Below are positions 1-64,000 of a stretch of DNA of 64,000 nucleotides, one piece after another. The number at the start of each line of letters is the position of its first letter. Position 1 is the stretch's first letter. A program made the translations under genes and the position numbers. The notes beneath the pieces were generated by a model. It saw nothing but the letters and a program-made list of their open reading frames with translations. It was not told the DNA's origin and made no database searches. This stretch comes from Streptomyces sp. NBC_01717 (GTDB lineage: Bacteria > Actinomycetota > Actinomycetes > Streptomycetales > Streptomycetaceae): assembly GCF_036248255.1 (NCBI RefSeq), contig NZ_CP109178.1, positions 5,394,001 through 5,458,000 of the forward strand, read 5' to 3'.

Positions 1-782
1 ATCTCCTCGCCCGTCAGGATGAGCAGGTCGTCGCCCCACAGCCCCTGCCACGCGCTGTGCGCGGCGTGGGTGTTGTGCTCGCTGCTGTTGATGAAGTCGA
101 GCCCGGCGGCGCGTGCGGCGGTGGCGATCTCGGCGGGGGTGCGCTTGCCGTCCGAGTGGACGGAGTGCAGATGGCAGTCGCCGCGGTACCAGGCGCGGCC
201 CCGGCCCTTGGCGCGCTCGGGCGGGTACACGGGCGTCGGCGTGGTGCCGGGCTCGCCGAAGCGGAGGGTGATCGTCACCTCGTACGGGAGCCCTTCGGGC
301 GCGACGGTGTACGGGCCCAGCGCGATGTTCCAGGTCCCGGCCCGTACCGGACCCGCGACATAACCGGGCGTCGCCTCGTCCGCCCGGATGAAGAAGTCGC
401 CACGCGCCCCGCCGGACCAGCCGCGGAATCCGCGCCCGCCCAGCCCCGTGCCGCGCTCGTCGAAGATGCCGATGTCGAGGGCGTTGCCCTGGGTGCCGGC
501 CGGGACGGGCGTCTTCTCGTACGTGTACGAGACGGCGATCTCCCGTACTCCGCGCGGCACTTCGACCGGCAGATAGACGAAGTCGGGCGACCCGGTCGGC
601 AGGGTGCCGCGCACGGTCTTCGTCACATCGTCCTGGTCCGTACCGCCACCCTTGCCGTCGTTCTTGCCGGGCGCGGCGTTCGCGAAGCTCACAGTGGACA
701 ACGTTAGGGCGGTGGCGGCTGTCCCGACGAGTAGGCCGCGCCTGCCGAGCGGGCCGTTCTGCGGGGTGTGCGATCCGGTCAT
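1..782 (-). CDS. CehA/McbA family metallohydrolase, 3' part outside window
   Basis: The reading frame is open from an ATG at 782 to the left window edge (260 codons), so only the N-terminal part is visible. It begins with a twin-arginine-type export signal (LGRRGLLVG, then an Ala-rich segment ending near SFANAAPG), followed by a beta-rich domain. The PHP-type metal-binding motif GDCHLHSVHSDGK follows, then FINSSEHNTHAAH. These are the signatures of the CehA/McbA group of exported PHP-domain hydrolases, which bind metal through His/Asp clusters. The substrate cannot be told from sequence. It is divergent from the oxidoreductase gene at 964, with ~180 bp between them. Confidence 0.88.
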   Translation of the reverse strand, partial: MTGSHTPQNGPLGRRGLLVGTAATALTLSTVSFANAAPGKNDGKGGGTDQDDVTKTVRGTLPTGSPDFVYLPVEVPRGVREIAVSYTYEKTPVPAGTQGNALDIGIFDERGTGLGGRGFRGWSGGARGDFFIRADEATPGYVAGPVRAGTWNIALGPYTVAPEGLPYEVTITLRFGEPGTTPTPVYPPERAKGRGRAWYRGDCHLHSVHSDGKRTPAEIATAARAAGLDFINSSEHNTHAAHSAWQGLWGDDLLILTGEE

Positions 783-963
783 GCGAGTGGCTCCCCGGGG
801 TGTCGTGAGTGACGAGAGTGACGGATCCGAACCCTGCTATGGGGCCATGAACTCAGGGCAAACGGAAGGAGGTTGACGGACAAGAACTGTCATCCGAGAG
901 GCCCTGGGCGTCCTGACCGGCACCGCATAGGTTGGGGCCAGACGACGACGGAGGTGCCCCCGC

Positions 964-1809
964 ATGCGGATCGCCACAACGATCTTCCTCACCGACGAGA
1001 CGATCGCGCCGGTACGGCTCGCGCGCGAACTCGAACAGCGCGGATTCGCCGGGCTCTATCTGCCCGAACACACCCACATCCCGGTGACCAGGGACACTCC
1101 GTACCCGGCGGGCGGCGAACTTCCGCCCGAGTACGGCCGCACCCTCGACCCGTTCGTCGCCCTCGGCCAGGCCGCCGCGGTCACGGAACACCTCGCGCTC
1201 GGCACCGGCATCACGCTGATCGCCCAGCACGACCCGATCGACCTGGCGAAGCAGATCGCCACCCTCGACCATCTCTCCGGCGGCCGGTTCACGCTCGGCC
1301 TCGGCTTCGGCTGGAACGTAGAGGAGGCCGCGGACCACGGGGTGACCTGGTCGACGCGGCGGGAGCTGGTCCGCGACCGGATGGCGCTGATGCGCGCCCT
1401 GTGGGCGGACGAACCCACGGGGTACGAGGGTGAGTTCGGCTCGGTCCGGGCCAGTCATGCGCACCCGAAGCCGGTCCGGAAACCGCGCGGCCCGGTGTCC
1501 GGCCCGCGCACCCTGATCGGCGGCGCGGCCGGCCCCAAGCTGTTCGCCCACATCGCGGAGTACGCGGACGGCTGGCTGCCGATCGGCGGCCGGGGGCTCA
1601 CGGAGTCGGTGCCCGTGCTGCGCGCGGCCTGGGGATCGGCGGGCCGCGACCCGGAGCAGCTCCAGGTGGTGCCGTACGCGGTGCTGCCTAGCGCGGGGAA
1701 GCTGGCGCACTACGCGGAGCTGGGCATCGAGGAGGTCGTGCTGCAGTTGCCTCCGGCAGACGAGTCGGAGGTGCTGCGCACGCTGGACGGCTACGCGCAG
1801 TATCTGTGA
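964..1809 (+). CDS. LLM-class F420-dependent oxidoreductase
   Basis: This 281-residue protein belongs to the luciferase-like monooxygenase superfamily. The family's markers are visible: an N-terminal strand MRIATTIFLTDE, the LGTGITLIAQHDPIDLAKQIATLD region, and GGRFTLGLGFGWNVEE, which is the typical flavin/F420 TIM-barrel segment. Near the C-terminus is YADGWLPIGGRG. Members usually use F420 (or FMN) to reduce or oxidise small organic substrates in the cytoplasm. GGAGGTG lies six bases before the ATG, which supports this start. The F420 precursor enzyme FbiC is encoded at 7470, so the cofactor is made in this organism. The substrate is unknown. Confidence 0.9.
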   Translation: MRIATTIFLTDETIAPVRLARELEQRGFAGLYLPEHTHIPVTRDTPYPAGGELPPEYGRTLDPFVALGQAAAVTEHLALGTGITLIAQHDPIDLAKQIATLDHLSGGRFTLGLGFGWNVEEAADHGVTWSTRRELVRDRMALMRALWADEPTGYEGEFGSVRASHAHPKPVRKPRGPVSGPRTLIGGAAGPKLFAHIAEYADGWLPIGGRGLTESVPVLRAAWGSAGRDPEQLQVVPYAVLPSAGKLAHYAELGIEEVVLQLPPADESEVLRTLDGYAQYL

Positions 1810-1827
1810 CCTCGGTAGGCCTTCGCG

Positions 1828-2083
1828 GACGAACTCCGCCTCGACGCTCATGCCGGGGAGGCGGTTGTCGACGCCTTCGGGCGGTTGCTGCCCCAGCTGT
1901 CGGCGGCGGCCGGCCTCCTGGACCTCGAAGCGATCGGCCGTGTGGTGCGGTGCGAGATGAACACCGTGCTGGTGGCTCGGGGACCTGACATCCCGGCCGG
2001 ACCGCGAGGCGGCGAACCGGCTGTATGAACGCCTCGGCTTCCGGGCCAGGGGGTCGACGGTCCACCGGTTCCCGATGGACCAG
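1828..2083 (+). pseudogene. GNAT-family acetyltransferase remnant with internal deletion
   Basis: Two reading frames carry the two ends of a GNAT acetyltransferase. The first (from 1828) reads DELRLDAHAGEAVVDAFGRL, continues to EMNTVLVARGPD and then runs into a stop. The second, in another frame, reads LTSRPDREAANRLYERLGF and then RARGSTVHRF, the usual acetyl-CoA-binding C-terminus of these enzymes. The central part of the domain, with the pyrophosphate-binding loop, is missing. No single open frame covers it, so it is called a pseudogene. It explains the otherwise empty stretch 1810-2247. Confidence 0.75.
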
Positions 2084-2247
2084 GGCGCCGCGACCGCCCT
2101 TCCCCGCAACGGCGACGATCAGTCGCGCCCGCATATATGTGCACCTCCTGTGAATATCTGTGCGATCATCGCGTCGATTCGCCGCGCGCCCCGCTGTCGT
2201 GGAGGGCCCGAAGCGCGCATGTCACTCACCGCTCCGGGGGGAACGGA

Positions 2248-5200
2248 ATGCCTCACCACCCGTGTACGACCGCGAGAACCGCGGCGTACACCGCATTGAT
2301 GCTCACGCTGGCGGTCCTGTTGTCGCTACTGCTCCCGGCGGGCGCCGCTCAGGCGTACGCCCCGGGTGCGGCCCCCGCACCGTCGGCAGCCGCGCCGGCC
2401 GACGGGGACTGTTCCGTCCTTCCGCTCTCCGCCTTCGGTGAAGCCGCCTCCGCGGCGGGCACGGTGACCATCCCCGGCCAGGAGTCGGTCTGCTTCACCT
2501 TCACGGCCGAGGCGCCCGGTCTGTACCGCCTGCTGCTGGTGGGCGGCAACGCCGGCGACACGTACGCCTCCGTCCTCGACGGCGAGACCCCGATCGACTG
2601 CTACGACCCGGAGTGGGGCGCCGGCTGGTGCCACCTGCCCCGGGACGGTGCCTACACGCTCCGCCTGAGCAACAACTGGCCGGACCCGAGCACCCCCACC
2701 GTCGCCCTCATCCCTCTCGGCTCCACCGAGGGCTGCGCCCCGGAGACCGGCACCGCGTGGGACAGCGCGCCCGTCGTCGGCTCGGCGACCGGACCGACCG
2801 CCGTCCAGTGCCAGCCGTTCGCCGGCCGGCCCGGTGAGCGGATCACCGACGAGATCGCGACGACCGTGTACGGCGAGAGCGGCTCGTGGATCACCGACGA
2901 GACCGGTGCCCGGATCTGCCCGCACTTCAACGACGACGACAGCGAGGGCTGCGTGCTGCCCGGTGACGGCCCCTACCGGGTCCTCTCCCAGGTCAGCTAC
3001 GGGGAGAAGGGCTTCCCGGCCGAATACACCCTGAAGGTCCGCAGGATCTCCGACCCGGCCGGTTGCACCCATGTCGGCCTGGGCGCGTACAACTCCGCAC
3101 CCACCACGGTGGATCCGACCACCGGCTGCAAGATTTTCACCGCCCCGGCCGCCGGAACCTACGACGTGTACGCCGTCCACTCCGGCGTCCGTTCGGTGCT
3201 CGGTGTGTACGACCGGGACGGGAAGACCGTCTGCACCACCTGGGGTGGCGGTTGCCGGCTGCCCGCCGCCGGGGACTACACCGTCTTCACCGACGACGCG
3301 ACCCTGATCCTCGACCGGTCCGCCACCGCCGGTTGCGAGCCCGTCGAACTCGGCGTCCACCGTTCCGCGTTCGCCTCGGGCGGCGAGGTCGACTGTCTGT
3401 CCCTGCCGCTGCCGGAAGGTGCCCACCTGGCCCTGCTGAAGGCCCTCAACGGGCCGGCGCCACGCCCCGAGGCGATCGTCGTCGACGCCGACGGCGTACA
3501 GCGGTGCGACTGGGGCTCTCTCGGATCGGGTACGTGCGAGCTCACCGGCAAGGCGCCGTACCGCGCCCTGGTCTCCACCGACGACGAGGGGCAGCCGACC
3601 GGCCCCTACACCCTCGCACTGCACCGCACGGACACGGTGAGCAGCTGCCCGGCCATTCCGGCGGGCGATTTCACCGCGACGAGCCCCGCGGCCCGGTTCT
3701 CGACCGGCGGCGGTGTCTTCTCGCACTGCCTGAGCATCCCGGCCGACGATCACAGCACGCAGGAGAACCTGCAGCTCCAGGCAGCGCCCGGCACCACGTC
3801 CACCGCCGAGTTCTCCGTCCTGGACGACCACGGCAAGCAGATCTGCTCGATCTACCCGTCCCTCTCCACCTGGACGACCTGCCATCTGGCCCCCGGCGTC
3901 GCCCACACCGTGCTGGTCACCGGCCGTGACAGCGCCGCCGAGTACACCTTGACCCGTCGCGACGTCACCGCGAGTGCAAAGGGCTGCGCGGCGAACCCGG
4001 CGACCGAGGTCGGCGGCCCGTCCACCGGCGGAGCGCTGGGCGCCTCCGGCGAGCTGCTCTGCCGCCAGGTCACCACCGGCGACGCCAAGGACACCCTGCA
4101 CCTCGACGTCCGTGATGCCCTGGGCGCCGCGAACGTCGTGGTCTACGGCGCGGACGGCACGGCGCTGTGCAACCAGAACAAGGCGTGCGCGGTCACCGGC
4201 TCCACCCGCTACCAGGTCATGGTCACTGTCCGGTCCGGGCTGAAGGCCGCCGAGTCGTACCGCTTCGACGCCCTGCGCATCGCGACCGCCGACGGCCCGT
4301 CCGCCGCGTGCGAGAAGGTCCCCAACGTCGCCTACGGATACGGCCCGGTCACCGGCACCCTCGACGAGCAGCACACCGCCGTCTGCGCCGTGCTGCCCAC
4401 CGCGTACCGGGACTACTTCGACATGGTCATCAGCGACACCACGGGCGCCACCGAGACCGCGGTGCCCTCGCTGTACGGCCCGAAACTCGACAACGGCTGC
4501 ACGCGCTTCGTCCCCACCGGCTACCAGTGCGCGCTGAACGCGCCGTACAGCCAGGAGACAACCCCGAGCATCCTGGTCCTGTCGCTGCCGGAGAAGGCAT
4601 CGGCGGCCTCGTACAAGGCCGAGGCGGTGTGCACGTCCGCCCTCTGCGGTACGGAGAAGGTGTCCATCGGCCAGATCTCCCCGACCACGGGAGTGAGCGG
4701 CACGAAGGCGACGGTTCGGCTGTCCGGTACGTCCCTGCACAAGGACGACCGGGTCGTGCTGTCCCTCTCCGGCAAGCAGATCACCGCGACGACCACCGAG
4801 GTATCGGCCGACCGCAAGCTGCTCACGGCCGAGGCGGACCTGACCGGGGCCGCCGTCGGCACCTGGAGCCTCAGTGTCATCACACACAACGGGTGGCAGT
4901 ACCTGCGCGACTCCTTCACCGTCACCGCGGCCCCGCTCGTCAACGGTGCACCCCCGGTGGTCACCGGCACCGGCAAGGTCGGTGACCGGCTCACCGCGTC
5001 CACCGGCACCTGGGCCCCCGCCCCGACGTCGTACTCCTACCAGTGGAACGCCGACGGCCAGACGGTGCCGGGCGCGACCGCGTCCACGTACACGGTGCCC
5101 GCGACGACGCTCGGCAAGAAGCTCTCCGTCACCGTCACGGCCCACCGCACCGGGACCCCGGACGTCCGGGCCACCTCGGCGACGGTCACGGCCACCCGGG

Positions 5201-5751
5201 GCGCGGTGCCCAGGGTGACCACCGCCCCGAAGATTACTGGCACCGCGAAGGTGGGTGCCAAGCTCACCGCCGCGAACGGCAGTTGGACGCCCGCTGCCAC
5301 CTCGTACGCCTATCAGTGGAAGGCGGACGGCACGGCGATCAAGGGGGCGACCGCGTCGACCTACACCGTCCCCGCCTCGCTGCTCGGCAAGAGGGTCTCG
5401 GTCACTGTCACGGCTCGTCGCACCGGCCACGCCGACGGCTCCGCGACGACCCTCTCGGTGAAGATCGCCACGGGCAGTGCCCCGAAGGTCAGCAAGAAGC
5501 CCACGATCTCCGGCACGGCGAGGGTGGGCCGCACCCTCAAGGCGGGGCACGGCACATGGACGCCGGCCCCGACCTCGTACGCCTACCAGTGGTACGCGAA
5601 CGGCAAGGCGATCAAGGGGGCGACCAAGTCCTCGCTGACGCTCAAATCCGCCCAGCGCGGTCAGAAGATCACGGTGAAGGTCACCGCCCGCCGCACGGGC
5701 CACGCGAGCGGCTCGGCCACCAGCAGCGCGACCAAGGCGGTCGCCCGCTGA
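2248..5751 (+). CDS. Large secreted repeat protein with IPT-like and Ig-like domains
   Basis: The start at 2248 (MPHHPCTTARTAAY) is preferred because it follows a purine-rich stretch and leads straight into a Sec signal (LTLAVLLSLLLPAGAAQAYA). An upstream in-frame start at 2137 would put a charged leader before the signal. The mature ~1130 residues contain several Cys-containing modules of about 100 residues resembling bacterial pre-peptidase-type beta domains. An IPT/TIG-like domain follows at about residues 806-895. Three C-terminal Ig-like repeats of exactly 92 residues begin near 900, 992 and 1084, each with a TSYxYQW motif. No catalytic motif or sortase signal is seen. A cell-surface or matrix role is inferred. 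Confidence 0.85.
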   Translation: MPHHPCTTARTAAYTALMLTLAVLLSLLLPAGAAQAYAPGAAPAPSAAAPADGDCSVLPLSAFGEAASAAGTVTIPGQESVCFTFTAEAPGLYRLLLVGGNAGDTYASVLDGETPIDCYDPEWGAGWCHLPRDGAYTLRLSNNWPDPSTPTVALIPLGSTEGCAPETGTAWDSAPVVGSATGPTAVQCQPFAGRPGERITDEIATTVYGESGSWITDETGARICPHFNDDDSEGCVLPGDGPYRVLSQVSYGEKGFPAEYTLKVRRISDPAGCTHVGLGAYNSAPTTVDPTTGCKIFTAPAAGTYDVYAVHSGVRSVLGVYDRDGKTVCTTWGGGCRLPAAGDYTVFTDDATLILDRSATAGCEPVELGVHRSAFASGGEVDCLSLPLPEGAHLALLKALNGPAPRPEAIVVDADGVQRCDWGSLGSGTCELTGKAPYRALVSTDDEGQPTGPYTLALHRTDTVSSCPAIPAGDFTATSPAARFSTGGGVFSHCLSIPADDHSTQENLQLQAAPGTTSTAEFSVLDDHGKQICSIYPSLSTWTTCHLAPGVAHTVLVTGRDSAAEYTLTRRDVTASAKGCAANPATEVGGPSTGGALGASGELLCRQVTTGDAKDTLHLDVRDALGAANVVVYGADGTALCNQNKACAVTGSTRYQVMVTVRSGLKAAESYRFDALRIATADGPSAACEKVPNVAYGYGPVTGTLDEQHTAVCAVLPTAYRDYFDMVISDTTGATETAVPSLYGPKLDNGCTRFVPTGYQCALNAPYSQETTPSILVLSLPEKASAASYKAEAVCTSALCGTEKVSIGQISPTTGVSGTKATVRLSGTSLHKDDRVVLSLSGKQITATTTEVSADRKLLTAEADLTGAAVGTWSLSVITHNGWQYLRDSFTVTAAPLVNGAPPVVTGTGKVGDRLTASTGTWAPAPTSYSYQWNADGQTVPGATASTYTVPATTLGKKLSVTVTAHRTGTPDVRATSATVTATRGAVPRVTTAPKITGTAKVGAKLTAANGSWTPAATSYAYQWKADGTAIKGATASTYTVPASLLGKRVSVTVTARRTGHADGSATTLSVKIATGSAPKVSKKPTISGTARVGRTLKAGHGTWTPAPTSYAYQWYANGKAIKGATKSSLTLKSAQRGQKITVKVTARRTGHASGSATSSATKAVAR

Positions 5752-5782
5752 CCGGGCAGGGGAAGCGGTAGCGGTGTATGCA

Positions 5783-5817
5783 GAGGGGGCGCCCCACCGG
5801 TGGTGGGGCGCCCCCTC
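5783..5817. terminator. Strong hairpin terminator after the secreted repeat protein
   Basis: A perfect 16-bp stem (5783-5798 with 5802-5817) closes a 3-base loop 31 bp after the stop of the repeat-protein gene. The stem is almost pure G/C, as is common for Streptomyces terminators. No T-run follows. Confidence 0.85.
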
Positions 5818-5927
5818 GCGTCAGGTCGGTGAGACCGGAATCGCGTTTGCCCACGGTGCCGGGATGGATCCCACGGCTTTCGGCAGCCCCGAAGCAGGTT
5901 GCCGACAGAGCGGCACTCGACCCCGGT

Positions 5928-5977
5928 GCAACCCTTTGGTTGCGGCTGGAGGTTCGATGTGCAACTCTGGAGTTGCA
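5928..5977. promoter_or_regulatory. Tandem operator pair for the ArsR regulator
   Basis: Two similar inverted repeats lie just upstream of the SRPBCC/ArsR operon. One is GCAACCCTTTGGTTGC (5928-5943), the other TGCAACTCTGGAGTTGCA (5960-5977, an 8-bp perfect arm with a 2-base centre). Their centres are 33 bp apart, about three helical turns, placing both sites on one DNA face. ArsR-family repressors usually bind such imperfect palindromes at their own promoters, so autoregulation is inferred. Confidence 0.7.
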
Positions 5978-6006
5978 GTCAGTGGCGGCGATGAAGGAGT
6001 CCCCTC

Positions 6007-6453
6007 ATGAGCGAACAACGGATCGAGCGCGAAACCCTGATCGCGGCACCCCTGGTGCGGGTCTGGTCGCTGGTGACCGAACCCGGGTTCTGGGTGGCGG
6101 ACCCGGCGAGCGTCCACGGCACCGTGGCCAGAGAAGGCGAGTCGGTGCTGGCGAAGAACGCCGAGTACGGCGACTTCCCGGTGCGCGTGGAGAAGGTCGA
6201 GCCGCCGACGTACGTGGCGTACCGCTGGGCCAGCGCGTTCCCCGGGGAAGAGCTGCGCGCGGACAACAGCACCCTCGTGGAGTTCACGTTGACCCCGGAA
6301 GGCGACAAGACCAGGCTTCGCGTCGTCGAGAGCGGTTTCGAGGCGCTGGCCGGGTCCGAGGAGCTGCGCACCCAGGCGGTGAAGGACAACAGCGGCGGCT
6401 GGCCACAGGTGTTCGACGCGTTCAAGACGCGTGCCGAACAGTCGTCCGTGTGA
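6007..6453 (+). CDS. SRPBCC domain protein (AHSA1-like)
   Basis: This 148-residue protein begins IERETLIAAPLVRVWSLVTEPGFW, the usual N-terminal strand and helix of START/SRPBCC hydrophobic-pocket proteins. The WASAFPGEEL and VEFTLTPEGDKTRLRVVESGF segments match the AHSA1-type subgroup. Such proteins bind small hydrophobic ligands in the cytoplasm. The start follows an AAGGAG sequence. Its last codons overlap the ArsR start (GTGTGA), so the two genes are very probably translationally coupled. The ligand is unknown. Confidence 0.9.
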   Translation: MSEQRIERETLIAAPLVRVWSLVTEPGFWVADPASVHGTVAREGESVLAKNAEYGDFPVRVEKVEPPTYVAYRWASAFPGEELRADNSTLVEFTLTPEGDKTRLRVVESGFEALAGSEELRTQAVKDNSGGWPQVFDAFKTRAEQSSV

Positions 6454-6803
6454 CGGACGAACGCCGCGGCCCTGGAGAAGCGGTCGACAGCGTTCTCGGC
6501 GCGCTGGCCGACCCGATGCGACGCCGGCTGCTCGATCTGCTCGCCGCGCAGGGCGAGGTCAGTGCGACGACGCTCGCCGAACGAGTGCCCGTCTCGCGGC
6601 AGGCGGTGGTCAAGCACCTCGCCGTCCTGGACGCCGCCGGACTGGTTTCCGGCAGACGGGTCGGGCGCGAGGTGCGGTACGCGGTGCGGCCCGCGGCGCT
6701 GGACGCGACGGCGCGGTGGATGGCCGCGCTCGCGGCCGACTGGGATCGGCGCTTGGCGCACATCAAGCGCGTCGCTGAGGCGGCGGAGCGGGATTCGCGC
6801 TAG
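6450..6803 (+). CDS. ArsR-family transcriptional regulator
   Basis: This is a 117-residue winged-helix protein. Its fold is clear from DSVLGALADPMRRRLLDLLA, the recognition-helix region TTLAERVPVSRQAVVKHLAVL, and the wing VSGRRVGREVRYAVRP. No metal-binding Cys pair is present, so it belongs to the non-metal subgroup that is often paired with SRPBCC proteins. The GTG start at 6450 is chosen because it overlaps the preceding stop and starts the conserved domain. It probably represses its own operon through the paired palindromes at 5928-5977. Confidence 0.9.
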   Translation: MTDERRGPGEAVDSVLGALADPMRRRLLDLLAAQGEVSATTLAERVPVSRQAVVKHLAVLDAAGLVSGRRVGREVRYAVRPAALDATARWMAALAADWDRRLAHIKRVAEAAERDSR

Positions 6804-6926
6804 TACTGCCGCGCCGGCGTGCGCCGGACGGGCCGGATGGGGGCACCGGCCCCGACAGGGGGCCGGATGCCCGGGCAACGGTTTCCGTACGCAGCAGTGG
6901 GTCCAGGACTCACTTATGTGCACTGG

Positions 6927-7360
6927 CTAGGAACGGTCGATGGTGAGTACCTGAACGCGCCACGGACCGCGGTCGGTCGAGGCGCCGTCCCACCCGGTGA
7001 AGACGGCGGAGGCGGTGAAACCCGCGGCCCACCCGGGCGAGGAGTGCGTTGGCGGCTGCCTTGTCGGCGTCGAGCCCGATCATCCGCACCCGGAAGCCGA
7101 GGCTGCCGCCGGCGAAGTCGGCCACGGCAGGGGTCGTGACGTCCTCGACGCGAGCGGCGAATCCCTTGCCGGACAGGGCGCCGGCGAGAGCGTCGGCATG
7201 CGCCCGGTCGCCGACGGCGGTCGGCGGCGCGTCGGGGTCGGGGCCGTCGCCACCACCGGGGACGGCGACCTCGACGGTCCAGCCGTCGGGCCCTTTCCGG
7301 GATCGGAAGCGCTTCCGGCCCGGTCCGGTCCGGCCGCCGCCGGTTCCGCGCCATGGACCT
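6927..7360 (-). pseudogene. Remnant of a phosphodiester-glycosidase-type secreted protein
   Basis: Read on the minus strand, one frame gives [15 protein letters not shown], then [20 protein letters not shown] and GSLGFRVRMIGLDADKAAAN, an SPOR-like repeat. After one frameshift near 7030 the next frame gives GFTASAVFTGWDGASTDRGP and WRVQVLTIDRS before a stop at 6927-6929. This layout matches the middle of Streptomyces phosphodiester glycosidase (NAGPA-type) proteins, in which the catalytic domain would follow. The N-terminus, the catalytic domain and one frame are lost. The family assignment is from memory of its layout and is moderate. Confidence 0.55.
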
Positions 7361-7469
7361 GTCCTCGGTCCGGCCGCGCCGGACGGGAACGCCCGTCACG
7401 AGGGCAGGGGGGCCAGGCCGCCCCGGAGGCGTCCCTACCGCTCGCCCGCATCGCTCGTATGCTCGGTTC

Positions 7470-10064
7470 ATGACCGATCTTCAGCGCGGACGCCCGACCA
7501 CCAACTCCATGCGGCGCGCTCTCAAACGGGCCCGTGACGGGGTCGCTCTCGATGTGACCGAGGCCGCCGTCCTGCTCCAGGCGCGCGGCGACGATCTGAC
7601 GGACCTCGCCGCGTCCGCCGCCCGGGTGCGGGACGCGGGCCTCGAAGCCGCGGGCCGGCCGGGAGTCATCACGTACTCGCGCAAGGTCTTCATCCCGCTG
7701 ACCCGGCTGTGCCGCGACAAGTGCCACTACTGCACCTTCGTCACCGTCCCCGGCAAGCTCCGCAAGGCCGGGCACGGGATGTTCCTGTCGCCCGACGAGG
7801 TGCTGGACATCGCCCGCAAGGGCGCCGCGATGGGCTGCAAGGAAGCGCTGTTCACGCTCGGTGACCGGCCCGAGGACCGCTGGCCCGAGGCGCGGGAGTG
7901 GCTGGAGGCCGAGGGCTACGACGACACCCTGGCGTACGTACGGGCCATGGCGATCCGCGTCCTGGAGGAGACCGGACTCCTCCCGCACCTCAACCCCGGC
8001 GTGCTGACCTGGACCGATCTGCAGCGGCTCAAGCCCGTCGCCCCCTCCATGGGCATGATGCTGGAGACGACCGCGACCCGCCTGTGGTCCGAGCCGGGTG
8101 GCCCGCACCACGGCTCCCCGGACAAGGAGCCCGCGGTGCGGCTGCGGGTGCTGGAGGACGCGGGCCGTTCCAACGTCCCGTTCACCACCGGGATCCTGAT
8201 CGGGATCGGTGAGTCGTACGAGGAACGCGCCGACTCCCTCTTCGAGCTCCGCAAGACCGCCCGCGCCTACCACGGCATGCAGGAGGTCATCGTCCAGAAC
8301 TTCCGCGCCAAGCCCGACACGGCGATGCGCGGAATGCCGGACGCCGAACTGGAGGAGCTGGCCGCGGCCGTCGCCGTCGCCCGCCACATCCTCGGCCCGT
8401 CCGCCCGCATCCAGGCCCCGCCGAACCTCGTCGACGCCGAGTACGCGCTGCTCATCGGCGCCGGGATCGACGACTGGGGCGGTGTCTCGCCGCTCACCCC
8501 GGACCATGTGAACCCCGAACGGCCCTGGCCGCACATCGACGAACTCGCCGCGAAGACCGCGGAGTCGGGCTTCACGCTGCGCGAACGGCTCACCATCTAC
8601 CCGGAGTTCATCCAGCGTGGCGAGCCGTGGCTCGACCCCCGCCTCCTCCCGCACGTCCGGGCGCTCGCCGACCCGGAGACGGGTCTCGCGAAGGAAGGGG
8701 CGATCCCGGCCGGCCTGCCCTGGCAGGAGCCCGACGAGGGTTTCAACGCTTCCGGCCGCACCGATCTGCACCGCACCATCGACACCCAGGGCCGCACCGG
8801 CGACCGCCGCGACGACTTCGACGAGGTGTACGGGGACTGGGAGGCGCTGCGCGAGGCCGCCGCGCCCGGCATGGTCCCGTCCCGGATCGACACGGATGTG
8901 AAGGCCGCACTGGCCACCGCCGCCGACGATCCGACGAAGCTCACCGACGACGAGGCACTCGCCCTGCTCCACGCCGACGGGCCGGCTCTCGACGCGCTGT
9001 GCCGGATCGCCGACGAGCTGCGGCGGGACGTGGTCGGTGACGACGTCACCTACATCGTCACGCGGAACATCAACTTCACCAACGTCTGCTACACCGGCTG
9101 CCGCTTCTGCGCCTTCGCCCAGCGACGCACGGACGCCGACGCGTACACCCTTTCGCTGGACCAGGTCGCCGACCGGGCCGCGCAGGCATGGGACGTCGGC
9201 GCCGTCGAGGTGTGCATGCAGGGCGGTATCCACCCGGACCTGCCCGGCACCGCGTACTTCGACATCGCACGCGCGGTGAAGGAGCGCGTCCCCGGCATGC
9301 ATGTGCACGCCTTCTCGCCGATGGAGGTCGTCAACGGCGCCACCCGCACCGGGATGTCCATCCGGGACTGGCTGACCGCCGCGAAGGAGGCCGGGCTCGA
9401 CTCCATCCCCGGCACCGCTGCCGAAATCCTCGACGACGAGGTCCGCTGGGTCCTCACCAAGGGGAAACTGCCGACGGCCACCTGGCTCGACGTCATCAGG
9501 ACCGCCCACGAGGTGGGGCTGCGATCGTCGTCGACGATGATGTACGGCCACGTCGACCAGCCCCGCCACTGGCTCGGCCATCTGAGGACCCTGGCCCGCC
9601 TCCAGCAGGAGACCGGTGGTTTCACGGAGTTCGTGACACTGCCGTTCATCCACACCAACGCCCCCGTCTACCTCGCGGGCATCGCCCGGCCGGGCCCGAC
9701 CGACCGTGACAACCGGGCCGTCACCGCCATGGCCCGGCTCCTGCTGCACCCGCACATCACCAACATCCAGACCAGCTGGGTGAAGCTCGGTACGCAGGGC
9801 GCGGCCGAGATGCTGCGCTCGGGCGCGAACGACCTGGGCGGCACGCTGATGGAGGAGACCATCTCCCGGATGGCGGGGTCGAGCTACGGCTCGTACCGGT
9901 CGGTCCAGGATCTGGTCGCCATCGCGGAGCTGGCGGGCCGCCCGGCGAAGCCGCGCACGACGCTGTACGGGGAGGTGCCGCAGGAGCGGGTGACGGCCGC
10001 CGCCGCCTCGGACGGGCACCTGCCGGAACTGCTGCCGGTCCTGTCGGAGGAGACGTGTTCGTGA
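7470..10064 (+). CDS. fbiC: Bifunctional FO synthase (CofG-CofH fusion)
   Basis: This 864-residue enzyme makes 7,8-didemethyl-8-hydroxy-5-deazariboflavin (FO), the chromophore of cofactor F420, from tyrosine and a pyrimidine intermediate of riboflavin synthesis. Two radical-SAM modules are visible. The N-terminal CofG half has CRDKCHYC near residue 81. The C-terminal CofH half has CYTGCRFC near residue 541, followed by [18 protein letters not shown]. The length matches actinobacterial fused FbiC. The ATG at 7470 begins [19 protein letters not shown]420-type enzymes such as the one at 964 depend on this product. Confidence 0.97.
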
Positions 10065-10077
10065 GGACGCCGGCGCG

Positions 10078-10108
10078 GCCCCGTCTCAGAGGGGTAGCGG
10101 GACGGGGC
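10078..10108. terminator. Possible terminator after fbiC
   Basis: GCCCCGTC (10078-10085) pairs with GACGGGGC (10101-10108) across a 15-base loop, 13 bp after the fbiC stop. The stem is short, so this is a modest candidate. Confidence 0.4.
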
Positions 10109-10183
10109 ACAGCTGACCGGGATCTTGCACGCAGCGGGGCGTGCTCAGCTGGGTATGCGGCTGTCTGCCGACGGGACCAGGAT

Positions 10184-10582
10184 TCAGTGGAAGCCGAGCA
10201 TGCCGGGTGAGTCGATGTCGACCGTGAGGATTCCGGGCGGGTAGTCGGCCTCACGTCCGGTCAGGATGATCGACATGCCGCCGCTCTCCTGGTGCGGTGT
10301 CGCGACGTACAGCGCATGACAGGTGTCGGGACCGCCCCAGCCATCACGGATCATTCCGCCGATCGTGGCGGCAGCCGTCTGGTCGAGCGGATCGACCAGG
10401 ATCCCAGGGAGCGCGAGCACATTGCGAGCGAGACCCTTGTCGGCTGCCTCCGCGTGCATCAGGCACAGGGCGGGGACGTGCAGCCAGTCACCCGGAGTGG
10501 CGGCGACGTTGTCGGCGAGGAGGTGCAGGGCGCGATGTCCCTGCCCAAGTGCCGACACCGCGCTCGTGTCGAGGATGATCAC
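10184..10582 (-). CDS. PIN-domain protein, VapC-like toxin
   Basis: This 132-residue protein starts MIILDTSAVSALGQG, the typical first acidic strand of PIN nucleases. Further candidate metal-binding acids lie in LMHAEAADKG and GGPDTCHALYVA, and ILTGREADYPPG ends the domain. PIN toxins cut RNA and are neutralised by a co-encoded antitoxin. Its start overlaps the upstream RHH gene by 4 bp, the classic antitoxin-first arrangement. The spacing of the acids is somewhat unusual, so activity is not certain. Confidence 0.8.
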   Translation of the reverse strand: MIILDTSAVSALGQGHRALHLLADNVAATPGDWLHVPALCLMHAEAADKGLARNVLALPGILVDPLDQTAAATIGGMIRDGWGGPDTCHALYVATPHQESGGMSIILTGREADYPPGILTVDIDSPGMLGFH

Positions 10583-10863
10583 GCGGCGGTGCCTCGCCGG
10601 GCGTGCATCTTCTCGGCTGCCATTGCGTATACGTTGGCAAGGACGTCCGGCCCCTGTTCGAACTCCTCGTCGGTCAGCGTGCAGCCCATGCGCTCACGCA
10701 GCACCTTGCGCGTGGTGGCGACCCGCTCGGCGATCTGAGCCGCGGTCGGCTGCTGGGCGGCCAGCTGGTCGACGAGCTGGCCCAGGCTCAGCCCGCGCTC
10801 CTTGGCCAGCTGAGCGAGATGGTCGCGCGTCTCTTTCGGTACTTGGATGGTCGTAGTAGCCAT
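10579..10863 (-). CDS. Ribbon-helix-helix antitoxin, VapB-like
   Basis: This 94-residue protein has an N-terminal RHH strand and helix (MATTTIQVPKETRDHLAQLA, then KERGLSLGQLVDQLA), which forms a DNA-binding dimer. The C-terminal half, with DEEFEQGPDVLANVYAMA, would wrap the PIN toxin. The genes overlap by 4 bp. A palindrome overlapping its own start codon (10862-10874) is a likely autoregulatory site. Confidence 0.85.
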   Translation of the reverse strand: MATTTIQVPKETRDHLAQLAKERGLSLGQLVDQLAAQQPTAAQIAERVATTRKVLRERMGCTLTDEEFEQGPDVLANVYAMAAEKMHARRGTAA

Positions 10864-10874
10864 AGTTTCACTAT
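10862..10874. promoter_or_regulatory. Palindromic operator at the antitoxin start
   Basis: ATAGT-TTC-ACTAT is a perfect 5-3-5 inverted repeat in an AT-rich patch, unusual in this DNA. It overlaps the antitoxin start codon (10861-10863, minus strand). RHH antitoxins normally bind short palindromes at their own promoter. The position suggests control of a leaderless or nearly leaderless transcript. Confidence 0.6.
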
Positions 10875-11061
10875 AGAGCTGCTACGGCCCAGGGGTGACT
10901 GTTGTCCCGCGGTACGGAAACCCTCGGAGATTGCCGTTCAAAAGTGACCGCGAGAGTCACTCCGTACATACCGATCCGGTCCTCGATCGGCCGTTCCCCG
11001 TTCGATTACAGTGCTGCGGAGTCGAAGCTGCGCAGCCGTACGAGGACGGGGAAGGGGCACG

Positions 11062-12177
11062 GTGAGCACAGGAGCCACAGCTGTCTGGGGCCGTGTCGAA
11101 CAGCAGGACTTCCGCAGCCGGGTACGTGGCTGTCTGCTGGGCGGTGCCATCGGCGACGCGCTCGGTGCGGCCGTCGCCGGTCTCTCGCTCGAAGAGATCC
11201 GCGCGGCCCACGGCGCCGACGCCGTCACCGACTTCGTCCCCGTCCACGGCAGACGCGGCGCGGTCACCGCGGTCACCCAGCTCAACCTGTTCACCGTCGA
11301 CGGGCTGATCCGCGCCCAGGTCCGCCGCGACATCGGTGCCTGGCACCCGCCCACCGATGTGCACCGTGCCCATCTGCGCTGGGCCGCCACCCAGCACGAG
11401 TGGGGGCCCGACGAACGCCGCCAGGAGAACGGCTGGCTCGCCCAGGAGGAGTGGCTGTACGCCCGCCGCGCCCCCACCCGGGAATGCCTCACCGGGTTCG
11501 GCGACGCCACGATGGGCACCCTCGACCGGCCCAAGAACCCCGCCGCACGCGACTCGGCGGCCCTCACCCGGTCCGCCCCGTTCGGGCTGCTGGTCGGGTG
11601 GGAGCCGCAGCTCGTCCTCCAGCTGGCCGTCGAATGCGCCGCCCAGACCCACGGTCACCCCACCGCCCTGCTCTCCGCGGGCGCCCTCGCCGTCATGGTG
11701 CACGGCCTGGCCCGCGGCGAGACCCTGGACGGCTCCGTGCAGCACGCCCTCGCGCTGCTCGCCGAGCGCCCCGGCCATGACCAGGTCACCGAGGCGCTCA
11801 AGCAGGCCCTCGGCTCCGTACGCCAGGGGATCCCGGGCCCGGCCCTCATCGAGGCGCTGGGTGACACGGACTCCGCCGAGGAGGTGCTGGCCGTCGCCGT
11901 GTACTGCGCCCTGGTCGGCGAGGACGTGCGGCACGGGCTGCGGCTCGCGGTGAACCACGGCGGCCCTTCCGCGGCCACCGGGGCCCTGTGCGGGGCCCTG
12001 CTCGGCGCGCTGCACGGCGAGACCGCGCTGCCGCCGGCCTGGCTCGCCGAACTGGAGGGCAGGGCCACCCTCCTCGAACTCGCCGACGACTTCGCCATGG
12101 AGATGACCCAGGGCCCGGCCCTGCACAGCCCGTCGGCCGCCGCACCGGGCTGGCTGACCCGCTACCCCCGCGGCTGA
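11062..12177 (+). CDS. ADP-ribosylglycohydrolase family protein
   Basis: This 371-residue protein belongs to the ARH/DraG fold, which removes ADP-ribose from proteins or other targets using two bound metal ions. The family start RSRVRGCLLGGAIGDALGAA is clear, followed by the acidic helix region VTDFVPVHGRRGAVTAVTQL and later NHGGPSAATGALCGALLGA, the usual Asp/Ser/Thr metal region near the C-terminus. In this copy the usual D-x-D pattern of that segment is weak, so activity may differ. The GTG at 11062 follows GAAGGGG. A 20-bp hairpin separates it from the convergent symporter gene. Confidence 0.85.
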   Translation: MSTGATAVWGRVEQQDFRSRVRGCLLGGAIGDALGAAVAGLSLEEIRAAHGADAVTDFVPVHGRRGAVTAVTQLNLFTVDGLIRAQVRRDIGAWHPPTDVHRAHLRWAATQHEWGPDERRQENGWLAQEEWLYARRAPTRECLTGFGDATMGTLDRPKNPAARDSAALTRSAPFGLLVGWEPQLVLQLAVECAAQTHGHPTALLSAGALAVMVHGLARGETLDGSVQHALALLAERPGHDQVTEALKQALGSVRQGIPGPALIEALGDTDSAEEVLAVAVYCALVGEDVRHGLRLAVNHGGPSAATGALCGALLGALHGETALPPAWLAELEGRATLLELADDFAMEMTQGPALHSPSAAAPGWLTRYPRG

Positions 12178-12211
12178 CCACCGCCCGCGGGCCGACCCGC
12201 GGAGCACGTAC

Positions 12212-12255
12212 GAGGGGCGGGGTACGGACACCGCCGTGTCCGTACCCCGCCCCTC
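12212..12255. terminator. Bidirectional terminator between convergent genes
   Basis: A perfect 20-bp stem (12212-12231 with 12236-12255) closes a 4-base loop between the stop of the ADP-ribosylglycohydrolase gene and the stop of the symporter gene. Confidence 0.9.
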
Positions 12256-12272
12256 GGCTCCGTGCGGGCGGA

Positions 12273-13847
12273 TCAGTCCTTCACGCCCTCCGCGACGGTG
12301 GTGTCGCCGGCACCGGCCTGCGCCGGAACCGTCGCGCCGGCGGCCGACGAACCGTCGCCGTCCGTGTTGATCTGCTCGATCAGCGCGTCGCGCTCCGGGG
12401 TGTCCTCCGGCTTGATGAAGCCGATCGCGATGTAGAGCACCAGCGAGATCGCCAGCGGCAGCGCCACCTGGTACTGGAGCGCGACAGTCGTCTTCACCGA
12501 ACCGTCGAAGTTGTAGTTGGTGAAGTAGAACGCCAGCAGACCCGCAGCCCAGCTGACGAGGGCCGCCGTCGGACCCGACTTACGGAACCTGCGCAGCAGG
12601 CCCAGCATGAACGGGATCGCGATCGGACCCATCAGACCGGCCACCCACTTGATGACGACGGAGATGATGTCCTTGAACGTCGGCGAGTTGATCTGGGTGG
12701 CGAGTGCCATCGACAGACCGAGGAAGCCGAGCGTGGACACGCGGGCCGCCAGCAGACCGGCGCGGCTGCTCCAGGTTCGGGCCGCCTTCGAGAGGACCGG
12801 GGCGATGTCCCGGGTGAAGACCGCCGCGATGGCGTTGGCGTCCGAGGAGCACATGGCCATCGTGTGCGAGAAGAAGCCGACGACGACCAGACCCAGCAGA
12901 CCGTGCGGCAGCAGCTGCTCGGTCATCAGGGCGTAGCTGTCGGAGGCGTCCGGCTTCTGTGCGTGGACCAGCAGCGGGGCGCACCACATCGGGAAGAACA
13001 GGACCGTCGGCCAGACCAGCCACAGGATGGCGGAGAGCCGTGCCGAACGCTTCGCCGACGCGGCGGAGTCCGTGGCCATGTAGCGCTGGGCCTGGTTCCA
13101 CATGCCGCCGTTGTACTCGAACGTCTTGATGAACAGGTACGCCAGCAGGAAGGTCACCGTGTACGGGCCCGCCGTGGGGTCGGTGTGGCCCTCGGGCAGC
13201 TTGTCCCAGACCGTCCACAGCGTGCTGAAACCGTCCAGCTTGGCCATGGCGGTGACGAGCATCGCGATACCGGCGAAGAGCTGGATGATGAACTGCCCGA
13301 GTTCCGTGAGCGCGTCGGCCCACAGTCCGCCGACCGTGCAGTACACGGCGGTGATGCAGCCGGTGATGAAGATGCCCTGAGTGATCGAGATGCCGGTGAA
13401 GACGGAGAGCAGGGTGGCGATGGCCGCCCACTTGGCGCCGACGTCCACGATCTTCAGCAGCAGGCCCGACCAGGCGAGCGCCTGCTGCGTCGGGATGTTG
13501 TAGCGGTTCTTGAGGTACTCGAGCGGCGACGCGACATGCAGTCGCGAGCGCAGCCGGTTGAGCCGCGGTGCGAAGAGCTGGGCGCCGATGCCGATGCCGA
13601 TGGCGATCGGCAGCGACCACGTCACGAACGACGTGACGCCGAACTGGTACGCGATGCCGGCGTACCCGGTGAACATCACCGCGCTGTAGCCGGACATGTG
13701 GTGCGAGATGCCGGACAGCCACCATGGCATCTTGCCGCCGGCCGTGAAGAAGTCGCTGACGTTGTCCACACGCTTGTGGGACCAGAGTCCGATCGCGATC
13801 ATCACGCCGAAGTAGCCGATGAGCACGACCCAGTCGAGACTGTTCAT
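12273..13847 (-). CDS. Sodium:solute symporter (SSS family)
   Basis: This is a 524-residue polytopic membrane protein. It begins MNSLDWVVLIGYFGVMIAIG, then GLWSHKRVDNVSDFFTAGGK and MPWWLSGISHHMSGYSAVMF. These are the first two transmembrane helices and the sodium-binding region of the SSS family. The long hydrophobic periodicity continues to a short charged C-terminus. The ATG at 13847 is preferred because GGAGGGGG precedes it. An upstream in-frame ATG would add about 50 non-membrane residues. The layout resembles sugar/polyol symporters, but the substrate cannot be set from sequence. Confidence 0.93.
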   Translation of the reverse strand: MNSLDWVVLIGYFGVMIAIGLWSHKRVDNVSDFFTAGGKMPWWLSGISHHMSGYSAVMFTGYAGIAYQFGVTSFVTWSLPIAIGIGIGAQLFAPRLNRLRSRLHVASPLEYLKNRYNIPTQQALAWSGLLLKIVDVGAKWAAIATLLSVFTGISITQGIFITGCITAVYCTVGGLWADALTELGQFIIQLFAGIAMLVTAMAKLDGFSTLWTVWDKLPEGHTDPTAGPYTVTFLLAYLFIKTFEYNGGMWNQAQRYMATDSAASAKRSARLSAILWLVWPTVLFFPMWCAPLLVHAQKPDASDSYALMTEQLLPHGLLGLVVVGFFSHTMAMCSSDANAIAAVFTRDIAPVLSKAARTWSSRAGLLAARVSTLGFLGLSMALATQINSPTFKDIISVVIKWVAGLMGPIAIPFMLGLLRRFRKSGPTAALVSWAAGLLAFYFTNYNFDGSVKTTVALQYQVALPLAISLVLYIAIGFIKPEDTPERDALIEQINTDGDGSSAAGATVPAQAGAGDTTVAEGVKD

Positions 13848-14198
13848 GTGCCCCCTCCTGGGGTCCGCCTTATGAACGGGGTTACGCACTTCGTCAGTAC
13901 GGCCGCCCAGCGGGGCCCCGTGCGGGAGCGGGGACATCGGGGATTGAACCGCCTGTTCGGTACCTCGGTCAAGGTCTTTGGCGATCAGAGATGTGAACGC
14001 CAATCAGTAAGTCGAACGATTTTACTTGTTCTTGACCCACGGGGGCGTTGTCGTGAACGTGACGGCGGCCACACCATGAGCAGGCACTTCGTCAGGCTGT
14101 GCAGAGCAATCACGAGCACTGGAGAGCGCAGAAAGACCGCACGGGATGCGGGTCCCGTGCGGCCGAGAAGGAGGAGAACTGCCCTTAACGACAGCGGA
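13848..14198. other. Intergenic region with an SDR terminator
   Basis: No coding region is seen in this 351-bp stretch. A 10-bp perfect stem (14137-14146 with 14153-14162, loop of 6) lies just past the SDR stop and is its likely terminator. The promoter of the symporter gene must lie here. A TTGACC box on the minus strand (about 13967-13972) is a weak -35 candidate. Confidence 0.6.
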
Positions 14199-14981
14199 TC
14201 AGCGCATCAGCTCGCCGGCGTTGACCAGCAGGGACTGCCCGGTGATCGACCGGGCACGGTCGGAGGCCAGGAATACCGCGGCCTCCGCCACGTCACCGTC
14301 CGTGGCCAGCTCGGGCAGCGCCATCCGTTCGGTGAGCCTGCCGAGCACGTCGGCCTCCGGTAGGCCCTCGGAGTGCGCGGTGAACCGGACGTACGCCTGC
14401 ACCGGCGGGCCCCACATCCAGCCGGGCAGCACCGTGTTGACCCGGATCCGGTGCGGGCCGAACTCCCGGGCCATGGAGTACATCGCCGAGGTGAGCGCGC
14501 CCTTCGACGCCGCGTACGCCGCCTGCCGCACCTGGGACGGTGCGGCGACCGACGACTGCGTACCGATGACGACCACGGAGCCTCCCCGCTCCTTGAGGGC
14601 GGGCAGGCAGGCGCGCGTCATCCGCAGCGTGCCGAGCAGATTGACGTCGATCACCGACTGCCAGGTGGCGAGGTCGGCGTCCTCGACGCCGCCGAAGTAG
14701 CTGTCCCAGGCGGCGACATGGACCACCGCGTCGATCCGCCCGAACCGCTCCAGCGCCAGCGCGGCGAGCGCCTCGCACTGCGCCTCGTCGGTGATGTCGG
14801 TGGCCAGATGGGCGGTGTGCCGGCCTTCGGGATCGATCTCGGCGGCCGACTTGGCGAGCCGCTCCGCGGTGCGCGCCCCGAGGACCGCGCTGCCGCCGTC
14901 CCGTACCACCGTCTCCGCGATCCGGTGCCCCAGTCCGGCCCCGACCCCGGACACCACGACGGTCTTCCCCGTGAGCAACAT
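14199..14981 (-). CDS. SDR family NAD(P)-dependent oxidoreductase
   Basis: This 260-residue classical short-chain dehydrogenase has the Rossmann motif SGVGAGLGH near residues 11-19. The catalytic set is Asn114 (DVNLLGT), Ser143/144 (IGTQSS), and Tyr156 and Lys160 (YAASK). The C-terminus reads SLLVNAGELMR. The ATG at 14981 is set by GGGAGG five bases upstream. A palindrome at 15009-15023 in its promoter also occurs before the gene at 16872, so the two are probably co-regulated by a TetR-type repressor. The substrate is unknown. Confidence 0.93.
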   Translation of the reverse strand: MLLTGKTVVVSGVGAGLGHRIAETVVRDGGSAVLGARTAERLAKSAAEIDPEGRHTAHLATDITDEAQCEALAALALERFGRIDAVVHVAAWDSYFGGVEDADLATWQSVIDVNLLGTLRMTRACLPALKERGGSVVVIGTQSSVAAPSQVRQAAYAASKGALTSAMYSMAREFGPHRIRVNTVLPGWMWGPPVQAYVRFTAHSEGLPEADVLGRLTERMALPELATDGDVAEAAVFLASDRARSITGQSLLVNAGELMR

Positions 14982-15008
14982 CGGTGCCTCCCGGCCCTGA
15001 CAGTTTTC

Positions 15009-15023
15009 CTGACGGTGCGTCAG
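15009..15023. promoter_or_regulatory. CTGACG-N3-CGTCAG operator upstream of the SDR gene
   Basis: CTGACGGTGCGTCAG is a perfect 6-3-6 palindrome 28 bp upstream of the SDR start. The same half-sites with the same spacing occur at 16822-16836. This is typical of TetR-family operators. Confidence 0.75.
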
Positions 15024-15051
15024 AGTATGGCGGGATGTCGATGGAGGGAAG

Positions 15052-16695
15052 TCACTCGGCCCACTCGGGGCGGATGTGCGCGGGGTTGAAAGGTGCCCGG
15101 CCCTTTCCGGAAGGCATGACATATACGGCAGTGAATGCCTCGCCCGCGATGGTGCGACGCTGTTCAAAACTGCCGTTCTTCCACTCTTGCTCGTAGTTGC
15201 GGGCCGGTCGTCCCGCTGGTCGCGCCATGACGTCCGCCAGTCGACGCTCCAGGGCGTCCAGTTCGGCATTCATGGAGGAAAGTGACTGATAGTAGTCATC
15301 TGGACGCATGCCGCGCACATGGGCGGCGTCCTTGGCCCAGGCGGCGATGAGCTCCTGCTTGCGGGTGCTGACCGCTGAGATGCGGGAGTGGATGTCGGCC
15401 AGCGGTTCGGCGGGCTTTCCGGCGAGCGAAGGGGGCGAGGCTTGAGTGCGTGCCCATTCGGTGATCAGTTCTTCCAGGCGGGTATCGACAGGTGCGGCGC
15501 GTCGGCTCACCTTGCCGCAGGCGTTGCGAACCTTGCCGGGGCAGTAGTAGATGGCATGGCCGCGCCGGGATACCCACTTGGTGCTCATGGGCGCTCTGCA
15601 GATGCCGCATCGGAGATATCCAGTGAAAACGTACTTGCGTTGGTTGGCTCCCTCCAGGTTCCGCGAGATGCCTCTCTCCCGGTCCAGCAGCCTCCGGTGG
15701 TCGAGTTCAAGCTGGGTATCGGCCCATAGCTTCCGCGAGACGACAGGCTCCCACCTGCCCGTGACGGGCAGGCCGTCTTCCCCCAGCAGGACGCGCCCCC
15801 AGCCGTCTCTCTGGCGGGGAGTTCCCGTGCGATGCTTCCCCTGGTAGGAAACGAACCCGCAGTAGCGTGGATTGGTAATGATCGCCTTTATGGTGGCCGG
15901 CGCCCACTTGACCCCCTGTGGTGACGGGATCTTCTCTCGGTTGAGTTCGCGGGCGATCCCCGCGATCGATGTACCGGCTGCGAACCGTTCGTAGATGCGC
16001 CGTGCGATCCGCGCGCGATCCCGGCGGAGCGTTCCGTCGGGGTTCCATGCGTAGGGCGTGCGTCCGGTCAACTGGCCTGCCGAGGCGTCTGCCAGATGGC
16101 TTCGGGCGACCCTTCGAGATGTGTCTTCCGAAGCTTTGAGGGCCATGATGCACAGCATCCGGGCCATGTGCCGGTCGGAGTCGTGGATCAGATTGAGGTC
16201 ACCCGTGACGCCCGTTGCGGGGCGCTTGGTGTGCTCCACTAAGTCGATCAGGTCTTCTAGATCCCGGGGCTGTCGCGCCAGTCGATCGATGTCGTAGAAA
16301 AGAACGCCGTCGATGCGGCCTGCGAGCAGGTCGCCGAGCATGCGCCGGAACTCGGGGCGCACCACTATCCAGTCGACTGACCCGTCCGCCTGTATGATCC
16401 GCTTTTTCTTGAAGGCTCCGGTGTCGTTCTCCCGGTAGGTCTCGGCGAACGGGCCCCAGCCGAGCCTGATCCGCTTCAGCCCTGCGTCATGGAGCTGCAG
16501 TTCGAGACTCCGCTCGTCGCCGCTTCTGTCGTGCGAGGTGCGCAGGTAGCACCCGGGGCGGCGAGGGGCGAACTCGCTGAGTGAGTCGCCGATGGCGAGC
16601 GTGGCTGAGGTGCGGTTCCGTACACGCTCCGGGATCAGGATGCCTTCCAGCAGTAGGTCGGCGTGCGTGGGGGCCGGGTTGCGGCGCGGGTTCAT
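15052..16695 (-). CDS. Large serine recombinase (integrase)
   Basis: This 547-residue recombinase has the standard large-serine layout. The resolvase domain carries the nucleophile Ser54 (CYLRTSHDRSGDE), then FYDIDRLARQPRDLEDLID. The recombinase domain follows (YAWNPDGTLRRDRARIARRI, then YCGFVSYQG). A zinc ribbon (CGICRAPM and YYCPGKVRNACGK) and a C-terminal coiled-coil region complete it. The ATG at 16695 is preferred because GGGGAGG lies five bases upstream. In-frame ATGs at 16719 and 16740 lack that site. These enzymes integrate phages or mobile elements, but no other mobile gene lies beside this one. It appears solitary between the SDR gene and the gene at 16872. Confidence 0.92.
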   Translation of the reverse strand: MNPRRNPAPTHADLLLEGILIPERVRNRTSATLAIGDSLSEFAPRRPGCYLRTSHDRSGDERSLELQLHDAGLKRIRLGWGPFAETYRENDTGAFKKKRIIQADGSVDWIVVRPEFRRMLGDLLAGRIDGVLFYDIDRLARQPRDLEDLIDLVEHTKRPATGVTGDLNLIHDSDRHMARMLCIMALKASEDTSRRVARSHLADASAGQLTGRTPYAWNPDGTLRRDRARIARRIYERFAAGTSIAGIARELNREKIPSPQGVKWAPATIKAIITNPRYCGFVSYQGKHRTGTPRQRDGWGRVLLGEDGLPVTGRWEPVVSRKLWADTQLELDHRRLLDRERGISRNLEGANQRKYVFTGYLRCGICRAPMSTKWVSRRGHAIYYCPGKVRNACGKVSRRAAPVDTRLEELITEWARTQASPPSLAGKPAEPLADIHSRISAVSTRKQELIAAWAKDAAHVRGMRPDDYYQSLSSMNAELDALERRLADVMARPAGRPARNYEQEWKNGSFEQRRTIAGEAFTAVYVMPSGKGRAPFNPAHIRPEWAE

Positions 16696-16821
16696 GGGGC
16701 CTCCCCGTAGGACGTTCATGGCACCCCCGAACGTAGCCATTGCCCGTGAATGAACCGGCGCATTGGACGCCGCTCATGCGGATGAACGATCGATCGCACG
16801 GGCATTCCCATCGATCCCTAG

Positions 16822-16836
16822 CTGACGTACCGTCAG
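16822..16836. promoter_or_regulatory. CTGACG-N3-CGTCAG operator upstream of the 16872 gene
   Basis: CTGACGTACCGTCAG is a perfect 6-3-6 palindrome 36 bp upstream of the gene. It shares both half-sites and spacing with the site before the SDR gene. Confidence 0.75.
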
Positions 16837-16871
16837 AATGCATGCGTCGAGGCGGAGGGGGAGTGGGCGTG

Positions 16872-17720
16872 ATGGGTGACGGCGACGAGGGGACCTACCC
16901 GGACCTATATGCCAAGTTGGCCTCGGTTGGCCCGTACCGGGTGGAGGTGGGGCATGCGTTGATCACCATGGTCGAGCCTCATGCCGGGCATGAGCATGCC
17001 TACCACAGATGGTACGAAGACGATCACTACTACGCGGGCGCGATGGCGATGCCCTGGATGTTCGCCGGGCGGCGCTGGGTGGCCACCCGGGAGCTCCAGG
17101 AGCTGCGCTATCCGGAGAAGTCCGCGGTGGCGCAGCCGGTCGGCGCCGGGTGCTATCTGTCCACGTACTGGGTGACGGACGGGCGCTACGACGACCACAT
17201 GAAGTGGACCGTCGGGATCAACAAGCGGCTGAACCGGGACGGCCGGGTCTACCAGGACCGTACCCATGTGTTCACCGCGTTCCAGGACCACGAGGCGACG
17301 GTCTACCGGGACGGCGCTGCAGGCCCCAGGGATTACCACGCCCTCGACCACCCGTACCGCGGACTGGTGCTCCAGGTGATCGACGCCGAAGACGCCGGGC
17401 AGCGGGCCGAGCTGCTGGAGTGGCTGCGCTCCCGGCATCTGCCGAAGCGGCTCGGCGGCTCACCGGCGGCGATGGTGACCGTCTTCCGCCCCACGCCGCT
17501 GCCGGGCGATCGGATGACCTATGTGAAGCAGGTAGAGGGCGTCGATACGAGGCTGACCCTGCTCTGGTTCCTCCAGGAGGACCCACGGGACTGCTGGGCG
17601 GAGCGTTTCACCGGGCTCGACGTGGCGGTCGCGGAATCAGGCCTGGGCCGGGTCGAGCTGGTGGCGCCGTTCATTCCGACCGTGCCCGGCACGGACCGGT
17701 ATGTGGATCAACTGCGTTGA
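16872..17720 (+). CDS. EthD-like/dimeric alpha-beta barrel protein of unknown function
   Basis: This 282-residue soluble protein is not confidently assigned. HAYHRWYEDDHYYAGAMAMP is rich in aromatic and charged residues, like the W-Y-x-x-H segments of dimeric alpha-beta barrel (EthD-like) proteins. A second, similar half seems to follow after residue ~150. The purine run 16854-16861 suggests GTG 16869 or ATG 16872 as start. ATG is used here. Its promoter palindrome links it to the SDR gene at 14199. The pair might act on the same hydrophobic substrate, but that is inference. Confidence 0.75.
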   Translation: MGDGDEGTYPDLYAKLASVGPYRVEVGHALITMVEPHAGHEHAYHRWYEDDHYYAGAMAMPWMFAGRRWVATRELQELRYPEKSAVAQPVGAGCYLSTYWVTDGRYDDHMKWTVGINKRLNRDGRVYQDRTHVFTAFQDHEATVYRDGAAGPRDYHALDHPYRGLVLQVIDAEDAGQRAELLEWLRSRHLPKRLGGSPAAMVTVFRPTPLPGDRMTYVKQVEGVDTRLTLLWFLQEDPRDCWAERFTGLDVAVAESGLGRVELVAPFIPTVPGTDRYVDQLR

Positions 17721-17826
17721 CCGGATCTGCTGGAGGAGCCCCCTCGGCCAGGACGGCGGACCAGTCGAGAGGGCTTCCGGCGGCACCGGCGTCGGTGCCG
17801 CACCCCGGTCTGTGGAAGGGCATGGG

Positions 17827-18033
17827 TCAGGCGTCGACGGAGCCCTTCGCGATGTCGGAGACGAAGGCGTTCCACGCGCCGGGCACGAACGTGATCGAGG
17901 GGCCCTCGGGGGCCTTCGAGTCACGCACCGCGATCGCCTGGGCGAGAGGGGACTTGACCTCGACGCAAGCGCCGTTGCCCCCGGAATACGACGACTTCGT
18001 CCAATTGTCCGTAGCACCCTGACGAATAGCCAT
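17827..18033 (-). CDS. DUF397 domain protein
   Basis: This 68-residue protein has the full DUF397 signature: NWTKSSYSGGNGACVEVKSP, then AVRDSKAPEGPSITFVPGAW and AFVSDIAKG. DUF397 proteins are small actinobacterial proteins nearly always encoded beside an XRE/DUF5753 regulator, as here (18324-19193). They are thought to act as its partner in development or antibiotic control. The ATG at 18033 is five bases after GGAG. The GTG two codons upstream would overlap that ribosome site. Confidence 0.92.
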   Translation of the reverse strand: MAIRQGATDNWTKSSYSGGNGACVEVKSPLAQAIAVRDSKAPEGPSITFVPGAWNAFVSDIAKGSVDA

Positions 18034-18323
18034 GTTCACTCCGGTTCAGAGAGTTGTGTGAGAGGTGCCAACCGCAAAACCTGTTGGCGTGATCGACGCT
18101 ACTCGCCAACATCGTTGCGTGAAGGCGCCGTTCACTCGACCGGATGGCATATTCCATTCGGGCCTTCCACTTTGAGGTGGCGACGGTGTACCGTGCCGTC
18201 GCCTCACCCGTAACATCGCCCCTTTTCCCGCATAACGGACTTTGCGGAATGCCTGCGCCGGGCTACCGGCGGCTGCCGTTCGGCCGGCAATCTGCCGGTG
18301 TCCGCCCGGCGTTCAGTCGCTGC

Positions 18324-19193
18324 TCACTCGCTGCTCAGCCGGGCGTACTTCTTCGCGATGTCGGCGATGAAGTGCCGGGTCTGCTCCACATTCAGCGCCT
18401 GCGCGCGCAAGTGCTCATACATGACGCTGTATCGCTGCACATCATTCGCTTTCTCCAGATAGAGATCGCTGGTGACGCCCTCGATATAGACCACGCTGGA
18501 GTCCGCGGCGTCCGGGAATTCCAAAATGGCGTACTGCCCGTTGATGCCCGGATGTGCACCCATCTCGAAAGGCAGCACCTGCACGGTCACATGCGGCAGG
18601 TGCGACAGCTCGACGAGTTGCTCCAGCTGCTCGATCATCACCTGCCGGCCACCGACCTGCCGGCTCAGTGCGGCCTCGTCGATGACCGCCCAGAGCCGCA
18701 GTGGATGTTCCTGGTCGGTGATCCGGTCCTGACGCCGCGCACGGACGCTGACGCGCTTGTCGATGTCGTTCGGCGGCGCCTCCGGAAGCGCGCCGTTGAT
18801 CAGCGCCTCGGCGTAGCTCCGGGTCTGCAACAGGCCCGGGACGACCTGGGGTTCGTACACCCGCAGCGACTCGGCGTCGGTCTCCAGGCCGATGTAGACG
18901 CTGTACGGGATGTCGCCGAAGGCGTGCCACCAGCCTTGCTGGCGGGAGTCCTTGGCCATCTGCATGAGTGAGTCGACGATCCGGTGGTCCTCGACCTCAT
19001 ACACCCCGCAGAGGTCGCGGACGTCGCGCTGGCTGATGGATCGGCGGCCGTTCTCCAGGCGGCTGATCTTCGACTGCGAGACCAGCAGCCGCTCCGCCAC
19101 CTCCTCGGCCGTCATGCCCTTGAGCTCGCGCAGGCGGCGCAATTCCTGACCCAACCGGCGTCGCCTGACGGTGGGATTGACGTTGGTCGGCAC
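18324..19193 (-). CDS. XRE-family regulator with DUF5753 domain
   Basis: This 289-residue regulator has an N-terminal HTH (LGQELRRLRELKGMTAEEVA, then LLVSQSKISRLENGRR) and a C-terminal DUF5753/Scr1-type domain. The latter is recognised by YEPQVVPGLLQTRSYAEALI, VIDEAALSRQVGG and QVLPFEMGAHPGINGQYAIL. The GTG start at 19193 has GGAGGTG upstream. With the DUF397 gene downstream on the same strand it forms the common Streptomyces regulator pair. The ligand and targets are unknown. Confidence 0.93.
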   Translation of the reverse strand: MPTNVNPTVRRRRLGQELRRLRELKGMTAEEVAERLLVSQSKISRLENGRRSISQRDVRDLCGVYEVEDHRIVDSLMQMAKDSRQQGWWHAFGDIPYSVYIGLETDAESLRVYEPQVVPGLLQTRSYAEALINGALPEAPPNDIDKRVSVRARRQDRITDQEHPLRLWAVIDEAALSRQVGGRQVMIEQLEQLVELSHLPHVTVQVLPFEMGAHPGINGQYAILEFPDAADSSVVYIEGVTSDLYLEKANDVQRYSVMYEHLRAQALNVEQTRHFIADIAKKYARLSSE

Positions 19194-19289
19194 GGAAACG
19201 GCACCTCCGGCTGTGTAGCTGTGCGTATCTACTGCTCAGCAGATTGCCACCCGTGGGCCGGGTTGCGCTGGGAAATGGCCACACGCAGG

Positions 19290-19325
19290 CGCGCGGGGCA
19301 GCCGGTGGACCGGCTGCCCCGCGCG
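19290..19325. terminator. Hairpin terminator downstream of the GPP34 gene
   Basis: A perfect 16-bp G/C stem (19290-19305 with 19310-19325) closes the loop TGGA. It lies 83 bp past the GPP34 stop and before the XRE start. Confidence 0.8.
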
Positions 19326-19407
19326 TGGTGCGGCTCCCGAACCGGGTCTTGGGGACGTCGGTGCGGCGGTATTCGGTTGTCCCGTCGGTGCGGTGCGGTC
19401 CGCCGCC

Positions 19408-20130
19408 CTAGTGGGCCGCGGTGTGCACCATGCTGTCGCGGCGTGACTGCGACTGCACTTGCGGTTGCAATGGCGCTCCGGCCGCCTGGTTGCGGCGCGG
19501 TTGTGCGACCGCCCCGTTCTGGACGTCCATCACGGCGTGCGCCACGAGGCCGCCCATCGGGTCGTGTCTGATCAGGTCCCGGAGCCGGGAGCGCGATGAG
19601 CGCCCCTCGTTCCCGGGGTAGAGGTGCTTGCCGAGTCCGACCGCGTGGGCCAGTGCGGCGAGCGCCGCGGTCCGCGGGTCCGGTGGTACACCGGTGCGGA
19701 TCGCACTGTCCAGCCGGGATCTGATCTCCCGGCTGATTGCCGTGTCCGTCGCCTGGTAGCGAGTCGTCGGCAGCACCCCGCACATCTGTCCCGCCACGGC
19801 ATGCACCATGCCGCACCGCTCCAGATGCGAGAGATAGGTCTGACGCAGCCCCAGCCGGGGCCCGCCAATCCAGTGGACGGCCCGGACCGGGCTGCCGCGT
19901 CGGCGCAGCAGTTCCAGTGCGGAGTCCAGTGTCGGATCTCCTGTCGGCCGTGGCATCACCACGGCGATACGATCCCCGTCAGGGGCTATCCGTCCTGCCA
20001 GAGCCAGCTCCACTAGCTGAGCTCCGGCGAGGCCGAGGTCGAGCGACTGCGGCTGCGCTGTGGTACCCGTGGTCGGGTCCAGAGCGAGCAGCAGAAGCTC
20101 CTCCGGAATTGTTCTGCGGCTCCTGCCCAT
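19408..20130 (-). CDS. GPP34 family phosphoprotein (GOLPH3/Vps74-like)
   Basis: This 240-residue protein starts IPEELLLLALDPTTGTTAQP, then SLDLGLAGAQLVELALAGRI, the conserved opening of the GPP34 family. In eukaryotes the family binds phosphoinositides at the Golgi. In Streptomyces many paralogues exist and their role is not settled. A middle region with DTAISREIRSRLDSAIRTG and TAALAALAHAVGLGKHLYP also fits. The tail after residue ~205 is Gln/Ala-rich and likely disordered. GGAGG lies five bases before the ATG. Confidence 0.9.
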   Translation of the reverse strand: MGRSRRTIPEELLLLALDPTTGTTAQPQSLDLGLAGAQLVELALAGRIAPDGDRIAVVMPRPTGDPTLDSALELLRRRGSPVRAVHWIGGPRLGLRQTYLSHLERCGMVHAVAGQMCGVLPTTRYQATDTAISREIRSRLDSAIRTGVPPDPRTAALAALAHAVGLGKHLYPGNEGRSSRSRLRDLIRHDPMGGLVAHAVMDVQNGAVAQPRRNQAAGAPLQPQVQSQSRRDSMVHTAAH

Positions 20131-20324
20131 CCATGCCTCCCCGCGTGGATGAATGACAGGGTGACCCCTCTCACATTGGTCTGTCGAGAGCGCCTGGGTG
20201 CTTCGTACGGGAACCAGTAGGTATGTCGTTCTCGTCTAGCAGCCCGGCCGAGGGTTCACACAGGACACTGGTAGCTGGTTCGGACAGTGCGGGGGCGTCC
20301 CCGCGGCGCATGGAGGAGGCATCG

Positions 20325-22859
20325 GTGGCGGGCGAGTCCCCCGACAGGTCGGAGCAGCAGAAGTCGTCGGGCGCGGCTCGGAGCGAAAGCGATCCGCGAC
20401 TCGCCGTCTTCCGTGACACGGCAGCCGCGGCGGATGCCGGAACCGGATCCGCGACTGGAACCCGCGGCAATCCGGATACGGCGACGGCGGTGTTCCGTAC
20501 GAAGCCTGCGGAGGCCGGCGAGGGCGAGAGGCAGGATTCTCGCGAAGGCCTCGGCGAGGGCCTCGGCGGGTCGAGGAACGGCTCTCACGGCTCTCACGGC
20601 TCCCGCGGTCCCGAGCGGGCCGAGAAGGCCCCTGAGGCCCTGGAGGCGGCCTCTGCGCCCGAGGAGCGGGAGGAGTCCGCGGAGGGCGCCCGGGCCGCGG
20701 AGGCGGCCGGGGCCGACGAGGCGGGAACCGGGACCGCACCCGAGGAGAGCGACGCGCGGCTGCGTGCTGCGGTCGCCGCATGGGTGGGGAAGGGCACGGC
20801 CGGCGCGAAGACGGCCGAGCAGGACGAGCGGGACGAGCAGGACGAGAAGGCCGACACGGTCGCGGTCACCGGGAGCGACGAGGTCACGGGGAGCGACACG
20901 CCCGAGGTCGTCGACGAGGCGGGTGACAGCGGGACGACGTCCGCCGGCGCGACCGGGGACGGGTCGGACGGGCCGGACGAGCCGGTCGCGTCGGACGCAG
21001 CCGATGCCGATGCAGCCGATGCCGCGGATGAGGACGACGCCGACGAGGCGCGTGCTGAGGGCGCCGCGAAGCCTGCGGCATCCGACGACGCCGAAGCCGC
21101 GGACGAGGGCCCGGGCGAGAACGCGGACGAGGAAACGGACGGCGCCGCCGACGAGGCCCGGGTCTCCGGCGCCCCCGAGGAGAGCCCCGCGGCCGCGGAG
21201 AGCGTCGAGGCAGCCGATGCCGCCGAGACATCCGAGTCCTCCGAGGCCGCCGAGACATCCGATGCCGCCGAGGACAAGCGCGCAATCGATCAGCCTACGG
21301 CTGTCTTCAGGACGGTCCGGCCGGACCGGGTCGACCAGCCGACGACCGCGCTGAAGATCACCCCGCCCGCGGTGAAGCCGGAGCAGAAGCCTCAGCGGAA
21401 GCCGGAGGCCGAGCCCGAGGCTGCCGCCGAGCGCACCAGCCAGTTCGTGCCGCTGCGCCGCGACGAGGCGCGGCCCGCGCCCGCGGTCCGCAAGCCCGAG
21501 ACACCCGCAGCCGCACCCGGGTCGGCCGCCGCCCCCTCGCTCAGCGGCGCCGAACGGACCCGGCAGCAGCCGATGCCGCCCCGGCCGCCGCTCGACCTGC
21601 TGGCCGAGCTGACGAACACGCCTCCGCCGCCGGAGACGCCCGTCCGTACGGCCGTGCGCCGGGTCAAGATCTGGACCCCGCTCGCAGTGCTCCTGTTGAT
21701 CGTCTTTGCGATCGTGCAGGCGGTGCGCCCGCTGCCGACGCCCGAGCTCCGGCTGACGGCGCAGCCGACGTACACCTTTGACGGCAGCAAGCCGTCACTG
21801 CCGTGGCCGAACGAGGGCCAGGGCTACATGGCGGCGACCGGCCTCGGCACGGTGGACTCGTTCGGCGAGCAGAAGGCCGTGCCGATCGGCAGTGTGGCCA
21901 AGGCGATGACCGCGTACGTCGTGCTCAAGGACCACCCGCTCAAGAAGGGCGAAGCCGGTCCGTCCATCACGGTCGACGCCAAGGGGGAGTCGGACGGCAA
22001 GCTGGACGCCGCGGGCGAGTCGACGCTCAACACCGTGAAGGCCGGGGACAAGCTCACCGAGCAGGAGGCCCTCTCGGCCATAATGATTCCGTCCGCGAAC
22101 AACATCGCGCGGTTGCTGGCGCGTTGGGACGCGGGTTCCGAGGAGGCGTTCGTCAAGAAGATGAACGACACCGCGAAGTCGCTCGGCATGAAGAACACCA
22201 CGTACACGGACCCGTCCGGACTCAACGCGACCACGGTGAGTTCGGCCGAGGACCAGGTGAAGCTCGGCCAGAAGCTGGTGGAGATCCCGGCGCTGATGGC
22301 GATCACCAAGCTGCCGTCGTGGACCGACCCGTCGGGCAAGAACTGGCGGAACTACAACACCCTCGTTCCGTACAACAACGCGCTCGGTATCAAGACCGGC
22401 TCCACGAGCAAGGCGGGCGGCAACCTGCTCTTCGCCGCGCACAAGATGGTCGGCGACACCGACCAGCTGATCGTCGGTGCGGTGCTGGGCCAGCACAAGT
22501 CGCCCATCATCGACACCGTCAACGCGGTCAGCAAGGATGTGATGATCGCGACCGAGAACCTGCTGAAGAGCGGGAAGGTGGTCAAGAAGGGTGACGTCGT
22601 CGGCGCGGTCGACGACGGGTTCGGCGGCACCACCCCGGTTGTCGCGACCGAGGATGTGGCGGCGGTCGGCTGGCCCGGTCTGACGGTCAAGCTCGAGCTG
22701 ACCGACGACGGGAAGACGCCCCCGCACTCGGCTGCCGCCGGAACGCACGTCGGCACGCTCACCGTGGGTGAAGGGTCCAGCCAGGTGAAGGTGGCGGTGG
22801 CGCTGCAGAGTGATCTGACGGACCCGTCCTTCGGCCAGAAGCTGACCCGGATCAGCTGA
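20325..22859 (+). CDS. D-alanyl-D-alanine carboxypeptidase with long acidic N-terminal region
   Basis: The C-terminal ~380 residues are an S11-family penicillin-binding protein. The catalytic SVAK (near residue 523), SANN (near 590) and KTG (GIKTGSTSKAGG, near 689) are all present. It would trim peptidoglycan side chains outside the membrane. One transmembrane helix (TPLAVLLLIVFAIVQAV, near 450) separates this from a ~440-residue cytoplasmic region of low complexity, rich in Ala, Glu, Asp and Ser. GTG 20325 is chosen because GGAGGAGG lies five bases before it. An in-frame ATG at 20223 lacks a ribosome site. The acidic region may be a hub for cytoplasmic partners or phosphorylation (inference). 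Confidence 0.92.
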   Translation: MAGESPDRSEQQKSSGAARSESDPRLAVFRDTAAAADAGTGSATGTRGNPDTATAVFRTKPAEAGEGERQDSREGLGEGLGGSRNGSHGSHGSRGPERAEKAPEALEAASAPEEREESAEGARAAEAAGADEAGTGTAPEESDARLRAAVAAWVGKGTAGAKTAEQDERDEQDEKADTVAVTGSDEVTGSDTPEVVDEAGDSGTTSAGATGDGSDGPDEPVASDAADADAADAADEDDADEARAEGAAKPAASDDAEAADEGPGENADEETDGAADEARVSGAPEESPAAAESVEAADAAETSESSEAAETSDAAEDKRAIDQPTAVFRTVRPDRVDQPTTALKITPPAVKPEQKPQRKPEAEPEAAAERTSQFVPLRRDEARPAPAVRKPETPAAAPGSAAAPSLSGAERTRQQPMPPRPPLDLLAELTNTPPPPETPVRTAVRRVKIWTPLAVLLLIVFAIVQAVRPLPTPELRLTAQPTYTFDGSKPSLPWPNEGQGYMAATGLGTVDSFGEQKAVPIGSVAKAMTAYVVLKDHPLKKGEAGPSITVDAKGESDGKLDAAGESTLNTVKAGDKLTEQEALSAIMIPSANNIARLLARWDAGSEEAFVKKMNDTAKSLGMKNTTYTDPSGLNATTVSSAEDQVKLGQKLVEIPALMAITKLPSWTDPSGKNWRNYNTLVPYNNALGIKTGSTSKAGGNLLFAAHKMVGDTDQLIVGAVLGQHKSPIIDTVNAVSKDVMIATENLLKSGKVVKKGDVVGAVDDGFGGTTPVVATEDVAAVGWPGLTVKLELTDDGKTPPHSAAAGTHVGTLTVGEGSSQVKVAVALQSDLTDPSFGQKLTRIS

Positions 22860-22864
22860 CGAGG

Positions 22865-22904
22865 AAGGGGGAGGGGATGCCGTTCCCGGCATCCCCTCCC
22901 CCTT
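22865..22904. terminator. Rho-independent terminator after the carboxypeptidase gene
   Basis: A perfect 18-bp stem (22865-22882 with 22887-22904) with loop TTCC ends in a short T-run, 5 bp after the stop codon. Confidence 0.92.
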
Positions 22905-23041
22905 TTCGGTGCCGGAACCGGCACCGTCTTCCCCTTTGCGCACGTGTTAGCGTCCCCGGACAACCGGGGAGCGCCGGACGGCGTCCTCACAGGTGGTACG
23001 GAGACGGGGAACGGGGCCGGCGGAGACGGGGAGAAGCCGTA

Positions 23042-24934
23042 GTGACCACCGCGGAGCCGAGACCCGGCCGTGAGGCGGCCGGGAACAGCGATGTGCGAGG
23101 CGACGTGACGAGCGGCAGTGGTGGCAGCATGAATGTCCGGCTGCCCGCCCCGCGTACCCCGGAACCGTGGGCGGGGGCTACCGAACCGCCGGAACCATCG
23201 GAGCCGACCCGCAGTCGGCAGGCCCGTACCCGGCAGCTGCTGCGCCACCCCGTCACCATTGCGACGGCAGCCGCCGCGGTCACCCACATCCTCTGGTTCT
23301 TCCTCTTCGCGAACAGCGGCGGCGATCTCGCGGCGCAGGACGCCTGGGCCGAGTTCGTCGGCCGGTACCCCGGTACCGCGTACAACCTCGCCTGGTACGG
23401 GGGCATGCACCCCGTCTCGTACAGCGTGGTCTCGCCGTATCTGATGTCCGTGCTCGGCGTCCGTACGACGATGATGATCGCCGGGACGGTGTCGGCAGGG
23501 CTGACCGCGTTGATCGTGGTGCGGGTCCGGGCCGTCCGCAACCCGCTCGCCTGCTCGCTCGCCGGAGTGTTCGCGTATCTGTGCAACGCGCTGTCCGGGC
23601 GGGTGACGTTCGGGCTCGGCATGATGTTCGCGCTGGGTGCGGTGGCCGCGGTGTTCTGCTGGCCGTACCGGTGGCGCCACAAGCGCTGGGCGAAGGCGGC
23701 CGTCGCCGCGCCGCTCGCCGGGCTGGCCACGGCGGGCAGCCCCGTCGCGGGGCTGTTCCTCGGTGTGGTGGCCGCCGCGCTGTTCCTGAACAAGCGGCGC
23801 CCCGGCGCGTACGCACTGGGCCTGGCGCCGGTCGTCGTCGTCGCCCTGTCGTCGTGGCTGTTCCCGTTCTCCGGTACGCAGCCGATGTCGCTCGCGACGC
23901 TGTCCCTGCCGTTCCTCTTCGCCGTTCTCACCCTCGTCCTCGTGCCGAGCGAGTGGCGCACGGTCCGCACCGCTGCCGCCGTGTACGGGGCCGGGACGCT
24001 GTTGACCTATGTGGTCGACTCGCAGATCGGCTCGAACGTCACGCGGATGGCGATGCTGTTCGCCGGGGTGGTGCTGCTTGCCGCGCTGCCGTACTCCGTG
24101 CCGCGTTCGCGGCGCTGGTACGCGCTGATCCTGGCATTCGTCGGCATGAACATCTGGATCGGCGTCAAGGGCGTCGACGACATCGTCCGTACCGCCCCCG
24201 CCGCCTCCTGGACGCGGGAGCTGGCCCCGCTGGTCAACGAGCTCCAGGAGGTCGGTGCGGAACGCGGCAGGGTCGAGGTGGTGCCCGCCAGCAGCCACCG
24301 CGAGGCGTCCGCGCTCGCCCCGTACGTCAATCTGGCCCGCGGCTGGAACCGGCAGGCCGACATGGACCGCAACCCGCTCTTCTACGACGACACGCTGGAC
24401 CCGGTGAACTACCGCCGGTGGCTCGACCGCTGGGCGGTGCACTACGTGGTGCTGCCCAAGGGGGAGCCGGACTCCACCGGCGCGGTGCAGGAGGCGGCAC
24501 TGGTCCAGAAGGGCCAGCCGTATCTGAAGGCCATCTGGTCCGACTCCAACTGGCAGCTCTTCGAGGTCGACAGCCCGGTGCCGCTGGCCGATCCGCCGGC
24601 GACGGTGGACCGGGCCGGTGCGGGTGAGCTGACCATCCATGTGAAGCGGGCCGGCCGGGTGCTGATCCGGATCCCGTACTCGCGCTGGCTCGCGCTGGTC
24701 GACGACGAGGGCAAGAGCGTGGAGCGGCCGCAGGAGACCGAGGCGTCCAAGCGGCGTGCGGACCAGGACAGCCCGAGGACCTTCGTCAACACGAACGGCT
24801 GCCTGCTCAAGGTGGACGAGGACGAGGACGGCGACGAGTGGACGGAACTGCTCGCGCCGCGCCCCGGGGTGTACCGGCTGGCAGCCCCGTACCAGCTGTC
24901 GCCCGGTACACCGTGCCCGGAGGAGCTGCGCTGA
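23042..24934 (+). CDS. Polytopic membrane protein, GT-C-like
   Basis: This ~630-residue protein starts with a ~65-residue Pro/Glu-rich cytoplasmic tail. About 11 hydrophobic segments follow, between THILWFFLFANSGG and FVGMNIWIGV. A C-terminal soluble domain of ~230 residues includes WAVHYVVLPKGEPDSTGAVQ. YGGMHPVSYSVVSPYLM and the soluble tail resemble integral-membrane glycosyltransferase-like proteins of actinobacteria, but no catalytic residue can be named. GTG 23042 is used, with GGGGAG upstream. ATG 23130 is an alternative. It follows the carboxypeptidase gene behind a terminator, so it is transcribed separately. Confidence 0.78.
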   Translation: MTTAEPRPGREAAGNSDVRGDVTSGSGGSMNVRLPAPRTPEPWAGATEPPEPSEPTRSRQARTRQLLRHPVTIATAAAAVTHILWFFLFANSGGDLAAQDAWAEFVGRYPGTAYNLAWYGGMHPVSYSVVSPYLMSVLGVRTTMMIAGTVSAGLTALIVVRVRAVRNPLACSLAGVFAYLCNALSGRVTFGLGMMFALGAVAAVFCWPYRWRHKRWAKAAVAAPLAGLATAGSPVAGLFLGVVAAALFLNKRRPGAYALGLAPVVVVALSSWLFPFSGTQPMSLATLSLPFLFAVLTLVLVPSEWRTVRTAAAVYGAGTLLTYVVDSQIGSNVTRMAMLFAGVVLLAALPYSVPRSRRWYALILAFVGMNIWIGVKGVDDIVRTAPAASWTRELAPLVNELQEVGAERGRVEVVPASSHREASALAPYVNLARGWNRQADMDRNPLFYDDTLDPVNYRRWLDRWAVHYVVLPKGEPDSTGAVQEAALVQKGQPYLKAIWSDSNWQLFEVDSPVPLADPPATVDRAGAGELTIHVKRAGRVLIRIPYSRWLALVDDEGKSVERPQETEASKRRADQDSPRTFVNTNGCLLKVDEDEDGDEWTELLAPRPGVYRLAAPYQLSPGTPCPEELR

Positions 24935-25030
24935 GGAGGGCGCGGACGGGGAACCGCAGACAAGGAGAGAGCGAGTAAATCGTGCACGGTCTCTCCCTCC
25001 GGGGGCGTTGCCCTGGCATGGTGTGCTGCC

Positions 25031-25975
25031 ATGAGGTGCCAACGGTGCGGCAGTGAACAGCGAGGTGCGCTGCCGGGATTGGTCTGTCCGGACTGCGGAT
25101 CGGTGGCCCGGTCGGCCGGCGGGGACGGTTCCTGGATCGCCCGCGAGACGCTTGCGGGCCGGCTGTCCACGTTGCCGCGGAGCAGAAAGGCCCTGTTGGC
25201 GGCGGGAGTTGTGGTGGTGGCCGGCTCGCTGGTCACGGGCGCCTCGCTGCTCGCTTCTGCAGGCGGCGACGACAGCGGCCGGCGTACGGGGGCGGTGGGG
25301 CGCGCGGGTATCCCGCCGGACGGCATCGGGGGCGGCGCCCCGACCCGGATCGGTCCGTCCGGCACGGAGAGCCCGGACCCGGCACCCACCTCTTCGAAGT
25401 CGCCGTCGTCGCCAGCGTCGCCCAGCCCGTCCCGTACTCCCAAGTACCCGCCGGGCAGGGGTGGTTACATGTACACGGCCTGGGCCGGCCCCGGCTGCTC
25501 GACGGGCGAGTACCGCGAGCACGGCCGGTTCGAGGACGGTGACGACGGCTGGTACACGGTCGACTCGGGCGGCTACCGGGGCAGTACGTGCGACGGGCGG
25601 TTCAGCGCCGTGCCGATGTCGGGGAGCACGACCCAGGACCGGGGCAACACCGCCACCTGGTCCTGGCACCTGGGCGGCGGCTACCGCGAGTGCGCGCTGA
25701 CCGTCTTCGTGCCGGACAGCGGCCGCGACCGCGACGTGGCGGGGAACCCCACCGTGTACCGGGTGCTCTCGAATCCGGATGACGCGGACTCCGCGTATAC
25801 GGGCTTCGCCGTACGTCAGACCGTGCATCGCGGCACCCCCGTCGATGTGAGCAGCTACCCGGTCAAGGGCGACACGTTCGCGGTGCAGCTGATCGACCGG
25901 GGGCGCGACTGGGGTGACGAGGAACTGGTCGGCGCGCATCACGCAGCGGCGCAGTTGAGGGTGAACTGCCGCTGA
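25031..25975 (+). CDS. Zinc-ribbon membrane-anchored extracellular protein
   Basis: This 314-residue protein opens with a zinc ribbon (MRCQRCGSEQ and LVCPDCGS, two CxxC pairs). One transmembrane helix (KALLAAGVVVVAGSLVTGAS) follows, then a Ser/Pro/Thr-rich linker and an extracellular domain of ~160 residues. That domain has two or more Cys (PGCSTGEY, STCDGRF, ECALTVF) and ends LRVNCR. The layout is common in Streptomyces proteins of unknown function. An adhesin or sensor role is only a guess. It is separate from the gene at 23042 by 96 bp. Confidence 0.8.
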   Translation: MRCQRCGSEQRGALPGLVCPDCGSVARSAGGDGSWIARETLAGRLSTLPRSRKALLAAGVVVVAGSLVTGASLLASAGGDDSGRRTGAVGRAGIPPDGIGGGAPTRIGPSGTESPDPAPTSSKSPSSPASPSPSRTPKYPPGRGGYMYTAWAGPGCSTGEYREHGRFEDGDDGWYTVDSGGYRGSTCDGRFSAVPMSGSTTQDRGNTATWSWHLGGGYRECALTVFVPDSGRDRDVAGNPTVYRVLSNPDDADSAYTGFAVRQTVHRGTPVDVSSYPVKGDTFAVQLIDRGRDWGDEELVGAHHAAAQLRVNCR

Positions 25976-26041
25976 GGCCGACTGCCGGGATGTCGGGCGG
26001 AACGGCAGCCATCCGTCCGACTCGGGAGTCATAGTGGACGC

Positions 26042-26323
26042 ATGAGCCTGACCACCGACGGAGAGCCGCCCGGCCCTGTGCGGTTCCATCTTCTGTGCGA
26101 TCGCCGGGGTTGCCGGGCGCGGGCCGTGTTCGACATGGTCATCGCGGACCCGCCGCCGGACATCGAGTCGGACCTGTTCGGTCACGTCCTGCACAGCGCG
26201 ACCATTGCCTCCCCGCACATCGAGGAGCTCGGCTGGAAGTACGTCCAGCAGGAGGGTTACTGGTGCCCGGGCTGTGCCGCCCCGGGTCGTCGGCCGAGGC
26301 CGCGGGGCGTCACATCGTCCTGA
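26042..26323 (+). CDS. Small hypothetical protein with possible Cys-rich metal site
   Basis: This is a 93-residue protein. CDRRGC near residue 19 and CPGC near residue 76 could form a four-Cys zinc site. The segment between them is amphipathic. No family is recognised. It is a single-gene unit between the zinc-ribbon membrane protein and the DinB-like gene. Confidence 0.6.
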   Translation: MSLTTDGEPPGPVRFHLLCDRRGCRARAVFDMVIADPPPDIESDLFGHVLHSATIASPHIEELGWKYVQQEGYWCPGCAAPGRRPRPRGVTSS

Positions 26324-26383
26324 CGCAGTGCATCGCGGCACGGTTCGGCGGCCACCGAAGAGTCCCGCCTCTAGCGTCGAACC

Positions 26384-26929
26384 ATGACGACAACGACCGG
26401 CTCCACCTCCGGCACCGCACCCGGCTCCGCCCCGGAGACCGACGACCGCGACCCTGCCGGGGTCGTCGCGGACATGGTCGACCACGTCCTGGCCCTCGCC
26501 GCGACCTGGACGGCCTGGAACGGGCGTCCCATCTCCGCCGACGACCGCGTCCACACCCCGCACAAGGCGATCCGCCGCGTCGCCGACCATCTGGTCGACC
26601 ACCTCGCCGAGATGGAGGCGCGGCTCGTGGGGGAGGAGACGCAGCCGGACCACTGGCACGCCTCGGCGGCCACCACCGGCGCGGACCTCGCCCCGTTCAC
26701 CGGGGCCGACCTCGACGAGGCCCGCAGCCGGCTGACCCGACTGGCCAGGATCTGGGTGAACCGTCTCGAGGCGCTGACGCCCGAGCAGCTGGACCGTTCT
26801 CCCGGCACCGGCTGGACGTTCCGCCAACTCGCCTTTCACGTAGCGGAATCGACCTATTACGCGGACGCCGTAGGAGACCTCGCACCCGCCCGCACGCCCG
26901 AGCGCGCCGAAGGGACCCCGACACCATGA
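26384..26929 (+). CDS. DinB / maleylpyruvate isomerase-like four-helix protein
   Basis: This 181-residue protein has the DinB-superfamily layout. His residues in HKAIRRVADHLVDHLAEME and in WTFRQLAFHVAES are placed to bind a metal in a four-helix bundle. Such proteins often transfer or open thiol adducts (mycothiol-dependent), but the substrate is unknown. The start is ATG 26384. Its stop overlaps the ATG of the next gene (ATGA at 26926-26929), so the two are translationally coupled. Confidence 0.78.
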   Translation: MTTTTGSTSGTAPGSAPETDDRDPAGVVADMVDHVLALAATWTAWNGRPISADDRVHTPHKAIRRVADHLVDHLAEMEARLVGEETQPDHWHASAATTGADLAPFTGADLDEARSRLTRLARIWVNRLEALTPEQLDRSPGTGWTFRQLAFHVAESTYYADAVGDLAPARTPERAEGTPTP

Positions 26930-27753
26930 CCGACTTCGCCGCCTTCACGGCGTTCACTTCCCTGCACCGCGCGACGACCGCGTCGCCGTTGCTGCTCCCC
27001 ACCGCCTGGGACCACGCCTCGGCGGCGGCCCTGAGCGAGCAGGGCTTCCCCGCCATCGGCACCACAAGCCTCGCGGTGGCCGCGGCGGCCGGACTGCCCG
27101 ACGGTACGGGAGCGACTCGCGCGGAGACCGTGCTTCTGGCCCGGCGACTGGGTTCCGGGTCGTACCTGCTCTCGGTGGACGCCGAGGGCGGGTTCAGCGA
27201 CGACCCGGCCGAGGTGGCCGAGCTGGCCCGTGAACTGGCGGCGGCGGGGGCGGTCGGCATCAACCTGGAGGACGGCAGGGGCGACGGCACACTCACCCCT
27301 GTGGAGCTGCACGCGGCGAAGATCGCTGCGGTGAAGGCCGCTGTCCCGCATCTCTTCGTGAACGCCCGCACCGACACGCACTGGCTGGGCGACCGGGAGG
27401 CGGCGACGACCGGAACGATGAGTCGGCTCGACGCGTATCAACAGGCGGGCGCCGACGGTGTTTTCGTCCCCGGTCTGACCGACCCCACCGTGATCGCCGC
27501 ACTGGTGAAGAGCCTGGACGCGCCCCTCAACATCCTCTACTCGCCGTCCGGACCCACAGTCGCCCAGCTCGGCGAGCTGGGGGTACGCAGGGTGAGTCTC
27601 GGCTCGCTGCTGTACCGGGCGACGCTCGGGGAGGCGATGGCCGTGGCGGCGAACATCCGGACGGGCCGGCCGGTGGACGGGGACGTACCGACGTACGCAC
27701 AGGTGCAGAACCTGAGCGTACGTGGGCACGACCCGGGCCCGGGTTCCTGCTGA
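26926..27753 (+). CDS. Isocitrate lyase / PEP mutase superfamily protein
   Basis: This 275-residue TIM-barrel enzyme shows the family landmarks: LLLPTAWDHASAAALSEQGF at the N-terminus, the metal-binding SVDAEGGF, GINLEDGRGDG, and FVNARTDTHWLG. The isocitrate lyase KKCGH motif is absent, so it is more like the PEP mutase / oxaloacetate hydrolase branch, which works on small 2-oxo acids. It overlaps the DinB-like gene by 4 bp. It is convergent with the FG-GAP gene (10 bp apart). Confidence 0.88.
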   Translation: MTDFAAFTAFTSLHRATTASPLLLPTAWDHASAAALSEQGFPAIGTTSLAVAAAAGLPDGTGATRAETVLLARRLGSGSYLLSVDAEGGFSDDPAEVAELARELAAAGAVGINLEDGRGDGTLTPVELHAAKIAAVKAAVPHLFVNARTDTHWLGDREAATTGTMSRLDAYQQAGADGVFVPGLTDPTVIAALVKSLDAPLNILYSPSGPTVAQLGELGVRRVSLGSLLYRATLGEAMAVAANIRTGRPVDGDVPTYAQVQNLSVRGHDPGPGSC

Positions 27754-27763
27754 GCCCGGGCGA

Positions 27764-29209
27764 TCAGTTGGCGAAAACGTCGCCGAAGTAGGAGATCCCG
27801 GCAGGTCCGCCGACCGATCCCGGGCCGAAGGCCGTCGAGCCGGTCGCCGTGATGCCGCTGGTCCCCGTCTTGAACAGCCAGACCGAACCGACGCCGTTGT
27901 TCTCCGCGGCGGCACCGGCCACCAGTTCCGCTCGGCCGTCGTTGTTGCTGTCCGTGACCCATACGGAGCCGCCGAACTCGTCACGGGCCTCGGCGGCGCC
28001 GGGGACCCCCGCCGTGTCCTGGGAGAAGCTCTTCGAACCGGTGCCGGTCAGTCCCTTGGCCGAGCCGCGCAGCACGGTGACCGAGCCGGCCGACTGCTTG
28101 GATCCGAGGGCTTCGCCCGAGGCGCCGACGGCGACATCGGCGTACCCGTCGCCGTTGGTGTCACCCGCGGACACGCTCCACCCGAAGCGGTCGTTCTTCT
28201 CGGCGGCACCCGGGACCGAGGCGGTGTCCTGGGTGATCCGGACAGGGGTCCGGGTGGACAGTCCGGAGGCGCTTCCGTACGTCACGGTGACCGCACCGCC
28301 CGGACCGCCGTTCGGCTCCTCGGCGGACTTCTCCATGAAATTTCCGGTGACGATGTCCCCGTAACCGTCCTTGTCGACGTCGGCGATGGCCGCCGCGTAG
28401 CCGCCCGCGAGCTTGCTCGACGCCTTGAGGCCGGTGGCGCTGCCCTTGTAGAGGACGCTGCGAGTGGCGTAGACGTTGCCGCTCTCCTGCTGGCCCATGA
28501 CGAGGAGGTCGGCCGCACCGTCCCCGTTGACGTTGCCGGCGACGAGCTTGTCCGGGTAGATGCCGGTGGCCGCGGTGGTGTCGATGCCGACGAGGGCAGC
28601 GGCCTTGCCGGTACGGGAGATGGGGCCCTTGAAGATGTTCAGGCTCGGGGTGGAGTTGTTGCCGGCGGCGAGGTCGGTGTGTCCGTCGCCGTCGAAGTCG
28701 CCCGCAGCCAGGGCCCAGCCGAGTTCGTTCCGGTACTGGGGCAGCGGGGACGCGATGTCGGTGCCGGTCGTGAGACCGGTCGCCCCGCCCCAGATGACGG
28801 TGAGGACACCGTACGAGTCGGTGGAGCCGATCCGGTCGGAATGCACGCCGACCACGAGGTCGGTGTACCCGTCGCCGTCGAGGTCGCCCGTGGTGAGCCG
28901 GTCACCGAAGTAGTCACTGGACTCCGGAGTGCCGGGGATACCCGTGGTGGCCTGGCTGATGACCTTGTGCTTGGACTTGTCGAGGCCGCTCTTGGTGCCG
29001 TAGACGACCGTGACGTAGCCGGCCCCTTCCCTGCCCGAGATCTTGCCGATGGGCGCGGCTATGACGAGGTCGCGGTAACCGTCGCCGTTGAAGTCGCCCT
29101 GCAGCCCGGAAGGCGCGGCGGAGGCGCCGCCCGCGCCGGCGACGAGCAGCGCGCCGGTGAGCGCGGCCGCGGCGGCGGTGGCGGTGGCGATACGGAGGCT
29201 CTGGTGCAT
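27764..29209 (-). CDS. Secreted FG-GAP (integrin-like beta-propeller) protein
   Basis: This 481-residue protein has a signal peptide (MHQSLRIATATAAAAALTGA, then LLVAGAGGASAA) and seven repeats with calcium-binding cores: DFNGDGYRDL, DLDGDGYTDL, DFDGDGHTDL, NVNGDGAADL, DVDKDGYGDI, DTNGDGYADV and DSNNDGRAEL. Seven such repeats predict a beta-propeller like that of integrin alpha subunits. The ATG at 29209 is preferred to a further upstream start because AGGAGAA precedes it and it starts the signal peptide. The promoter region has three CACGTG hexamers (29287-29346). The SARP regulator lies directly upstream. Confidence 0.9.
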   Translation of the reverse strand: MHQSLRIATATAAAAALTGALLVAGAGGASAAPSGLQGDFNGDGYRDLVIAAPIGKISGREGAGYVTVVYGTKSGLDKSKHKVISQATTGIPGTPESSDYFGDRLTTGDLDGDGYTDLVVGVHSDRIGSTDSYGVLTVIWGGATGLTTGTDIASPLPQYRNELGWALAAGDFDGDGHTDLAAGNNSTPSLNIFKGPISRTGKAAALVGIDTTAATGIYPDKLVAGNVNGDGAADLLVMGQQESGNVYATRSVLYKGSATGLKASSKLAGGYAAAIADVDKDGYGDIVTGNFMEKSAEEPNGGPGGAVTVTYGSASGLSTRTPVRITQDTASVPGAAEKNDRFGWSVSAGDTNGDGYADVAVGASGEALGSKQSAGSVTVLRGSAKGLTGTGSKSFSQDTAGVPGAAEARDEFGGSVWVTDSNNDGRAELVAGAAAENNGVGSVWLFKTGTSGITATGSTAFGPGSVGGPAGISYFGDVFAN

Positions 29210-29286
29210 GCGGGTCTTCTTCTCCTGCGGCAGGCCGGATGCCGGTGGTACGGCATCGGAATTCGGTTGATCGATCGGCGCCGGTG

Positions 29287-29346
29287 CACGTGTGGGCAGG
29301 CGTTCAGGCGCGTACACGTGTACCCACGTCGTTCGGTGCACACGTG
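29287..29346. promoter_or_regulatory. Three CACGTG boxes upstream of the FG-GAP gene
   Basis: CACGTG occurs at 29287-29292, 29315-29320 and 29341-29346, with starts 28 and 26 bp apart. The middle copy is in the perfect palindrome GTACACGTGTAC (29312-29323). The set lies about 80-140 bp upstream of the FG-GAP start and is a candidate regulator-binding array, possibly for the neighbouring SARP protein. Confidence 0.45.
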
Positions 29347-29466
29347 GACTGCTGGAGGGCCTCCAGGGTTGTACGGGACAGGTGTGCCGTCACGCACCTC
29401 TCAGCCGGGCTCCCCTCGGCCGGAGCCCGCCACCCCGACGCGGCCACCAGCTCGTGGCATGACCCT

Positions 29467-32403
29467 CTACCGGGGCTCGCGGCCCTTGAGCCCGTCAGCC
29501 GCCGGTGCACGGTCGGCGCGGTGTGTACGGGCGCCGTGCACGTCGAGCACCGTCCGGAACTGCTCGCGCGCCTCGCGGACGCGGCCTGTCGCCAGGTAGG
29601 CGCGGCCCAGACGGCTACGGATGTCCATCTCCAGCCAGTCGCAGCTGGGGTCGGTGAGCGGGTTCAGCAACTGGTGCTGAAGGAGGGCCTGGTGATGGAG
29701 GGCGATGGCCGCGCCCGGGTTTCCCTCGCCCTGCTCCGCCGTGCCCAGCCGGGTCAGGCTGCGCGCGCAGAGGAAGATGTCCCCGACCTGCTCGACCAGG
29801 CGGATCGCCTCGCGGTACAGGCTCTTGGCCTCACCGTAGTGGCCGAGGCGGAGGTGGACGTCGGCGGCGCAGCTCAGGGGCCTGCCGAGCATGCGCGGTC
29901 TGCCGTCCGTCTCGGCGTGGGTACGGGCTTCGGCGAAGCAGGCCAGCGCCTCCTCGTTCCGTCCCCCGAATTGGTGGGTGAGGCCGAGGATGACGAGTGC
30001 CGTCGAGGCGACCCAGTCATTGCGCAGTCGCTCGGCCAGGTCCACCGCCGCGGTGACATGGCGGATCGCCCGGTCACCGTCGCCCACACTCAGGTCGAGA
30101 GCCCCCAGCCCGGCGAGAGTCCGGGCCTCTTCGTACGGGTCGGGGCGGCGTCGGATGAGGTCCAGCGCCTCGGTGAAGCAGGTGCGCGCCTGCGTGTACC
30201 GGCGTTGGTGTACGGCGGTGTAGCCCAAGCAGTTCCGCAGTGCGACGGCCATCCGCTCGTCGGTTGCCTCGTCCACGTGGTCGAGTGCGATCTCGAGAGC
30301 TGTCTGGCACTCGTGGTAGCGGCCCTGCCGTACGAAGTAGTCGACCATCGCCTCGGCGATCCAGCAGGCGTAGTCGGCTTCGCCGAAGGCCGCGGCGTGT
30401 CCGACGACGTCGGCGAGCTCTCCACCGGCCGCGTCCAGCCAGGCTTCCGCCTCCTGCCAGGTCGTGAACGGTGCTCCATCGGGCTGAGGTCCGGTGGGGA
30501 AGTTGCCGGAGTCCCAGTCGCTGGCGATCCGGGCCGCGTCCAGGTAGAGGCGGAGTGCGGCTGTGCGTGCGGCGGTGGCTTCGGCGGGCGCGGCTTCCGC
30601 GAGGTGTCGTGCGTGCACGCGAACCAGGTCGTGCAATCGGTAGCGGCCCGGACGCGGCTGCTGCAGCAGACTCGTGTCGACCAGGCTCTCCAGGATCTGC
30701 TCGGTGGCGTCGGGCGGCCCATGGAGCATGGTCGCCGACGTCAGCACGTCGAACTCGACCGTCGGTGCCAGGCCCAGGGCCCGGAATCCGCGCTGCTGCT
30801 CGGGTGCGAGATGTTCGTACGACAGGGTGAAGGCTGCCTCCACGCTGCGATCCCCGACGCTCAGCTCGCCGAGCCGGTGCTCATCGCCCGCCATGCGGCC
30901 CGCCAGGTACCCCACCGTCCAGGTGCTGCGGTTCTGCAGCCGCGACCCGGCGATGCGCAGTGCCAGCGGCAGCCCGTCGCAGAGCGCGACCAGCTGATGC
31001 GTCGCTTCCGGCTCCCTGCCCGCGCGCTCCTCTCCGATGATGTGCGTGAGCAGGGACACCGCGTCCCCGCTGTCCAGGGGCTCCAGAGTGATCCGTCGGT
31101 CGGCGTCGAGTTCGGCCAGCCGGCGTCGGCCGGCCACCAGCACCCTGCTTCCCGCCCCGGCCGGCAGCAGCGGTCGTATCTGGTCGGCGTCCAGGGCGTC
31201 GTCCAGTACGAGAAGCAGTCGCAGCGGGCTCGTTGCCGCGCGCCAGATCGCGGTGAGCTCTTCGAGGTCGCTCGGCAACTCGCCTTTGGCCGCGCCGAGC
31301 GATCGCAGCAGCCGCTGCAGCGCCTGCTCCGGCGATTGCCGCCGCTGCGTGCTGTGCGCGCGCAGGTCCGCGAACAGGCAGCCGTCCGGGTAATGGGCGC
31401 TGAGCTCCCGCGCCGCGCGCACGACGAGTGCGGTCTTGCCGACCCCGGCCGTGCCGTCCACCGTCACGATCGATACGGACCCGGGCGCGGAAGGCGCGAT
31501 CAGCTGCGCCAGCTCGGTCTCCCGCCCGATCAGGTGGCCGGCGTCGCCCGGCAGTTCATTGACTGTACGGCCGAGCCGGGGCCGGGTGGAAGGAGCTGCG
31601 GAGCGCGCCGTGGCGCGACCGAGGAGCAGTTCGTCGTCCCGACGTAGCACCGCTTCATGTACCCGACGGAGCTCAGCACCAGGATCGACCCCGAGCTCGT
31701 TACGCAGCCGCTCGCACATGTCCTGATGGACGGTCAGGGCCTCCGCCTGACGTTCGCTGCCGTACAGGGCGCGCATGCGCAACGCCACCAGCGACTCGTC
31801 GTACGGACTGGATGCCGACAGGGCGGCGAGATCGTCCAGGGCATCGGCGAATCGGCCGAGCAGAACCAAGCACTCGAGCCGTTCCACCCGAACCCTGAGG
31901 AGGCGCTCCAGCAGCCGCTGCCGTTCGACGTCGGCGAACGGTCCGGGCAGCCCGGCCAGCGGCTCGCCGTCGAACAGGGCGAGTGCGGCCGACAACCGGT
32001 CCACCGCGGTGGCCGGATCGCCGGACGCCTTCGCGCGCCGAGCGCCCTCGATGTGCTCGGCCAGGTCCGCCGCATCGAGCTGGACATCGTCGACGACGAG
32101 GCGGTACCCGCCCCCTTCCCCGCGGATCACCGAATCCGCCGGCCCGGTGCCCTCCGCGTCGAGGGTCCGCCGCAACTCGTAGATGTAGCTGGGCAGTACC
32201 TTCCGGCCGGTTCTCGGTGGCTCGGCCCCCCACACCCCGTCGAGCAACTGCTCGTGGCTCACCAGGAAGCCAGGACGCAGCGCCAGCGCGGCCAGCACGG
32301 CCTGTCGCCGGACGGGCCCCAGGGGCAGCTGAGCCCCGCCACGCCAGGCCCGCACCGGCCCGAGCACGGCAAGCCGGAGCTGTCGACAAGAACCCGCGCC
32401 CAC
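29467..32403 (-). CDS. AfsR/SARP-family regulator with NB-ARC and TPR domains
   Basis: This 978-residue regulator has, in order: an OmpR-type winged helix (QLRLAVLGPVRAWRGGAQLP, then RRQAVLAALALRPG), a bacterial transcriptional activation domain (ADLAEHIEGARRAKASGD through VDPGAELRRVHEAVL), an NB-ARC ATPase, and about nine TPR repeats. The ATPase has Walker A GTAGVGKTAL near residue 330 and Walker B LLLVLDDA. This is the AfsR layout that controls secondary metabolism in Streptomyces. GTG 32403 is chosen because GGAGCGGAGG lies six bases upstream. The ATG 30 bases upstream has none. No antibiotic cluster is visible in the window. Confidence 0.93.
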   Translation of the reverse strand: MGAGSCRQLRLAVLGPVRAWRGGAQLPLGPVRRQAVLAALALRPGFLVSHEQLLDGVWGAEPPRTGRKVLPSYIYELRRTLDAEGTGPADSVIRGEGGGYRLVVDDVQLDAADLAEHIEGARRAKASGDPATAVDRLSAALALFDGEPLAGLPGPFADVERQRLLERLLRVRVERLECLVLLGRFADALDDLAALSASSPYDESLVALRMRALYGSERQAEALTVHQDMCERLRNELGVDPGAELRRVHEAVLRRDDELLLGRATARSAAPSTRPRLGRTVNELPGDAGHLIGRETELAQLIAPSAPGSVSIVTVDGTAGVGKTALVVRAARELSAHYPDGCLFADLRAHSTQRRQSPEQALQRLLRSLGAAKGELPSDLEELTAIWRAATSPLRLLLVLDDALDADQIRPLLPAGAGSRVLVAGRRRLAELDADRRITLEPLDSGDAVSLLTHIIGEERAGREPEATHQLVALCDGLPLALRIAGSRLQNRSTWTVGYLAGRMAGDEHRLGELSVGDRSVEAAFTLSYEHLAPEQQRGFRALGLAPTVEFDVLTSATMLHGPPDATEQILESLVDTSLLQQPRPGRYRLHDLVRVHARHLAEAAPAEATAARTAALRLYLDAARIASDWDSGNFPTGPQPDGAPFTTWQEAEAWLDAAGGELADVVGHAAAFGEADYACWIAEAMVDYFVRQGRYHECQTALEIALDHVDEATDERMAVALRNCLGYTAVHQRRYTQARTCFTEALDLIRRRPDPYEEARTLAGLGALDLSVGDGDRAIRHVTAAVDLAERLRNDWVASTALVILGLTHQFGGRNEEALACFAEARTHAETDGRPRMLGRPLSCAADVHLRLGHYGEAKSLYREAIRLVEQVGDIFLCARSLTRLGTAEQGEGNPGAAIALHHQALLQHQLLNPLTDPSCDWLEMDIRSRLGRAYLATGRVREAREQFRTVLDVHGARTHRADRAPAADGLKGREPR

Positions 32404-32593
32404 CCGAAGCCTCCGCTCCGCTCCGCGCATCATCAGAATTTCATTGGCATTGCAGCGTGTGCCGCCATGGTTTGCAAGTGCCCATCGAGACCCCGGGGTT
32501 CAACCGCGGGGAAGTACCGGAGGGCGCGCTGTGCCGGGCGGCGGCCGTTGGCGGGGGAAGTGGCCGCCGCCCCTCCGAGGAAGGAATACGGAC

Positions 32594-33169
32594 GTGACTG
32601 TCATCGACAGGTCTCTCACGAGATTGCTGAAACAGCGGAGGCTCTTCCTCACACGCGAGCGGAGCGATGCCGCGGAGATCGTGTATGTATGCGTGGACGA
32701 CGGGCTCCCCGGTGGCTATCCGGTCGGTTACGTCATCCCGTCGCGTACGGGGACCTGGTTCGCGTACGCCCGAGCCCGTCCCGGCCGCGTCTTCGCCAAC
32801 GACCAGGTGGACGCAGGCCTGTTGAGCGTCGAAGAGGCCGTGCGCGCCGTCCTCGATCACGCCCGCTACGGGGACGTCCTGTTCGCCCTGGAACAGCGAG
32901 CCGGCTCCGACGCCACGTACACCGCCGAGGTGCACCGGGCCCACGCCACCTGGCTCGCCGCGCTCGCCGAGCCCGAAGGCATCACCCACCTCGGCAACGG
33001 CAGGGTCCGCTTCACCGGCCCCGCCGTCGCGTACCTGCGCGGCCTCCCGGAACGCCTGGGCTGCCACGTGGACGACGAGGACCGGATCCGGCTGGGCGGG
33101 GAGTCGTACCGGTTGACCCGCGAGACCCGGCACACCGGCGAAGCACGCTCTGAAGGAGGAACAGGCTGA
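32594..33169 (+). CDS. Hypothetical protein beside the SARP gene
   Basis: This is a 191-residue soluble protein of unknown family. It contains DDGLPGGYPVGYVIPSRTGT and WFAYARARPGRVFAND in the middle, and HRAHATWLAALAEPEGITHL in the second half. It starts at GTG 32594, shortly after a GAGGAAGGA sequence, and is divergent from the SARP regulator (190 bp apart). It is the last clear backbone gene before the island begins at about 33.2 kb. Confidence 0.65.
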   Translation: MTVIDRSLTRLLKQRRLFLTRERSDAAEIVYVCVDDGLPGGYPVGYVIPSRTGTWFAYARARPGRVFANDQVDAGLLSVEEAVRAVLDHARYGDVLFALEQRAGSDATYTAEVHRAHATWLAALAEPEGITHLGNGRVRFTGPAVAYLRGLPERLGCHVDDEDRIRLGGESYRLTRETRHTGEARSEGGTG

Positions 33170-33383
33170 CCGAGGCTTGCGCAGGGGTGCGTCATGAAGT
33201 CCACGCGATGACCCGGCCTGCAGGCAACGAGACGCGACTGCCGTCAAATGATGCCGTGGGCTCCGATGCGCGTCGGACGGCAGCTTCCGAAGCCGACCGA
33301 CATCGGATGTCGGCCAAAGTACTCGGGCGGAGTTGAGTACTTGCGCCCTGGTCGGCCATGGTACGAGCCGGAACGCTCGGGCC

Positions 33384-33788
33384 ATGCGACAACGACTACT
33401 GAATCTGGTTCCCCAGCTGTTGGCGGTCCTCGTGCTGGCTGTGCTGGCGCCAGCGGTGTGGGCTGCCTGGCTGGGCTGGGACCAGCATCGTGACGTGCAC
33501 CCTGACGGTTCGACGACCGGCCCGTACGAGGCGTGGCAGGTGATCGGGCTGGTGCTCACTCTGCTACCGCTGGTGTACGGGGCGGTATCCCGCCGCTACA
33601 TCGCAGGTGCTGTGCTCGGCATCACGGTCGGCCTGACCATTGCCGCCTATTACGACTGGTCTGACGACTCCAGCGGCCTCTTCATGGTCGGCGTGGGGAT
33701 GGTCATGGTGGGGAGCCTCGTCGTGACCGCCGTCGTATCCGTCGTGATCGCCTCTGTGAAACGAGAAGGCTCTCCGAGTCGCCGTTGA
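33384..33788 (+). CDS. Small polytopic membrane protein
   Basis: This is a 134-residue protein with four predicted transmembrane segments (LLAVLVLAVLAPAVWAAWLG; WQVIGLVLTLLPLVYGAV; YIAGAVLGITVGLTIAAY; FMVGVGMVMVGSLVVTAVV). No family is recognised. The ATG at 33384 lies before the first helix. A short palindrome (CCGACATCGGATGTCGG, 33297-33313) sits ~70 bp upstream and may be regulatory. It is the first gene of the island. Confidence 0.6.
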   Translation: MRQRLLNLVPQLLAVLVLAVLAPAVWAAWLGWDQHRDVHPDGSTTGPYEAWQVIGLVLTLLPLVYGAVSRRYIAGAVLGITVGLTIAAYYDWSDDSSGLFMVGVGMVMVGSLVVTAVVSVVIASVKREGSPSRR

Positions 33789-34014
33789 TGGCTCAGTCAA
33801 GCGCCGGCGCGAGGGCCTTGGAGAACCAGTTCGGAAGATCCCGTATCGCGAACGGCAACTCCCAAATCGAGGGATCCGGTTCCATGCCCTGCCTTCTCGA
33901 TGTAGTTGCGCGACGTTGCTCCGGCGACGGCGCGTGTGCCGAACCTGGCGGTTCCTCAACGCGCCGGCATTATGCGCCTCTTCGCCACGTCCTCCAGCAG
34001 GAGGTACCCGTACC

Positions 34015-34172
34015 CGCCTCCGTGTCGTCCGGCTGCACGATGCCCGGCAGGGCCGCGCGACGCTCCTCCAGGGCTCACCGCGGCTGGGGGCGCACGCCCC
34101 ACGTCGTGATGGAGATCCTCGGGCACATTCGGATCAGCATCACCGTGGACGTCTACGCGCACGTCGTCCACG
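34015..34172 (+). pseudogene. Tyrosine integrase fragment (oldest element), first piece
   Basis: This stretch aligns with codons near the 3' end of the intact integrase gene. LRVVRLHDARQ corresponds to LRVVRLHDARH, and VVMEILGHIRISITVDVYAH to VVMAILGHSQISITMDVYTH. At least one frameshift lies between the two parts. Similarity stops right after the codons for VVH. The remaining tail of this same gene (TQREVISH onward) is found at 37127, nearly 3 kb away. Confidence 0.75.
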
Positions 34173-34174
34173 GT

Positions 34175-34228
34175 TGTGACCTGTGACCTGTGACCTGTGA
34201 CCTGTGACCTGCGACCTGCGACCTGCGG
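34175..34228. repeat. Heptamer tandem repeat at an insertion junction
   Basis: Five copies of TGTGACC are followed by two of TGCGACC and a partial unit. The array begins two bases after integrase similarity ends, at the left junction of the yczR/yczE insertion. Seven-base periodicity does not fit codons, so it is non-coding. Slippage would make copy number variable. Confidence 0.85.
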
Positions 34229-34409
34229 CGATGCGCAAGGCCGCCGCCTCCTGGTCAATTCCCGTGCAACCAGGCTGATGTGTCCCAGTGCTACTAGATC
34301 CATGCCCGGGGGCGGCCCGGCCACTGGGGGACTGCTGGACCCCCGCTCTGCGCGTGCCGTTACAGTGCAATGCTTGTTCGATTCGCCGCGGGGTGGAGGG
34401 GGAGGGGTT

Positions 34410-34871
34410 GTGGGCACACAACTGATGGACAGCGCTGGGGAGTTGGCGAAGATACTGTGGCGGGAACACACCGTGTACCGGGAGCGGTCCGGCGGTGTGG
34501 TCATCCGGAGTGAGCATGTACGGCGGTGGATCAGCCTCGCTCCGGCGGGCGGCCAGGGCGAGGTCCTTGTACGCGCGGGGCGCATCCTGGACGGCGGCAC
34601 CACCGCTCCGGCGCGTTCGGAAGCCGTGGTGCCCCTCTCCGCCGGTACAGGCGTGCTCGCCGCGACCTGCCGTCGCCTGCTCGCCGAGGCGGCGGCCGAT
34701 GTGGCGCCGGTCGCGCCGAGGCGGGCAGCGCCTGGGCGGTCCAAGCAGGCCGGGAAGGCCGCGCGGCCCAAAGGCAGTGGGAAACACACCAGTTTCGGTT
34801 CATGGGTGATCCTCGCCTGCGTCTCCGGTGTGATCGCCCTGTACGTCTACAACTCCGCGATGCACGGCTAA
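34410..34871 (+). CDS. C-terminally anchored hypothetical protein
   Basis: This is a 153-residue protein with one C-terminal transmembrane helix (FGSWVILACVSGVIALYVYN). The N-terminal ~100 residues are soluble, with VVIRSEHVRRWISLAPAGG, and are joined by a Lys/Pro/Ala-rich linker. The GTG at 34410 follows a long purine run (34395-34407). No family is recognised. It lies in the segment that splits the integrase remnant. Confidence 0.6.
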   Translation: MGTQLMDSAGELAKILWREHTVYRERSGGVVIRSEHVRRWISLAPAGGQGEVLVRAGRILDGGTTAPARSEAVVPLSAGTGVLAATCRRLLAEAAADVAPVAPRRAAPGRSKQAGKAARPKGSGKHTSFGSWVILACVSGVIALYVYNSAMHG

Positions 34872-34902
34872 CTGGTTGTTGCGGTCGTGACGTTGCCGAC
34901 GC

Positions 34903-36294
34903 TCATGCAACGGGCGCGGGGCTGTGAGCTCCTGTAGCGCCTCGGGTGAGTGCCTGTTCTGCCTGTGCGAGTCTGAGGATTGCCTGGGTCAGCTGACTCG
35001 GAGGGAGCGTGTACGGCAGTCGGATGTTGCGTTCGAACGCGCCTCCGACCCCGAATCGTGGTCCGGCTGCGATTGACACTCCGTAGTCGGGCGCGATTGC
35101 GGCCAGCCGTGAGCTGATGGGCTGGGGGAAGGTTGCCCATAGCGTCATGCCGCCGGCTGGTTGCGGGGCGTGGAGGTCGGGCAGGTGCTCGGTGAGTGCT
35201 TCGCGCAGTGCGTCGCGTTGCGACCTCAGCTGCTGGAGTGTGCCGGGCCGCTGGGTCTGGTCTTCGTTCAGGAGGATGGCTGTGGCGAGCTGCTCGACGA
35301 CAGGGGTGCCGAGATCCGTGGCGTAACGGGTCTGTTGGACGCGTTCCAGGAGAGAGGGCGTTGCGCGGATCCAGCCGATGCGTAGTCCGCCCCAGATGCT
35401 TTTGGAGACCGAGCCGATGCTGATGGCGGTCGGCATGTGGATCGCGAAGGGCTCCGGGCTTGCTCCGTCCAGGGCCAGGTCGGTCATGGTTTCGTCGATG
35501 ACTGTGGGACACGCGAGTCTGAGGCTCTGGCGGACGCTCGGAGGCATGCACAGCCCTGTCGGATTGTGAAAGTCAGGTATCAGGTAGGCCAGACTCGCGA
35601 TTCGGCTTGCTGCGTGGAGTTGCGCAGTGTCCCAGCCTGAAGACGTTACGGCGACGGGTAGAAGACGAGCCCGCGCCTCAGTGAACGTGCTGATCGCGTG
35701 CGGGTAGGTCGGATGGTCGATCAGGATCTTGTCGCGTGGCGACACGAGTGTTCGCACCAGAAGGGCAAGCGCGTGCTGCGCGCCGTTGGTGATCAGGATG
35801 TGATCGGGCGGGGTGGGCAGTCCGCGCCGTTGATACCGGTTGGCCACTGCTTCGCGCAGCTCTGAGGTGCCGTTTCGGTCGTAGCCGTGCCGCTCGAAGT
35901 GTCGTGGTAGCTGTTCGAGAGCGGCTGCGAACGCAGCGTGAAGGATTTCGACAGGCGCGGGAGGCGCAGCGAAGGACAGGTCGATGGTCGCCGAGTTCGT
36001 GCCGGCCTGGCGCTCGGGTGGCGTGTCATCGGGGAGCCGCACGGTCGCCCTGGCGCGCGCCCGTGTGGCGAGGTATCCGTGCTCGACCAGAGTGCGGTAT
36101 GCGGTGCCGACGGTGGTTCTGCTGGTGGAGAGTGCGATGGCCAGGTCACGCTCGCTCGGCATGGCCGAGCCGAGCGAGAGACGTCCATCCAGGACCAGCA
36201 GCCGCAACCTGTCGGAGAGGCGTTGATGCGCCGGCCCGGGCCCTTCCTGCCAGGTCCCCAACATGCGTGCTACCACGTGCGAAGTAACTTTCAC
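34903..36294 (-). CDS. MocR-type regulator with PLP aminotransferase domain (YczR-like)
   Basis: This 463-residue protein has a GntR winged helix (HQRLSDRLRLLVLDGRLSLG, then MPSERDLAIALSTSRTTVG) and a fold-type I aminotransferase domain. The latter has ILITNGAQHALALLVRTLV, the strand IPDFHNPTGLCM, and the PLP lysine in SIGSVSKSIWGGLRIGW. MocR regulators sense PLP or amino compounds. The GTG at 36294 is preferred because it begins the conserved HTH region. It is divergent from a YczE-type membrane gene, the arrangement that defines YczR/YczE pairs. A 6-10-6 palindrome lies between them. Confidence 0.9.
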   Translation of the reverse strand: MKVTSHVVARMLGTWQEGPGPAHQRLSDRLRLLVLDGRLSLGSAMPSERDLAIALSTSRTTVGTAYRTLVEHGYLATRARARATVRLPDDTPPERQAGTNSATIDLSFAAPPAPVEILHAAFAAALEQLPRHFERHGYDRNGTSELREAVANRYQRRGLPTPPDHILITNGAQHALALLVRTLVSPRDKILIDHPTYPHAISTFTEARARLLPVAVTSSGWDTAQLHAASRIASLAYLIPDFHNPTGLCMPPSVRQSLRLACPTVIDETMTDLALDGASPEPFAIHMPTAISIGSVSKSIWGGLRIGWIRATPSLLERVQQTRYATDLGTPVVEQLATAILLNEDQTQRPGTLQQLRSQRDALREALTEHLPDLHAPQPAGGMTLWATFPQPISSRLAAIAPDYGVSIAAGPRFGVGGAFERNIRLPYTLPPSQLTQAILRLAQAEQALTRGATGAHSPAPVA

Positions 36295-36296
36295 CC

Positions 36297-36318
36297 AGCC
36301 AGCATAATCAATCTGGCT
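36297..36318. promoter_or_regulatory. YczR-type operator between divergent genes
   Basis: AGCCAG (36297-36302) and CTGGCT (36313-36318) form a perfect inverted repeat with a 10-bp AT-rich centre. It lies 2 bp upstream of the MocR-type start and 37 bp upstream of yczE, in the only intergenic gap between the two. Confidence 0.6.
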
Positions 36319-36355
36319 ATGGAACCCAGGTCCAGATGCCCCACAGGCTTGCCCT

Positions 36356-37066
36356 ATGGCACCTCCTGCTTCCGCTGCGCACCCCTCCACCCCGGCTCGT
36401 CACGACCAGCCCCTCATGACCCGCATGAACGCCTTCGCCCAAATCCGGGCGGGCCGAAAGGCGCGTCGTATCCCTCAGCTATTGGTCGGCTTGGTGGGGT
36501 ACGGGGCCGCCGTGATGATGCTCGTCCAGACCGGGCTGGGACCAGCCAGCTGGAACGTGCTCACGGAGGGCGCTGCCAAGGCTCTTGGATTCTCCTTCGG
36601 CTGGACGACAAACCTGATCTCCGTATTTGTGCTTCTCGCATGGATTCCCCTGCGAGAGCTGCCTGGCCTGGGCACACTCTTCAACGTCGCCATCGTCGGC
36701 TTCGCCGCAGATGCCACCGCCACCGTGCTCCCCCACCCCCAGGGGACACTTGGCGAGATCGGATACCTCGTACTCGGCCTCGTCGCACTGGCCTTCTTTG
36801 ACGCGCTCTACCTCGGTGCACAGTTCGGAGCGGGCCCCCGCGACGGCATCATGACCGGACTCGTCCGGCTCACCCGCCTGCCCATCGCGGCGGTGCGCAC
36901 CGGCATCGAAATCACCGTCGCCGGCGTCGGCTGGCTTCTGGGTGGAACTGTCGGGGTCGGAACCGTGCTCATCGCACTGTGCATGGGGCCCCTCGTCGGC
37001 TACTTCCTGCCACGCGTAGCGGTTCGCCTCCCCGCCGTCGCCGCAGACGAACGGCACAACCGATGA
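36356..37066 (+). CDS. YczE/YitT-family integral membrane protein
   Basis: This is a 236-residue membrane protein with about five helices. The family signature MLVQTGLGPASWNVLTEGAA is followed by FGWTTNLISVFVLLAWIPLR and FGAGPRDGIMTGLVRLTRLP. YczE-type proteins are believed to be exporters or permeases controlled by the divergent MocR-type regulator, as encoded here. The start at 36356 has a weak ribosome site. ATG 36416 is an alternative that would still keep all helices. Confidence 0.85.
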   Translation: MAPPASAAHPSTPARHDQPLMTRMNAFAQIRAGRKARRIPQLLVGLVGYGAAVMMLVQTGLGPASWNVLTEGAAKALGFSFGWTTNLISVFVLLAWIPLRELPGLGTLFNVAIVGFAADATATVLPHPQGTLGEIGYLVLGLVALAFFDALYLGAQFGAGPRDGIMTGLVRLTRLPIAAVRTGIEITVAGVGWLLGGTVGVGTVLIALCMGPLVGYFLPRVAVRLPAVAADERHNR

Positions 37067-37126
37067 ACGTGTTCCGGGTACCTGGACACGTGAAGGGCGG
37101 CGGAGCGGCTCGACCCGGATAGAGGT

Positions 37127-37189
37127 ACCCAGCGGGAGGTGATCAGCCACATAGGCCGCCCGCTCAAGCGCCGTCTGCCGGGTGCCTGA
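37127..37189 (+). pseudogene. Tyrosine integrase fragment (oldest element), C-terminal tail
   Basis: The frame reads TQREVISHIGRPLKRRLPGA and a stop. The intact integrase at 57357 ends TQREAISHMDRLLKRRPGPE. It continues the fragment that stops at 34172. As in the intact element, the stop lies 30 bp before a tRNA-derived repeat (37219). Confidence 0.8.
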
Positions 37190-37218
37190 GGCACAACTGC
37201 CGTCAAATGGTGCCGTCA

Positions 37219-37294
37219 AAAGGCCCCGGACCGTGATCCGTCCGGGGCCTTTTGCCTGGTGCCCCCGGCAGGATTCCAACCTGCGACCCCGCTT
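37219..37294. repeat. Degenerate tRNA-Arg attachment repeat C
   Basis: This stretch matches the terminator and 3' half of tRNA-Arg(CCT) at 58539-58616, with a handful of substitutions (for example GATTCC for GATTCG in the T-arm). The tRNA 5' half is absent, so it is an element end and not a tRNA gene. The surrounding 37067-37433 has no other gene. Confidence 0.85.
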
Positions 37295-37433
37295 CAGGGG
37301 CGAGGTGGGGCGAGTTGGGCCCTGGCCTGCGGCAGGACGATTTCGGTGGATGCTGACTGCTGTCGCTACCAGCCACCGCAGTTCCCCGTGGATCCCCGCC
37401 CGATCTGGCGCGGTCGTGGCACGTCGTACCTCC

Positions 37434-37928
37434 TCAACGGCGGCCCAGCCGGGGGCGCGAACCTACGCGCGCCGGCATAGCCAGTTCGGCCCGCAGTGCG
37501 TCTTCCAGCGCTGAAAGGCCATCCTCCACACCCTGAAGTGGCCACTCGTCCGCCGTTGAGGAGCTGTCGGAGATCACTGTCTGGACGCGAAGCAGGGCAC
37601 GGTGCACGTCACTCACAGCGGAACGAACCTCGTCGCCAGATATGAGAGATGCCTCGACGATCCACTTGTAAGCGGTCGACCGGTTGTCGAAGAGCTTCCC
37701 GTCGTCCTCATCCTTCAGGATGGAGGCCAGCGAGTCGTGCCAGCCATAGAGCCTGATCAAGAGGTCCCTGTACAGGCCCTTCTTGTCATCCAGCCAGCGC
37801 ACCTGTTCTGCATGCAGTCGTTGCTCATGCTGGATACGTACCTGTCCGCGCTGAGCAAGCCATGCGCCCGCAAAGCCGGTTACAGCTCCCACCGTTGTGC
37901 CCGCAAGTCCGACCAGCGCTGCTTCCAT
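37434..37928 (-). CDS. Hypothetical membrane-anchored helical protein
   Basis: This is a 164-residue protein with one N-terminal membrane helix (LVGLAGTTVGAVTGFAGAWL). A long helical soluble part follows (QHEQRLHAEQVRWLDDKKGL and YRDLLIRLYGWHDSLASILK). This shape recurs in small actinobacterial proteins of unknown role carried on mobile elements. No family name can be given. Confidence 0.65.
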   Translation of the reverse strand: MEAALVGLAGTTVGAVTGFAGAWLAQRGQVRIQHEQRLHAEQVRWLDDKKGLYRDLLIRLYGWHDSLASILKDEDDGKLFDNRSTAYKWIVEASLISGDEVRSAVSDVHRALLRVQTVISDSSSTADEWPLQGVEDGLSALEDALRAELAMPARVGSRPRLGRR

Positions 37929-38082
37929 GACAGCTTCCTAGCAGAAAACCGACTCTGCGAGCAGAGAAAGATCAAGGTCGGTGGAGTCTCAATGGTCGAG
38001 TCAAGCGCCGGATCCCGGAAGAGGCTCCGAGAACCCGCGACGGACGCCGACCCGGACAGAAACTGTTGCGATCATACGGGTA

Positions 38083-38098
38083 ATTGAACGCGTTCAAT
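38083..38098. promoter_or_regulatory. Perfect 16-bp palindrome ATTGAACGCGTTCAAT
   Basis: A gapless palindrome in an AT-rich patch ~50 bp upstream of the integrase fragment at 38147. It resembles a repressor operator, but no intact gene starts downstream. It may be left from a lost promoter. Confidence 0.5.
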
Positions 38099-38146
38099 AG
38101 GCATGGCAGGATGTCACGCAGTGGTCGCCGCTCTGGCGGGCCGCTT

Positions 38147-38537
38147 GCCGCTCCCGGCGATGTGCATCCCGCCGCTGCGCTGGCATCGGATGCGCCAGGC
38201 GGCCGCGAAGCAGCGTGCGGCGGAGTCCTGGGAGGAGAACGGCCACGTCTTCACCACCCGCACCGGTCGCCCGGTCGAGCCGCGCAACGTGTACCGCTCC
38301 TTCACCCGCGTCGCCGACTCCGCCGGCCTCCGCGTCGTCCGGCTGCACGATGCCCGGCACGGCTGCGCGACGCTCCTCACCGCGGCCGGGGTCGCGCCCC
38401 GTGTCGTGATGGAGATCCTCGGGCACAGCCAGATGAGCATCACCATGGACGTCTACACGCACGTCGTCCACGACACGCAGCGCGAGGCCATCAGCCACAT
38501 GGACCGGCTGCTCAAGAGACGCCCAGGCCCTGAGTGA
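38147..38537 (+). pseudogene. Truncated tyrosine integrase (middle element)
   Basis: The stretch is about 98% identical to the last third of the intact integrase gene (58118-58508), ending in the same ...GPE and stop. Visible differences include GCGG/GGGG at 38219, ATGGAG/ATGGCG and CAGATG/CAGATC near the GHS motif. The HxxR (HDAR), GHS and DVYTH catalytic parts survive, but the N-terminal two thirds are absent. An open frame from 38103 fuses ~15 unrelated residues to it. Confidence 0.88.
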
Positions 38538-39361
38538 GGTTTTCTCAGGGAGAAGAGCCTCCGGCACGCCTGGGTCAGCTGGTCTACACGCGGGCGGCAG
38601 AGAGGTTGTCGAGAATCGCCGAGACCGTCTCGTCCGGTGTCTGCTCCGAGGTGTCCAGCCAGAGTCCGATGCGCGGGGTCTCCTTGCGTAGGGCGTGGTC
38701 GAGAGCCTCGACCGTCCAGAGGCCGTACCCGGTCTTCGGGCGCATCACTTCTCTGGTTTGCACGGCTGCGGCGGAGGGAGCCAGCACGATGACGTACAAC
38801 GGGCGTGTACGCACCCTGGCAACATACTGGGGCAGGTCTTTCCCCAGGACGATGTCCTGGACGACCGCAGTCCATCCGTGGCGCGCGTACTCGTCGGCCA
38901 CGAGCGCGGACAGCCGGTAGCGCAGTTCCAGTTGGGCCCTGGCCTCGACGGTCTCCTCGGGCAGCAGTTCCTCCCGGCCGGAGACCATCATTCGTCGGAA
39001 GACGTCGCCTCGCACGTGAGTGGCCCGGTGCAGCTGCCCGGCCAGAAGGTCGGCCACGGTGGACTTCCCCGCCGCCATCACACCGGTGATCAGGACGACT
39101 GCGGAACCCAGTTCGGTGTCCACGCGGACCTTTCGCTCACAGATGGCCTGTAGATGCGTGAGCCCCAATTCGGAGGCAAGCGTGAGGCCCTTGGTAGGAC
39201 AGGTCTCACCACAAGATCATGTCTGCTGAAACCAGAGGCTTCACGGTGGTCACCTATGGTGCCACGCTCGATGTCCCGTGCCACGTGGTGCGGCGATATA
39301 GCCCGCGCCGCACTCGTCCTCAACGGAGTATGGAAGTGACCGCGGTTGAGGAAACCTCACT
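38533..39361. mobile_element. Inverted-repeat-bounded cassette inserted at an integrase 3' end
   Basis: AGTGAGGTTTTCTCA (38533-38547) is matched at 14 of 15 positions by the reverse complement of 39347-39361. The segment carries one P-loop kinase-like gene and no recombinase. In the intact element the integrase stop is 30 bp from the attachment repeat. Here the same stop (38537) and the same pre-attachment sequence (39361 onward) are pushed 850 bp apart, so this is a precise insertion. Confidence 0.65.
38584..39123 (-). CDS. P-loop kinase-like protein (phosphotransferase type)
   Basis: This 179-residue protein has a Walker A motif in VVLITGVMAAGKSTVADLLA. HVRGDVFRRMMVSGREELLP resembles the nucleoside/antibiotic phosphotransferase group (chloramphenicol phosphotransferase-like). 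Further markers are WTAVVQDIVLGKDLPQYV and LYVIVLAPS. The GTG at 39123 is preferred to an in-frame TTG further upstream because it begins the domain. It is the only gene of the inverted-repeat cassette. Its substrate is unknown. Resistance or self-protection is possible. Confidence 0.75.
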   Translation of the reverse strand: MDTELGSAVVLITGVMAAGKSTVADLLAGQLHRATHVRGDVFRRMMVSGREELLPEETVEARAQLELRYRLSALVADEYARHGWTAVVQDIVLGKDLPQYVARVRTRPLYVIVLAPSAAAVQTREVMRPKTGYGLWTVEALDHALRKETPRIGLWLDTSEQTPDETVSAILDNLSAARV

Positions 39362-39387
39362 GACCACCCCCGTTGATGTCAAATGTC

Positions 39388-39464
39388 AAAGGCCCCGGAC
39401 CATGATCGGCCCGGGGCCTTTTGCCTGGTGCCCCGGCAGGATTCGAACCTGCGACACCCGCTTT
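39388..39464. repeat. Degenerate tRNA-Arg attachment repeat B, left end of youngest element
   Basis: This copy differs from 58539-58616 by very few bases, including a C/T in the terminator stem and one missing C in the acceptor region. It ends at CGCTTT, where the intact tRNA continues AGGAGAGCGG and this copy does not. It is preceded by GTTGATGTCA (39372-39381), as in the intact copy. It marks the left attachment end of the ~19-kb element. Confidence 0.88.
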
Positions 39465-39791
39465 GGGAGTTCGACCGCGCCATCTACTCACCCGGGTGCC
39501 GAACCTACGGCACGGTGCAGTGCGGATCCCGGGATGCGATCAAGATCGCTCCGGTTTGCCGGCGTTGCCGTCAGAGACTGCCGTCATGCGACTCGTAGAG
39601 GGCCCGCGTGACGGCTGAGCGGGACGTCGCGCAGGCGCACGGCATACACGACGGCGATCCGCCGAGGCCGGCAGATTCAGGCAACAGCGCCGCGCAACGC
39701 TCACCTGTGCGACACGAAGAGGGAGACGGGCACCCTGAAGGGTGATCCGCCTCCCGAACTACCGGAAGGAGCAGGTGCGCTGCCTACGGCC
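39465..39791. other. Intergenic region with a probable terminator
   Basis: No gene is seen. An imperfect hairpin around 39719-39752 (stems with GGGAGACGGG / CCGCCTCCC and CACCC / GGGTG) lies downstream of the gene at 39792 (minus strand) and could terminate it. The rest is degraded attachment-region DNA. Confidence 0.45.
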
Positions 39792-41066
39792 CTACCTTCC
39801 GGCCCACTTCCCGCTCGTGGCGACCGACTTCAGCTGCTGCATGGTCAGCGCGGGTGTCTGCCGCGTGGCCTTCGCGTTCTGGGATCCGGAGTTGAACGCG
39901 GACACCACGACCCGGAGGCCGTCCGTGCGGATGGTGTCGGCGGTCCACATCACCACGCCCGCACCGCCCTTCTCGCCCGGGCCCTGATGCGTGACGACCT
40001 TCGTCCCGTCCGGCAGCACCTCCGCCCCGGACCCGAACAGCTCCCCCTCCACGTCGGACATGTTCGGCTGCACGTTGATCTGCACCAGGCTCGCGCCCTT
40101 ACCGTCATTCACGACGACGTACGCGTATCCGTCGTCACCGTGCTCGGAGGCCACCTTCGCGGACACGGGCAGCAGCGCCTTGAGCTTTCTCAGGATCGCC
40201 TGGCCGTCCTGCCCCTGCGCCGGCGGCTGCTGTACCGGCTCCGGGGCCGCCTTTCTCAGAGCGTTCATCACGGGCCGCCACGCGTCGGAGGTGACGAGTC
40301 CCTTCAACTGCCCAACGGTGAGCGGGGGTTCGGCCCGTGAAACATCGGCGCCCTTCTCTGCGGGCGCGTTCCACTCGCTGGCATCGACCGTGTAGCCGTC
40401 GGGGGTCACGAGATAGGCGTGCCACCACTTTGTGTCCACGCGCTTGTCAGGGTATTCGTACCCGCGCAACACCATCAGGCGCGAACCGTCGGCAAGCGTC
40501 TCATTGCGGCAGGAGTCGTACGGCACGAAGATCTTGTCGGGGCATTCGAGCTGCTGGACCGCCTGCGTGCCGTCCGGGTCGATGGCGCCGACGCTCACGC
40601 CGATCGCAGCCTTGCCCTTGCCATCGTCGAAGACCAGGTGCGCCGATGGCCCGAACCGGTCGGCCGTGCCACGCCCTGTCTGCCCGCTGACTTTCCCCTC
40701 TGGCAGCAGCCCCTCCAACCTCTCGATCACCTGCTGTGCCGAGAGCTGCGGCCCCTTGCCGGGCGACGACTTCGTCGAAGGGCCGGTCTCCTGCACCTTC
40801 GGCTGCGCGGCCACGCCCGACCTGCCCTGCCCCGAGCTGTCGCCGAACGCCCCTGTGGTGTACGACGCCCCGAACCCCACGACGGCGAGCGCCGCGACGC
40901 TGCCGGTCACGGCCGCGACCCGCCTGCGCCGCAGCCCCCGCCGGCCGCGCGCGACGCCGCCGTCCACCAGGGGGAGCCCCTCCACGGAGAAGTCCTCCCC
41001 GGTGCGGCGTAGCGCGTCACCGAGCCCGCCTTCGAACGGGTCCAGGTCCTCCCGCTTTCCAGACAT
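39792..41066 (-). CDS. Putative anti-sigma-like membrane protein next to an ECF sigma gene
   Basis: This 424-residue protein has a short acidic N-terminus (MSGKREDLDPFEGGLGDALR), an Arg-rich stretch, one transmembrane helix (VAAVTGSVAALAVVGFGASY) and an extracytoplasmic part. That part has two similar halves, each starting with a Leu-rich helix (VIERLEGLLPEGKVSGQTGR and ILRKLKALLPVSAKVASEHG). It lies directly downstream of the ECF sigma gene on the same strand (41 bp). This is the usual place for a regulatory partner, hence the call. There is no zinc (ZAS) motif. The ATG at 41066 is used. Confidence 0.7.
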   Translation of the reverse strand: MSGKREDLDPFEGGLGDALRRTGEDFSVEGLPLVDGGVARGRRGLRRRRVAAVTGSVAALAVVGFGASYTTGAFGDSSGQGRSGVAAQPKVQETGPSTKSSPGKGPQLSAQQVIERLEGLLPEGKVSGQTGRGTADRFGPSAHLVFDDGKGKAAIGVSVGAIDPDGTQAVQQLECPDKIFVPYDSCRNETLADGSRLMVLRGYEYPDKRVDTKWWHAYLVTPDGYTVDASEWNAPAEKGADVSRAEPPLTVGQLKGLVTSDAWRPVMNALRKAAPEPVQQPPAQGQDGQAILRKLKALLPVSAKVASEHGDDGYAYVVVNDGKGASLVQINVQPNMSDVEGELFGSGAEVLPDGTKVVTHQGPGEKGGAGVVMWTADTIRTDGLRVVVSAFNSGSQNAKATRQTPALTMQQLKSVATSGKWAGR

Positions 41067-41107
41067 GCCAAACCACCACCGTTTCTCGTAAAAGTCAGTC
41101 GGGCTGA

Positions 41108-41620
41108 TCAGTGCGCGGCGAACTCTCCGATGTTGTCGCCTAGTTGCACCCTCAGACGGGCGAGTGCACGGGTACTGCGGGTGCGTACGGCTGCGGAGCT
41201 GACGTTGAGGACGTCCGCAGTCTCCGTGACGGACCGGTCCTCCCAGTACCGCAGCACGACCACCGCCCGGTCCTTCGCCGGCAGCTTCCGCAGCGCGTCC
41301 AGGAGCATGAGCCGCAGCGAGGCGTCTCCCTGCGCGGCCGTCTCCGATACCTCGGGAATCTCGTCGCTCGGCCGCTCCCCCGACGAACGCCGCCGCTGGT
41401 GCGCCAGAAAGACACGCACAAGAACGGTCTGCGCGTACGCCGCCGGATTGCCGAGTTTCGACGACCGGCCCCACACCACATACATCCGCCCGAGCGTCTC
41501 CTGCACCAGATCCTCGGCGAGATAGGTGTCGCCGCTGGTCAACAGGCATGCCGAACGAAAGAGATGCCCCATGCGGGCCGCCGCGAACTCCCGGAAGCCG
41601 CTCTCCTGGGACCGTCTCAT
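41108..41620 (-). CDS. ECF RNA polymerase sigma factor, SigE-70 type
   Basis: This is a 170-residue ECF sigma factor. Region 2 is seen in ARMGHLFRSACLLTSGDTYL and AEDLVQETLGRMYVVWG. Region 4 is seen in LRKLPAKDRAVVVLRYWEDR and SVTETADVLNVSSAAVRTRS. The gene is followed by its likely anti-sigma partner. Together they give the element's cargo its own regulon. The start is ATG 41620. The sensed signal is unknown. Confidence 0.93.
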   Translation of the reverse strand: MRRSQESGFREFAAARMGHLFRSACLLTSGDTYLAEDLVQETLGRMYVVWGRSSKLGNPAAYAQTVLVRVFLAHQRRRSSGERPSDEIPEVSETAAQGDASLRLMLLDALRKLPAKDRAVVVLRYWEDRSVTETADVLNVSSAAVRTRSTRALARLRVQLGDNIGEFAAH

Positions 41621-41950
41621 CCGCCGAACTCCCCCTTGCCTCGTCGCCTACACCATTTAGATGCGGTGGGGGCGGCGGGATGTTTCACCCGAGTTGCTTC
41701 CTCTCTCCGCGAGCTCATCGGCGAGTGGTTCCCGCAGCGCCCCAACCACCGAGGTGGCAACGGGCCTAGGCCGAGCCGGACGGTCCGTTCGGCGTCGACG
41801 ATCTCTGCCGAGGTCGCTCCCGGCCACGGGGCTGCCCGGCTCAGCGGCGCCATCACCTTCAGCCACTGATCCAACCGATCCCAAGACCGCTGCAACGGCC
41901 CCCTGACAGCACCCAACCCCCAGCCCCACGACGGAGACGGACAGACCGAG
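41617..41950 (-). pseudogene. Degraded SMI1/KNR4-like gene
   Basis: The minus strand reads RSWDRLDQWLKVMAPLSRAA and GATSAEIVDAERTV, which fit the N-terminus of SMI1/KNR4 proteins. The next part (PVATSVVGALREPLADELAE) is in a different frame. SMI1/KNR4 proteins include immunity proteins of toxin systems. The shifted frames and short length indicate a broken gene. The family call is moderate. Confidence 0.45.
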
Positions 41951-42015
41951 ATGATGTCATCCGCCCTAGCCACAGCGGGCTACCGACTTGCATCTGGTGC
42001 GCTCGCTCAGCCGCG

Positions 42016-42122
42016 CATGCCGCCCTGTGTGTCGCGCCGCTGCGTTGGCATCGGCTGCGGCAGCGGGAGACGTTCGCGGCCTCGGGCGTCGCATGGTTCG
42101 AAGCTGGATACATCTTCGTGCG
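42016..42122 (+). pseudogene. Tyrosine integrase fragment, different lineage
   Basis: The frame reads HAALCVAPLRWHRLRQRETF and AASGVAWFEAGYIFV. This aligns with IPPLRWHRMRQAAAKQRAG and SWEENGHVFTT of the intact integrase but is clearly diverged. It sits 27 bp before a tRNA-Ser 3' fragment, so it may come from a tRNA-Ser-specific element. Confidence 0.6.
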
Positions 42123-42148
42123 GCTCTGCCTCAGCTCTAGTCCACGAT

Positions 42149-42206
42149 CTTGAAAACCGTCGTGGCAGCGATGTCACCGTGGGTTCAAATCCCACACCCA
42201 CCGCAG
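42149..42206 (+). repeat. tRNA-Ser 3' half, copy 1 (attachment-site relic)
   Basis: The 58 bp run from the anticodon loop (CTTGAAAACC, anticodon TGA) through a long variable arm to the T-arm (GGGTTCAAATCCC) and acceptor end CCACCGCAG. The 5' half is missing, so it is not a functional tRNA. It is identical over 58 bp to 48843-48900. A 15-bp hairpin follows. Confidence 0.88.
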
Positions 42207-42208
42207 GT

Positions 42209-42247
42209 GAACGTCTCCTGACCAAGTAACTCGGTCAGGAGACGTTC
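42209..42247. terminator. Hairpin following tRNA-Ser relic 1
   Basis: A perfect 15-bp stem (42209-42223 with 42233-42247) closes a 9-base loop. It would have been the terminator of the original tRNA-Ser gene. It is also suitably placed to end the small gene at 42333 (minus strand). Confidence 0.75.
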
Positions 42248-42332
42248 TCGTGAGCGTCGTCCGCCAGCGACCGCTGTTCCCCGCTGTTTCCCGACCGAAC
42301 GGGCACGAGAGGGGCAAGCCGACTGGCCATCT

Positions 42333-42494
42333 CTAGACGGCGAGCAGCCCAGCGAGCATCAAAGCCGCCACCGCAGAGAAGACCCGCAGCTTCCTCCAGC
42401 CCGGTCCCGAAGCCTGGCGGGTCAGCTCCCAGATGCCCACCAGACCGCCACCAAGGCCCAGCGCGCTCCGCAGCAGGAAAGCGATGGTGTGCAC
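42333..42494 (-). CDS. Small membrane protein (53 aa)
   Basis: A GTG at 42494 follows GGAGG by seven bases and opens 53 codons: VHTIAFLLRSALGLGGGLVG, then a charged middle (WELTRQASGPGWRKLR) and FSAVAALMLAGLLAV. Two short hydrophobic helices are predicted. The good ribosome site and hairpin-shaped topology support a real gene. No family is recognised. Confidence 0.6.
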   Translation of the reverse strand: MHTIAFLLRSALGLGGGLVGIWELTRQASGPGWRKLRVFSAVAALMLAGLLAV

Positions 42495-42576
42495 CGGGCG
42501 CCTCCAGAGGCCTTCGAACGGACCGGAAGGCTATCCCTAGTGGCGGTCGCGTGGATGGCCAGCCCCGTTCACGCTT

Positions 42577-42600
42577 GTTGATGTCAGTCACTGATGTCAG
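42577..42600. repeat. Arm-type repeat GTTGATGTCAG ... TGATGTCAG
   Basis: GTTGATGTCAG (42577-42587) is followed within five bases by TGATGTCAG (42592-42600). The same double motif is next to the intact attachment site (58517-58539), next to repeat B (39372-39388) and at 46200-46223. It is probably an integrase or excisionase arm site left by element ends. Confidence 0.6.
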
Positions 42601-42606
42601 CTCACC

Positions 42607-42948
42607 GTGCCGCTCACCGTCGTCGCCCTGGCAGAGGAGGCCGGCGTCCCGCGCAACGCGCTCACCCAGCGCCACCTGGACCTGAAGAGGGAGTTCTACG
42701 CCAAGGTCAAAGAGCGCGGCCAGCCGACCGACGCGGAAGCACGCGTGCGCAAGCAGATCGTGAAGCTCAAAGAACTGAGGGACGCAGACAAAGCCGAGCT
42801 CGCCGAGCTCCGGGCCGACCGAGAGGCCCTTATCCGAGCCGTCAACCAGCTGACCATCGAGAACCGGCAGCTCCGCAAGCAACTGACCGACCCGGATCCG
42901 GTGGTGCACGTCCTGCCCACTCAGCCCCGGCCGCCCGGCCGGGGCTGA
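42607..42948 (+). CDS. Coiled-coil protein, DUF6262-like, probably N-terminally truncated
   Basis: This is a 113-residue protein. PLTVVALAEEAGVPRNALTQ looks like a helix-turn-helix. It is followed by a long coiled coil (VKLKELRDADKAELAELRAD through LTIENRQLRKQLTD). Small proteins of this type accompany tyrosine-type transposases. Here it starts right after an arm-type repeat with no ribosome site and no transposase nearby. It may be the 3' part of a broken transposon gene. Confidence 0.5.
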   Translation: MPLTVVALAEEAGVPRNALTQRHLDLKREFYAKVKERGQPTDAEARVRKQIVKLKELRDADKAELAELRADREALIRAVNQLTIENRQLRKQLTDPDPVVHVLPTQPRPPGRG

Positions 42949-42982
42949 GTACGTTCCGCCCTGCGCAGGGCCCGGCGGTGCT

Positions 42983-43093
42983 TCACGCTGCGACGCCGAG
43001 TTCCTTGCGGGTCCGGTGGATGAAGTCACGGACGGCCGGCTCGCGCCGCCACGGGGCGAGGGCCGTGTTGAACTCGCGGACGTAGTCCAAGCA
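42983..43093 (-). pseudogene. Unidentified gene remnant, C-terminal piece
   Basis: The minus strand reads LDYVREFNTALAPWRREPAV and RDFIHRTRKELGVAA then a stop at 42983. It looks like a true protein C-terminus by codon use, but no start or upstream domain is present. The family is unknown. Confidence 0.35.
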
Positions 43094-43189
43094 GGGCGAA
43101 GCTCGCCAAGTAGTGAACCGGTCAGGCCGCCTGAGCAGGTCGCTTGATTAGGTCACCATCTGTCCTAAATGGCCTCTAGTCTGCGGTTT

Positions 43190-43771
43190 ATGCAGAAACG
43201 CGAGGACGGCGTCGAGATCCTTGCCCCCGCGAGCCCGGCCGAGCTGGAGGCGTGGCTCGAAGAGCATCACGGGGAGAAGGCCGCGCTCTGGGTGAAGATC
43301 GCCAAGAAGCATACCGGCATCCCGTCGCTCACCTGGGAAGAGATGGTCGACACGGTGCTCTGCTTTGGCTGGATCGACGGTCAGCGGCGAGGCTTCGACG
43401 ACTCGTACTTTCTGCAGCGCACGACACCCCGCCGCCCCCGCTCCGCCTGGTCGCAGGTGAACGTCGACAAGGCCGAGGTCCTGATCGTGGCAGGCCGGAT
43501 GCGCCCCCGCGGCCTGGCCGAGGTCGAGGCGGCGCGGGCGGACGGCCGCTGGGAGACGGCTTACGCCTCGCAGAAGAACGCCACCGCACCACCGGATCTC
43601 ATCGAGGCGCTCGACGCGAATCCGGCGGCGCGGGCGTTCTACGAGACGCTCGGCAAGTCCGACCAGTTCGCCCTGTACCTCGGTCTGGTCACCGCCCGTA
43701 CCGAGAAGACGCGGCTGGCCCGCTTGGAGCGGATGGTCGCGTCGATGGCAAGGTCCGAGCGGCCATCATGA
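43190..43771 (+). CDS. YdeI/OmdA-family protein
   Basis: This is a 193-residue protein with the family's features: AELEAWLEEHHGEKAALWVK at the start, TWEEMVDTVLCFGWIDGQRR, TPRRPRSAWSQVNVDKAEVL, and a C-terminal LTARTEKTR-like segment (LVTARTEKTRLARLERMV). YdeI-like proteins are linked to peptide or bacteriocin protection, with an unclear mechanism. ATG 43190 is used. ATG 43169 is a near alternative. It is cargo of the element. Confidence 0.87.
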   Translation: MQKREDGVEILAPASPAELEAWLEEHHGEKAALWVKIAKKHTGIPSLTWEEMVDTVLCFGWIDGQRRGFDDSYFLQRTTPRRPRSAWSQVNVDKAEVLIVAGRMRPRGLAEVEAARADGRWETAYASQKNATAPPDLIEALDANPAARAFYETLGKSDQFALYLGLVTARTEKTRLARLERMVASMARSERPS

Positions 43772-44008
43772 TCGACCGCTCGGCCAACGCGCAGATCAAG
43801 GGCATCAAGGCCCGCGGAGGCTTATAGGGAGCCCCAAGAAGGCCCTGTCACGAAGCGTAACCGTCGTCTCGCGTCTCGGCGATCTCAGTGTCAGGCTTTC
43901 ATTCCGCACAGGGGCCCCCACGCAAAGAGTTCGTGATTCAACAGACAGCCCGAACTCTTCGGGAACTTCACCTAAGCCCAATCACCCCGAAAGGCATAAG
44001 GAAACACG

Positions 44009-44959
44009 ATGACCAATTCTAGCGATTTCCCCAAGCCCACCATTGTTCCGGTCAACGGCGTGGAACTCGAAGTCTTCGAAGCAGGACGAGAAAACAAGGG
44101 AAAGCCCATCGTGCTCTGCCACGGCTGGCCTGAGCACGCGTACTCCTGGCGTCATCTGATGCCCGTCCTCGCCGCAGCCGGCTACCACGTCATCGCACCG
44201 AACCAGCGGGGTTACGGCAACTCATCCCGCCCGGCCGAAGTGACCGACTACGACATCGAGCACCTGTCGGGCGACCTCGTCGCGCTCCTCGACCACTACG
44301 GATACGAAGACGCCACCTTCGTCGGCCATGACTGGGGTGCGTTCGTCGTCTGGGGACTGACCCTGCTGCACCCCAACCGTGTGAACAAGGTGATCAACCT
44401 GTCCTTGACTTACCAGGTGCGCGGTGAAAAGCCGTGGATCGAGGTCATGGAACAGTTCCTCGGCGGCGACTTCTACTTCGTCCACTTCAACCGGCAGCCG
44501 GGCGTTGCGGACGCCTTGTTCGATGCCAACCCCTCCCAGTTCATCCGCAACCTCTACCGGAAGAACGTTCCCCCGGCGCCCCCTGAGCCGGGCATGGCAT
44601 TTATCAACCTCGCCAAGGCGGAAACACCCCCCGGTGAGCCGATCATGAGCGACAGCGACCTGGCCGTCTACATCTCCGGGTTCGAAACGTCGGGATTCAC
44701 CGGCGGAATCAACTGGTACCGGAACCTCGACCGCAACTGGCACCAGCTGGCGGACGCGGACCCGATCATCAAGCAGCCCGCCCTCATGATCTACGGCGAC
44801 CGGGACCCCTTCGGCCCGAGGTTCGAAAAACTGGCAGAGTTCGTGCCCAACGTGGAAGTTGTCGGCCTGGACTGCGGGCACTGGATCCAGGAGGAAATGC
44901 CTGAGGAAACAAACCAGCTGATTACCAAATGGCTGGAACAGCAGGATGCCACCGTCTGA
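44009..44959 (+). CDS. Alpha/beta hydrolase, epoxide hydrolase type
   Basis: This is a 316-residue hydrolase. The oxyanion motif HGWPEH (residues 39-44), the nucleophile Asp108 in VGHDWGAF, the acid in YGDRDPFGP, and the catalytic His in LDCGHWIQEE are all present. Cap-domain Tyr residues (YISGFE and GINWYRN) fit epoxide opening. The protein would open epoxides to diols in the cytoplasm. AAGGAAACACG precedes the ATG. The gene has a lower GC content than its neighbours, which fits recent transfer. Confidence 0.9.
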   Translation: MTNSSDFPKPTIVPVNGVELEVFEAGRENKGKPIVLCHGWPEHAYSWRHLMPVLAAAGYHVIAPNQRGYGNSSRPAEVTDYDIEHLSGDLVALLDHYGYEDATFVGHDWGAFVVWGLTLLHPNRVNKVINLSLTYQVRGEKPWIEVMEQFLGGDFYFVHFNRQPGVADALFDANPSQFIRNLYRKNVPPAPPEPGMAFINLAKAETPPGEPIMSDSDLAVYISGFETSGFTGGINWYRNLDRNWHQLADADPIIKQPALMIYGDRDPFGPRFEKLAEFVPNVEVVGLDCGHWIQEEMPEETNQLITKWLEQQDATV

Positions 44960-45259
44960 GTGGTCGATTTCTGGACTCTTGCCGTTGGCGCCTGCGGTCA
45001 GCCGGTGAATGCCTTGATTTCCGTTTCCACGGAGACGGCAGCGGGGGTCAGGTCTCCATCGAGCGAGTCCAGAACCAGTCCAAGGGCGGCCTGCGGGTAG
45101 TACGCGCGCCCGTCCAGTGGCCGGTCGCCTGCTTCAACACGCAGAACTTGACAGGGAAGTCTTGATCTGGCGAGACGCTGTGGCATCAGCTTCCTTGGGA
45201 GTTAAGATCCGCTGCCGACCTGCGGGAAGTCCGAACGGGCGGCTTCCAGGGGGTGTGAA
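44960..45259. other. Intergenic region with a possible gene relic
   Basis: No full gene is seen. On the minus strand (about 44998-45150) the frame DGRAYYPQAALGLVLDSLDG followed by DLTPAAVSVETEIKAFTG and a stop resembles a true C-terminus, but its upstream part is not found. It may be a gene relic. Confidence 0.4.
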
Positions 45260-45940
45260 GTGGCTGAAGCCGTTAGGGTGCCGCGCGGACAGGCCCGGTT
45301 TGCCTCCGCCGCGCTCGCCGTGTTCGCGGTGGTGACTGTCGCGGCTGGGCTGGCAGCGTGGCACAAGTACCAACTGCTGGCGGGATCGCTGGCGCCGGGA
45401 CCGTACGTCGACAACCCATTGGTCGAGGTCGACACATATTTCAGAAACCTGATGGGCTGGCGGACAGGTCTGCTCCTCGCGGCCCTGCTTCAGTTCAGCA
45501 TCTGGCTCGCCGACATGCGCGAAGTCGCGGATGTGCTCTGGCGCCAGGGCCAGCGTCGGCACAGGGCGTGGCTGGTCTTCGGCTGGGTGATCCCGGTGGC
45601 GCAGCTCTTCATACCCAAGATGTTCATCAACGACCTGTGGGCTGCCAGCCGGCCGAAATCGCAGCGTCGTCGCGGACATCCCCTGCTCACGGCATGGTGG
45701 CTGTCCGTCCTCGTCGCGGCGAACGCATACAACGATGCCCCCAAGGCACTGAAGAAGGCGGTCACCGCCAGCCAGGCTCGCCATGCCCTTCGACAGATCA
45801 TGTTCAGCGATGGTTTGGACATCTGTGCCGCTGCGCTCTCGGTTGTCGTCGTGTGGCAGCTCATTCGCAGGTTGGAGAGCGCCACACTGACTGCGATGCC
45901 GCCCGCTGAGGTCTGCCCGACGGGTCAAGCGAAGTCCTGA
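45260..45940 (+). CDS. DUF4328 domain membrane protein
   Basis: This is a 226-residue membrane protein. The DUF4328 features are GLLLAALLQFSIWLADMREV and WLVFGWVIPVAQLFIPKMFI, then NDLWAASRP, with four hydrophobic segments. The family is common in Streptomyces and its role is unknown. GTG 45260 follows GGGGG and begins VAEAVRVPRG. It is a single gene within the element cargo. Confidence 0.85.
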   Translation: MAEAVRVPRGQARFASAALAVFAVVTVAAGLAAWHKYQLLAGSLAPGPYVDNPLVEVDTYFRNLMGWRTGLLLAALLQFSIWLADMREVADVLWRQGQRRHRAWLVFGWVIPVAQLFIPKMFINDLWAASRPKSQRRRGHPLLTAWWLSVLVAANAYNDAPKALKKAVTASQARHALRQIMFSDGLDICAAALSVVVVWQLIRRLESATLTAMPPAEVCPTGQAKS

Positions 45941-46347
45941 GGATCCCTCAGTAGCCGAAGAACCGACACGCCGGGTTCCCGACCTGCGGTCACGTCATCG
46001 ATCAACGCTGTGACCTGCTGCTTAGCTGTCGGCAGTTGTCACCTTGGTCATCGTTGAGCGCCCTTCCACGGCCTCCGGAGGGCGCTCCGTGGTGCGATGA
46101 CATCCGCTTTAGGAGTTCGATCCCGCGCCTGCGTGGCTGCGGTCCAACCTGTGCGCGGGTGCCATTGCCGGGCGCTGCCGTATGCCGCCGTCCGGGCTCG
46201 TTGATGTCAGCGTTGGATGTCAGCGGAACAGCTGCGGCTGCTGGGTGACGGCCCAGCCAAGCAGCTGACGGCCCCAGCACAGCATCAAGCCCTCCATCGA
46301 CGGAGAACCCGTTGGTGGGGGGCTTGATCAGTGCGTGATACCTCTGT
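45941..46347. other. Intergenic region with attachment-region relics
   Basis: No gene is seen. CCGCTTTAGGAGTTCGAT (near 46106) resembles the sequence just beyond attachment repeat B (CGCTTTGGGAGTTCGAC). The arm-type repeat GTTGATGTCAG...GGATGTCAG lies at 46200-46223. A weak hairpin near 46284-46328 (TCAAGCCC / GGGCTTGA) may terminate the gene at 46348. Confidence 0.5.
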
Positions 46348-47121
46348 CTACCGCACGTCTGCGTAGTCGCCGGCGGTCTTGACCGTCGCGGTCGTGCTGG
46401 TGCCGGAGAAGTAGTAGCGCCAGTAGCCGTCGCTGGCAGCTGTCGCGGTGGTCTTCAGGTTGCCGGTGCTGTTGGTGTACACGGTCTTGACCGTCGTGTA
46501 GGTGTCTGTTCCCGCTTTGCGGAACTGCAGCTTGACCGGCTGATTGGTGTAGCCACGGTAGTCGTGGGTCTCCCAATTGGCGCGGGTCAGTTTGCCGGTG
46601 ACGGTGATGGTCTTGCCCTTGGTGACCGGCTCCGGCGAAGCGTTGACGCTGAGCTTCGAGTAGCGCTGGATGTTCGTGTACTTGTAGGCATCCAGAGAGA
46701 TGCCGCCGTTGCCCTTGTCGTAGGCGTCGACGCCGACCTTCCACTGCCCGGCCCAAGAGTTCTTCTGCAGGTCGCGGGGGTTGAGGGTGAAGGGGACGAC
46801 GCAGGTCTTCGTCGCGGCGTCGACGGCTGTGCACGTAGGACGGCCGAACGGCACCGTCATGTCCGTGTCTTCTTCCTTGGGGCCGCCGTGCCACACGAAC
46901 ACGCGGGCCGTTGCGATTCCGTCCGGATCGGTGGCGGTCACCGAAGCCGAGAAGGTGACCTCGTTGGAGATGCCGACCACGATGGGCTTGCCACCGTTGA
47001 CCGTGACGCTGGTGATCGTTGTGTCGCCGCCCCACGACTCGTCGGCCTGAGCCGTTGGAGCGCTTGCGACGGCGAGTGCCAGGGCGCCGGACAGAGCGGC
47101 ACCTATGGCGATTGAGCGCAT
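46348..47121 (-). CDS. Secreted protein with two beta domains
   Basis: This is a 257-residue protein with a signal peptide (MRSIAIGAALSGALALAVAS, then APTAQA). The first beta-sandwich has a single disulfide candidate (GRPTCTAVDAATKTCVVPF). The second resembles bacterial Ig-like domains, with TKGKTITVTGKLTRANWETH and VKLQFRKAGTDTYTTVKTVY. The latter pattern is common in Streptomyces exported proteins with calcium-binding or scaffold annotation. No enzyme motif is seen. Confidence 0.78.
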   Translation of the reverse strand: MRSIAIGAALSGALALAVASAPTAQADESWGGDTTITSVTVNGGKPIVVGISNEVTFSASVTATDPDGIATARVFVWHGGPKEEDTDMTVPFGRPTCTAVDAATKTCVVPFTLNPRDLQKNSWAGQWKVGVDAYDKGNGGISLDAYKYTNIQRYSKLSVNASPEPVTKGKTITVTGKLTRANWETHDYRGYTNQPVKLQFRKAGTDTYTTVKTVYTNSTGNLKTTATAASDGYWRYYFSGTSTTATVKTAGDYADVR

Positions 47122-47387
47122 GTAGTCCCCAGGAAATCAGGCCTGCTGGTCGAGCCCCCGCCGCAGGCACCACGATGGATGGAGGGAGAGTACTGCGTTC
47201 ACGCTAACTTGGCTGATTCTCCACCTGCACGTCAGTCGTCACACCCAGCGCGATCAACATCGCGGAGGACCGGACCACCCGGCGAGCCACGGCAACCACA
47301 CCGCAGCCCTTGTGCTGCCCTTCTGCGGAAGGTGAGAATCCCTCAGCCATCGGGTCACGGTGATCAGGGGCAGGGCCGGGGGCTGTT

Positions 47388-48725
47388 GTGGCGCGACGGA
47401 TGAATTTGCTGGGAGAACCAGGAGTGGGGCTGTCGGGGGGACCGGGCAAGCCTGTTCCGAACGTTGCGGAAGTGCGGGCGCTGGCCCGCGGTCAGGTGTG
47501 GGGTCTGCTCATCGCGCTGCTCCTCCTCGCGATGAGCCACTTGTGGGTGCACAGGCACCAGCCACGGGACGTGGTCACTGGAGCCCACGGCCCCTTTCCC
47601 GCCGCGTTCGGCGCCGGGGCCCCGGTCGCGCCTGAACGCGTCGTACGTCGGATTTCGGCATTCGATGAAGCCTTGGTCCACGGACTGTACGTACGGCAGA
47701 CAGGTTCGCTCTCCGGCGTGACTGCGGTGAACGTGCGGACCGGCAAGGAGTACTGGCGCTACGAGCGCCCAGACTCGGAGACCGGTGTGGATACGTTCGA
47801 CGTGTCGGAACGCACCGTGGTGGCCGCCTTCGGCGACGGGAGGTTCGTCGGCGTCGATCTGCGCACGGGCAAGCCGCTGTGGCACGTAGACATCCAGCAT
47901 GCCAAGGGCTATCGGACCACGGCGCTCGCCGGCGGCCAAGCTCTCACCGAGGCCCCCGGTGCCGTGCGTGCCTTCGCCGAGCGCGACGGCCGGAGTCTGT
48001 GGACTGCGAAGACGCCCAAATCCTGCCCCGACGGACTCGTGATCACTGCGTACGCCCTGCCGGGCCACCTGAGCGTCGTCCCTTTGGTCTGCAACGTGAC
48101 GAGCCCCAACAGGGGCATGTACAACCTCCTGCTCGGCATCGACAACCGCACGGGCAAGGTTCTGTGGCAGCAGCACACCGCGGCCCCCAGGCTGATGGTC
48201 AGGGGAGGCGAGCACACGCTGGTCATCCCCGATCCGGACCACCCGCCGGCCATTCAGCTGCTCGACGCGAACCGCCAAGGGGCCACTGTGCGCGCTCTCA
48301 CTGCCGCGGATGCGTGGGACGCGGTCGCCGCGGGAGGCGGCATCGTAATGTCGGCCATCGACCCCGGTGACCGATCCGAGGAGGACCACGACACTCTCCT
48401 GCGCGCCTACGGCACCCGGGACGGACACCTTGCTTGGCAGCTGCGGGCGCCGACCGGCCAGGAGTACGGGTTCCCCGAGATCGCCGACGGCCGGGTGTAC
48501 GTCGTACGCCAGCCGTTCCTCACGGGGAAGGACACGGGTCGCCGGATCCGCGCCGATCTGCTCGTCCTCGACTCGGGCACCGGGCGTCTGCTCCACACCC
48601 TGCGGCTGCCGGCCATGACCGTTCCGGACGAGAGCAGGGGACTCGACGTACGTGACATTGGCGACGGGGCGGTGAGCATCGGCTGGCGTGACGATGAGGG
48701 AGGCGTGCTGATGGCCGCGGACTGA
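47388..48725 (+). CDS. Membrane-anchored PQQ-like beta-propeller protein
   Basis: This is a 445-residue protein with one transmembrane helix near residue 40 (VWGLLIALLLLAMSHLWVH). An extracellular beta-propeller follows. Repeats show the family's strand pattern GVTAVNVRTGKEYWRYE, FVGVDLRTGKPLWHV, LLGIDNRTGKVLWQQH and LLVLDSGTGRLLHTLRL. No cofactor ligands for PQQ are seen, so it is probably a structural or binding propeller (BamB-like). It starts at GTG 47388. Confidence 0.8.
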   Translation: MARRMNLLGEPGVGLSGGPGKPVPNVAEVRALARGQVWGLLIALLLLAMSHLWVHRHQPRDVVTGAHGPFPAAFGAGAPVAPERVVRRISAFDEALVHGLYVRQTGSLSGVTAVNVRTGKEYWRYERPDSETGVDTFDVSERTVVAAFGDGRFVGVDLRTGKPLWHVDIQHAKGYRTTALAGGQALTEAPGAVRAFAERDGRSLWTAKTPKSCPDGLVITAYALPGHLSVVPLVCNVTSPNRGMYNLLLGIDNRTGKVLWQQHTAAPRLMVRGGEHTLVIPDPDHPPAIQLLDANRQGATVRALTAADAWDAVAAGGGIVMSAIDPGDRSEEDHDTLLRAYGTRDGHLAWQLRAPTGQEYGFPEIADGRVYVVRQPFLTGKDTGRRIRADLLVLDSGTGRLLHTLRLPAMTVPDESRGLDVRDIGDGAVSIGWRDDEGGVLMAAD

Positions 48726-48842
48726 CCCCTCCCTCGTCGCGCGCACCTCGCGATCACCCAGCCCAATGGGCCTGGTGGCGCGTGGCGCGTCTTTCCGCAT
48801 GAGGTCAGCGGAGTCTCAACGGCGAGGCAAGGCTGTCAACAA

Positions 48843-48900
48843 ACTTGAAAACCGTCGTGGCAGCGATGTCACCGTGGGTTCAAATCCCACACCCACCGCA
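48843..48900 (+). repeat. tRNA-Ser 3' half, copy 2 (attachment-site relic)
   Basis: Identical over 58 bp to 42149-42206 and also lacking the 5' half of the tRNA. A hairpin follows (ACGGCCCCTGACT with AGTCGGGGGCCGT, about 48906-48942). The sequence past the hairpin (GCTGTTCTCC...TCGGGCACGGATGGGGCA) is a diverged match to that past copy 1. Confidence 0.88.
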
Positions 48901-49134
48901 GATGAACGGCCCCTGACTAGGAAATACAGTCGGGGGCCGTCGTCATGGGCATTGCCTGTAGGACACCGCTGTTCTCCGTGGTTCCCCGGTCTATCGGGCA
49001 CGGATGGGGCACGACGCTAGGGCCTGTTGCGAAAGTGCTGGTCGCGACCCATCTAGGCACACATGGGCGGCGTCGCTTTGTCAGTGGTCTGGTGCATGAT
49101 CGGCGCGTCAGTTCTTCTACGGGGTTGGGGCGCT

Positions 49135-49476
49135 ATGTCGATCACGAACGAGCAGGTAGCGGGGCGTGCGTTTCTGCAGCCGCTGTACGCGGACACGTAC
49201 TTCCCCGATCACGTCGTCGACAAGGGCAGGGCGATTCTGCTTCGGCTGTGCGAGCGGATTGAGGCTGAGCAGCCGTCGGATCTGGCGGCCCTGTATGTGC
49301 TCACACAGGCCGCAACGGAGGAGTTCAACCTGCTGGAGGCGGAGTTCGAGGCGGCCGGGAGTGAGATCGAGACGGTAGCGCGCGAGGAGATCGCTGAGGA
49401 CTTCTGGTTTGTTGCGTCGGCCTACGGCTTCGCGGATGCGGACGTAGAGGAGTTGATCGCCACCCGGTATTGGTGA
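49135..49476 (+). CDS. DUF5713 family protein
   Basis: This is a 113-residue soluble protein with the family pattern FLQPLYADTYFPDHVVDKGR, ILLRLCERIEAEQPSDLAAL, YVLTQAATEEFNLLEAEFEA and AEDFWFVASAYGFADADVEE. It is encoded inside an IS remnant between its two inverted repeats. The family is small, mostly helical and of unknown function. ATG 49135 is used. Confidence 0.85.
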   Translation: MSITNEQVAGRAFLQPLYADTYFPDHVVDKGRAILLRLCERIEAEQPSDLAALYVLTQAATEEFNLLEAEFEAAGSEIETVAREEIAEDFWFVASAYGFADADVEELIATRYW

Positions 49477-49495
49477 GCGACGACTCGGCTGCCGG

Positions 49496-49585
49496 TCACA
49501 GCCACTCGTTGAGGACTGCGACCAGCACGGTCGCCTCGTATCGGAAGGCGAGCTTGTCGTATCTCGTGGCGAGCATGATCTTCAA
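49496..49585 (-). pseudogene. IS5-family transposase, C-terminal remnant
   Basis: The minus strand reads KIMLATRYDKLAFRYEATVL and VAVLNEWL then a stop, the usual C-terminus of actinobacterial IS5-type transposases. The DDE domain is gone. It abuts the right inverted repeat. Confidence 0.85.
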
Positions 49586-49613
49586 CGATCAAGATCCGCT
49601 TTCGCAACAGACC

Positions 49614-49946
49614 CTAGGGCGTGATCCAATCTGCCCAACCAAAGGTGAACTTGTATGCGGCGCGTACGGCGTCCCGCCCTCGGCTACCGGCCAGGAGTGC
49701 TACAGCCAGGGCGACGACGAACAGCGCGGCAAAGGCACCAGCGATGATCACGCCCGTCCTCGGCGACCAGACCACTCCCACGAAGACGCTTGCGATGATC
49801 GTGATCGCCAAGCCCATGTGGGCAATGGGCAGTTCCACACGAAACAGATCCCGCATCGCGCCCCGTGATACCTGCATGTCTGCGTTGTAGCGCGCTCTTG
49901 CCGCATCAGGATCGGCGTTCGATCCCTCCGGCCATTGCTGGTCCAC
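49614..49946 (-). CDS. Small membrane protein, C-terminus set by IS end
   Basis: This is a ~110-residue protein with two transmembrane helices (LGITIIASV-type segment MGLAITIIASVFVGVVW, and GVIIAGAFAALFVVALAVAL). GTG 49946 has GGGAGG six bases upstream. The ATG at 49952 would be too close to that site. The stop codon TAG (49614-49616) lies inside the right inverted repeat of the IS remnant, so the insertion has probably truncated a longer protein. No family is recognised. Confidence 0.6.
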   Translation of the reverse strand: MDQQWPEGSNADPDAARARYNADMQVSRGAMRDLFRVELPIAHMGLAITIIASVFVGVVWSPRTGVIIAGAFAALFVVALAVALLAGSRGRDAVRAAYKFTFGWADWITP

Positions 49947-50450
49947 GAGCATCCTCCCCCTTCGCCCCTGGCCGGGAGCTTAGACCTCGGGCTTGTCCCC
50001 ATCACCTCAGCCCACGACTCTCCCCAGCTCCCATCCCGTCCGCCTTCGGCCCACACATCGTGGAGCGGGCGTGGTTCAGGGCGTCAAGGTGGAGCGCGCC
50101 ACTGTACGAACGACCTTGACGCCCTGGGCCGCGACTGCTCGGCTTTGCCTGGGTCGAAGACGGTCGGGATGGGAGCCCACAACGCTCACCACGATCCGGC
50201 CGGCACTCGCGAACGGCGCCCCGACCCATCCCGGAGTCTGAGCGCCCCGCCGGAGGCATGTCCTATGCCTTGCGGTTCCCTTCGGTCAGGCTCTCTCGCT
50301 CTAGTTGCGCGACCGGCGTAGCCGGGGCCCAGAGCGGGGCGGAGACAGGAGCGCAGGGCCCCGGCGGTGAGCCGGGGAGCGCGCGACGAGCGGAGCGAGG
50401 AGCCTTGATGAAGTAGGGAAACTCTTACCGCGCTAGCTCACCGGGAGTGA
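49947..50450. other. Long non-coding region of the element
   Basis: No gene is supported in this 504-bp stretch. A 10-bp perfect stem (GCCGGGGCCC at 50321-50330 with GGGCCCCGGC at 50356-50365) lies in the GC-rich right part and could be a structured RNA, a terminator or a transfer/replication feature. Confidence 0.4.
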
Positions 50451-50858
50451 TCATTCGCCATTCTGGCGGCTACTGGCCCTCTCGGCCTCGATAAAAGACC
50501 GAGCCCGCTTCAACATGGACTGTCGCCAGAGCTGAGGGTCGGAATCGTAGACGGCGCAGTTCGCCTGCCATCGGCTGAACTCATCGCTGATGTCCTTGAT
50601 CGAGCGGCACCAGGCGATGCCCTGTCCATGTCTCGCGAGCCCGGGGTGCTGCGGGTCGACACTCAGGTCAAAACCGTGCAGGTACTGCAGGGCTGTCAGG
50701 ACCAAGGGATCCGGGTAGTCGGTATTACCGGGGCCTTCCACCCAGGGAACGGTCCAGGCATGGGCAGCCTCGCGGCTCAGGTGGCCAAAGATCAGCGACT
50801 TCCAGCGAGCCGATACTTCTTCACGGTTGGGCGGCGGAAGCGCATTGAAGTCGTTCAC
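50451..50858 (-). CDS. Hypothetical protein of the element
   Basis: This is a 135-residue soluble protein starting at GTG 50858. It has FGHLSREAAHAWTVPWVEGP and ALQYLHGFDLSVDPQHPGLA, and an Arg/Glu-rich C-terminus. The family is not recognised. It lies at the edge of the AICE core and is transcribed away from the transfer genes. Confidence 0.6.
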   Translation of the reverse strand: MNDFNALPPPNREEVSARWKSLIFGHLSREAAHAWTVPWVEGPGNTDYPDPLVLTALQYLHGFDLSVDPQHPGLARHGQGIAWCRSIKDISDEFSRWQANCAVYDSDPQLWRQSMLKRARSFIEAERASSRQNGE

Positions 50859-50937
50859 GCCCCGAGCGTCCCAGCGAGGTAAGCGCCGAAGCCACTGACT
50901 TTTCTGCTCGTGGGCATCGTTCGGTGCGGCTGTACGG

Positions 50938-51393
50938 TCACCGCGCCGTCGTTAGTCGGTGGCCATCGTGGCTCCTGACATGTGGTCCTGCCCCGTCCAG
51001 TGCATCGAGCAGCCGGATCGCGTAGACCTCCGCCATCCGCTCGGTGACCTCTTCCGAAGTGAGCCAGTCAACTGCCGTCGATTCCGCGGAGGTTCGCTCG
51101 GTGCCACCTGACGGCTTGCAGCGGAACACCAGGGCGACGATGCCGCGCGTCGTGTTCTTGTAGACCCCTGTGAGCTCGTCGACCTCGACCCGGATGCCAG
51201 TTTCTTCCCAGACCTCTCGGGCCACGCCATCCTCGGGGGCCTCGGTAAGTTCGAGGACTCCGCCCGGAAGCTCCCAAGTCCCGTTGTCCGCTCGGCGGAT
51301 CGCCAGCAGTCGCCCGTCCTCGCGCACCACTGCTCCCGCTACCGACACGGAGTGCAGTGGCGTTGACTGGGTCTCGCGGGCGCTGTTACTCAT
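50938..51393 (-). CDS. NUDIX hydrolase, Pif-like
   Basis: This 151-residue protein carries the full Nudix box (GGVLELTEAPEDGVAREVWE, then ETGI; G-x5-E-x7-REUxEExGU). It is divergent from the KorSA-like repressor gene and shares its operator (51388-51403). In pSAM2 the pif gene encodes a Nudix protein that prevents redundant transfer and is repressed by KorSA. Family and position support the same role here (inference). The start at 51393 has no clear ribosome site, so the transcript may be leaderless. Confidence 0.85.
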   Translation of the reverse strand: MSNSARETQSTPLHSVSVAGAVVREDGRLLAIRRADNGTWELPGGVLELTEAPEDGVAREVWEETGIRVEVDELTGVYKNTTRGIVALVFRCKPSGGTERTSAESTAVDWLTSEEVTERMAEVYAIRLLDALDGAGPHVRSHDGHRLTTAR

Positions 51394-51403
51394 ATACAGG
51401 AGC
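51388..51403. promoter_or_regulatory. GntR (KorSA-like) operator 1
   Basis: ACTCATATACAGGAGC lies between the divergent NUDIX and GntR genes, overlapping the NUDIX start. It matches the operators at 52255 and 52291 (consensus ACTCATRTACAKGAGT). Confidence 0.7.
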
Positions 51404-51423
51404 ATAGGAGAGTGAGAAGGACT

Positions 51424-52203
51424 ATGGGAACAGCGGTAGGAGGTGGCAGGGCCGTACCTCGATACGTTCAGATCGCCGACGAGATCATTCAGCAGATCCG
51501 GGCTAGTGTCCTCAAGCCTGGTGACATGGTGCCGAGCGAATCCGAGCTGGTCGAGCGCTACGGCGTCTCCGGCGGGACGATCCGCAAAGCAATGGTGGAG
51601 GTCCGGGCCAGCGGCTTGGTGGACACCCGCCACGGCAAGGGCTCGATGGTGAAGGACCGACCGCCTGTCCGGCTGCGTTCCTCGGACCGCTTCCGGGCCT
51701 CGCATCGTCGGGGCGGCAAGGCCGCGTATCTCGCCGAGTCGGCGCAGTCCGGTGCCACGGCCAAGGTGAGCGTCCTCTACATCGGCCCCATGGAGGCCCC
51801 CGAAGACATCGCCAAGCGTCTCGATGTTCCGGCCGGCACTCAGGTCCTCGCCCGGCGGCGCCTCTACTTCCGTAATGGCGTGCCGGTGGAGACGGCCACC
51901 TCGTACCTGCCGTGGGATGTGGTCAAGGACATCCCCGAATTGTTCGCCGAGAACCCCGGTCCTGGCGGTATCTATGCCCGCCTGGAGGACGACGGCCACA
52001 CCTTCGCCGAGTTCGTCGAGACGCTGCAAGCGCGCCCGGCCGCCAAGGCCGAGGCATCCGAACTGGCGCTGAGCTCCGGCGCACCTGTCGTTCACCTCCT
52101 CCGCGACGCGATCACCGACGCCGGGCGTGTGGTGGAGGTCTGCGACACCCTCATGGCCGCTGACCAGTTCGTTTTCGAGTACCGCATCCCCGCGTCCGAC
52201 TGA
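51424..52203 (+). CDS. GntR-family repressor with UTRA domain (KorSA-like)
   Basis: This is a 259-residue regulator. The GntR winged helix is clear (YVQIADEIIQQIRASVLKPG, then VPSESELVERYGVSGGTIRK). The UTRA effector domain follows (VPAGTQVLARRRLYFRNGVP and ETATSYLPWDVVKDIPELF). In pSAM2 KorSA represses pra and pif and keeps the element integrated. This gene has the same place. Three matching palindromes flank it. GAGAAGG precedes ATG 51424. Its C-terminus reads FVFEYRIPASD. Confidence 0.9.
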   Translation: MGTAVGGGRAVPRYVQIADEIIQQIRASVLKPGDMVPSESELVERYGVSGGTIRKAMVEVRASGLVDTRHGKGSMVKDRPPVRLRSSDRFRASHRRGGKAAYLAESAQSGATAKVSVLYIGPMEAPEDIAKRLDVPAGTQVLARRRLYFRNGVPVETATSYLPWDVVKDIPELFAENPGPGGIYARLEDDGHTFAEFVETLQARPAAKAEASELALSSGAPVVHLLRDAITDAGRVVEVCDTLMAADQFVFEYRIPASD

Positions 52204-52254
52204 CGCCCGCTCAACTGCCCTCAACCCGCCGGGACTTCTTCGCCTCGGCGGGTT

Positions 52255-52308
52255 GACTCATGTACAGGAGTCATGCACTCTTCTTCATGTCACTCATATA
52301 CATGAGTG
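52255..52308. promoter_or_regulatory. GntR operators 2 and 3
   Basis: GACTCATGTACAGGAGTC (52255-52272) and CACTCATATACATGAGTG (52291-52308) are near-perfect palindromes of the same type as the site at 51388. Their starts are 36 bp apart. They lie in the promoter of the SCO3933-like gene and the transfer/replication operon, which they probably repress. Confidence 0.75.
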
Positions 52309-52341
52309 ATGGAGTTCAGCACTTCTAGAGGAGTGATCTCT

Positions 52342-52686
52342 GTGCGTCAGATTCCCGTCGACACCTCCGCCGCATCCGTGATGGTGGCCCAGTCTCCGCA
52401 GCCGAAGATCAAGGACCGCCGCACCGGTGAGGTCGCCACCGACACCGAGACCGGGGGCACGCTGATGACCGTGAGCGTGATGTTCGCGGCCAACGACACC
52501 GTGGAGCTCCTGCCCGTGACCGTCCCGGAAACCGGCATCTCCGGCGACCTGGCGATGGGCACCCCGGTAGCACTCACCGGCCTGATCGCCCGGCCGTGGG
52601 AGCGAGATGGTCGCCATGGCATCGCCTTTCGCGCCGTCGCCGTCACCTCGCTGACAGCCGGTGCCACGAAGCCCAAGGCGGCCTGA
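52342..52686 (+). CDS. SCO3933-family regulatory protein of AICEs
   Basis: This 114-residue protein starts VRQIPVDTSAASVMVAQSPQ and then PKIKDRRTGEVATDTETGGT. It has a beta-rich middle (VSVMFAANDTVELLPVTVPE) typical of the small protein that opens AICE operons. It resembles a single-strand-binding-like fold, but its function is not established. GTG 52342 is chosen, with AGAGGAG upstream. It is first in a tightly spaced operon with the TraB-type gene (2 bp gap). Confidence 0.8.
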   Translation: MRQIPVDTSAASVMVAQSPQPKIKDRRTGEVATDTETGGTLMTVSVMFAANDTVELLPVTVPETGISGDLAMGTPVALTGLIARPWERDGRHGIAFRAVAVTSLTAGATKPKAA

Positions 52687-52688
52687 TC

Positions 52689-54047
52689 ATGTCGTGGCTG
52701 ACCGTCCTGCTGGTCCTGGTTGTCGTCACCGCGGGTCTCCTGCGGTGGCGGCGCCCCGCCTGGTACTGGCTGACTTTCGGCGTCGCCCTGGCCACGCTGC
52801 GCGTTCTGATTCGCTACGGGTCGGTCATGGACGCCTGCGGGCTGACCGTTCCTCCGTCCCGGTGGCGGATCGCCGTCGCCCGGATGGCCAACCGGCCCGC
52901 TCCCGAGTCTCGTGCGCCGCGCATCCTGCGGGTTCGGCCGACTCGGACCGGCCTGGTCTTACGGCTGGGGCTCCGCCCTGGTCAGGACGCGTTCGACGTG
53001 GCCGCGTCCTGCGACCGATTGCGGCACTCGTTCGCGATGTACGGCGTCACCTCGCGGGAGATCCGCTCGGGTGTCGTCGAGTTGCGGATGACCGGTTACG
53101 ACATCCTCAAGCGTGTGCAGATGCCCGCAAGGGTGTCCACTGCTCCGATGCGTGTTCCGGTCGCTCTGCGCGAGGACGGCGCCGTGCACTACCGCGACTA
53201 CCGCACCACTCCGCACGCTCTGACGCTCGGCGCCACGAAGTCGGGCAAGTCGGTCTACCAGCGCAACCTGGTAGCTGAACTCGCCTCGCAGGACGTTGCC
53301 TTGGTGGGCATCGACTGCAAGCAGGGTGTGGAGCTGTTCCCGCTGGCCCGCCGGTTCTCCGCGTTGGCGGACAACCCCGACACCGCCGCCGAACTCCTCG
53401 ACGCGCTCGTCTCCCACATGGAAGGCGTCTACCAATTGATCCGTGCTGAACAGCGCATCACCGCCGACGTCCCGGACGCGGAGATAGCCGCCGACATCTG
53501 GGACCTGCCCGACCACCTGCGCCCGACCCCGATCGTCCTCCTGGTCGACGAGGTCGCCGAACTCGCCCTATTCGCCACCAAGGACGAGGAGAAGCGCCGG
53601 GACCGGATCATCACCGCGCTCGCCCGCCTGGCCCAGCTCGGCCGCGCCGCCGGCATCTATCTGGAGATCTGCGGGCAGCGCTTCGGCTCCGAACTTGGCA
53701 AGGGCATCACTATGCTGCGCGCCCAGCTCACCGGACGCACCGCACACCGCGTCAACGACGAGACCTCCGCCAACATGGCCTTCGGCGACATCGCCCCGGA
53801 CGCTGTCCTGGCCGCGATCAGCATCCCGACCGAGACGCCCGGCCTCGCCGTCACCGGAGACTCGTCCGGCGGCTGGGCCCGTATCCGCACCCCGCACACC
53901 TCGATGCGCCAGGCCGTCAACGCCTGCAACCGGCACGCCCACCGCACCCCGGCCGTGCCCGGCCTCGCCGCCTTCCGGCCCGAGCTGCCCGCTGCGGTCT
54001 CGCTGGTCAAGATCCCGGCCCAGGCCGAGGCACCAGCCTCCGTCTGA
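52689..54047 (+). CDS. FtsK/SpoIIIE-type DNA translocase (TraB/TraSA-like)
   Basis: This is a 452-residue protein with one or two N-terminal membrane helices (MSWLTVLLVLVVVTAGLLRW). Walker A is LGATKSGKSVYQRN and Walker B is TPIVLLVDEVAELALF, followed by GRAAGIYLEICGQRFGSELG. TraB-type proteins move double-stranded DNA between mycelia and are the only protein needed for Streptomyces conjugation. The ATG at 52689 is 2 bp after the preceding stop. The C-terminal DNA-recognition part is short. Confidence 0.93.
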   Translation: MSWLTVLLVLVVVTAGLLRWRRPAWYWLTFGVALATLRVLIRYGSVMDACGLTVPPSRWRIAVARMANRPAPESRAPRILRVRPTRTGLVLRLGLRPGQDAFDVAASCDRLRHSFAMYGVTSREIRSGVVELRMTGYDILKRVQMPARVSTAPMRVPVALREDGAVHYRDYRTTPHALTLGATKSGKSVYQRNLVAELASQDVALVGIDCKQGVELFPLARRFSALADNPDTAAELLDALVSHMEGVYQLIRAEQRITADVPDAEIAADIWDLPDHLRPTPIVLLVDEVAELALFATKDEEKRRDRIITALARLAQLGRAAGIYLEICGQRFGSELGKGITMLRAQLTGRTAHRVNDETSANMAFGDIAPDAVLAAISIPTETPGLAVTGDSSGGWARIRTPHTSMRQAVNACNRHAHRTPAVPGLAAFRPELPAAVSLVKIPAQAEAPASV

Positions 54048-54135
54048 CCGACCCCGCACCCCGGTCGGCGCGACCGTCTCGCGCCACGCCCCTACCCCCG
54101 CCATGCCCAAAACGCCCCGCAAAGGAGGTGAAGAC

Positions 54136-54798
54136 ATGACCCGCTCTCCCCGCATCGACGCCGTCCTGGTGCAAGCCGTGATCGCCGGGGCCTTGTCCTT
54201 CGCTCACCTGCACGACCTCGCCGCCGCTGCCGGACAGACCGGATGGAAGGCATGGGCCTACCCAGTCAGCGTCGATCTGCTCCTGGTCGCCGCCTGGCGT
54301 CGACTGCGCAATGACGGTCCCTCTCGGCTGGCCTGGTGCTGGTTCCTGATCGCCCTCGTCGCCTCGCTCGGCGCCAACGTCGCCACCGCCGGGTTCCTCG
54401 ACCTGGCCCACCCGCCCGCCTGGCTCCGCTTCGGTATCGCCGGTTGGCCCGCGCTCGCCTTCCTGGGCGGAACTCTCCTCGCCCACTCACCGGCCGTCGG
54501 CGACCACGACTCCGCACCGGAACCCGAGTCGGTCGAGCGTGTGCCGGCCAAACCGGCTCCGGCACCGGAGCCCGTACTCGTCGAGCTGCCGGAGCCTTCA
54601 CCGGCCCTGCCCGTCGCCGAGTCCACTTCCGCCTCGGCGTCAGACGTGCCGGTCCCGGCCGCTCTGGTCGACCACGCCCGCAAGGTCGCCGACGACCACC
54701 GCACCCGTACCGGCGTCCCGATCGACACCGACACCCTGCGCGCCCGCCTCGGAGTCCCCGCCCCAATGGCCGAGGCGATCGCCGCCCAACTCGCCTGA
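54136..54798 (+). CDS. DUF2637 / SpdB-like transfer protein
   Basis: This 220-residue membrane protein has AAAGGAGGTG directly before its ATG, an excellent ribosome site. Four helices are visible (VLVQAVIAGALSFAHLHDLA; WAYPVSVDLLLVAAWRRLRN; WCWFLIALVASLGANVATAG; FGIAGWPALAFLGGTLLAHS). A Pro/Glu-rich linker and a small C-terminal helical domain follow. DUF2637 proteins are constant members of AICEs and are taken to aid intramycelial spread. Confidence 0.88.
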   Translation: MTRSPRIDAVLVQAVIAGALSFAHLHDLAAAAGQTGWKAWAYPVSVDLLLVAAWRRLRNDGPSRLAWCWFLIALVASLGANVATAGFLDLAHPPAWLRFGIAGWPALAFLGGTLLAHSPAVGDHDSAPEPESVERVPAKPAPAPEPVLVELPEPSPALPVAESTSASASDVPVPAALVDHARKVADDHRTRTGVPIDTDTLRARLGVPAPMAEAIAAQLA

Positions 54799-54818
54799 CC
54801 GGAGAGGAGACCGCCGCC

Positions 54819-55013
54819 ATGGCCGCACAAAACCACTTCCACTCAGTGATGCGGATCGGCCCCGTGCAGATCGGCACCCACCGCGACCGGCACGGCCGCA
54901 CCAAGCACGCCGCCGTCTGCACCTCCGACCGCTGCGGCTGGTCCGCCGACTACTCCAGCCAGTCGGCCGCTCAGCTCGCCGCCCGCACCCACCGCTGCCG
55001 CATCACCCACTGA
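54819..55013 (+). CDS. Small mobile-element transfer protein (SpdA-like)
   Basis: This 64-residue protein reads HFHSVMRIGPVQIGTHRDRH and CTSDRCGWSADYSSQSAAQL, with Cys/His residues that may bind zinc. It is typical of the short gene found after the DUF2637 gene in AICEs and named mobile-element transfer protein. It is in operon, with the next start 16 bp downstream. Confidence 0.75.
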   Translation: MAAQNHFHSVMRIGPVQIGTHRDRHGRTKHAAVCTSDRCGWSADYSSQSAAQLAARTHRCRITH

Positions 55014-55028
55014 TCGGAGACCACTGCC

Positions 55029-55184
55029 ATGGACGTCCCGCTCTGGCTCGCCCTGATTGTCGTCGGCGCCCTCGGGATCAAGCTCATCCGCCCGCCCTGG
55101 TGGCTCGTCGCCGTGCTCCTCCTCGGCGGCTTCCTCCTCGCGGACAGCCTGCTCGCGCCGGTCATCGACACCGCCATCAAGTAG
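55029..55184 (+). CDS. Very small membrane protein of the transfer operon (51 aa)
   Basis: ATG 55029 opens 51 codons (MDVPLWLALIVVGALGIKLI, then RPPWWLVAVLLLGGFLLADS) with two membrane helices and a stop at 55182. Codon use and tight spacing on both sides support it. It matches the position of SpdC-like proteins in pSAM2-type elements. Confidence 0.75.
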   Translation: MDVPLWLALIVVGALGIKLIRPPWWLVAVLLLGGFLLADSLLAPVIDTAIK

Positions 55185-55207
55185 CCCACCGCAGAAGGAG
55201 ATCGCTC

Positions 55208-55513
55208 ATGTTCAGTCCGAAGATCCCCACCATGCCGACCCCGACCGGCATCGTCGCCCCGCCCGTCGTCGAGCCGACCACCGTTGTCCAGCACACCCCG
55301 GCCTCCGTCGCCCCGGCGGCACCCGCTCGACCCACCGTCCAGATCACACCCGGCGCCCTGGTCGCCCTCGTCGGGGGCGGTACCGCCGTGGTCCTTGTCG
55401 TCGGCGCCGTCCTGGTCTCGATGCTCCTCGCGGTCGCCATTACCGCGGCCTCCGTCGCCGTGTGCGCGCTTGTCGCTCGCTCGCTGATCGCCTCCGGGAC
55501 GAAGCGCCACTGA
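55208..55513 (+). CDS. SpdD-like membrane protein
   Basis: This is a 101-residue protein with a Pro/Val-rich N-terminus and two membrane helices (ALVALVGGGTAVVLVVGAVL, then VSMLLAVAITAASVAVCALV). AGAAGGAG precedes the ATG. It is in operon with the preceding small genes. SpdD-like proteins are constant in AICEs and aid plasmid spread. Confidence 0.78.
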   Translation: MFSPKIPTMPTPTGIVAPPVVEPTTVVQHTPASVAPAAPARPTVQITPGALVALVGGGTAVVLVVGAVLVSMLLAVAITAASVAVCALVARSLIASGTKRH

Positions 55514-55601
55514 CCGGCCCCCGGGCGGCCTCGATACCGCCAAGCATCCGCCGCCCGGGAGCCGTCTCCGTCCGATCTCTCAACCGGAAGGAACAGCCAT
55601 C

Positions 55602-55796
55602 ATGACCGACCGCTTCACGGACCCTGCACGGGTCTGCTCGAACTGTGACGGCTTCCCCGCCGTCCGCGTCACCCTCGGCGGCCGAGACCGCCACGGAAAC
55701 CTCCGCACGATCACCGTTCGCTGCCCCGCCTGCCACGGCACCGGCACCCGCCCGGCCCGTCGCCCCGCCCCGACACCCGTCGAGGTGAGTGCGTGA
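55602..55796 (+). CDS. Small zinc-finger protein
   Basis: This 64-residue protein carries a CxxC pair near each end (VCSNCDGF and RCPACHGTGTRP), the DnaJ-like CxxCxGxG half. Its stop overlaps the RepSA-like gene start (55793-55796). GGAAGGAA is upstream. A regulatory or structural role beside the replication gene is possible. Confidence 0.75.
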   Translation: MTDRFTDPARVCSNCDGFPAVRVTLGGRDRHGNLRTITVRCPACHGTGTRPARRPAPTPVEVSA

Positions 55797-57172
55797 GCGA
55801 CACCGCCACTCTGGCGGGCCTGGACCCGACCATCTTGGAGGACATCCTCCGGGTGGCCGGGTCCCCCGGCTTCGACCGCTGGAAAGACCAGGTGCACCGC
55901 ACCGGGGGCTGCTCTGACCCGATCCACCTCACCGGCTGGACCCTCGCGAAGGACAAGACCACCGGACAGACCCTGCGCCGCTACTCCACCGACACCGAGC
56001 CCGATGGACGACTCCGCGTAGCCTGCGGCAACCGCCGCGCCTCCCGCTGTCCTTCCTGCGCCTACACCTACGCCGGAGACACCTACCACCTCATCCGCGC
56101 CGGGCTCGCCGGAGACGAGACCAAGGACATCCCCGCCCAAGTCCGGGATCACCCCCGTGTTTTCGCCACCTTCACTGCGCCCTCGTTCGGACCGGTGCAC
56201 AACCGGCCCGACCGTGGCGTCTGCCGCTGCGGCACCCGCCACTCTGAGGACGATCCCGCCCTCGGCACCGCCCTCGACCCGACGACCTACGACTACGCGG
56301 GCACGGTCCTGTTCAACAACCACGCCGGGCAGCTCTGGCAGCGTTTCACCACCCGGCTCCGCCGCGAACTCGCTGCCCGCGCCGGACTCTCACAGCGCGA
56401 GCTGAAAGACGTGCTGCGGGTCTCGTACGGCAAGGTCGCCGAGTTCCAGAAGCGTGGCGCGATTCACTTCCACGCCGTGATCCGCCTCGACGGACCCGAC
56501 GGTCCCGATTCGCCGCCTCCGTCCTGGGCTTCGGCCGATCTGCTTACCGACGCGATCCGAGCCGCGGTCGCCCACTCGTACACCTCGATCACCGTGCCCG
56601 CAGCAGGAGACCAGCCCTGCCGGCCATTCCAGTGGGGCCAACAGCTCGACATCCGCGCCATCCATGCCTTCGGCGACGGCTCCGACATCACCGAGCAGGC
56701 GGTGGCGTCCTACGTGGCGAAGTACGCCACCAAAGCCGCCGAGTCGACCGGCAGCCTCGACCGACGCATCGGGAACCGGGAAGTGCTCGACCTCCTGGAC
56801 GTGCCCGACCACCCGCGACGACTCATCGAGGCCTGCCTCGACCTCGCCCCGCTCTACCCAGACCGCAAACTCGGGGCCTGGGCCCACATGCTCGGCTTCC
56901 GCGGCCACTTCTCCACCAAATCCCGCCGCTACTCCACCACCCTCGGCGCACTCCGCCAGATCCGCGCCGACTACCGCGCCGTCCAGGAGCAAGACGCCCT
57001 CGGCGACCCGGACACCGTGCTCGTCCTCGCCTCCTGGGAGTACGCCGGTCACGGCCACACCCCCGGGGAATCCGCTCTCGCCGCCTCCATCGCCCGCGAC
57101 ATCCAGCTCAACCGCGAAACCGCCCGCGAAGCCCTGCAAGACCAGCTCGCCCTGGAAGGAGCCGCAGCATGA
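55793..57172 (+). CDS. RepSA-like rolling-circle replication initiator
   Basis: This is a 459-residue initiator. Motif 2 (the HUH metal site) is visible in KRGAIHFHAVIRLDG. The candidate nicking Tyr is in ASYVAKYATKAAE. Zinc-finger-like Cys residues occur at SRCPSCAYTYAG and GVCRCGTRH. RepSA makes AICEs able to replicate as rolling-circle plasmids after excision. It overlaps its neighbours by 4 bp each way, giving a coupled repSA-xis-int operon as in pSAM2. Confidence 0.93.
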   Translation: MSDTATLAGLDPTILEDILRVAGSPGFDRWKDQVHRTGGCSDPIHLTGWTLAKDKTTGQTLRRYSTDTEPDGRLRVACGNRRASRCPSCAYTYAGDTYHLIRAGLAGDETKDIPAQVRDHPRVFATFTAPSFGPVHNRPDRGVCRCGTRHSEDDPALGTALDPTTYDYAGTVLFNNHAGQLWQRFTTRLRRELAARAGLSQRELKDVLRVSYGKVAEFQKRGAIHFHAVIRLDGPDGPDSPPPSWASADLLTDAIRAAVAHSYTSITVPAAGDQPCRPFQWGQQLDIRAIHAFGDGSDITEQAVASYVAKYATKAAESTGSLDRRIGNREVLDLLDVPDHPRRLIEACLDLAPLYPDRKLGAWAHMLGFRGHFSTKSRRYSTTLGALRQIRADYRAVQEQDALGDPDTVLVLASWEYAGHGHTPGESALAASIARDIQLNRETAREALQDQLALEGAAA

Positions 57173-57357
57173 CCACCGCCACCGCCGAACTGCTGACCGT
57201 GCCCGAGGTCATGGCGCGGCTCAAGCTCGGACGCTCCACGGTCTACGACCTGATCCGTTCGCGCCGACTGACCTCGATCACCATCGGCCGGTCCCGGCGC
57301 GTACCCGCAGACGCCGTACGGGACTTCATCACCCACGAGATCGAGGAGGCTGCCTGA
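57169..57357 (+). CDS. xis: Excisionase (helix-turn-helix, MerR-like)
   Basis: This 62-residue DNA-binding protein begins LLTVPEVMARLKLGRSTVYD, then LIRSRRLTSITIGRSRRVP, the classic excisionase fold. It directs the integrase toward excision. Its ATG overlaps the stop of the RepSA-like gene, and its stop overlaps the integrase ATG (TGATG at 57355-57359). Confidence 0.93.
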   Translation: MTTATAELLTVPEVMARLKLGRSTVYDLIRSRRLTSITIGRSRRVPADAVRDFITHEIEEAA

Positions 57358-58508
57358 TGGCCGCCCAGCGCAAGCGCAACCCCAACGGCGCGGGCACGAT
57401 CACCAAGCGCAAGGACGGCCGCTATCAGGCTGCCGTCTACGTCCTTCAGCCGGACGGCACCCGTGCCCGCAAGTTCGCCTACGGCAAGACCTGGGCCGAG
57501 TGCGACACCAAGCGCCGCGAACTGCTCGACAAGGTCGACCAGGGCGTGCCCGTGCCGACTCGCTCGGCCCGGCTCTCGGAGTGGCTGCCGTACTGGCTGG
57601 ACAACATCGTCAAGCCCCGGCGCAAACTGAGCACGTACGACAAGTACGAAGCTCACGTGCGGCTCTACCTCGTGCCGGTGCTGGGCTCGAAGCGGCTGGA
57701 ATCCCTCGGCGTCGCCGATGTCCGGCGCTTCATCGTCCAGCTGGAGAACAAGACGACCGCGGCCACCGCCAAAGAGTCTCACCGCGTGCTGCGCACGGCT
57801 CTCAGCGCCGCCTGCCGCGAGGAACTGGTGACCCGTAACGTGGCCGCCCTCGTCGAACCGCCGCGTGCCAAGTCCCGGGAGCTGAGCCCCTGGACACTCG
57901 ACGAGACCCTGGACTTCCTCGCCGCCGCCCGTAAGGACCCGCTGTACGCGGCCTTCGTGCTCGCCATCGCCATGGGCCTTCGCCGGGGCGAGATCGTCGG
58001 TCTCCGCTGGACCGATATCGACCTGGACAACCGCGTGATCTACGTCCGGCAGCAGACCCAGCGACGGCGCGGAGTCCTCTACGACGACGAGACCAAGAAC
58101 CGCCGCCATCGTGCCCTGCCGCTCCCGGCGATGTGCATCCCGCCGCTGCGCTGGCATCGGATGCGCCAGGCGGCCGCGAAGCAGCGTGCGGGGGAGTCCT
58201 GGGAGGAGAACGGCCACGTCTTCACCACCCGCACCGGTCGCCCGGTCGAGCCGCGCAACGTGTACCGCTCCTTCACCCGCGTCGCCGACTCCGCCGGCCT
58301 CCGCGTCGTCCGGCTGCACGATGCCCGGCACGGCTGCGCGACGCTCCTCACCGCGGCCGGGGTCGCGCCCCGTGTCGTGATGGCGATCCTCGGGCACAGC
58401 CAGATCAGCATCACCATGGACGTCTACACGCACGTCGTCCACGACACGCAGCGCGAGGCCATCAGCCACATGGACCGGCTGCTCAAAAGGCGCCCCGGCC
58501 CTGAGTGA
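57357..58508 (+). CDS. int: Tyrosine site-specific integrase of the AICE
   Basis: This is a 383-residue recombinase. The arm-binding and core-binding domains occupy residues 1-170. In the catalytic domain, Arg lies in AMGLRRGEIVGLRW, the HxxR pair in LHDARHGCATLL, then ILGHSQ and the nucleophile Tyr in ITMDVYTHVVH. The stop lies 30 bp from the tRNA-Arg terminator. It integrates the element into the 3' end of tRNA-Arg(CCT), leaving the tRNA intact. Three damaged relatives lie to the left in the island. Confidence 0.96.
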   Translation: MAAQRKRNPNGAGTITKRKDGRYQAAVYVLQPDGTRARKFAYGKTWAECDTKRRELLDKVDQGVPVPTRSARLSEWLPYWLDNIVKPRRKLSTYDKYEAHVRLYLVPVLGSKRLESLGVADVRRFIVQLENKTTAATAKESHRVLRTALSAACREELVTRNVAALVEPPRAKSRELSPWTLDETLDFLAAARKDPLYAAFVLAIAMGLRRGEIVGLRWTDIDLDNRVIYVRQQTQRRRGVLYDDETKNRRHRALPLPAMCIPPLRWHRMRQAAAKQRAGESWEENGHVFTTRTGRPVEPRNVYRSFTRVADSAGLRVVRLHDARHGCATLLTAAGVAPRVVMAILGHSQISITMDVYTHVVHDTQREAISHMDRLLKRRPGPE

Positions 58509-58516
58509 CCGCCCTC

Positions 58517-58539
58517 GTTGATGTCAAAAACTGATGTCA
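58517..58539. repeat. Arm-type repeat next to the intact attachment site
   Basis: GTTGATGTCA (58517-58526) and TGATGTCA (58532-58539) lie in the gap between the integrase stop and the tRNA terminator. The same pair is at 39372, 42577 and 46200, so it probably belongs to attachment-site DNA. Confidence 0.6.
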
Positions 58540-58572
58540 AAGGCCCCGGACCATGATCGGTCCGGGGCCTTT
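58539..58572 (-). terminator. Terminator of tRNA-Arg
   Basis: A perfect 14-bp stem (58539-58552 with 58559-58572) has the loop ATGATC. Read from the tRNA side it ends in a short T-run. It is also part of the duplicated attachment sequence. Confidence 0.88.
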
Positions 58573-58576
58573 TGCC

Positions 58577-58652
58577 TGGTGCCCCCGGCAGGATTCGAAC
58601 CTGCGACACCCGCTTTAGGAGAGCGGTGCTCTATCCCCTGAGCTACGAAGGC
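58577..58652 (-). tRNA. tRNA-Arg (anticodon CCT)
   Basis: On the minus strand the sequence folds into a full cloverleaf. The acceptor GCCTTCG pairs with CGGGGGC (two G-U pairs). The D-arm is TAGCTCAGGGGATAGAGC, the anticodon arm has loop CTCCTAA with stem CCGCT/AGCGG, and the T-arm is CAGGTTCGAATCCTG. ACCA is encoded at the 3' end. It is the host site of the island. The junction lies within its 3' half, which is restored by the element. Confidence 0.95.
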
Positions 58653-58822
58653 GAGGATCTGCCGCTGACGGCAGTCCAGGACAGGGTAGCGGATGGGGCG
58701 CAGGGGTGATGGAGGCAGGCGGGCGGTGCGTTCGGTGAAGGTGCCGACGGGGGCACGCACCGGGTGGCGAGCGGGGTGTCTTGACGGGGCATGGGGGCGG
58801 GCATAGCGTCACGAAAGTACTG

Positions 58823-58836
58823 AGCAAGCGCTTAGA
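58823..58836. promoter_or_regulatory. Palindrome resembling a KstR2-type operator
   Basis: AGCAAGCGCTTAGA is close to the AnCAAGnnCTTGnT pattern known for KstR2-like TetR repressors of sterol-side catabolism. It lies 11 bp upstream of the AMP-binding gene start, overlapping its likely promoter. Confidence 0.45.
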
Positions 58837-58846
58837 GGGGTCGTTC

Positions 58847-60601
58847 GTGCCGCATACCGACCCGATCCCCGCCGACCCGGCCCCCGACGCCGGTGACCTG
58901 TCCGCCGCCGACCGCGTCGAGGCGGCGCTGACCGGACCCGGAGCCCCGTTCGCCGTCGTGCGGTTGCAGGACGGCCCGCAGGCCGGGGCGCTCGTGTACG
59001 CGGACGGTCCCAGAACCCTCCGCGAATTCGTGGAGACCACCTGGGCCTTCGGGGAGCAGCCGTTCCTGATCGCCGCCGAACGCAGCTACTCGTACGCGGA
59101 GTTCTTCGCCGCCGCGTCCGCGCTGGCGTGCCGGCTGACCGAGGTGTACGGGCTCCGCCCCGGCGACCGGGCCGTCGTCGCGATGCGTAACCACCCCGAG
59201 TGGCAGATCGCCTTCTGGGCCGCGCAGCTGGCCGGTCTCGTCGCCGTGCCGCTCAACGCCTGGTGGACCGAGGACGAGTTCACGTACGCGCTCGACGACT
59301 GCGGACCCAGGGTGCTGCTGGTGGACGGGGAGCGGCTGCCGCGTGTCTCCGCGTGGGCGGAGAAGACCGAGGCGCGCGTGGTCGTCTTCCACCACTGGGA
59401 CGGCGAGGTTCCGCAGGGGGCCGAGCGATACGAGGACCTGCCCGCGCCCGACCCGCTCGCCGCACCGCCCGAGGTCGAGATCCGCCCCGAGGACGATGCG
59501 ACGATCATCTACACCTCGGGCACCACCGGGCAGCCCAAGGGCGCCGTCGCCACCCACCTGGCCCAGGTGGGCGCCGCACTCAACCCGCGGTACCACGCGA
59601 CCGCTTCCGCTCTCCGCCGCGGGATCATTCCGGGGCAGGGGCCCGCACCGGTCACCCTGATGACCTTTCCGTTCTTCCATGTCGCCGCGTTCACCTCCTT
59701 CTACGCGGCGATGGCGGCGGGCGGTGCGCTCGTGCTCATGCGGAAGTGGAACGACGAGGAGGCGCTGCGGCTGATCCGGGAGCACGGCGTCACGCACTAC
59801 GCCGGCGTCCCGGCCACCGCCCTCCAGCTGCTCGCCGCCGCAGAGCGGGCGGGCGACGAGCTGGCGAGCCTCCAGATGCTGAACACCGGCGGGGCGGCCG
59901 CTCCGCCCGACCTGGTGGCGCAGCTCACCGCCCGCTACGGCGAGCGGATCGAGCCGCGCAACGGCTACGGCCTGACCGAGACCTGTGGCGGCGTCCTGGC
60001 GAACTTCGGCGCCGACTACCGGTTGCACCCGGGCAGCGTCGGCCGGCCGACCCCCACCACCGAGGTGCGGATCGCCGGTCCGGCGGGTGAGGCACTGCCC
60101 GAGGGCGAGGTCGGCGAGCTGTGGCTGCGCGGCCAGTCACTGGTCCGCGGCTACTGGAACGACGAGGCGGCGACGGCCGAGGCGTTCACGGACGGATGGT
60201 TCCGGACCGGCGATCTTGCGCTGGTGCGTGACGGGCGGGTCGACGTCGTGGACCGGCTCAAGGACATGGTGATCCGCGGCGGTGAGAACGTGTACTGCGT
60301 GGAGGTCGAGGCCGTGCTCCACGATCACCCGGACGTCGAGGACGCGGCGGTGCTGGGCGTGGCGCACCCGGTCCTCGGCGAGGAGGTCGCCGCAGTCGTC
60401 CGGCTTCGGCCCGGCGCCACCGTCACGGCCGACGAGTTGCGGGCGCACGTCGGGCGCACCCTGGCCGCGTTCAAGGTCCCGGCCCATGTCCTCGTACGCG
60501 AGGAACCGCTTCCGCGGAACCCGACCGGGAAGATCCTCAAGCGTGAGCTGCGCGGGCCGGTCGACGACGAGGTGCGGGGGAGGGGAACGAAGAGCGGGTA
60601 G
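58847..60601 (+). CDS. AMP-binding acyl-CoA synthetase / ligase
   Basis: This 584-residue ANL-superfamily enzyme activates a carboxylic acid as an acyl-adenylate and then makes the CoA thioester. Motifs in order: the P-loop IIYTSGTTGQPKGAVATH, the NGYGLTETCGG motif, YWNDEAATAEAFTDGWFRTG with the ATP-binding Asp, then DRLKDMVIRGGENVYCVEVE and the C-terminal catalytic Lys in PRNPTGKILKREL. GTG 58847 is chosen because AGAGGGG is six bases upstream. The chain length of the substrate cannot be inferred. A TetR-type palindrome lies in the promoter. Confidence 0.95.
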   Translation: MPHTDPIPADPAPDAGDLSAADRVEAALTGPGAPFAVVRLQDGPQAGALVYADGPRTLREFVETTWAFGEQPFLIAAERSYSYAEFFAAASALACRLTEVYGLRPGDRAVVAMRNHPEWQIAFWAAQLAGLVAVPLNAWWTEDEFTYALDDCGPRVLLVDGERLPRVSAWAEKTEARVVVFHHWDGEVPQGAERYEDLPAPDPLAAPPEVEIRPEDDATIIYTSGTTGQPKGAVATHLAQVGAALNPRYHATASALRRGIIPGQGPAPVTLMTFPFFHVAAFTSFYAAMAAGGALVLMRKWNDEEALRLIREHGVTHYAGVPATALQLLAAAERAGDELASLQMLNTGGAAAPPDLVAQLTARYGERIEPRNGYGLTETCGGVLANFGADYRLHPGSVGRPTPTTEVRIAGPAGEALPEGEVGELWLRGQSLVRGYWNDEAATAEAFTDGWFRTGDLALVRDGRVDVVDRLKDMVIRGGENVYCVEVEAVLHDHPDVEDAAVLGVAHPVLGEEVAAVVRLRPGATVTADELRAHVGRTLAAFKVPAHVLVREEPLPRNPTGKILKRELRGPVDDEVRGRGTKSG

Positions 60602-60617
60602 CAGGGGAGGGGTGTGA

Positions 60618-61895
60618 TCAGGAGCGGGTGATGCGGACCCGGTAGTTGCCCTTGGAGTCCTTGTCGACCACCGATATGCGTATCCCGTCGGCGGCGTCCG
60701 TGAACGTCTGGCCGGGCTGGAACGGGGCGTCCGACAGCTCGGCCTGCACATTGGGAGACCGTGTGCAGCCTCTGCTGCCCTTGGTGCTGTCCGCGACGGA
60801 CACCGGCCCCAGGCCGGTGTCCACGTCGGAGCGCACCTTGTAGATGAGTACGCCGGGCCTGCAGACCGCCCTGTCGTTGCCCGCCTGGGTCCGTACCTCC
60901 ACCGCGTAGCCCGACTCCGCGCTGAGTGGCACGAAGGCCAGCTTCAGACCGCCCCGGGTGGCCAGCGGCCCGAGGATGCGGTCCGTGGTGCCGGGTTTGG
61001 AGGCGCAGCTGATCTGGTTGCTGTCGAGCCAGCCGAGCTTCCACTTGTGCCAGCCGAGCAGATCGTTGTTGGCCCCCCAGTCCTCGGACATGATGTCCCA
61101 GTGCCCGACCGAGCCGCCGCCCTCCATGGTGTAGAGGTCGGGCAGGCCGAAGACATGGCTGTTCTCGTGCGGCAGGACGCGGTAGCCGGTCTGCGCGTAC
61201 GACCCGGAGCCGTCGTCCTGTCGGCTGTAGATGAAGGACGTGTTGGCGAGCGGGACGCCGTCCGCGAGCGGGGCGTCGGCATTGCCTGAAAAGGTCACGG
61301 ACAGAACGGTGTCCAGTGCGGAGGGTCCGGCGTTCGGTGTGACCAGGACATTGACCAGGTCGTACTCCCTGAAGTCCACCTTCTGGTCGGCTACGGCCAC
61401 GATGTCCTGGACCAGACGGCGGTAGCCCGGCTCGTACGGTGAGCCGCGCTCTATCCCGTACGCCGAGAACGGCAGCGGCATCCGCAGCCAGCTCTTCACG
61501 GGGGCTTCGGGCCGGTAGACGAGCCGGCCGTACGAACTGGTCCGGAACCAGGCGGTGGTCTGCGGGAAGAATTCGGCGAGCCGGTCCATCGCCGACCCGA
61601 GTCCCGGTGCGTCCGGGAAGTCGATCATCAGGTTGAGCGCGTGCACCTCGCCGGTGGACCGGGAGTAGCCGGCCGGGGTCGGCATGCCCTCCGACATCTG
61701 CACGCCCATCGTCGCGGATATCCGGCACGGTCCGAGCCCTGCCTCGTCAGCGGTGGCCACAGGTCCCGCGGAGGCGTGGCCGGAGAGCGAGAGCGTGCTG
61801 CTGGCCGAGGCTGTGGCGGCGATGACCAGAGTGGTTGCCCCGGCGAGTGCGAGGGTGCGGCGGCGGCTGGGTATCCGGCGGCGGGGCTGCTGCAT
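60618..61895 (-). CDS. Secreted M6-type metalloprotease domain protein
   Basis: This is a 425-residue protein with an exported N-terminus (RRRIPSRRRTLALAGATTLV, then IAATASASSTLSLSGHASAG; RRR could be a Tat signal). The zinc motif HENSH lies at residues 243-247 (VLPHENSHVFGLPDLYTMEG), followed by GSVGHWDIMSEDWGANN, the M6/immune-inhibitor A pattern. The two His and the Glu of HExxH are present, so it is probably an active protease. The ATG at 61895 is preferred to an upstream in-frame start. A perfect CRP-type palindrome lies 125 bp upstream. Confidence 0.88.
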   Translation of the reverse strand: MQQPRRRIPSRRRTLALAGATTLVIAATASASSTLSLSGHASAGPVATADEAGLGPCRISATMGVQMSEGMPTPAGYSRSTGEVHALNLMIDFPDAPGLGSAMDRLAEFFPQTTAWFRTSSYGRLVYRPEAPVKSWLRMPLPFSAYGIERGSPYEPGYRRLVQDIVAVADQKVDFREYDLVNVLVTPNAGPSALDTVLSVTFSGNADAPLADGVPLANTSFIYSRQDDGSGSYAQTGYRVLPHENSHVFGLPDLYTMEGGGSVGHWDIMSEDWGANNDLLGWHKWKLGWLDSNQISCASKPGTTDRILGPLATRGGLKLAFVPLSAESGYAVEVRTQAGNDRAVCRPGVLIYKVRSDVDTGLGPVSVADSTKGSRGCTRSPNVQAELSDAPFQPGQTFTDAADGIRISVVDKDSKGNYRVRITRS

Positions 61896-62019
61896 AGAGT
61901 CGCCTTCCGGGGTCCGCGGCAGCCGACGGGCCCTGGCTGCGCTCTGCTGATCACCCTCTGGCGGGCGGTGCGTGGCCGCGCGTTGGGTGCGCCGATCGGT
62001 GGATTCTCCGTTCGACAAA

Positions 62020-62035
62020 TGTGACTCAGGTCACA
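62020..62035. promoter_or_regulatory. CRP-type operator TGTGA-N6-TCACA
   Basis: TGTGACTCAGGTCACA is a perfect match to the CRP consensus, in the gap between the M6 protease gene and the divergent TetR gene. Streptomyces has a CRP that controls development and secreted products, so regulation of the protease is inferred. Confidence 0.65.
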
Positions 62036-62053
62036 TCGGGCAGGGGAAATAAC

Positions 62054-62099
62054 CGGGGATCGATTCCCCGTTTGAACTCGTGTCCCCGCGAAACGGGGA
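62054..62099. promoter_or_regulatory. Four-half-site array before the TetR gene
   Basis: CGGGGA (62054) and TCCCCG (62065) are joined by a 5-bp spacer. TCCCCG (62083) and CGGGGA (62094) follow with the same spacer. Half-sites start 11, 18 and 11 bp apart. The array lies 80-130 bp upstream of the TetR gene and may bind that regulator. Confidence 0.5.
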
Positions 62100-62180
62100 G
62101 GCGCTCCCCGGTTGTACGCATCCGGGTCGCCGCAAGGGCCAGCAGGAGCAGCAAAGAGCCGGAAGGGAAGGGCTGCCGTC

Positions 62181-62861
62181 GTGGAGACCGTCACTCGCAT
62201 CGCCGCCGACATCGACATCGACACCGGGACGGCGCCGCGCCGCACGCCCCGCCCGCGGGCGGACGCGCTGCGCAACCGGGAGCGGATCGTGGCGGCGGCG
62301 CGCGAGATGTTCGTCGAGTTCGGGCCGGACGTGCCGCTCGACGAGGTCGCCCGCCGCGCAGGCGTCGGCAACGCCACGCTCTACCGGAACTTCCCCGACC
62401 GGGCCGCGCTGACCCATGAGGTCGTTCTCTCGGTCACCTCCCGCACCACCGACCGTGCGGACGAGGCGGCGGCCGAGGAGGCCGACCCCTTCGCTGCGCT
62501 CAGCCGCTTCGTCCACGCGGCGGCCGACGAACGCGTCGGGGCGCTCTGCCCGATGCTGTCCGGCGGCTTCGACAAGGACCATCCCGAACTGCTCGCCGAG
62601 CGTCGCCGCCTCGAAGAGGCCGTCGAAGGGCTCGTGGCGCGCGCCATGTCCGCGGGGCGCCTGCGTACCGACATCGCCGTCGGTGACGTACTGGTCGGCC
62701 TCTCCCAGCTCACCCGGCCGTTGCCAGGCACCGCGTGTCTGGACATCGACCGGTTCACCCACCGTCATATCCAGCTGTTCCTGGACGGCCTGGAGGCTCC
62801 GGCCCGGTCCGAACTGCCCGGTACGGCGGCAACCTTGGAGGATCTGCGGCGCCGGCCATGA
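62181..62861 (+). CDS. TetR-family transcriptional regulator
   Basis: This is a 226-residue regulator. The N-terminal HTH is RERIVAAAREMFVEFGPDVP and LDEVARRAGVGNATLYRNFP, then DRAALTHEV. The C-terminal ligand domain has DPFAALSRFVHAAADERVGA. GTG 62181 has AAGGGAAGGG upstream and begins METVTRIAAD. It lies directly before the MFS exporter (218 bp), which it very probably represses. Confidence 0.92.
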   Translation: METVTRIAADIDIDTGTAPRRTPRPRADALRNRERIVAAAREMFVEFGPDVPLDEVARRAGVGNATLYRNFPDRAALTHEVVLSVTSRTTDRADEAAAEEADPFAALSRFVHAAADERVGALCPMLSGGFDKDHPELLAERRRLEEAVEGLVARAMSAGRLRTDIAVGDVLVGLSQLTRPLPGTACLDIDRFTHRHIQLFLDGLEAPARSELPGTAATLEDLRRRP

Positions 62862-63079
62862 GGCCCGCGCCGGGCTGCTGAAGCAGACGCCGTCCGGCTG
62901 CGTGTCCGACGCGCCCTCACCACCCCCATCTCACGACCGACCTCACGTCCACTCCCACTTCTTCCAGCTCTCTCCCTTCGCACTTTTCACCCTCACCGTT
63001 CACAGGCCGGGACGTTCTGCGTTCACGGTCACGGTTCACGACCCTTCGCGTCCACGCGCGTCCTTAGGTGGCTACTCCC

Positions 63080-64000
63080 ATGTCGAAAACAGCTGATCCA
63101 CGACTCCCTGACCCCAGCCGCTGGAAAGCGCTGGCTTTCATCGCACTTGCGCAGCTGATGGTCGTGCTCGACGCCACGATCGTGAATATCGCGCTGCCGC
63201 ACGCACAGACGGCCCTGGGCATCACCGATGCCAACAAGCAGTGGGTCATCACGGCCTACGCCCTCGCCTTCGGCGGACTGCTGCTCTTCGGCGGCCGGAT
63301 CGCCGACCTGTGGGGCCGTAAGCGCACCTTCGTCGTCGGCCTGATCGGCTTCGCGCTGGCCTCCGCGCTCGGTGGCGCGGCCCAGAACCAGGGCATGCTG
63401 TTCGGCTCGCGCGCGCTCCAGGGTGTCTTCGGTGCCCTGCTCGCCCCGGCCGCGCTCTCGCTGCTCGCCGTGATGTTCACCGATGCCAAGGAGCGTGCCA
63501 AGGCGTTCGGTATCTACGGTGCGATCGCCGGTGGCGGTGGCGCCGTCGGCCTGATCCTCGGCGGCTTCCTCACCCAGACGCTGAACTGGCGCTGGACGTT
63601 CTTCGTCAACATCCCGTTCGCCGTCATCGCGGCCGCGGGTGCGTACTTCGTGATCCGCGAGCCGGTCGGCAGCCGTAACCGCTCGTCGCTCGACATCCCG
63701 GGCGTGGTGCTCTCCGCGCTGGGTCTGGTCTCGCTGGTGTACGGATTCACCCGCGCCGAGTCCAGCGGCTGGTCGGACCCGCTGACCATCGGCACGTTCG
63801 TCGCGGCCGGTGTGCTGCTCCTGTCGTTCGTCCTGACCGAGGCCCGGGTCAAGTCGCCGCTGCTGCCGCTGCGCGTCGTGATGGACCGCAACCGCGGCGG
63901 TGTCTACCTCTCGCTGGGGCTGGCCATCATCGCGATGTTCGGGCTGTTCCTCTTCCTGACGTACTACCTGCAGGTCGTGAGGGGGTACTCGCCGATCCGG
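63080..64000 (+). CDS. DHA2-type MFS drug exporter (EmrB/QacA), 3' part outside window
   Basis: The frame is open for 307 codons to the window edge. Visible are the first helix (WKALAFIALAQLMVVLDATI), motif A (GGRIADLWGRKRTF), and motif C-like GGGAVGLILGGFLT. Spacing fits the 14-helix DHA2 group of multidrug/proton antiporters. The ATG at 63080 opens MSKTADPRLPDPSRWKAL. The upstream TetR gene is the likely regulator. The substrate is not set. Confidence 0.93.
   Translation, partial: MSKTADPRLPDPSRWKALAFIALAQLMVVLDATIVNIALPHAQTALGITDANKQWVITAYALAFGGLLLFGGRIADLWGRKRTFVVGLIGFALASALGGAAQNQGMLFGSRALQGVFGALLAPAALSLLAVMFTDAKERAKAFGIYGAIAGGGGAVGLILGGFLTQTLNWRWTFFVNIPFAVIAAAGAYFVIREPVGSRNRSSLDIPGVVLSALGLVSLVYGFTRAESSGWSDPLTIGTFVAAGVLLLSFVLTEARVKSPLLPLRVVMDRNRGGVYLSLGLAIIAMFGLFLFLTYYLQVVRGYSPIR

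Follow-up and report, generated by a model that had tools for sequence, protein, structure and literature searches.

The window analysed here, a 64,000-nt stretch of the Streptomyces sp. NBC_01717 genome, contains a sole tRNA gene according to ARAGORN, tRNA-Arg(CCT), and an Rfam scan over the array described below detected nothing besides this tRNA. One complete pSAM2-type AICE adjoins the tRNA gene, and broken elements lie in a row behind it. The complete element most likely spans the 12.5 kb between 46.1 kb and the tRNA core; an integrase and Xis beside the attachment site, a replication initiator and an FtsK/SpoIIIE-type Tra were all found. Its tRNA 3'-end repeat is intact on the right and, at the probable left end, is reduced to a 17-nt core plus a repeat pair. 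Seven AICEs measured in relatives were about 9-16 kb long. The prototype of the AICEs is pSAM2, with the order tra-rep-xis-int-att and a tRNA-Pro target. The element described here has a RepSA-type initiator, FtsK-type Tra, Xis and tyrosine integrase in the same order, but its target is tRNA-Arg(CCT), with which the element ends have in common a 43-bp core (58579-58621).

A 72-nt repeat is present at 37219 (site A), 39388 (site B) and 58539; these direct copies all point the same way and fall within a span of 22 kb. An 84-nt query composed of hairpin and core matched A with an E-value of 3.6e-29 (93.8%) and B with 1.6e-33 (96.4%), far beyond chance, and 41 of the 43 core positions are kept in B. 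The three attachment sequences that an earlier note on this DNA had recognized, namely A, B and the tRNA copy, are real, but a fourth Arg site (46099-46115) and two Ser-type units had been missed. The integrase stop had been placed exactly 30 bp from the repeat; the gap is 29 bp at A (37189 to 37219) and 30 bp at the intact element (58508 to 58539), a near-constant spacing which is conserved at the element ends of relatives. It contains a conserved pair of 7-bp repeats, GATGTCA in class a and GCCGTCA in class b, which presumably are integrase arm sites. The pair occurs without mismatch, in its class a or its class b form, in 67 of 80 relatives (L244, counted as having no pair, actually holds a slightly defective class a pair), and a matching pair lies inside the left end at 91 bp (most of class a) or 101-103 bp. 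A left-end signature was located at 39466, 46112 and 21 other places among the sequences compared, and in none of 200 shuffles.

Table 1. Features located in the window, from the leftmost remnant to the tRNA-Arg(CCT) gene.
Feature	Position	Strand	Basis
Remnant of a right end with class b spacer; neither hairpin nor core	33215-33257	+	88% over 43 nt in L097; 97% over 29 nt in L087
Broken integrase piece, residues about 315-364	34018-34177	+	Class a by narrow margin
Integrase C-terminal piece, class b	about 37127-37189	+	90.6% over 64 nt to L087
Class b repeat pair, integrase side of A	37199-37218	+	Sequence
Site A, hairpin and Arg core	37219-37300	+	Repeat and query match
Class c left end joined at A	37301-37432	+	Similarity to own-genome and relatives' sequences
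Integrase piece, residues 254-383, class a	about 38145-38537	+	97.7% amino acid identity to intact integrase
Class a repeats, integrase side of B, one intact, one trimmed	39373-39388	+	Sequence
Site B, hairpin and Arg core	39388-39469	+	One C lost, A to G in anticodon loop
Class b repeat pair, left end joined at B	39567-39586	+	GCCGTCA-N6-GCCGTCA; 101 bp from GGAGTTCG
Integrase piece scored as class b, residues 258-290	42022-42120	+	82.8% DNA identity over 99 nt to L102
tRNA-Ser(TGA)-type unit: 3' half, hairpin, flank	42146-42321	+	Sequence comparison
Isolated class a repeat pair, no adjoining core	42580-42599	+	Sequence
Arg core GACATCCGCTTTAGGAG, decayed; probably marks left end of intact AICE	46099-46115	+	Left-end signature, sequence
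Probable extent of intact AICE, left end to tRNA core	46099-58621	+	12.5 kb; left-end signature at 46112, repeat class as on intact integrase side
Class a repeat pair, left end at 46.1 kb	46203-46222	+	GATGTCA-N6-GATGTCA, second unit one base from first; 91 bp from GGAGTTCG
Second tRNA-Ser(TGA)-type unit	48844-49013	+	Sequence comparison
ORF, NUDIX domain in C-terminal part	50938-52224	minus	PF00293 1.8e-17
FtsK/SpoIIIE-type transfer protein (Tra)	52596-54047	+	PF01580 7.4e-44
Replication initiator RepSA	55793-57172	+	NF041486 6.7e-255, above cutoff
xis-like excisionase	57169-57357	+	TIGR01764 excise 2.2e-11; HTH_17 3.4e-12
Tyrosine integrase, intact, 383 aa, class a	57357-58508	+	Pfam PF00589 2.5e-26 in enclosing ORF; tree
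Class a repeat pair, integrase side of intact element	58520-58539	+	GATGTCA-N6-GATGTCA; presumed arm sites
Hairpin carried by element, located between tRNA core and repeat pair	58539-58574	+	Inverted repeat; absent from far ends of relatives' single AICEs
tRNA-Arg(CCT) gene, integration target, intact	58577-58652	minus	ARAGORN; Rfam RF00005 65 bits

Five integrase genes or pieces were found in the array, including the intact gene, and not four as previously counted; the piece at 42.0 kb had been overlooked. Hairpin and core at three places, a fourth left end and these five integrase sequences indicate several elements of the same integration specificity. In a quick tree of the integrases, L221 takes its position in class a, with GCCGTCA present by chance only. 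The 34-kb piece falls in class a at 80-81% versus 77.8%, and the 42-kb piece is also 86% identical to a single class a gene, although that alignment is shorter (50 nt). The three class a sequences overlap in residues 315-364 and so represent three genes; the class b pieces at 37.1 and 42.0 kb share no residues and may derive from a single gene. At least five elements have used the tRNA-Arg(CCT) site, a minimum taken from the overlapping pieces; the earlier estimate of at least three rounds was right as to repeated integration but too low. Classes a and b alternate along the array, with too few events for this to be used.

The class switches at the core in both junctions: A joins a class b integrase side to a class c left arm, and B joins a class a integrase side to a class b left arm. 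Such hybrid junctions are what serial integration predicts. The class c left end at A showed 79% identity over 121 nt to a sequence at 4.589 Mb of the same genome and 74% over 135 nt to L099; the left end of the G218 AICE matches it as well, over 50 nt and with an identical offset of 74 nt. The window retains no class c integrase, and class c rests on the left end at A, whose motif is also found within some class a elements and thus cannot define the class alone. Sites A and B can be regarded as former right ends, since both carry the hairpin and the far ends of relatives do not. Five relatives (L118, L119, L120, L122 and L123) carry an AICE at this tRNA whose far end holds only a core of 43-46 nt without hairpin, although two of them are not fully clean, L118 being without most of rep and L123 having a hairpin-only match beyond the far end.

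The locus is therefore very probably an accretion array of AICEs at the 3' end of one tRNA-Arg(CCT) gene. Serial insertion, which the earlier note had put forward as stacked insertions at one tRNA-Arg, is supported by the class change at the core of the junctions, the three element-end classes, the absence of the copies from the nearest relative and the existence of single-AICE relatives. Relatives were also checked for the same three repeats in genomes without the element, a pattern that had been named as contrary evidence: a 94-kb stretch of G075, the nearest genome by right flank, shows two cores bounding one AICE plus one hairpin-only match, and does not contradict serial insertion.

In the proposed mechanism, the attP of a circular element would recombine with the tRNA core through its own tyrosine integrase, and insertion would rebuild the tRNA 3' half and add the element's own downstream hairpin. 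The tRNA gene would stay whole and hence remain a target, so that the next element could enter there, pushing the earlier one to the left and leaving behind a chimeric junction composed of the old element's integrase side, the core and the new element's left arm. The integrases would have acted one after another, with the older elements on the left. The array can thus be read as a history of how elements have turned over repeatedly at a single tRNA gene. The element beside the tRNA is the sole intact one, as would fit the newest arrival lying there, but the cores do not become steadily more damaged further from the tRNA. Decay was ruled out as a clock: the most damaged core, that at 46 kb, which has lost much of its length, is the one nearest to the tRNA copy. 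The proposal that the degraded copies diverge in order found no support, and the difference between A and B is no clock either, since their integrase sides belong to different classes. The oldest left boundary of the array was not found; the start previously set at 33237 falls within the right-end remnant, which has no hairpin or core.

There is a slim chance that the array grew partly by homologous recombination of AICE circles with a resident AICE through shared genes, which also yields tandem elements with attP-like junctions. In accordance with this, the 38.1-kb piece is 98% identical to the intact integrase gene over 392 nt of DNA despite two other junctions between them, and an assembly resembling a captured Ser attP lies inside the Arg array of G108. 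However, the class change located exactly at the core in A and B is predicted by site-specific integration and not by recombination within genes.

Within an array formed by serial insertion, the natural excision partner of the intact AICE is most likely the 46-kb site and not B, because a decayed left end whose repeat class matches that of the intact integrase (a) lies between B and the tRNA. The repeat classes predict that the segment still able to leave is that from 46.1 to 58.6 kb rather than that from B to the tRNA, and excision with the decayed left end would give a circle of about 12.5 kb. Site B had been described as nearly intact and possibly able to pair with the intact site; its core agrees with this description, but the class a left end at 46112 lies between the two. 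It seems improbable that the 19.2 kb from B to the tRNA (39388-58621) form a single composite element, with B as its working left site and the 46-kb signature as an internal leftover. The well-kept core of B would fit such an element, as would a Frankia AICE which, according to PMC3218068, excises with either of two left sites. On the other hand, B has a class b left arm and the intact integrase side is class a, the 46112 position offers a left end of class a at the usual spacing of 91 bp, and 19.2 kb exceeds the length of all seven AICEs measured in relatives. Local duplication of the tRNA 3' end without integration, which could account for three co-oriented copies so close together, was rejected as almost certainly wrong, since the flanks of the copies come from different element classes, the adjoining integrase pieces belong to two classes, and it is the element, not the tRNA, that carries the hairpin along.

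Two published systems are closely comparable. In its section on accretion, PMC9513070 describes Streptomyces tRNA-Arg genes that hold up to three elements (at least one), drawn from three families, together with the remnant of an older one. The present locus is similar in having different integrases at one tRNA-Arg and direct repeats between elements; the published arrays include two or three functional elements in a row, whereas here a single intact element is accompanied by the pieces of at least four more. That section does not describe repeat classes or chimeric junctions. As reported in PMC3218068, Sav3708/Sav3728 of S. avermitilis are tandem AICEs in tRNA-Arg, and Frankia Fean6303 has two left sites. 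Tandem AICEs, integrases of different sub-families at one tRNA-Arg and more than one possible left site are also seen here, although excision was tested for the Frankia elements in that study and is predicted from sequence in the present case. AICE accretion at Streptomyces tRNA-Arg is already published (PMC9513070, PMC3218068), and what is added here is the anatomy and the arm-class prediction.

The two tRNA-Ser(TGA)-type units were not considered ordinary insertions in a tRNA-Ser gene, as no tRNA-Ser is present at 42146 or 48844. A tRNA-Ser was absent from 15 of the 30 loci matched by a Ser unit, the window's own locus included. The flanks before TCTTGAAAACC are mostly unlike each other and often end in CGA or CGG, suggesting that the Ser units may have arrived by secondary-site integration. 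In G108, a Ser-type integrase remnant, a Ser core and its flank lie together inside the Arg array, and look like a captured attP. No second end of a Ser unit was identified, and 10 further stretches each contain a single Ser unit.

A broader rule can be offered tentatively, as a possibility on the unlikely side: integrase classes with unlike arms may share one tRNA core, and the arm class together with the spacing (91 bp, or longer by roughly one helical turn) would decide which sites recombine. Chimeric junctions of the A and B type, with arms of two classes, would in that case be dead ends that trap broken elements and make graveyards of tRNA loci. Equally tentatively, Ser(TGA)-type units in an Arg array could offer an element another address, which a Ser-type integrase would help it to use.

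At least two near-exact copies of the core were found in 120 of the 246 genomes searched in the genus, indicating that tRNA-Arg(CCT) is a broad hotspot. The left-flank gene had matches in 232 of the 246 genomes, mostly weak ones, and in G161, the only genome followed up in this respect, it lies near the tRNA.

A complete pSAM2-type gene set (NUDIX-domain ORF, Tra, RepSA, Xis and integrase) stands to the left of the tRNA-Arg(CCT) gene. The tRNA-Arg-derived repeat reported in the earlier note at 37219 (site A), 39388 (site B) and 58539 was confirmed, with E values of 3.6e-29 for A and 1.6e-33 for B. As a reference, five relatives whose AICE occupies tRNA-Arg(CCT) (L118, L119, L120, L122 and L123) were compared: the tRNA-distal end keeps only 43-46 nt corresponding to the tRNA 3' half, and the tRNA-side end additionally bears the hairpin, in the form AAAGGCCCCGGACC...GGTCCGGGGCCTTT or a variant of it. 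Two of these references are imperfect: most of rep is missing from L118, and in L123 a hairpin-only match lies past the far end. Because the far ends lack the hairpin, it is assigned to the element's integrase side; A and B, which both carry it, are thus former right ends of elements later displaced from the tRNA.

Coordinates of features in the window
Feature	Position	Strand	Remarks
Integrase piece	34.0 kb		narrowly class a (80-81% vs at most 77.8%)
Integrase piece	37.1 kb		class b (90.6% over 64 nt)
Integrase piece	38.1 kb		class a; shares 97.7% aa identity with the intact integrase
ATP-binding kinase-like gene	38587-39168	minus	inside the 38540-39357 cassette
Integrase piece	42022-42120		scores as class b, though a single class a gene matches at 86% across a shorter 50 nt
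Ser-type unit	42146-42321		tRNA-Ser(TGA) 3' half, hairpin, flank
Ser-type unit	48844-49013		tRNA-Ser(TGA) 3' half, hairpin, flank
FtsK-type Tra	52596-54047		pSAM2-type gene set
RepSA	55793-57172		pSAM2-type gene set
Xis	57169-57357		pSAM2-type gene set
Tyrosine integrase, 383 aa	57357-58508		class a; 57.4-kb gene
tRNA-Arg(CCT)	58577-58652	minus	sole tRNA gene of the window

The interval from integrase stop to hairpin contains two 7-bp repeats at a spacing of 13 bp. Among the best 80 of 220 named relatives the pair was exact in 67 (65 with GATGTCA, here class a, and two with GCCGTCA, class b), imperfect in five and missing in eight. The 30-bp stop-to-repeat distance noted previously holds for the intact, class a element, but is 29 bp at the class b site A. 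Left ends carry GGAGTTCG followed, inside the element, by the matching 7-bp pair. Of 23 such places, 17 show a distance of 90-91 bp and the other six 101-103 bp (three class b at 101-102, three class a at 102-103). This signature did not occur in 200 shuffles of the window. Position and conservation suggest that the 7-bp pairs are putative integrase arm sites.

The window contains the left-end signature twice: at 39466, which is site B (class b, spacing 101 bp), and at 46112, with class a repeats 91 bp away. The latter belongs to a fourth Arg site, overlooked in the earlier note, whose core is much reduced but retains GACATCCGCTTTAGGAG. It is probably the left end of the intact AICE: the repeats are of the class found on the intact integrase side, and the 12.5 kb separating it from the tRNA fall within the lengths measured for single AICEs of relatives (14-16 kb for L093 and G075, about 9-11.5 kb for the five reference loci). 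The left end at A resembles one at 4.589 Mb in the strain's own genome (79% over 121 nt) and L099 (74% over 135 nt), and its motif recurs at the same offset (78% over 50 nt) in the left end of a G218 AICE that sits at tRNA-Arg(CCT) with an integrase only 28% identical to the window's. By sequence it is assigned to a third class, c, although the motif alone is non-diagnostic and occurs inside some class a elements too.

Site A therefore reads as class b right end, core and class c left end, and site B as class a right end, core and class b left end. Such a class switch at the core is as expected if a new circle enters an older element's tRNA end, which would push the older element away from the tRNA and leave a chimeric junction; older elements would then lie to the left. 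Recombination in shared genes would not place the class change at the core, and local duplication was rejected as the origin of A and B, as it does not yield such a change.

Four integrase genes or pieces had been recognized and are present, but a fifth, at 42022-42120, had been missed; its DNA is 82.8% identical to that of the G070 class b integrase (L102). In a quick tree with 93 integrases, those of class b form one clade (five rows, SH-aLRT 100). The class a pieces represent three genes, because all three overlap in residues 315-364. Adding a minimum of one element each from classes b and c brings the count to at least five elements; six are likelier.

G075, the nearest genome by right flank (85-87%), contains in 94 kb one AICE of the window's type (79-81% in long pieces) between two cores, and one further hairpin-only match. 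G161 has the window's left neighbour gene (31921-32880; 74%) and two other decayed left ends ahead of its tRNA. In G218, four additional Arg cores lie to the left of that genome's own tRNA. A strict core pattern (at most 3 mismatches, ungapped, anywhere in the genome) was found at least once in 234 of 246 genomes, at least twice in 120, three times in 46 and four times in 20, with no matches to a reversed control; these are lower bounds, the own genome scoring one since A, B and the 46-kb site contain gaps. That genome also has two Arg hairpin and core junctions with class c left ends (L018; C1 4586288 and 4589607), with no tRNA within 16 kb around them.

PMC9513070 describes AICEs of three families and a remnant accreted at a Streptomyces tRNA-Arg. 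PMC3218068 reports that AICEs stand in tandem in an S. avermitilis tRNA-Arg and that an element of Frankia excises with either of two left sites. No account of the arm-class anatomy was found in the passages of these two papers that the search covered.

Within 400 bp right of the integrase, the best 80 of 220 loci showed tRNA-Arg(CCT) in 46, tRNA-Val(TAC) in 16, tRNA-Thr(TGT) in two and no tRNA in 16, one of these having <400 bp of sequence. The tRNA-Val integrases form one clade in the same tree (21 rows, SH-aLRT 100), including that of a second AICE of the own genome at 6.41 Mb (C1 6412145-6423006; L019, L107), which belongs to the same integrase family as the window's and has a tRNA-Val-like attachment core and no tRNA in 19.5 kb around its integrase end.

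A structured module (50005-50434; DNA fold z -5.2) lies left of the NUDIX ORF. It is at most 3 bp from an integrase gene or piece in L094, L097 and L212, as it might be after a large deletion, and <0.75 kb away in L091, L118, L224, L233 and L234. A 3.2-kb stretch of L212 (S. abyssomicinicus; 7988-11306) resembles an integrase-only element: it combines a full-length integrase and tRNA-Thr with an exact copy of the core and part of the module.

Both Ser-type units (42146 and 48844) have 57-nt cores identical to the host tRNA-Ser(TGA), and ARAGORN found no tRNA-Ser gene in the window. The tRNA-Ser was missing at 15 of the 30 loci returned in a search for the unit, whose left flanks are mostly dissimilar, often ending CG(A/G)TCTTGAAA. 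Units away from tRNA-Ser also occur at L113 9183-9353, L168 9512-9685 and own genome 8591344-8591511.

A cassette at 38540-39357 is bounded by GGTTTTCTCA and TGAGGAAACC. It seems to have lost a stretch, perhaps a transposase, because in G016, G043 and G075 its right half is split into two parts with about 0.72-0.75 kb between them. At 49018-49617, inverted ends TAGGGCCTGTTGCGAAAG / CTTTCGCAACAGACCCTA flank a DUF5713 gene (PF18977), in what looks like an insertion-sequence relic. Immediately past the 34-kb integrase piece, a run of 7-bp units (CCTGTGA, CCTGCGA) occupies 34172-34230.
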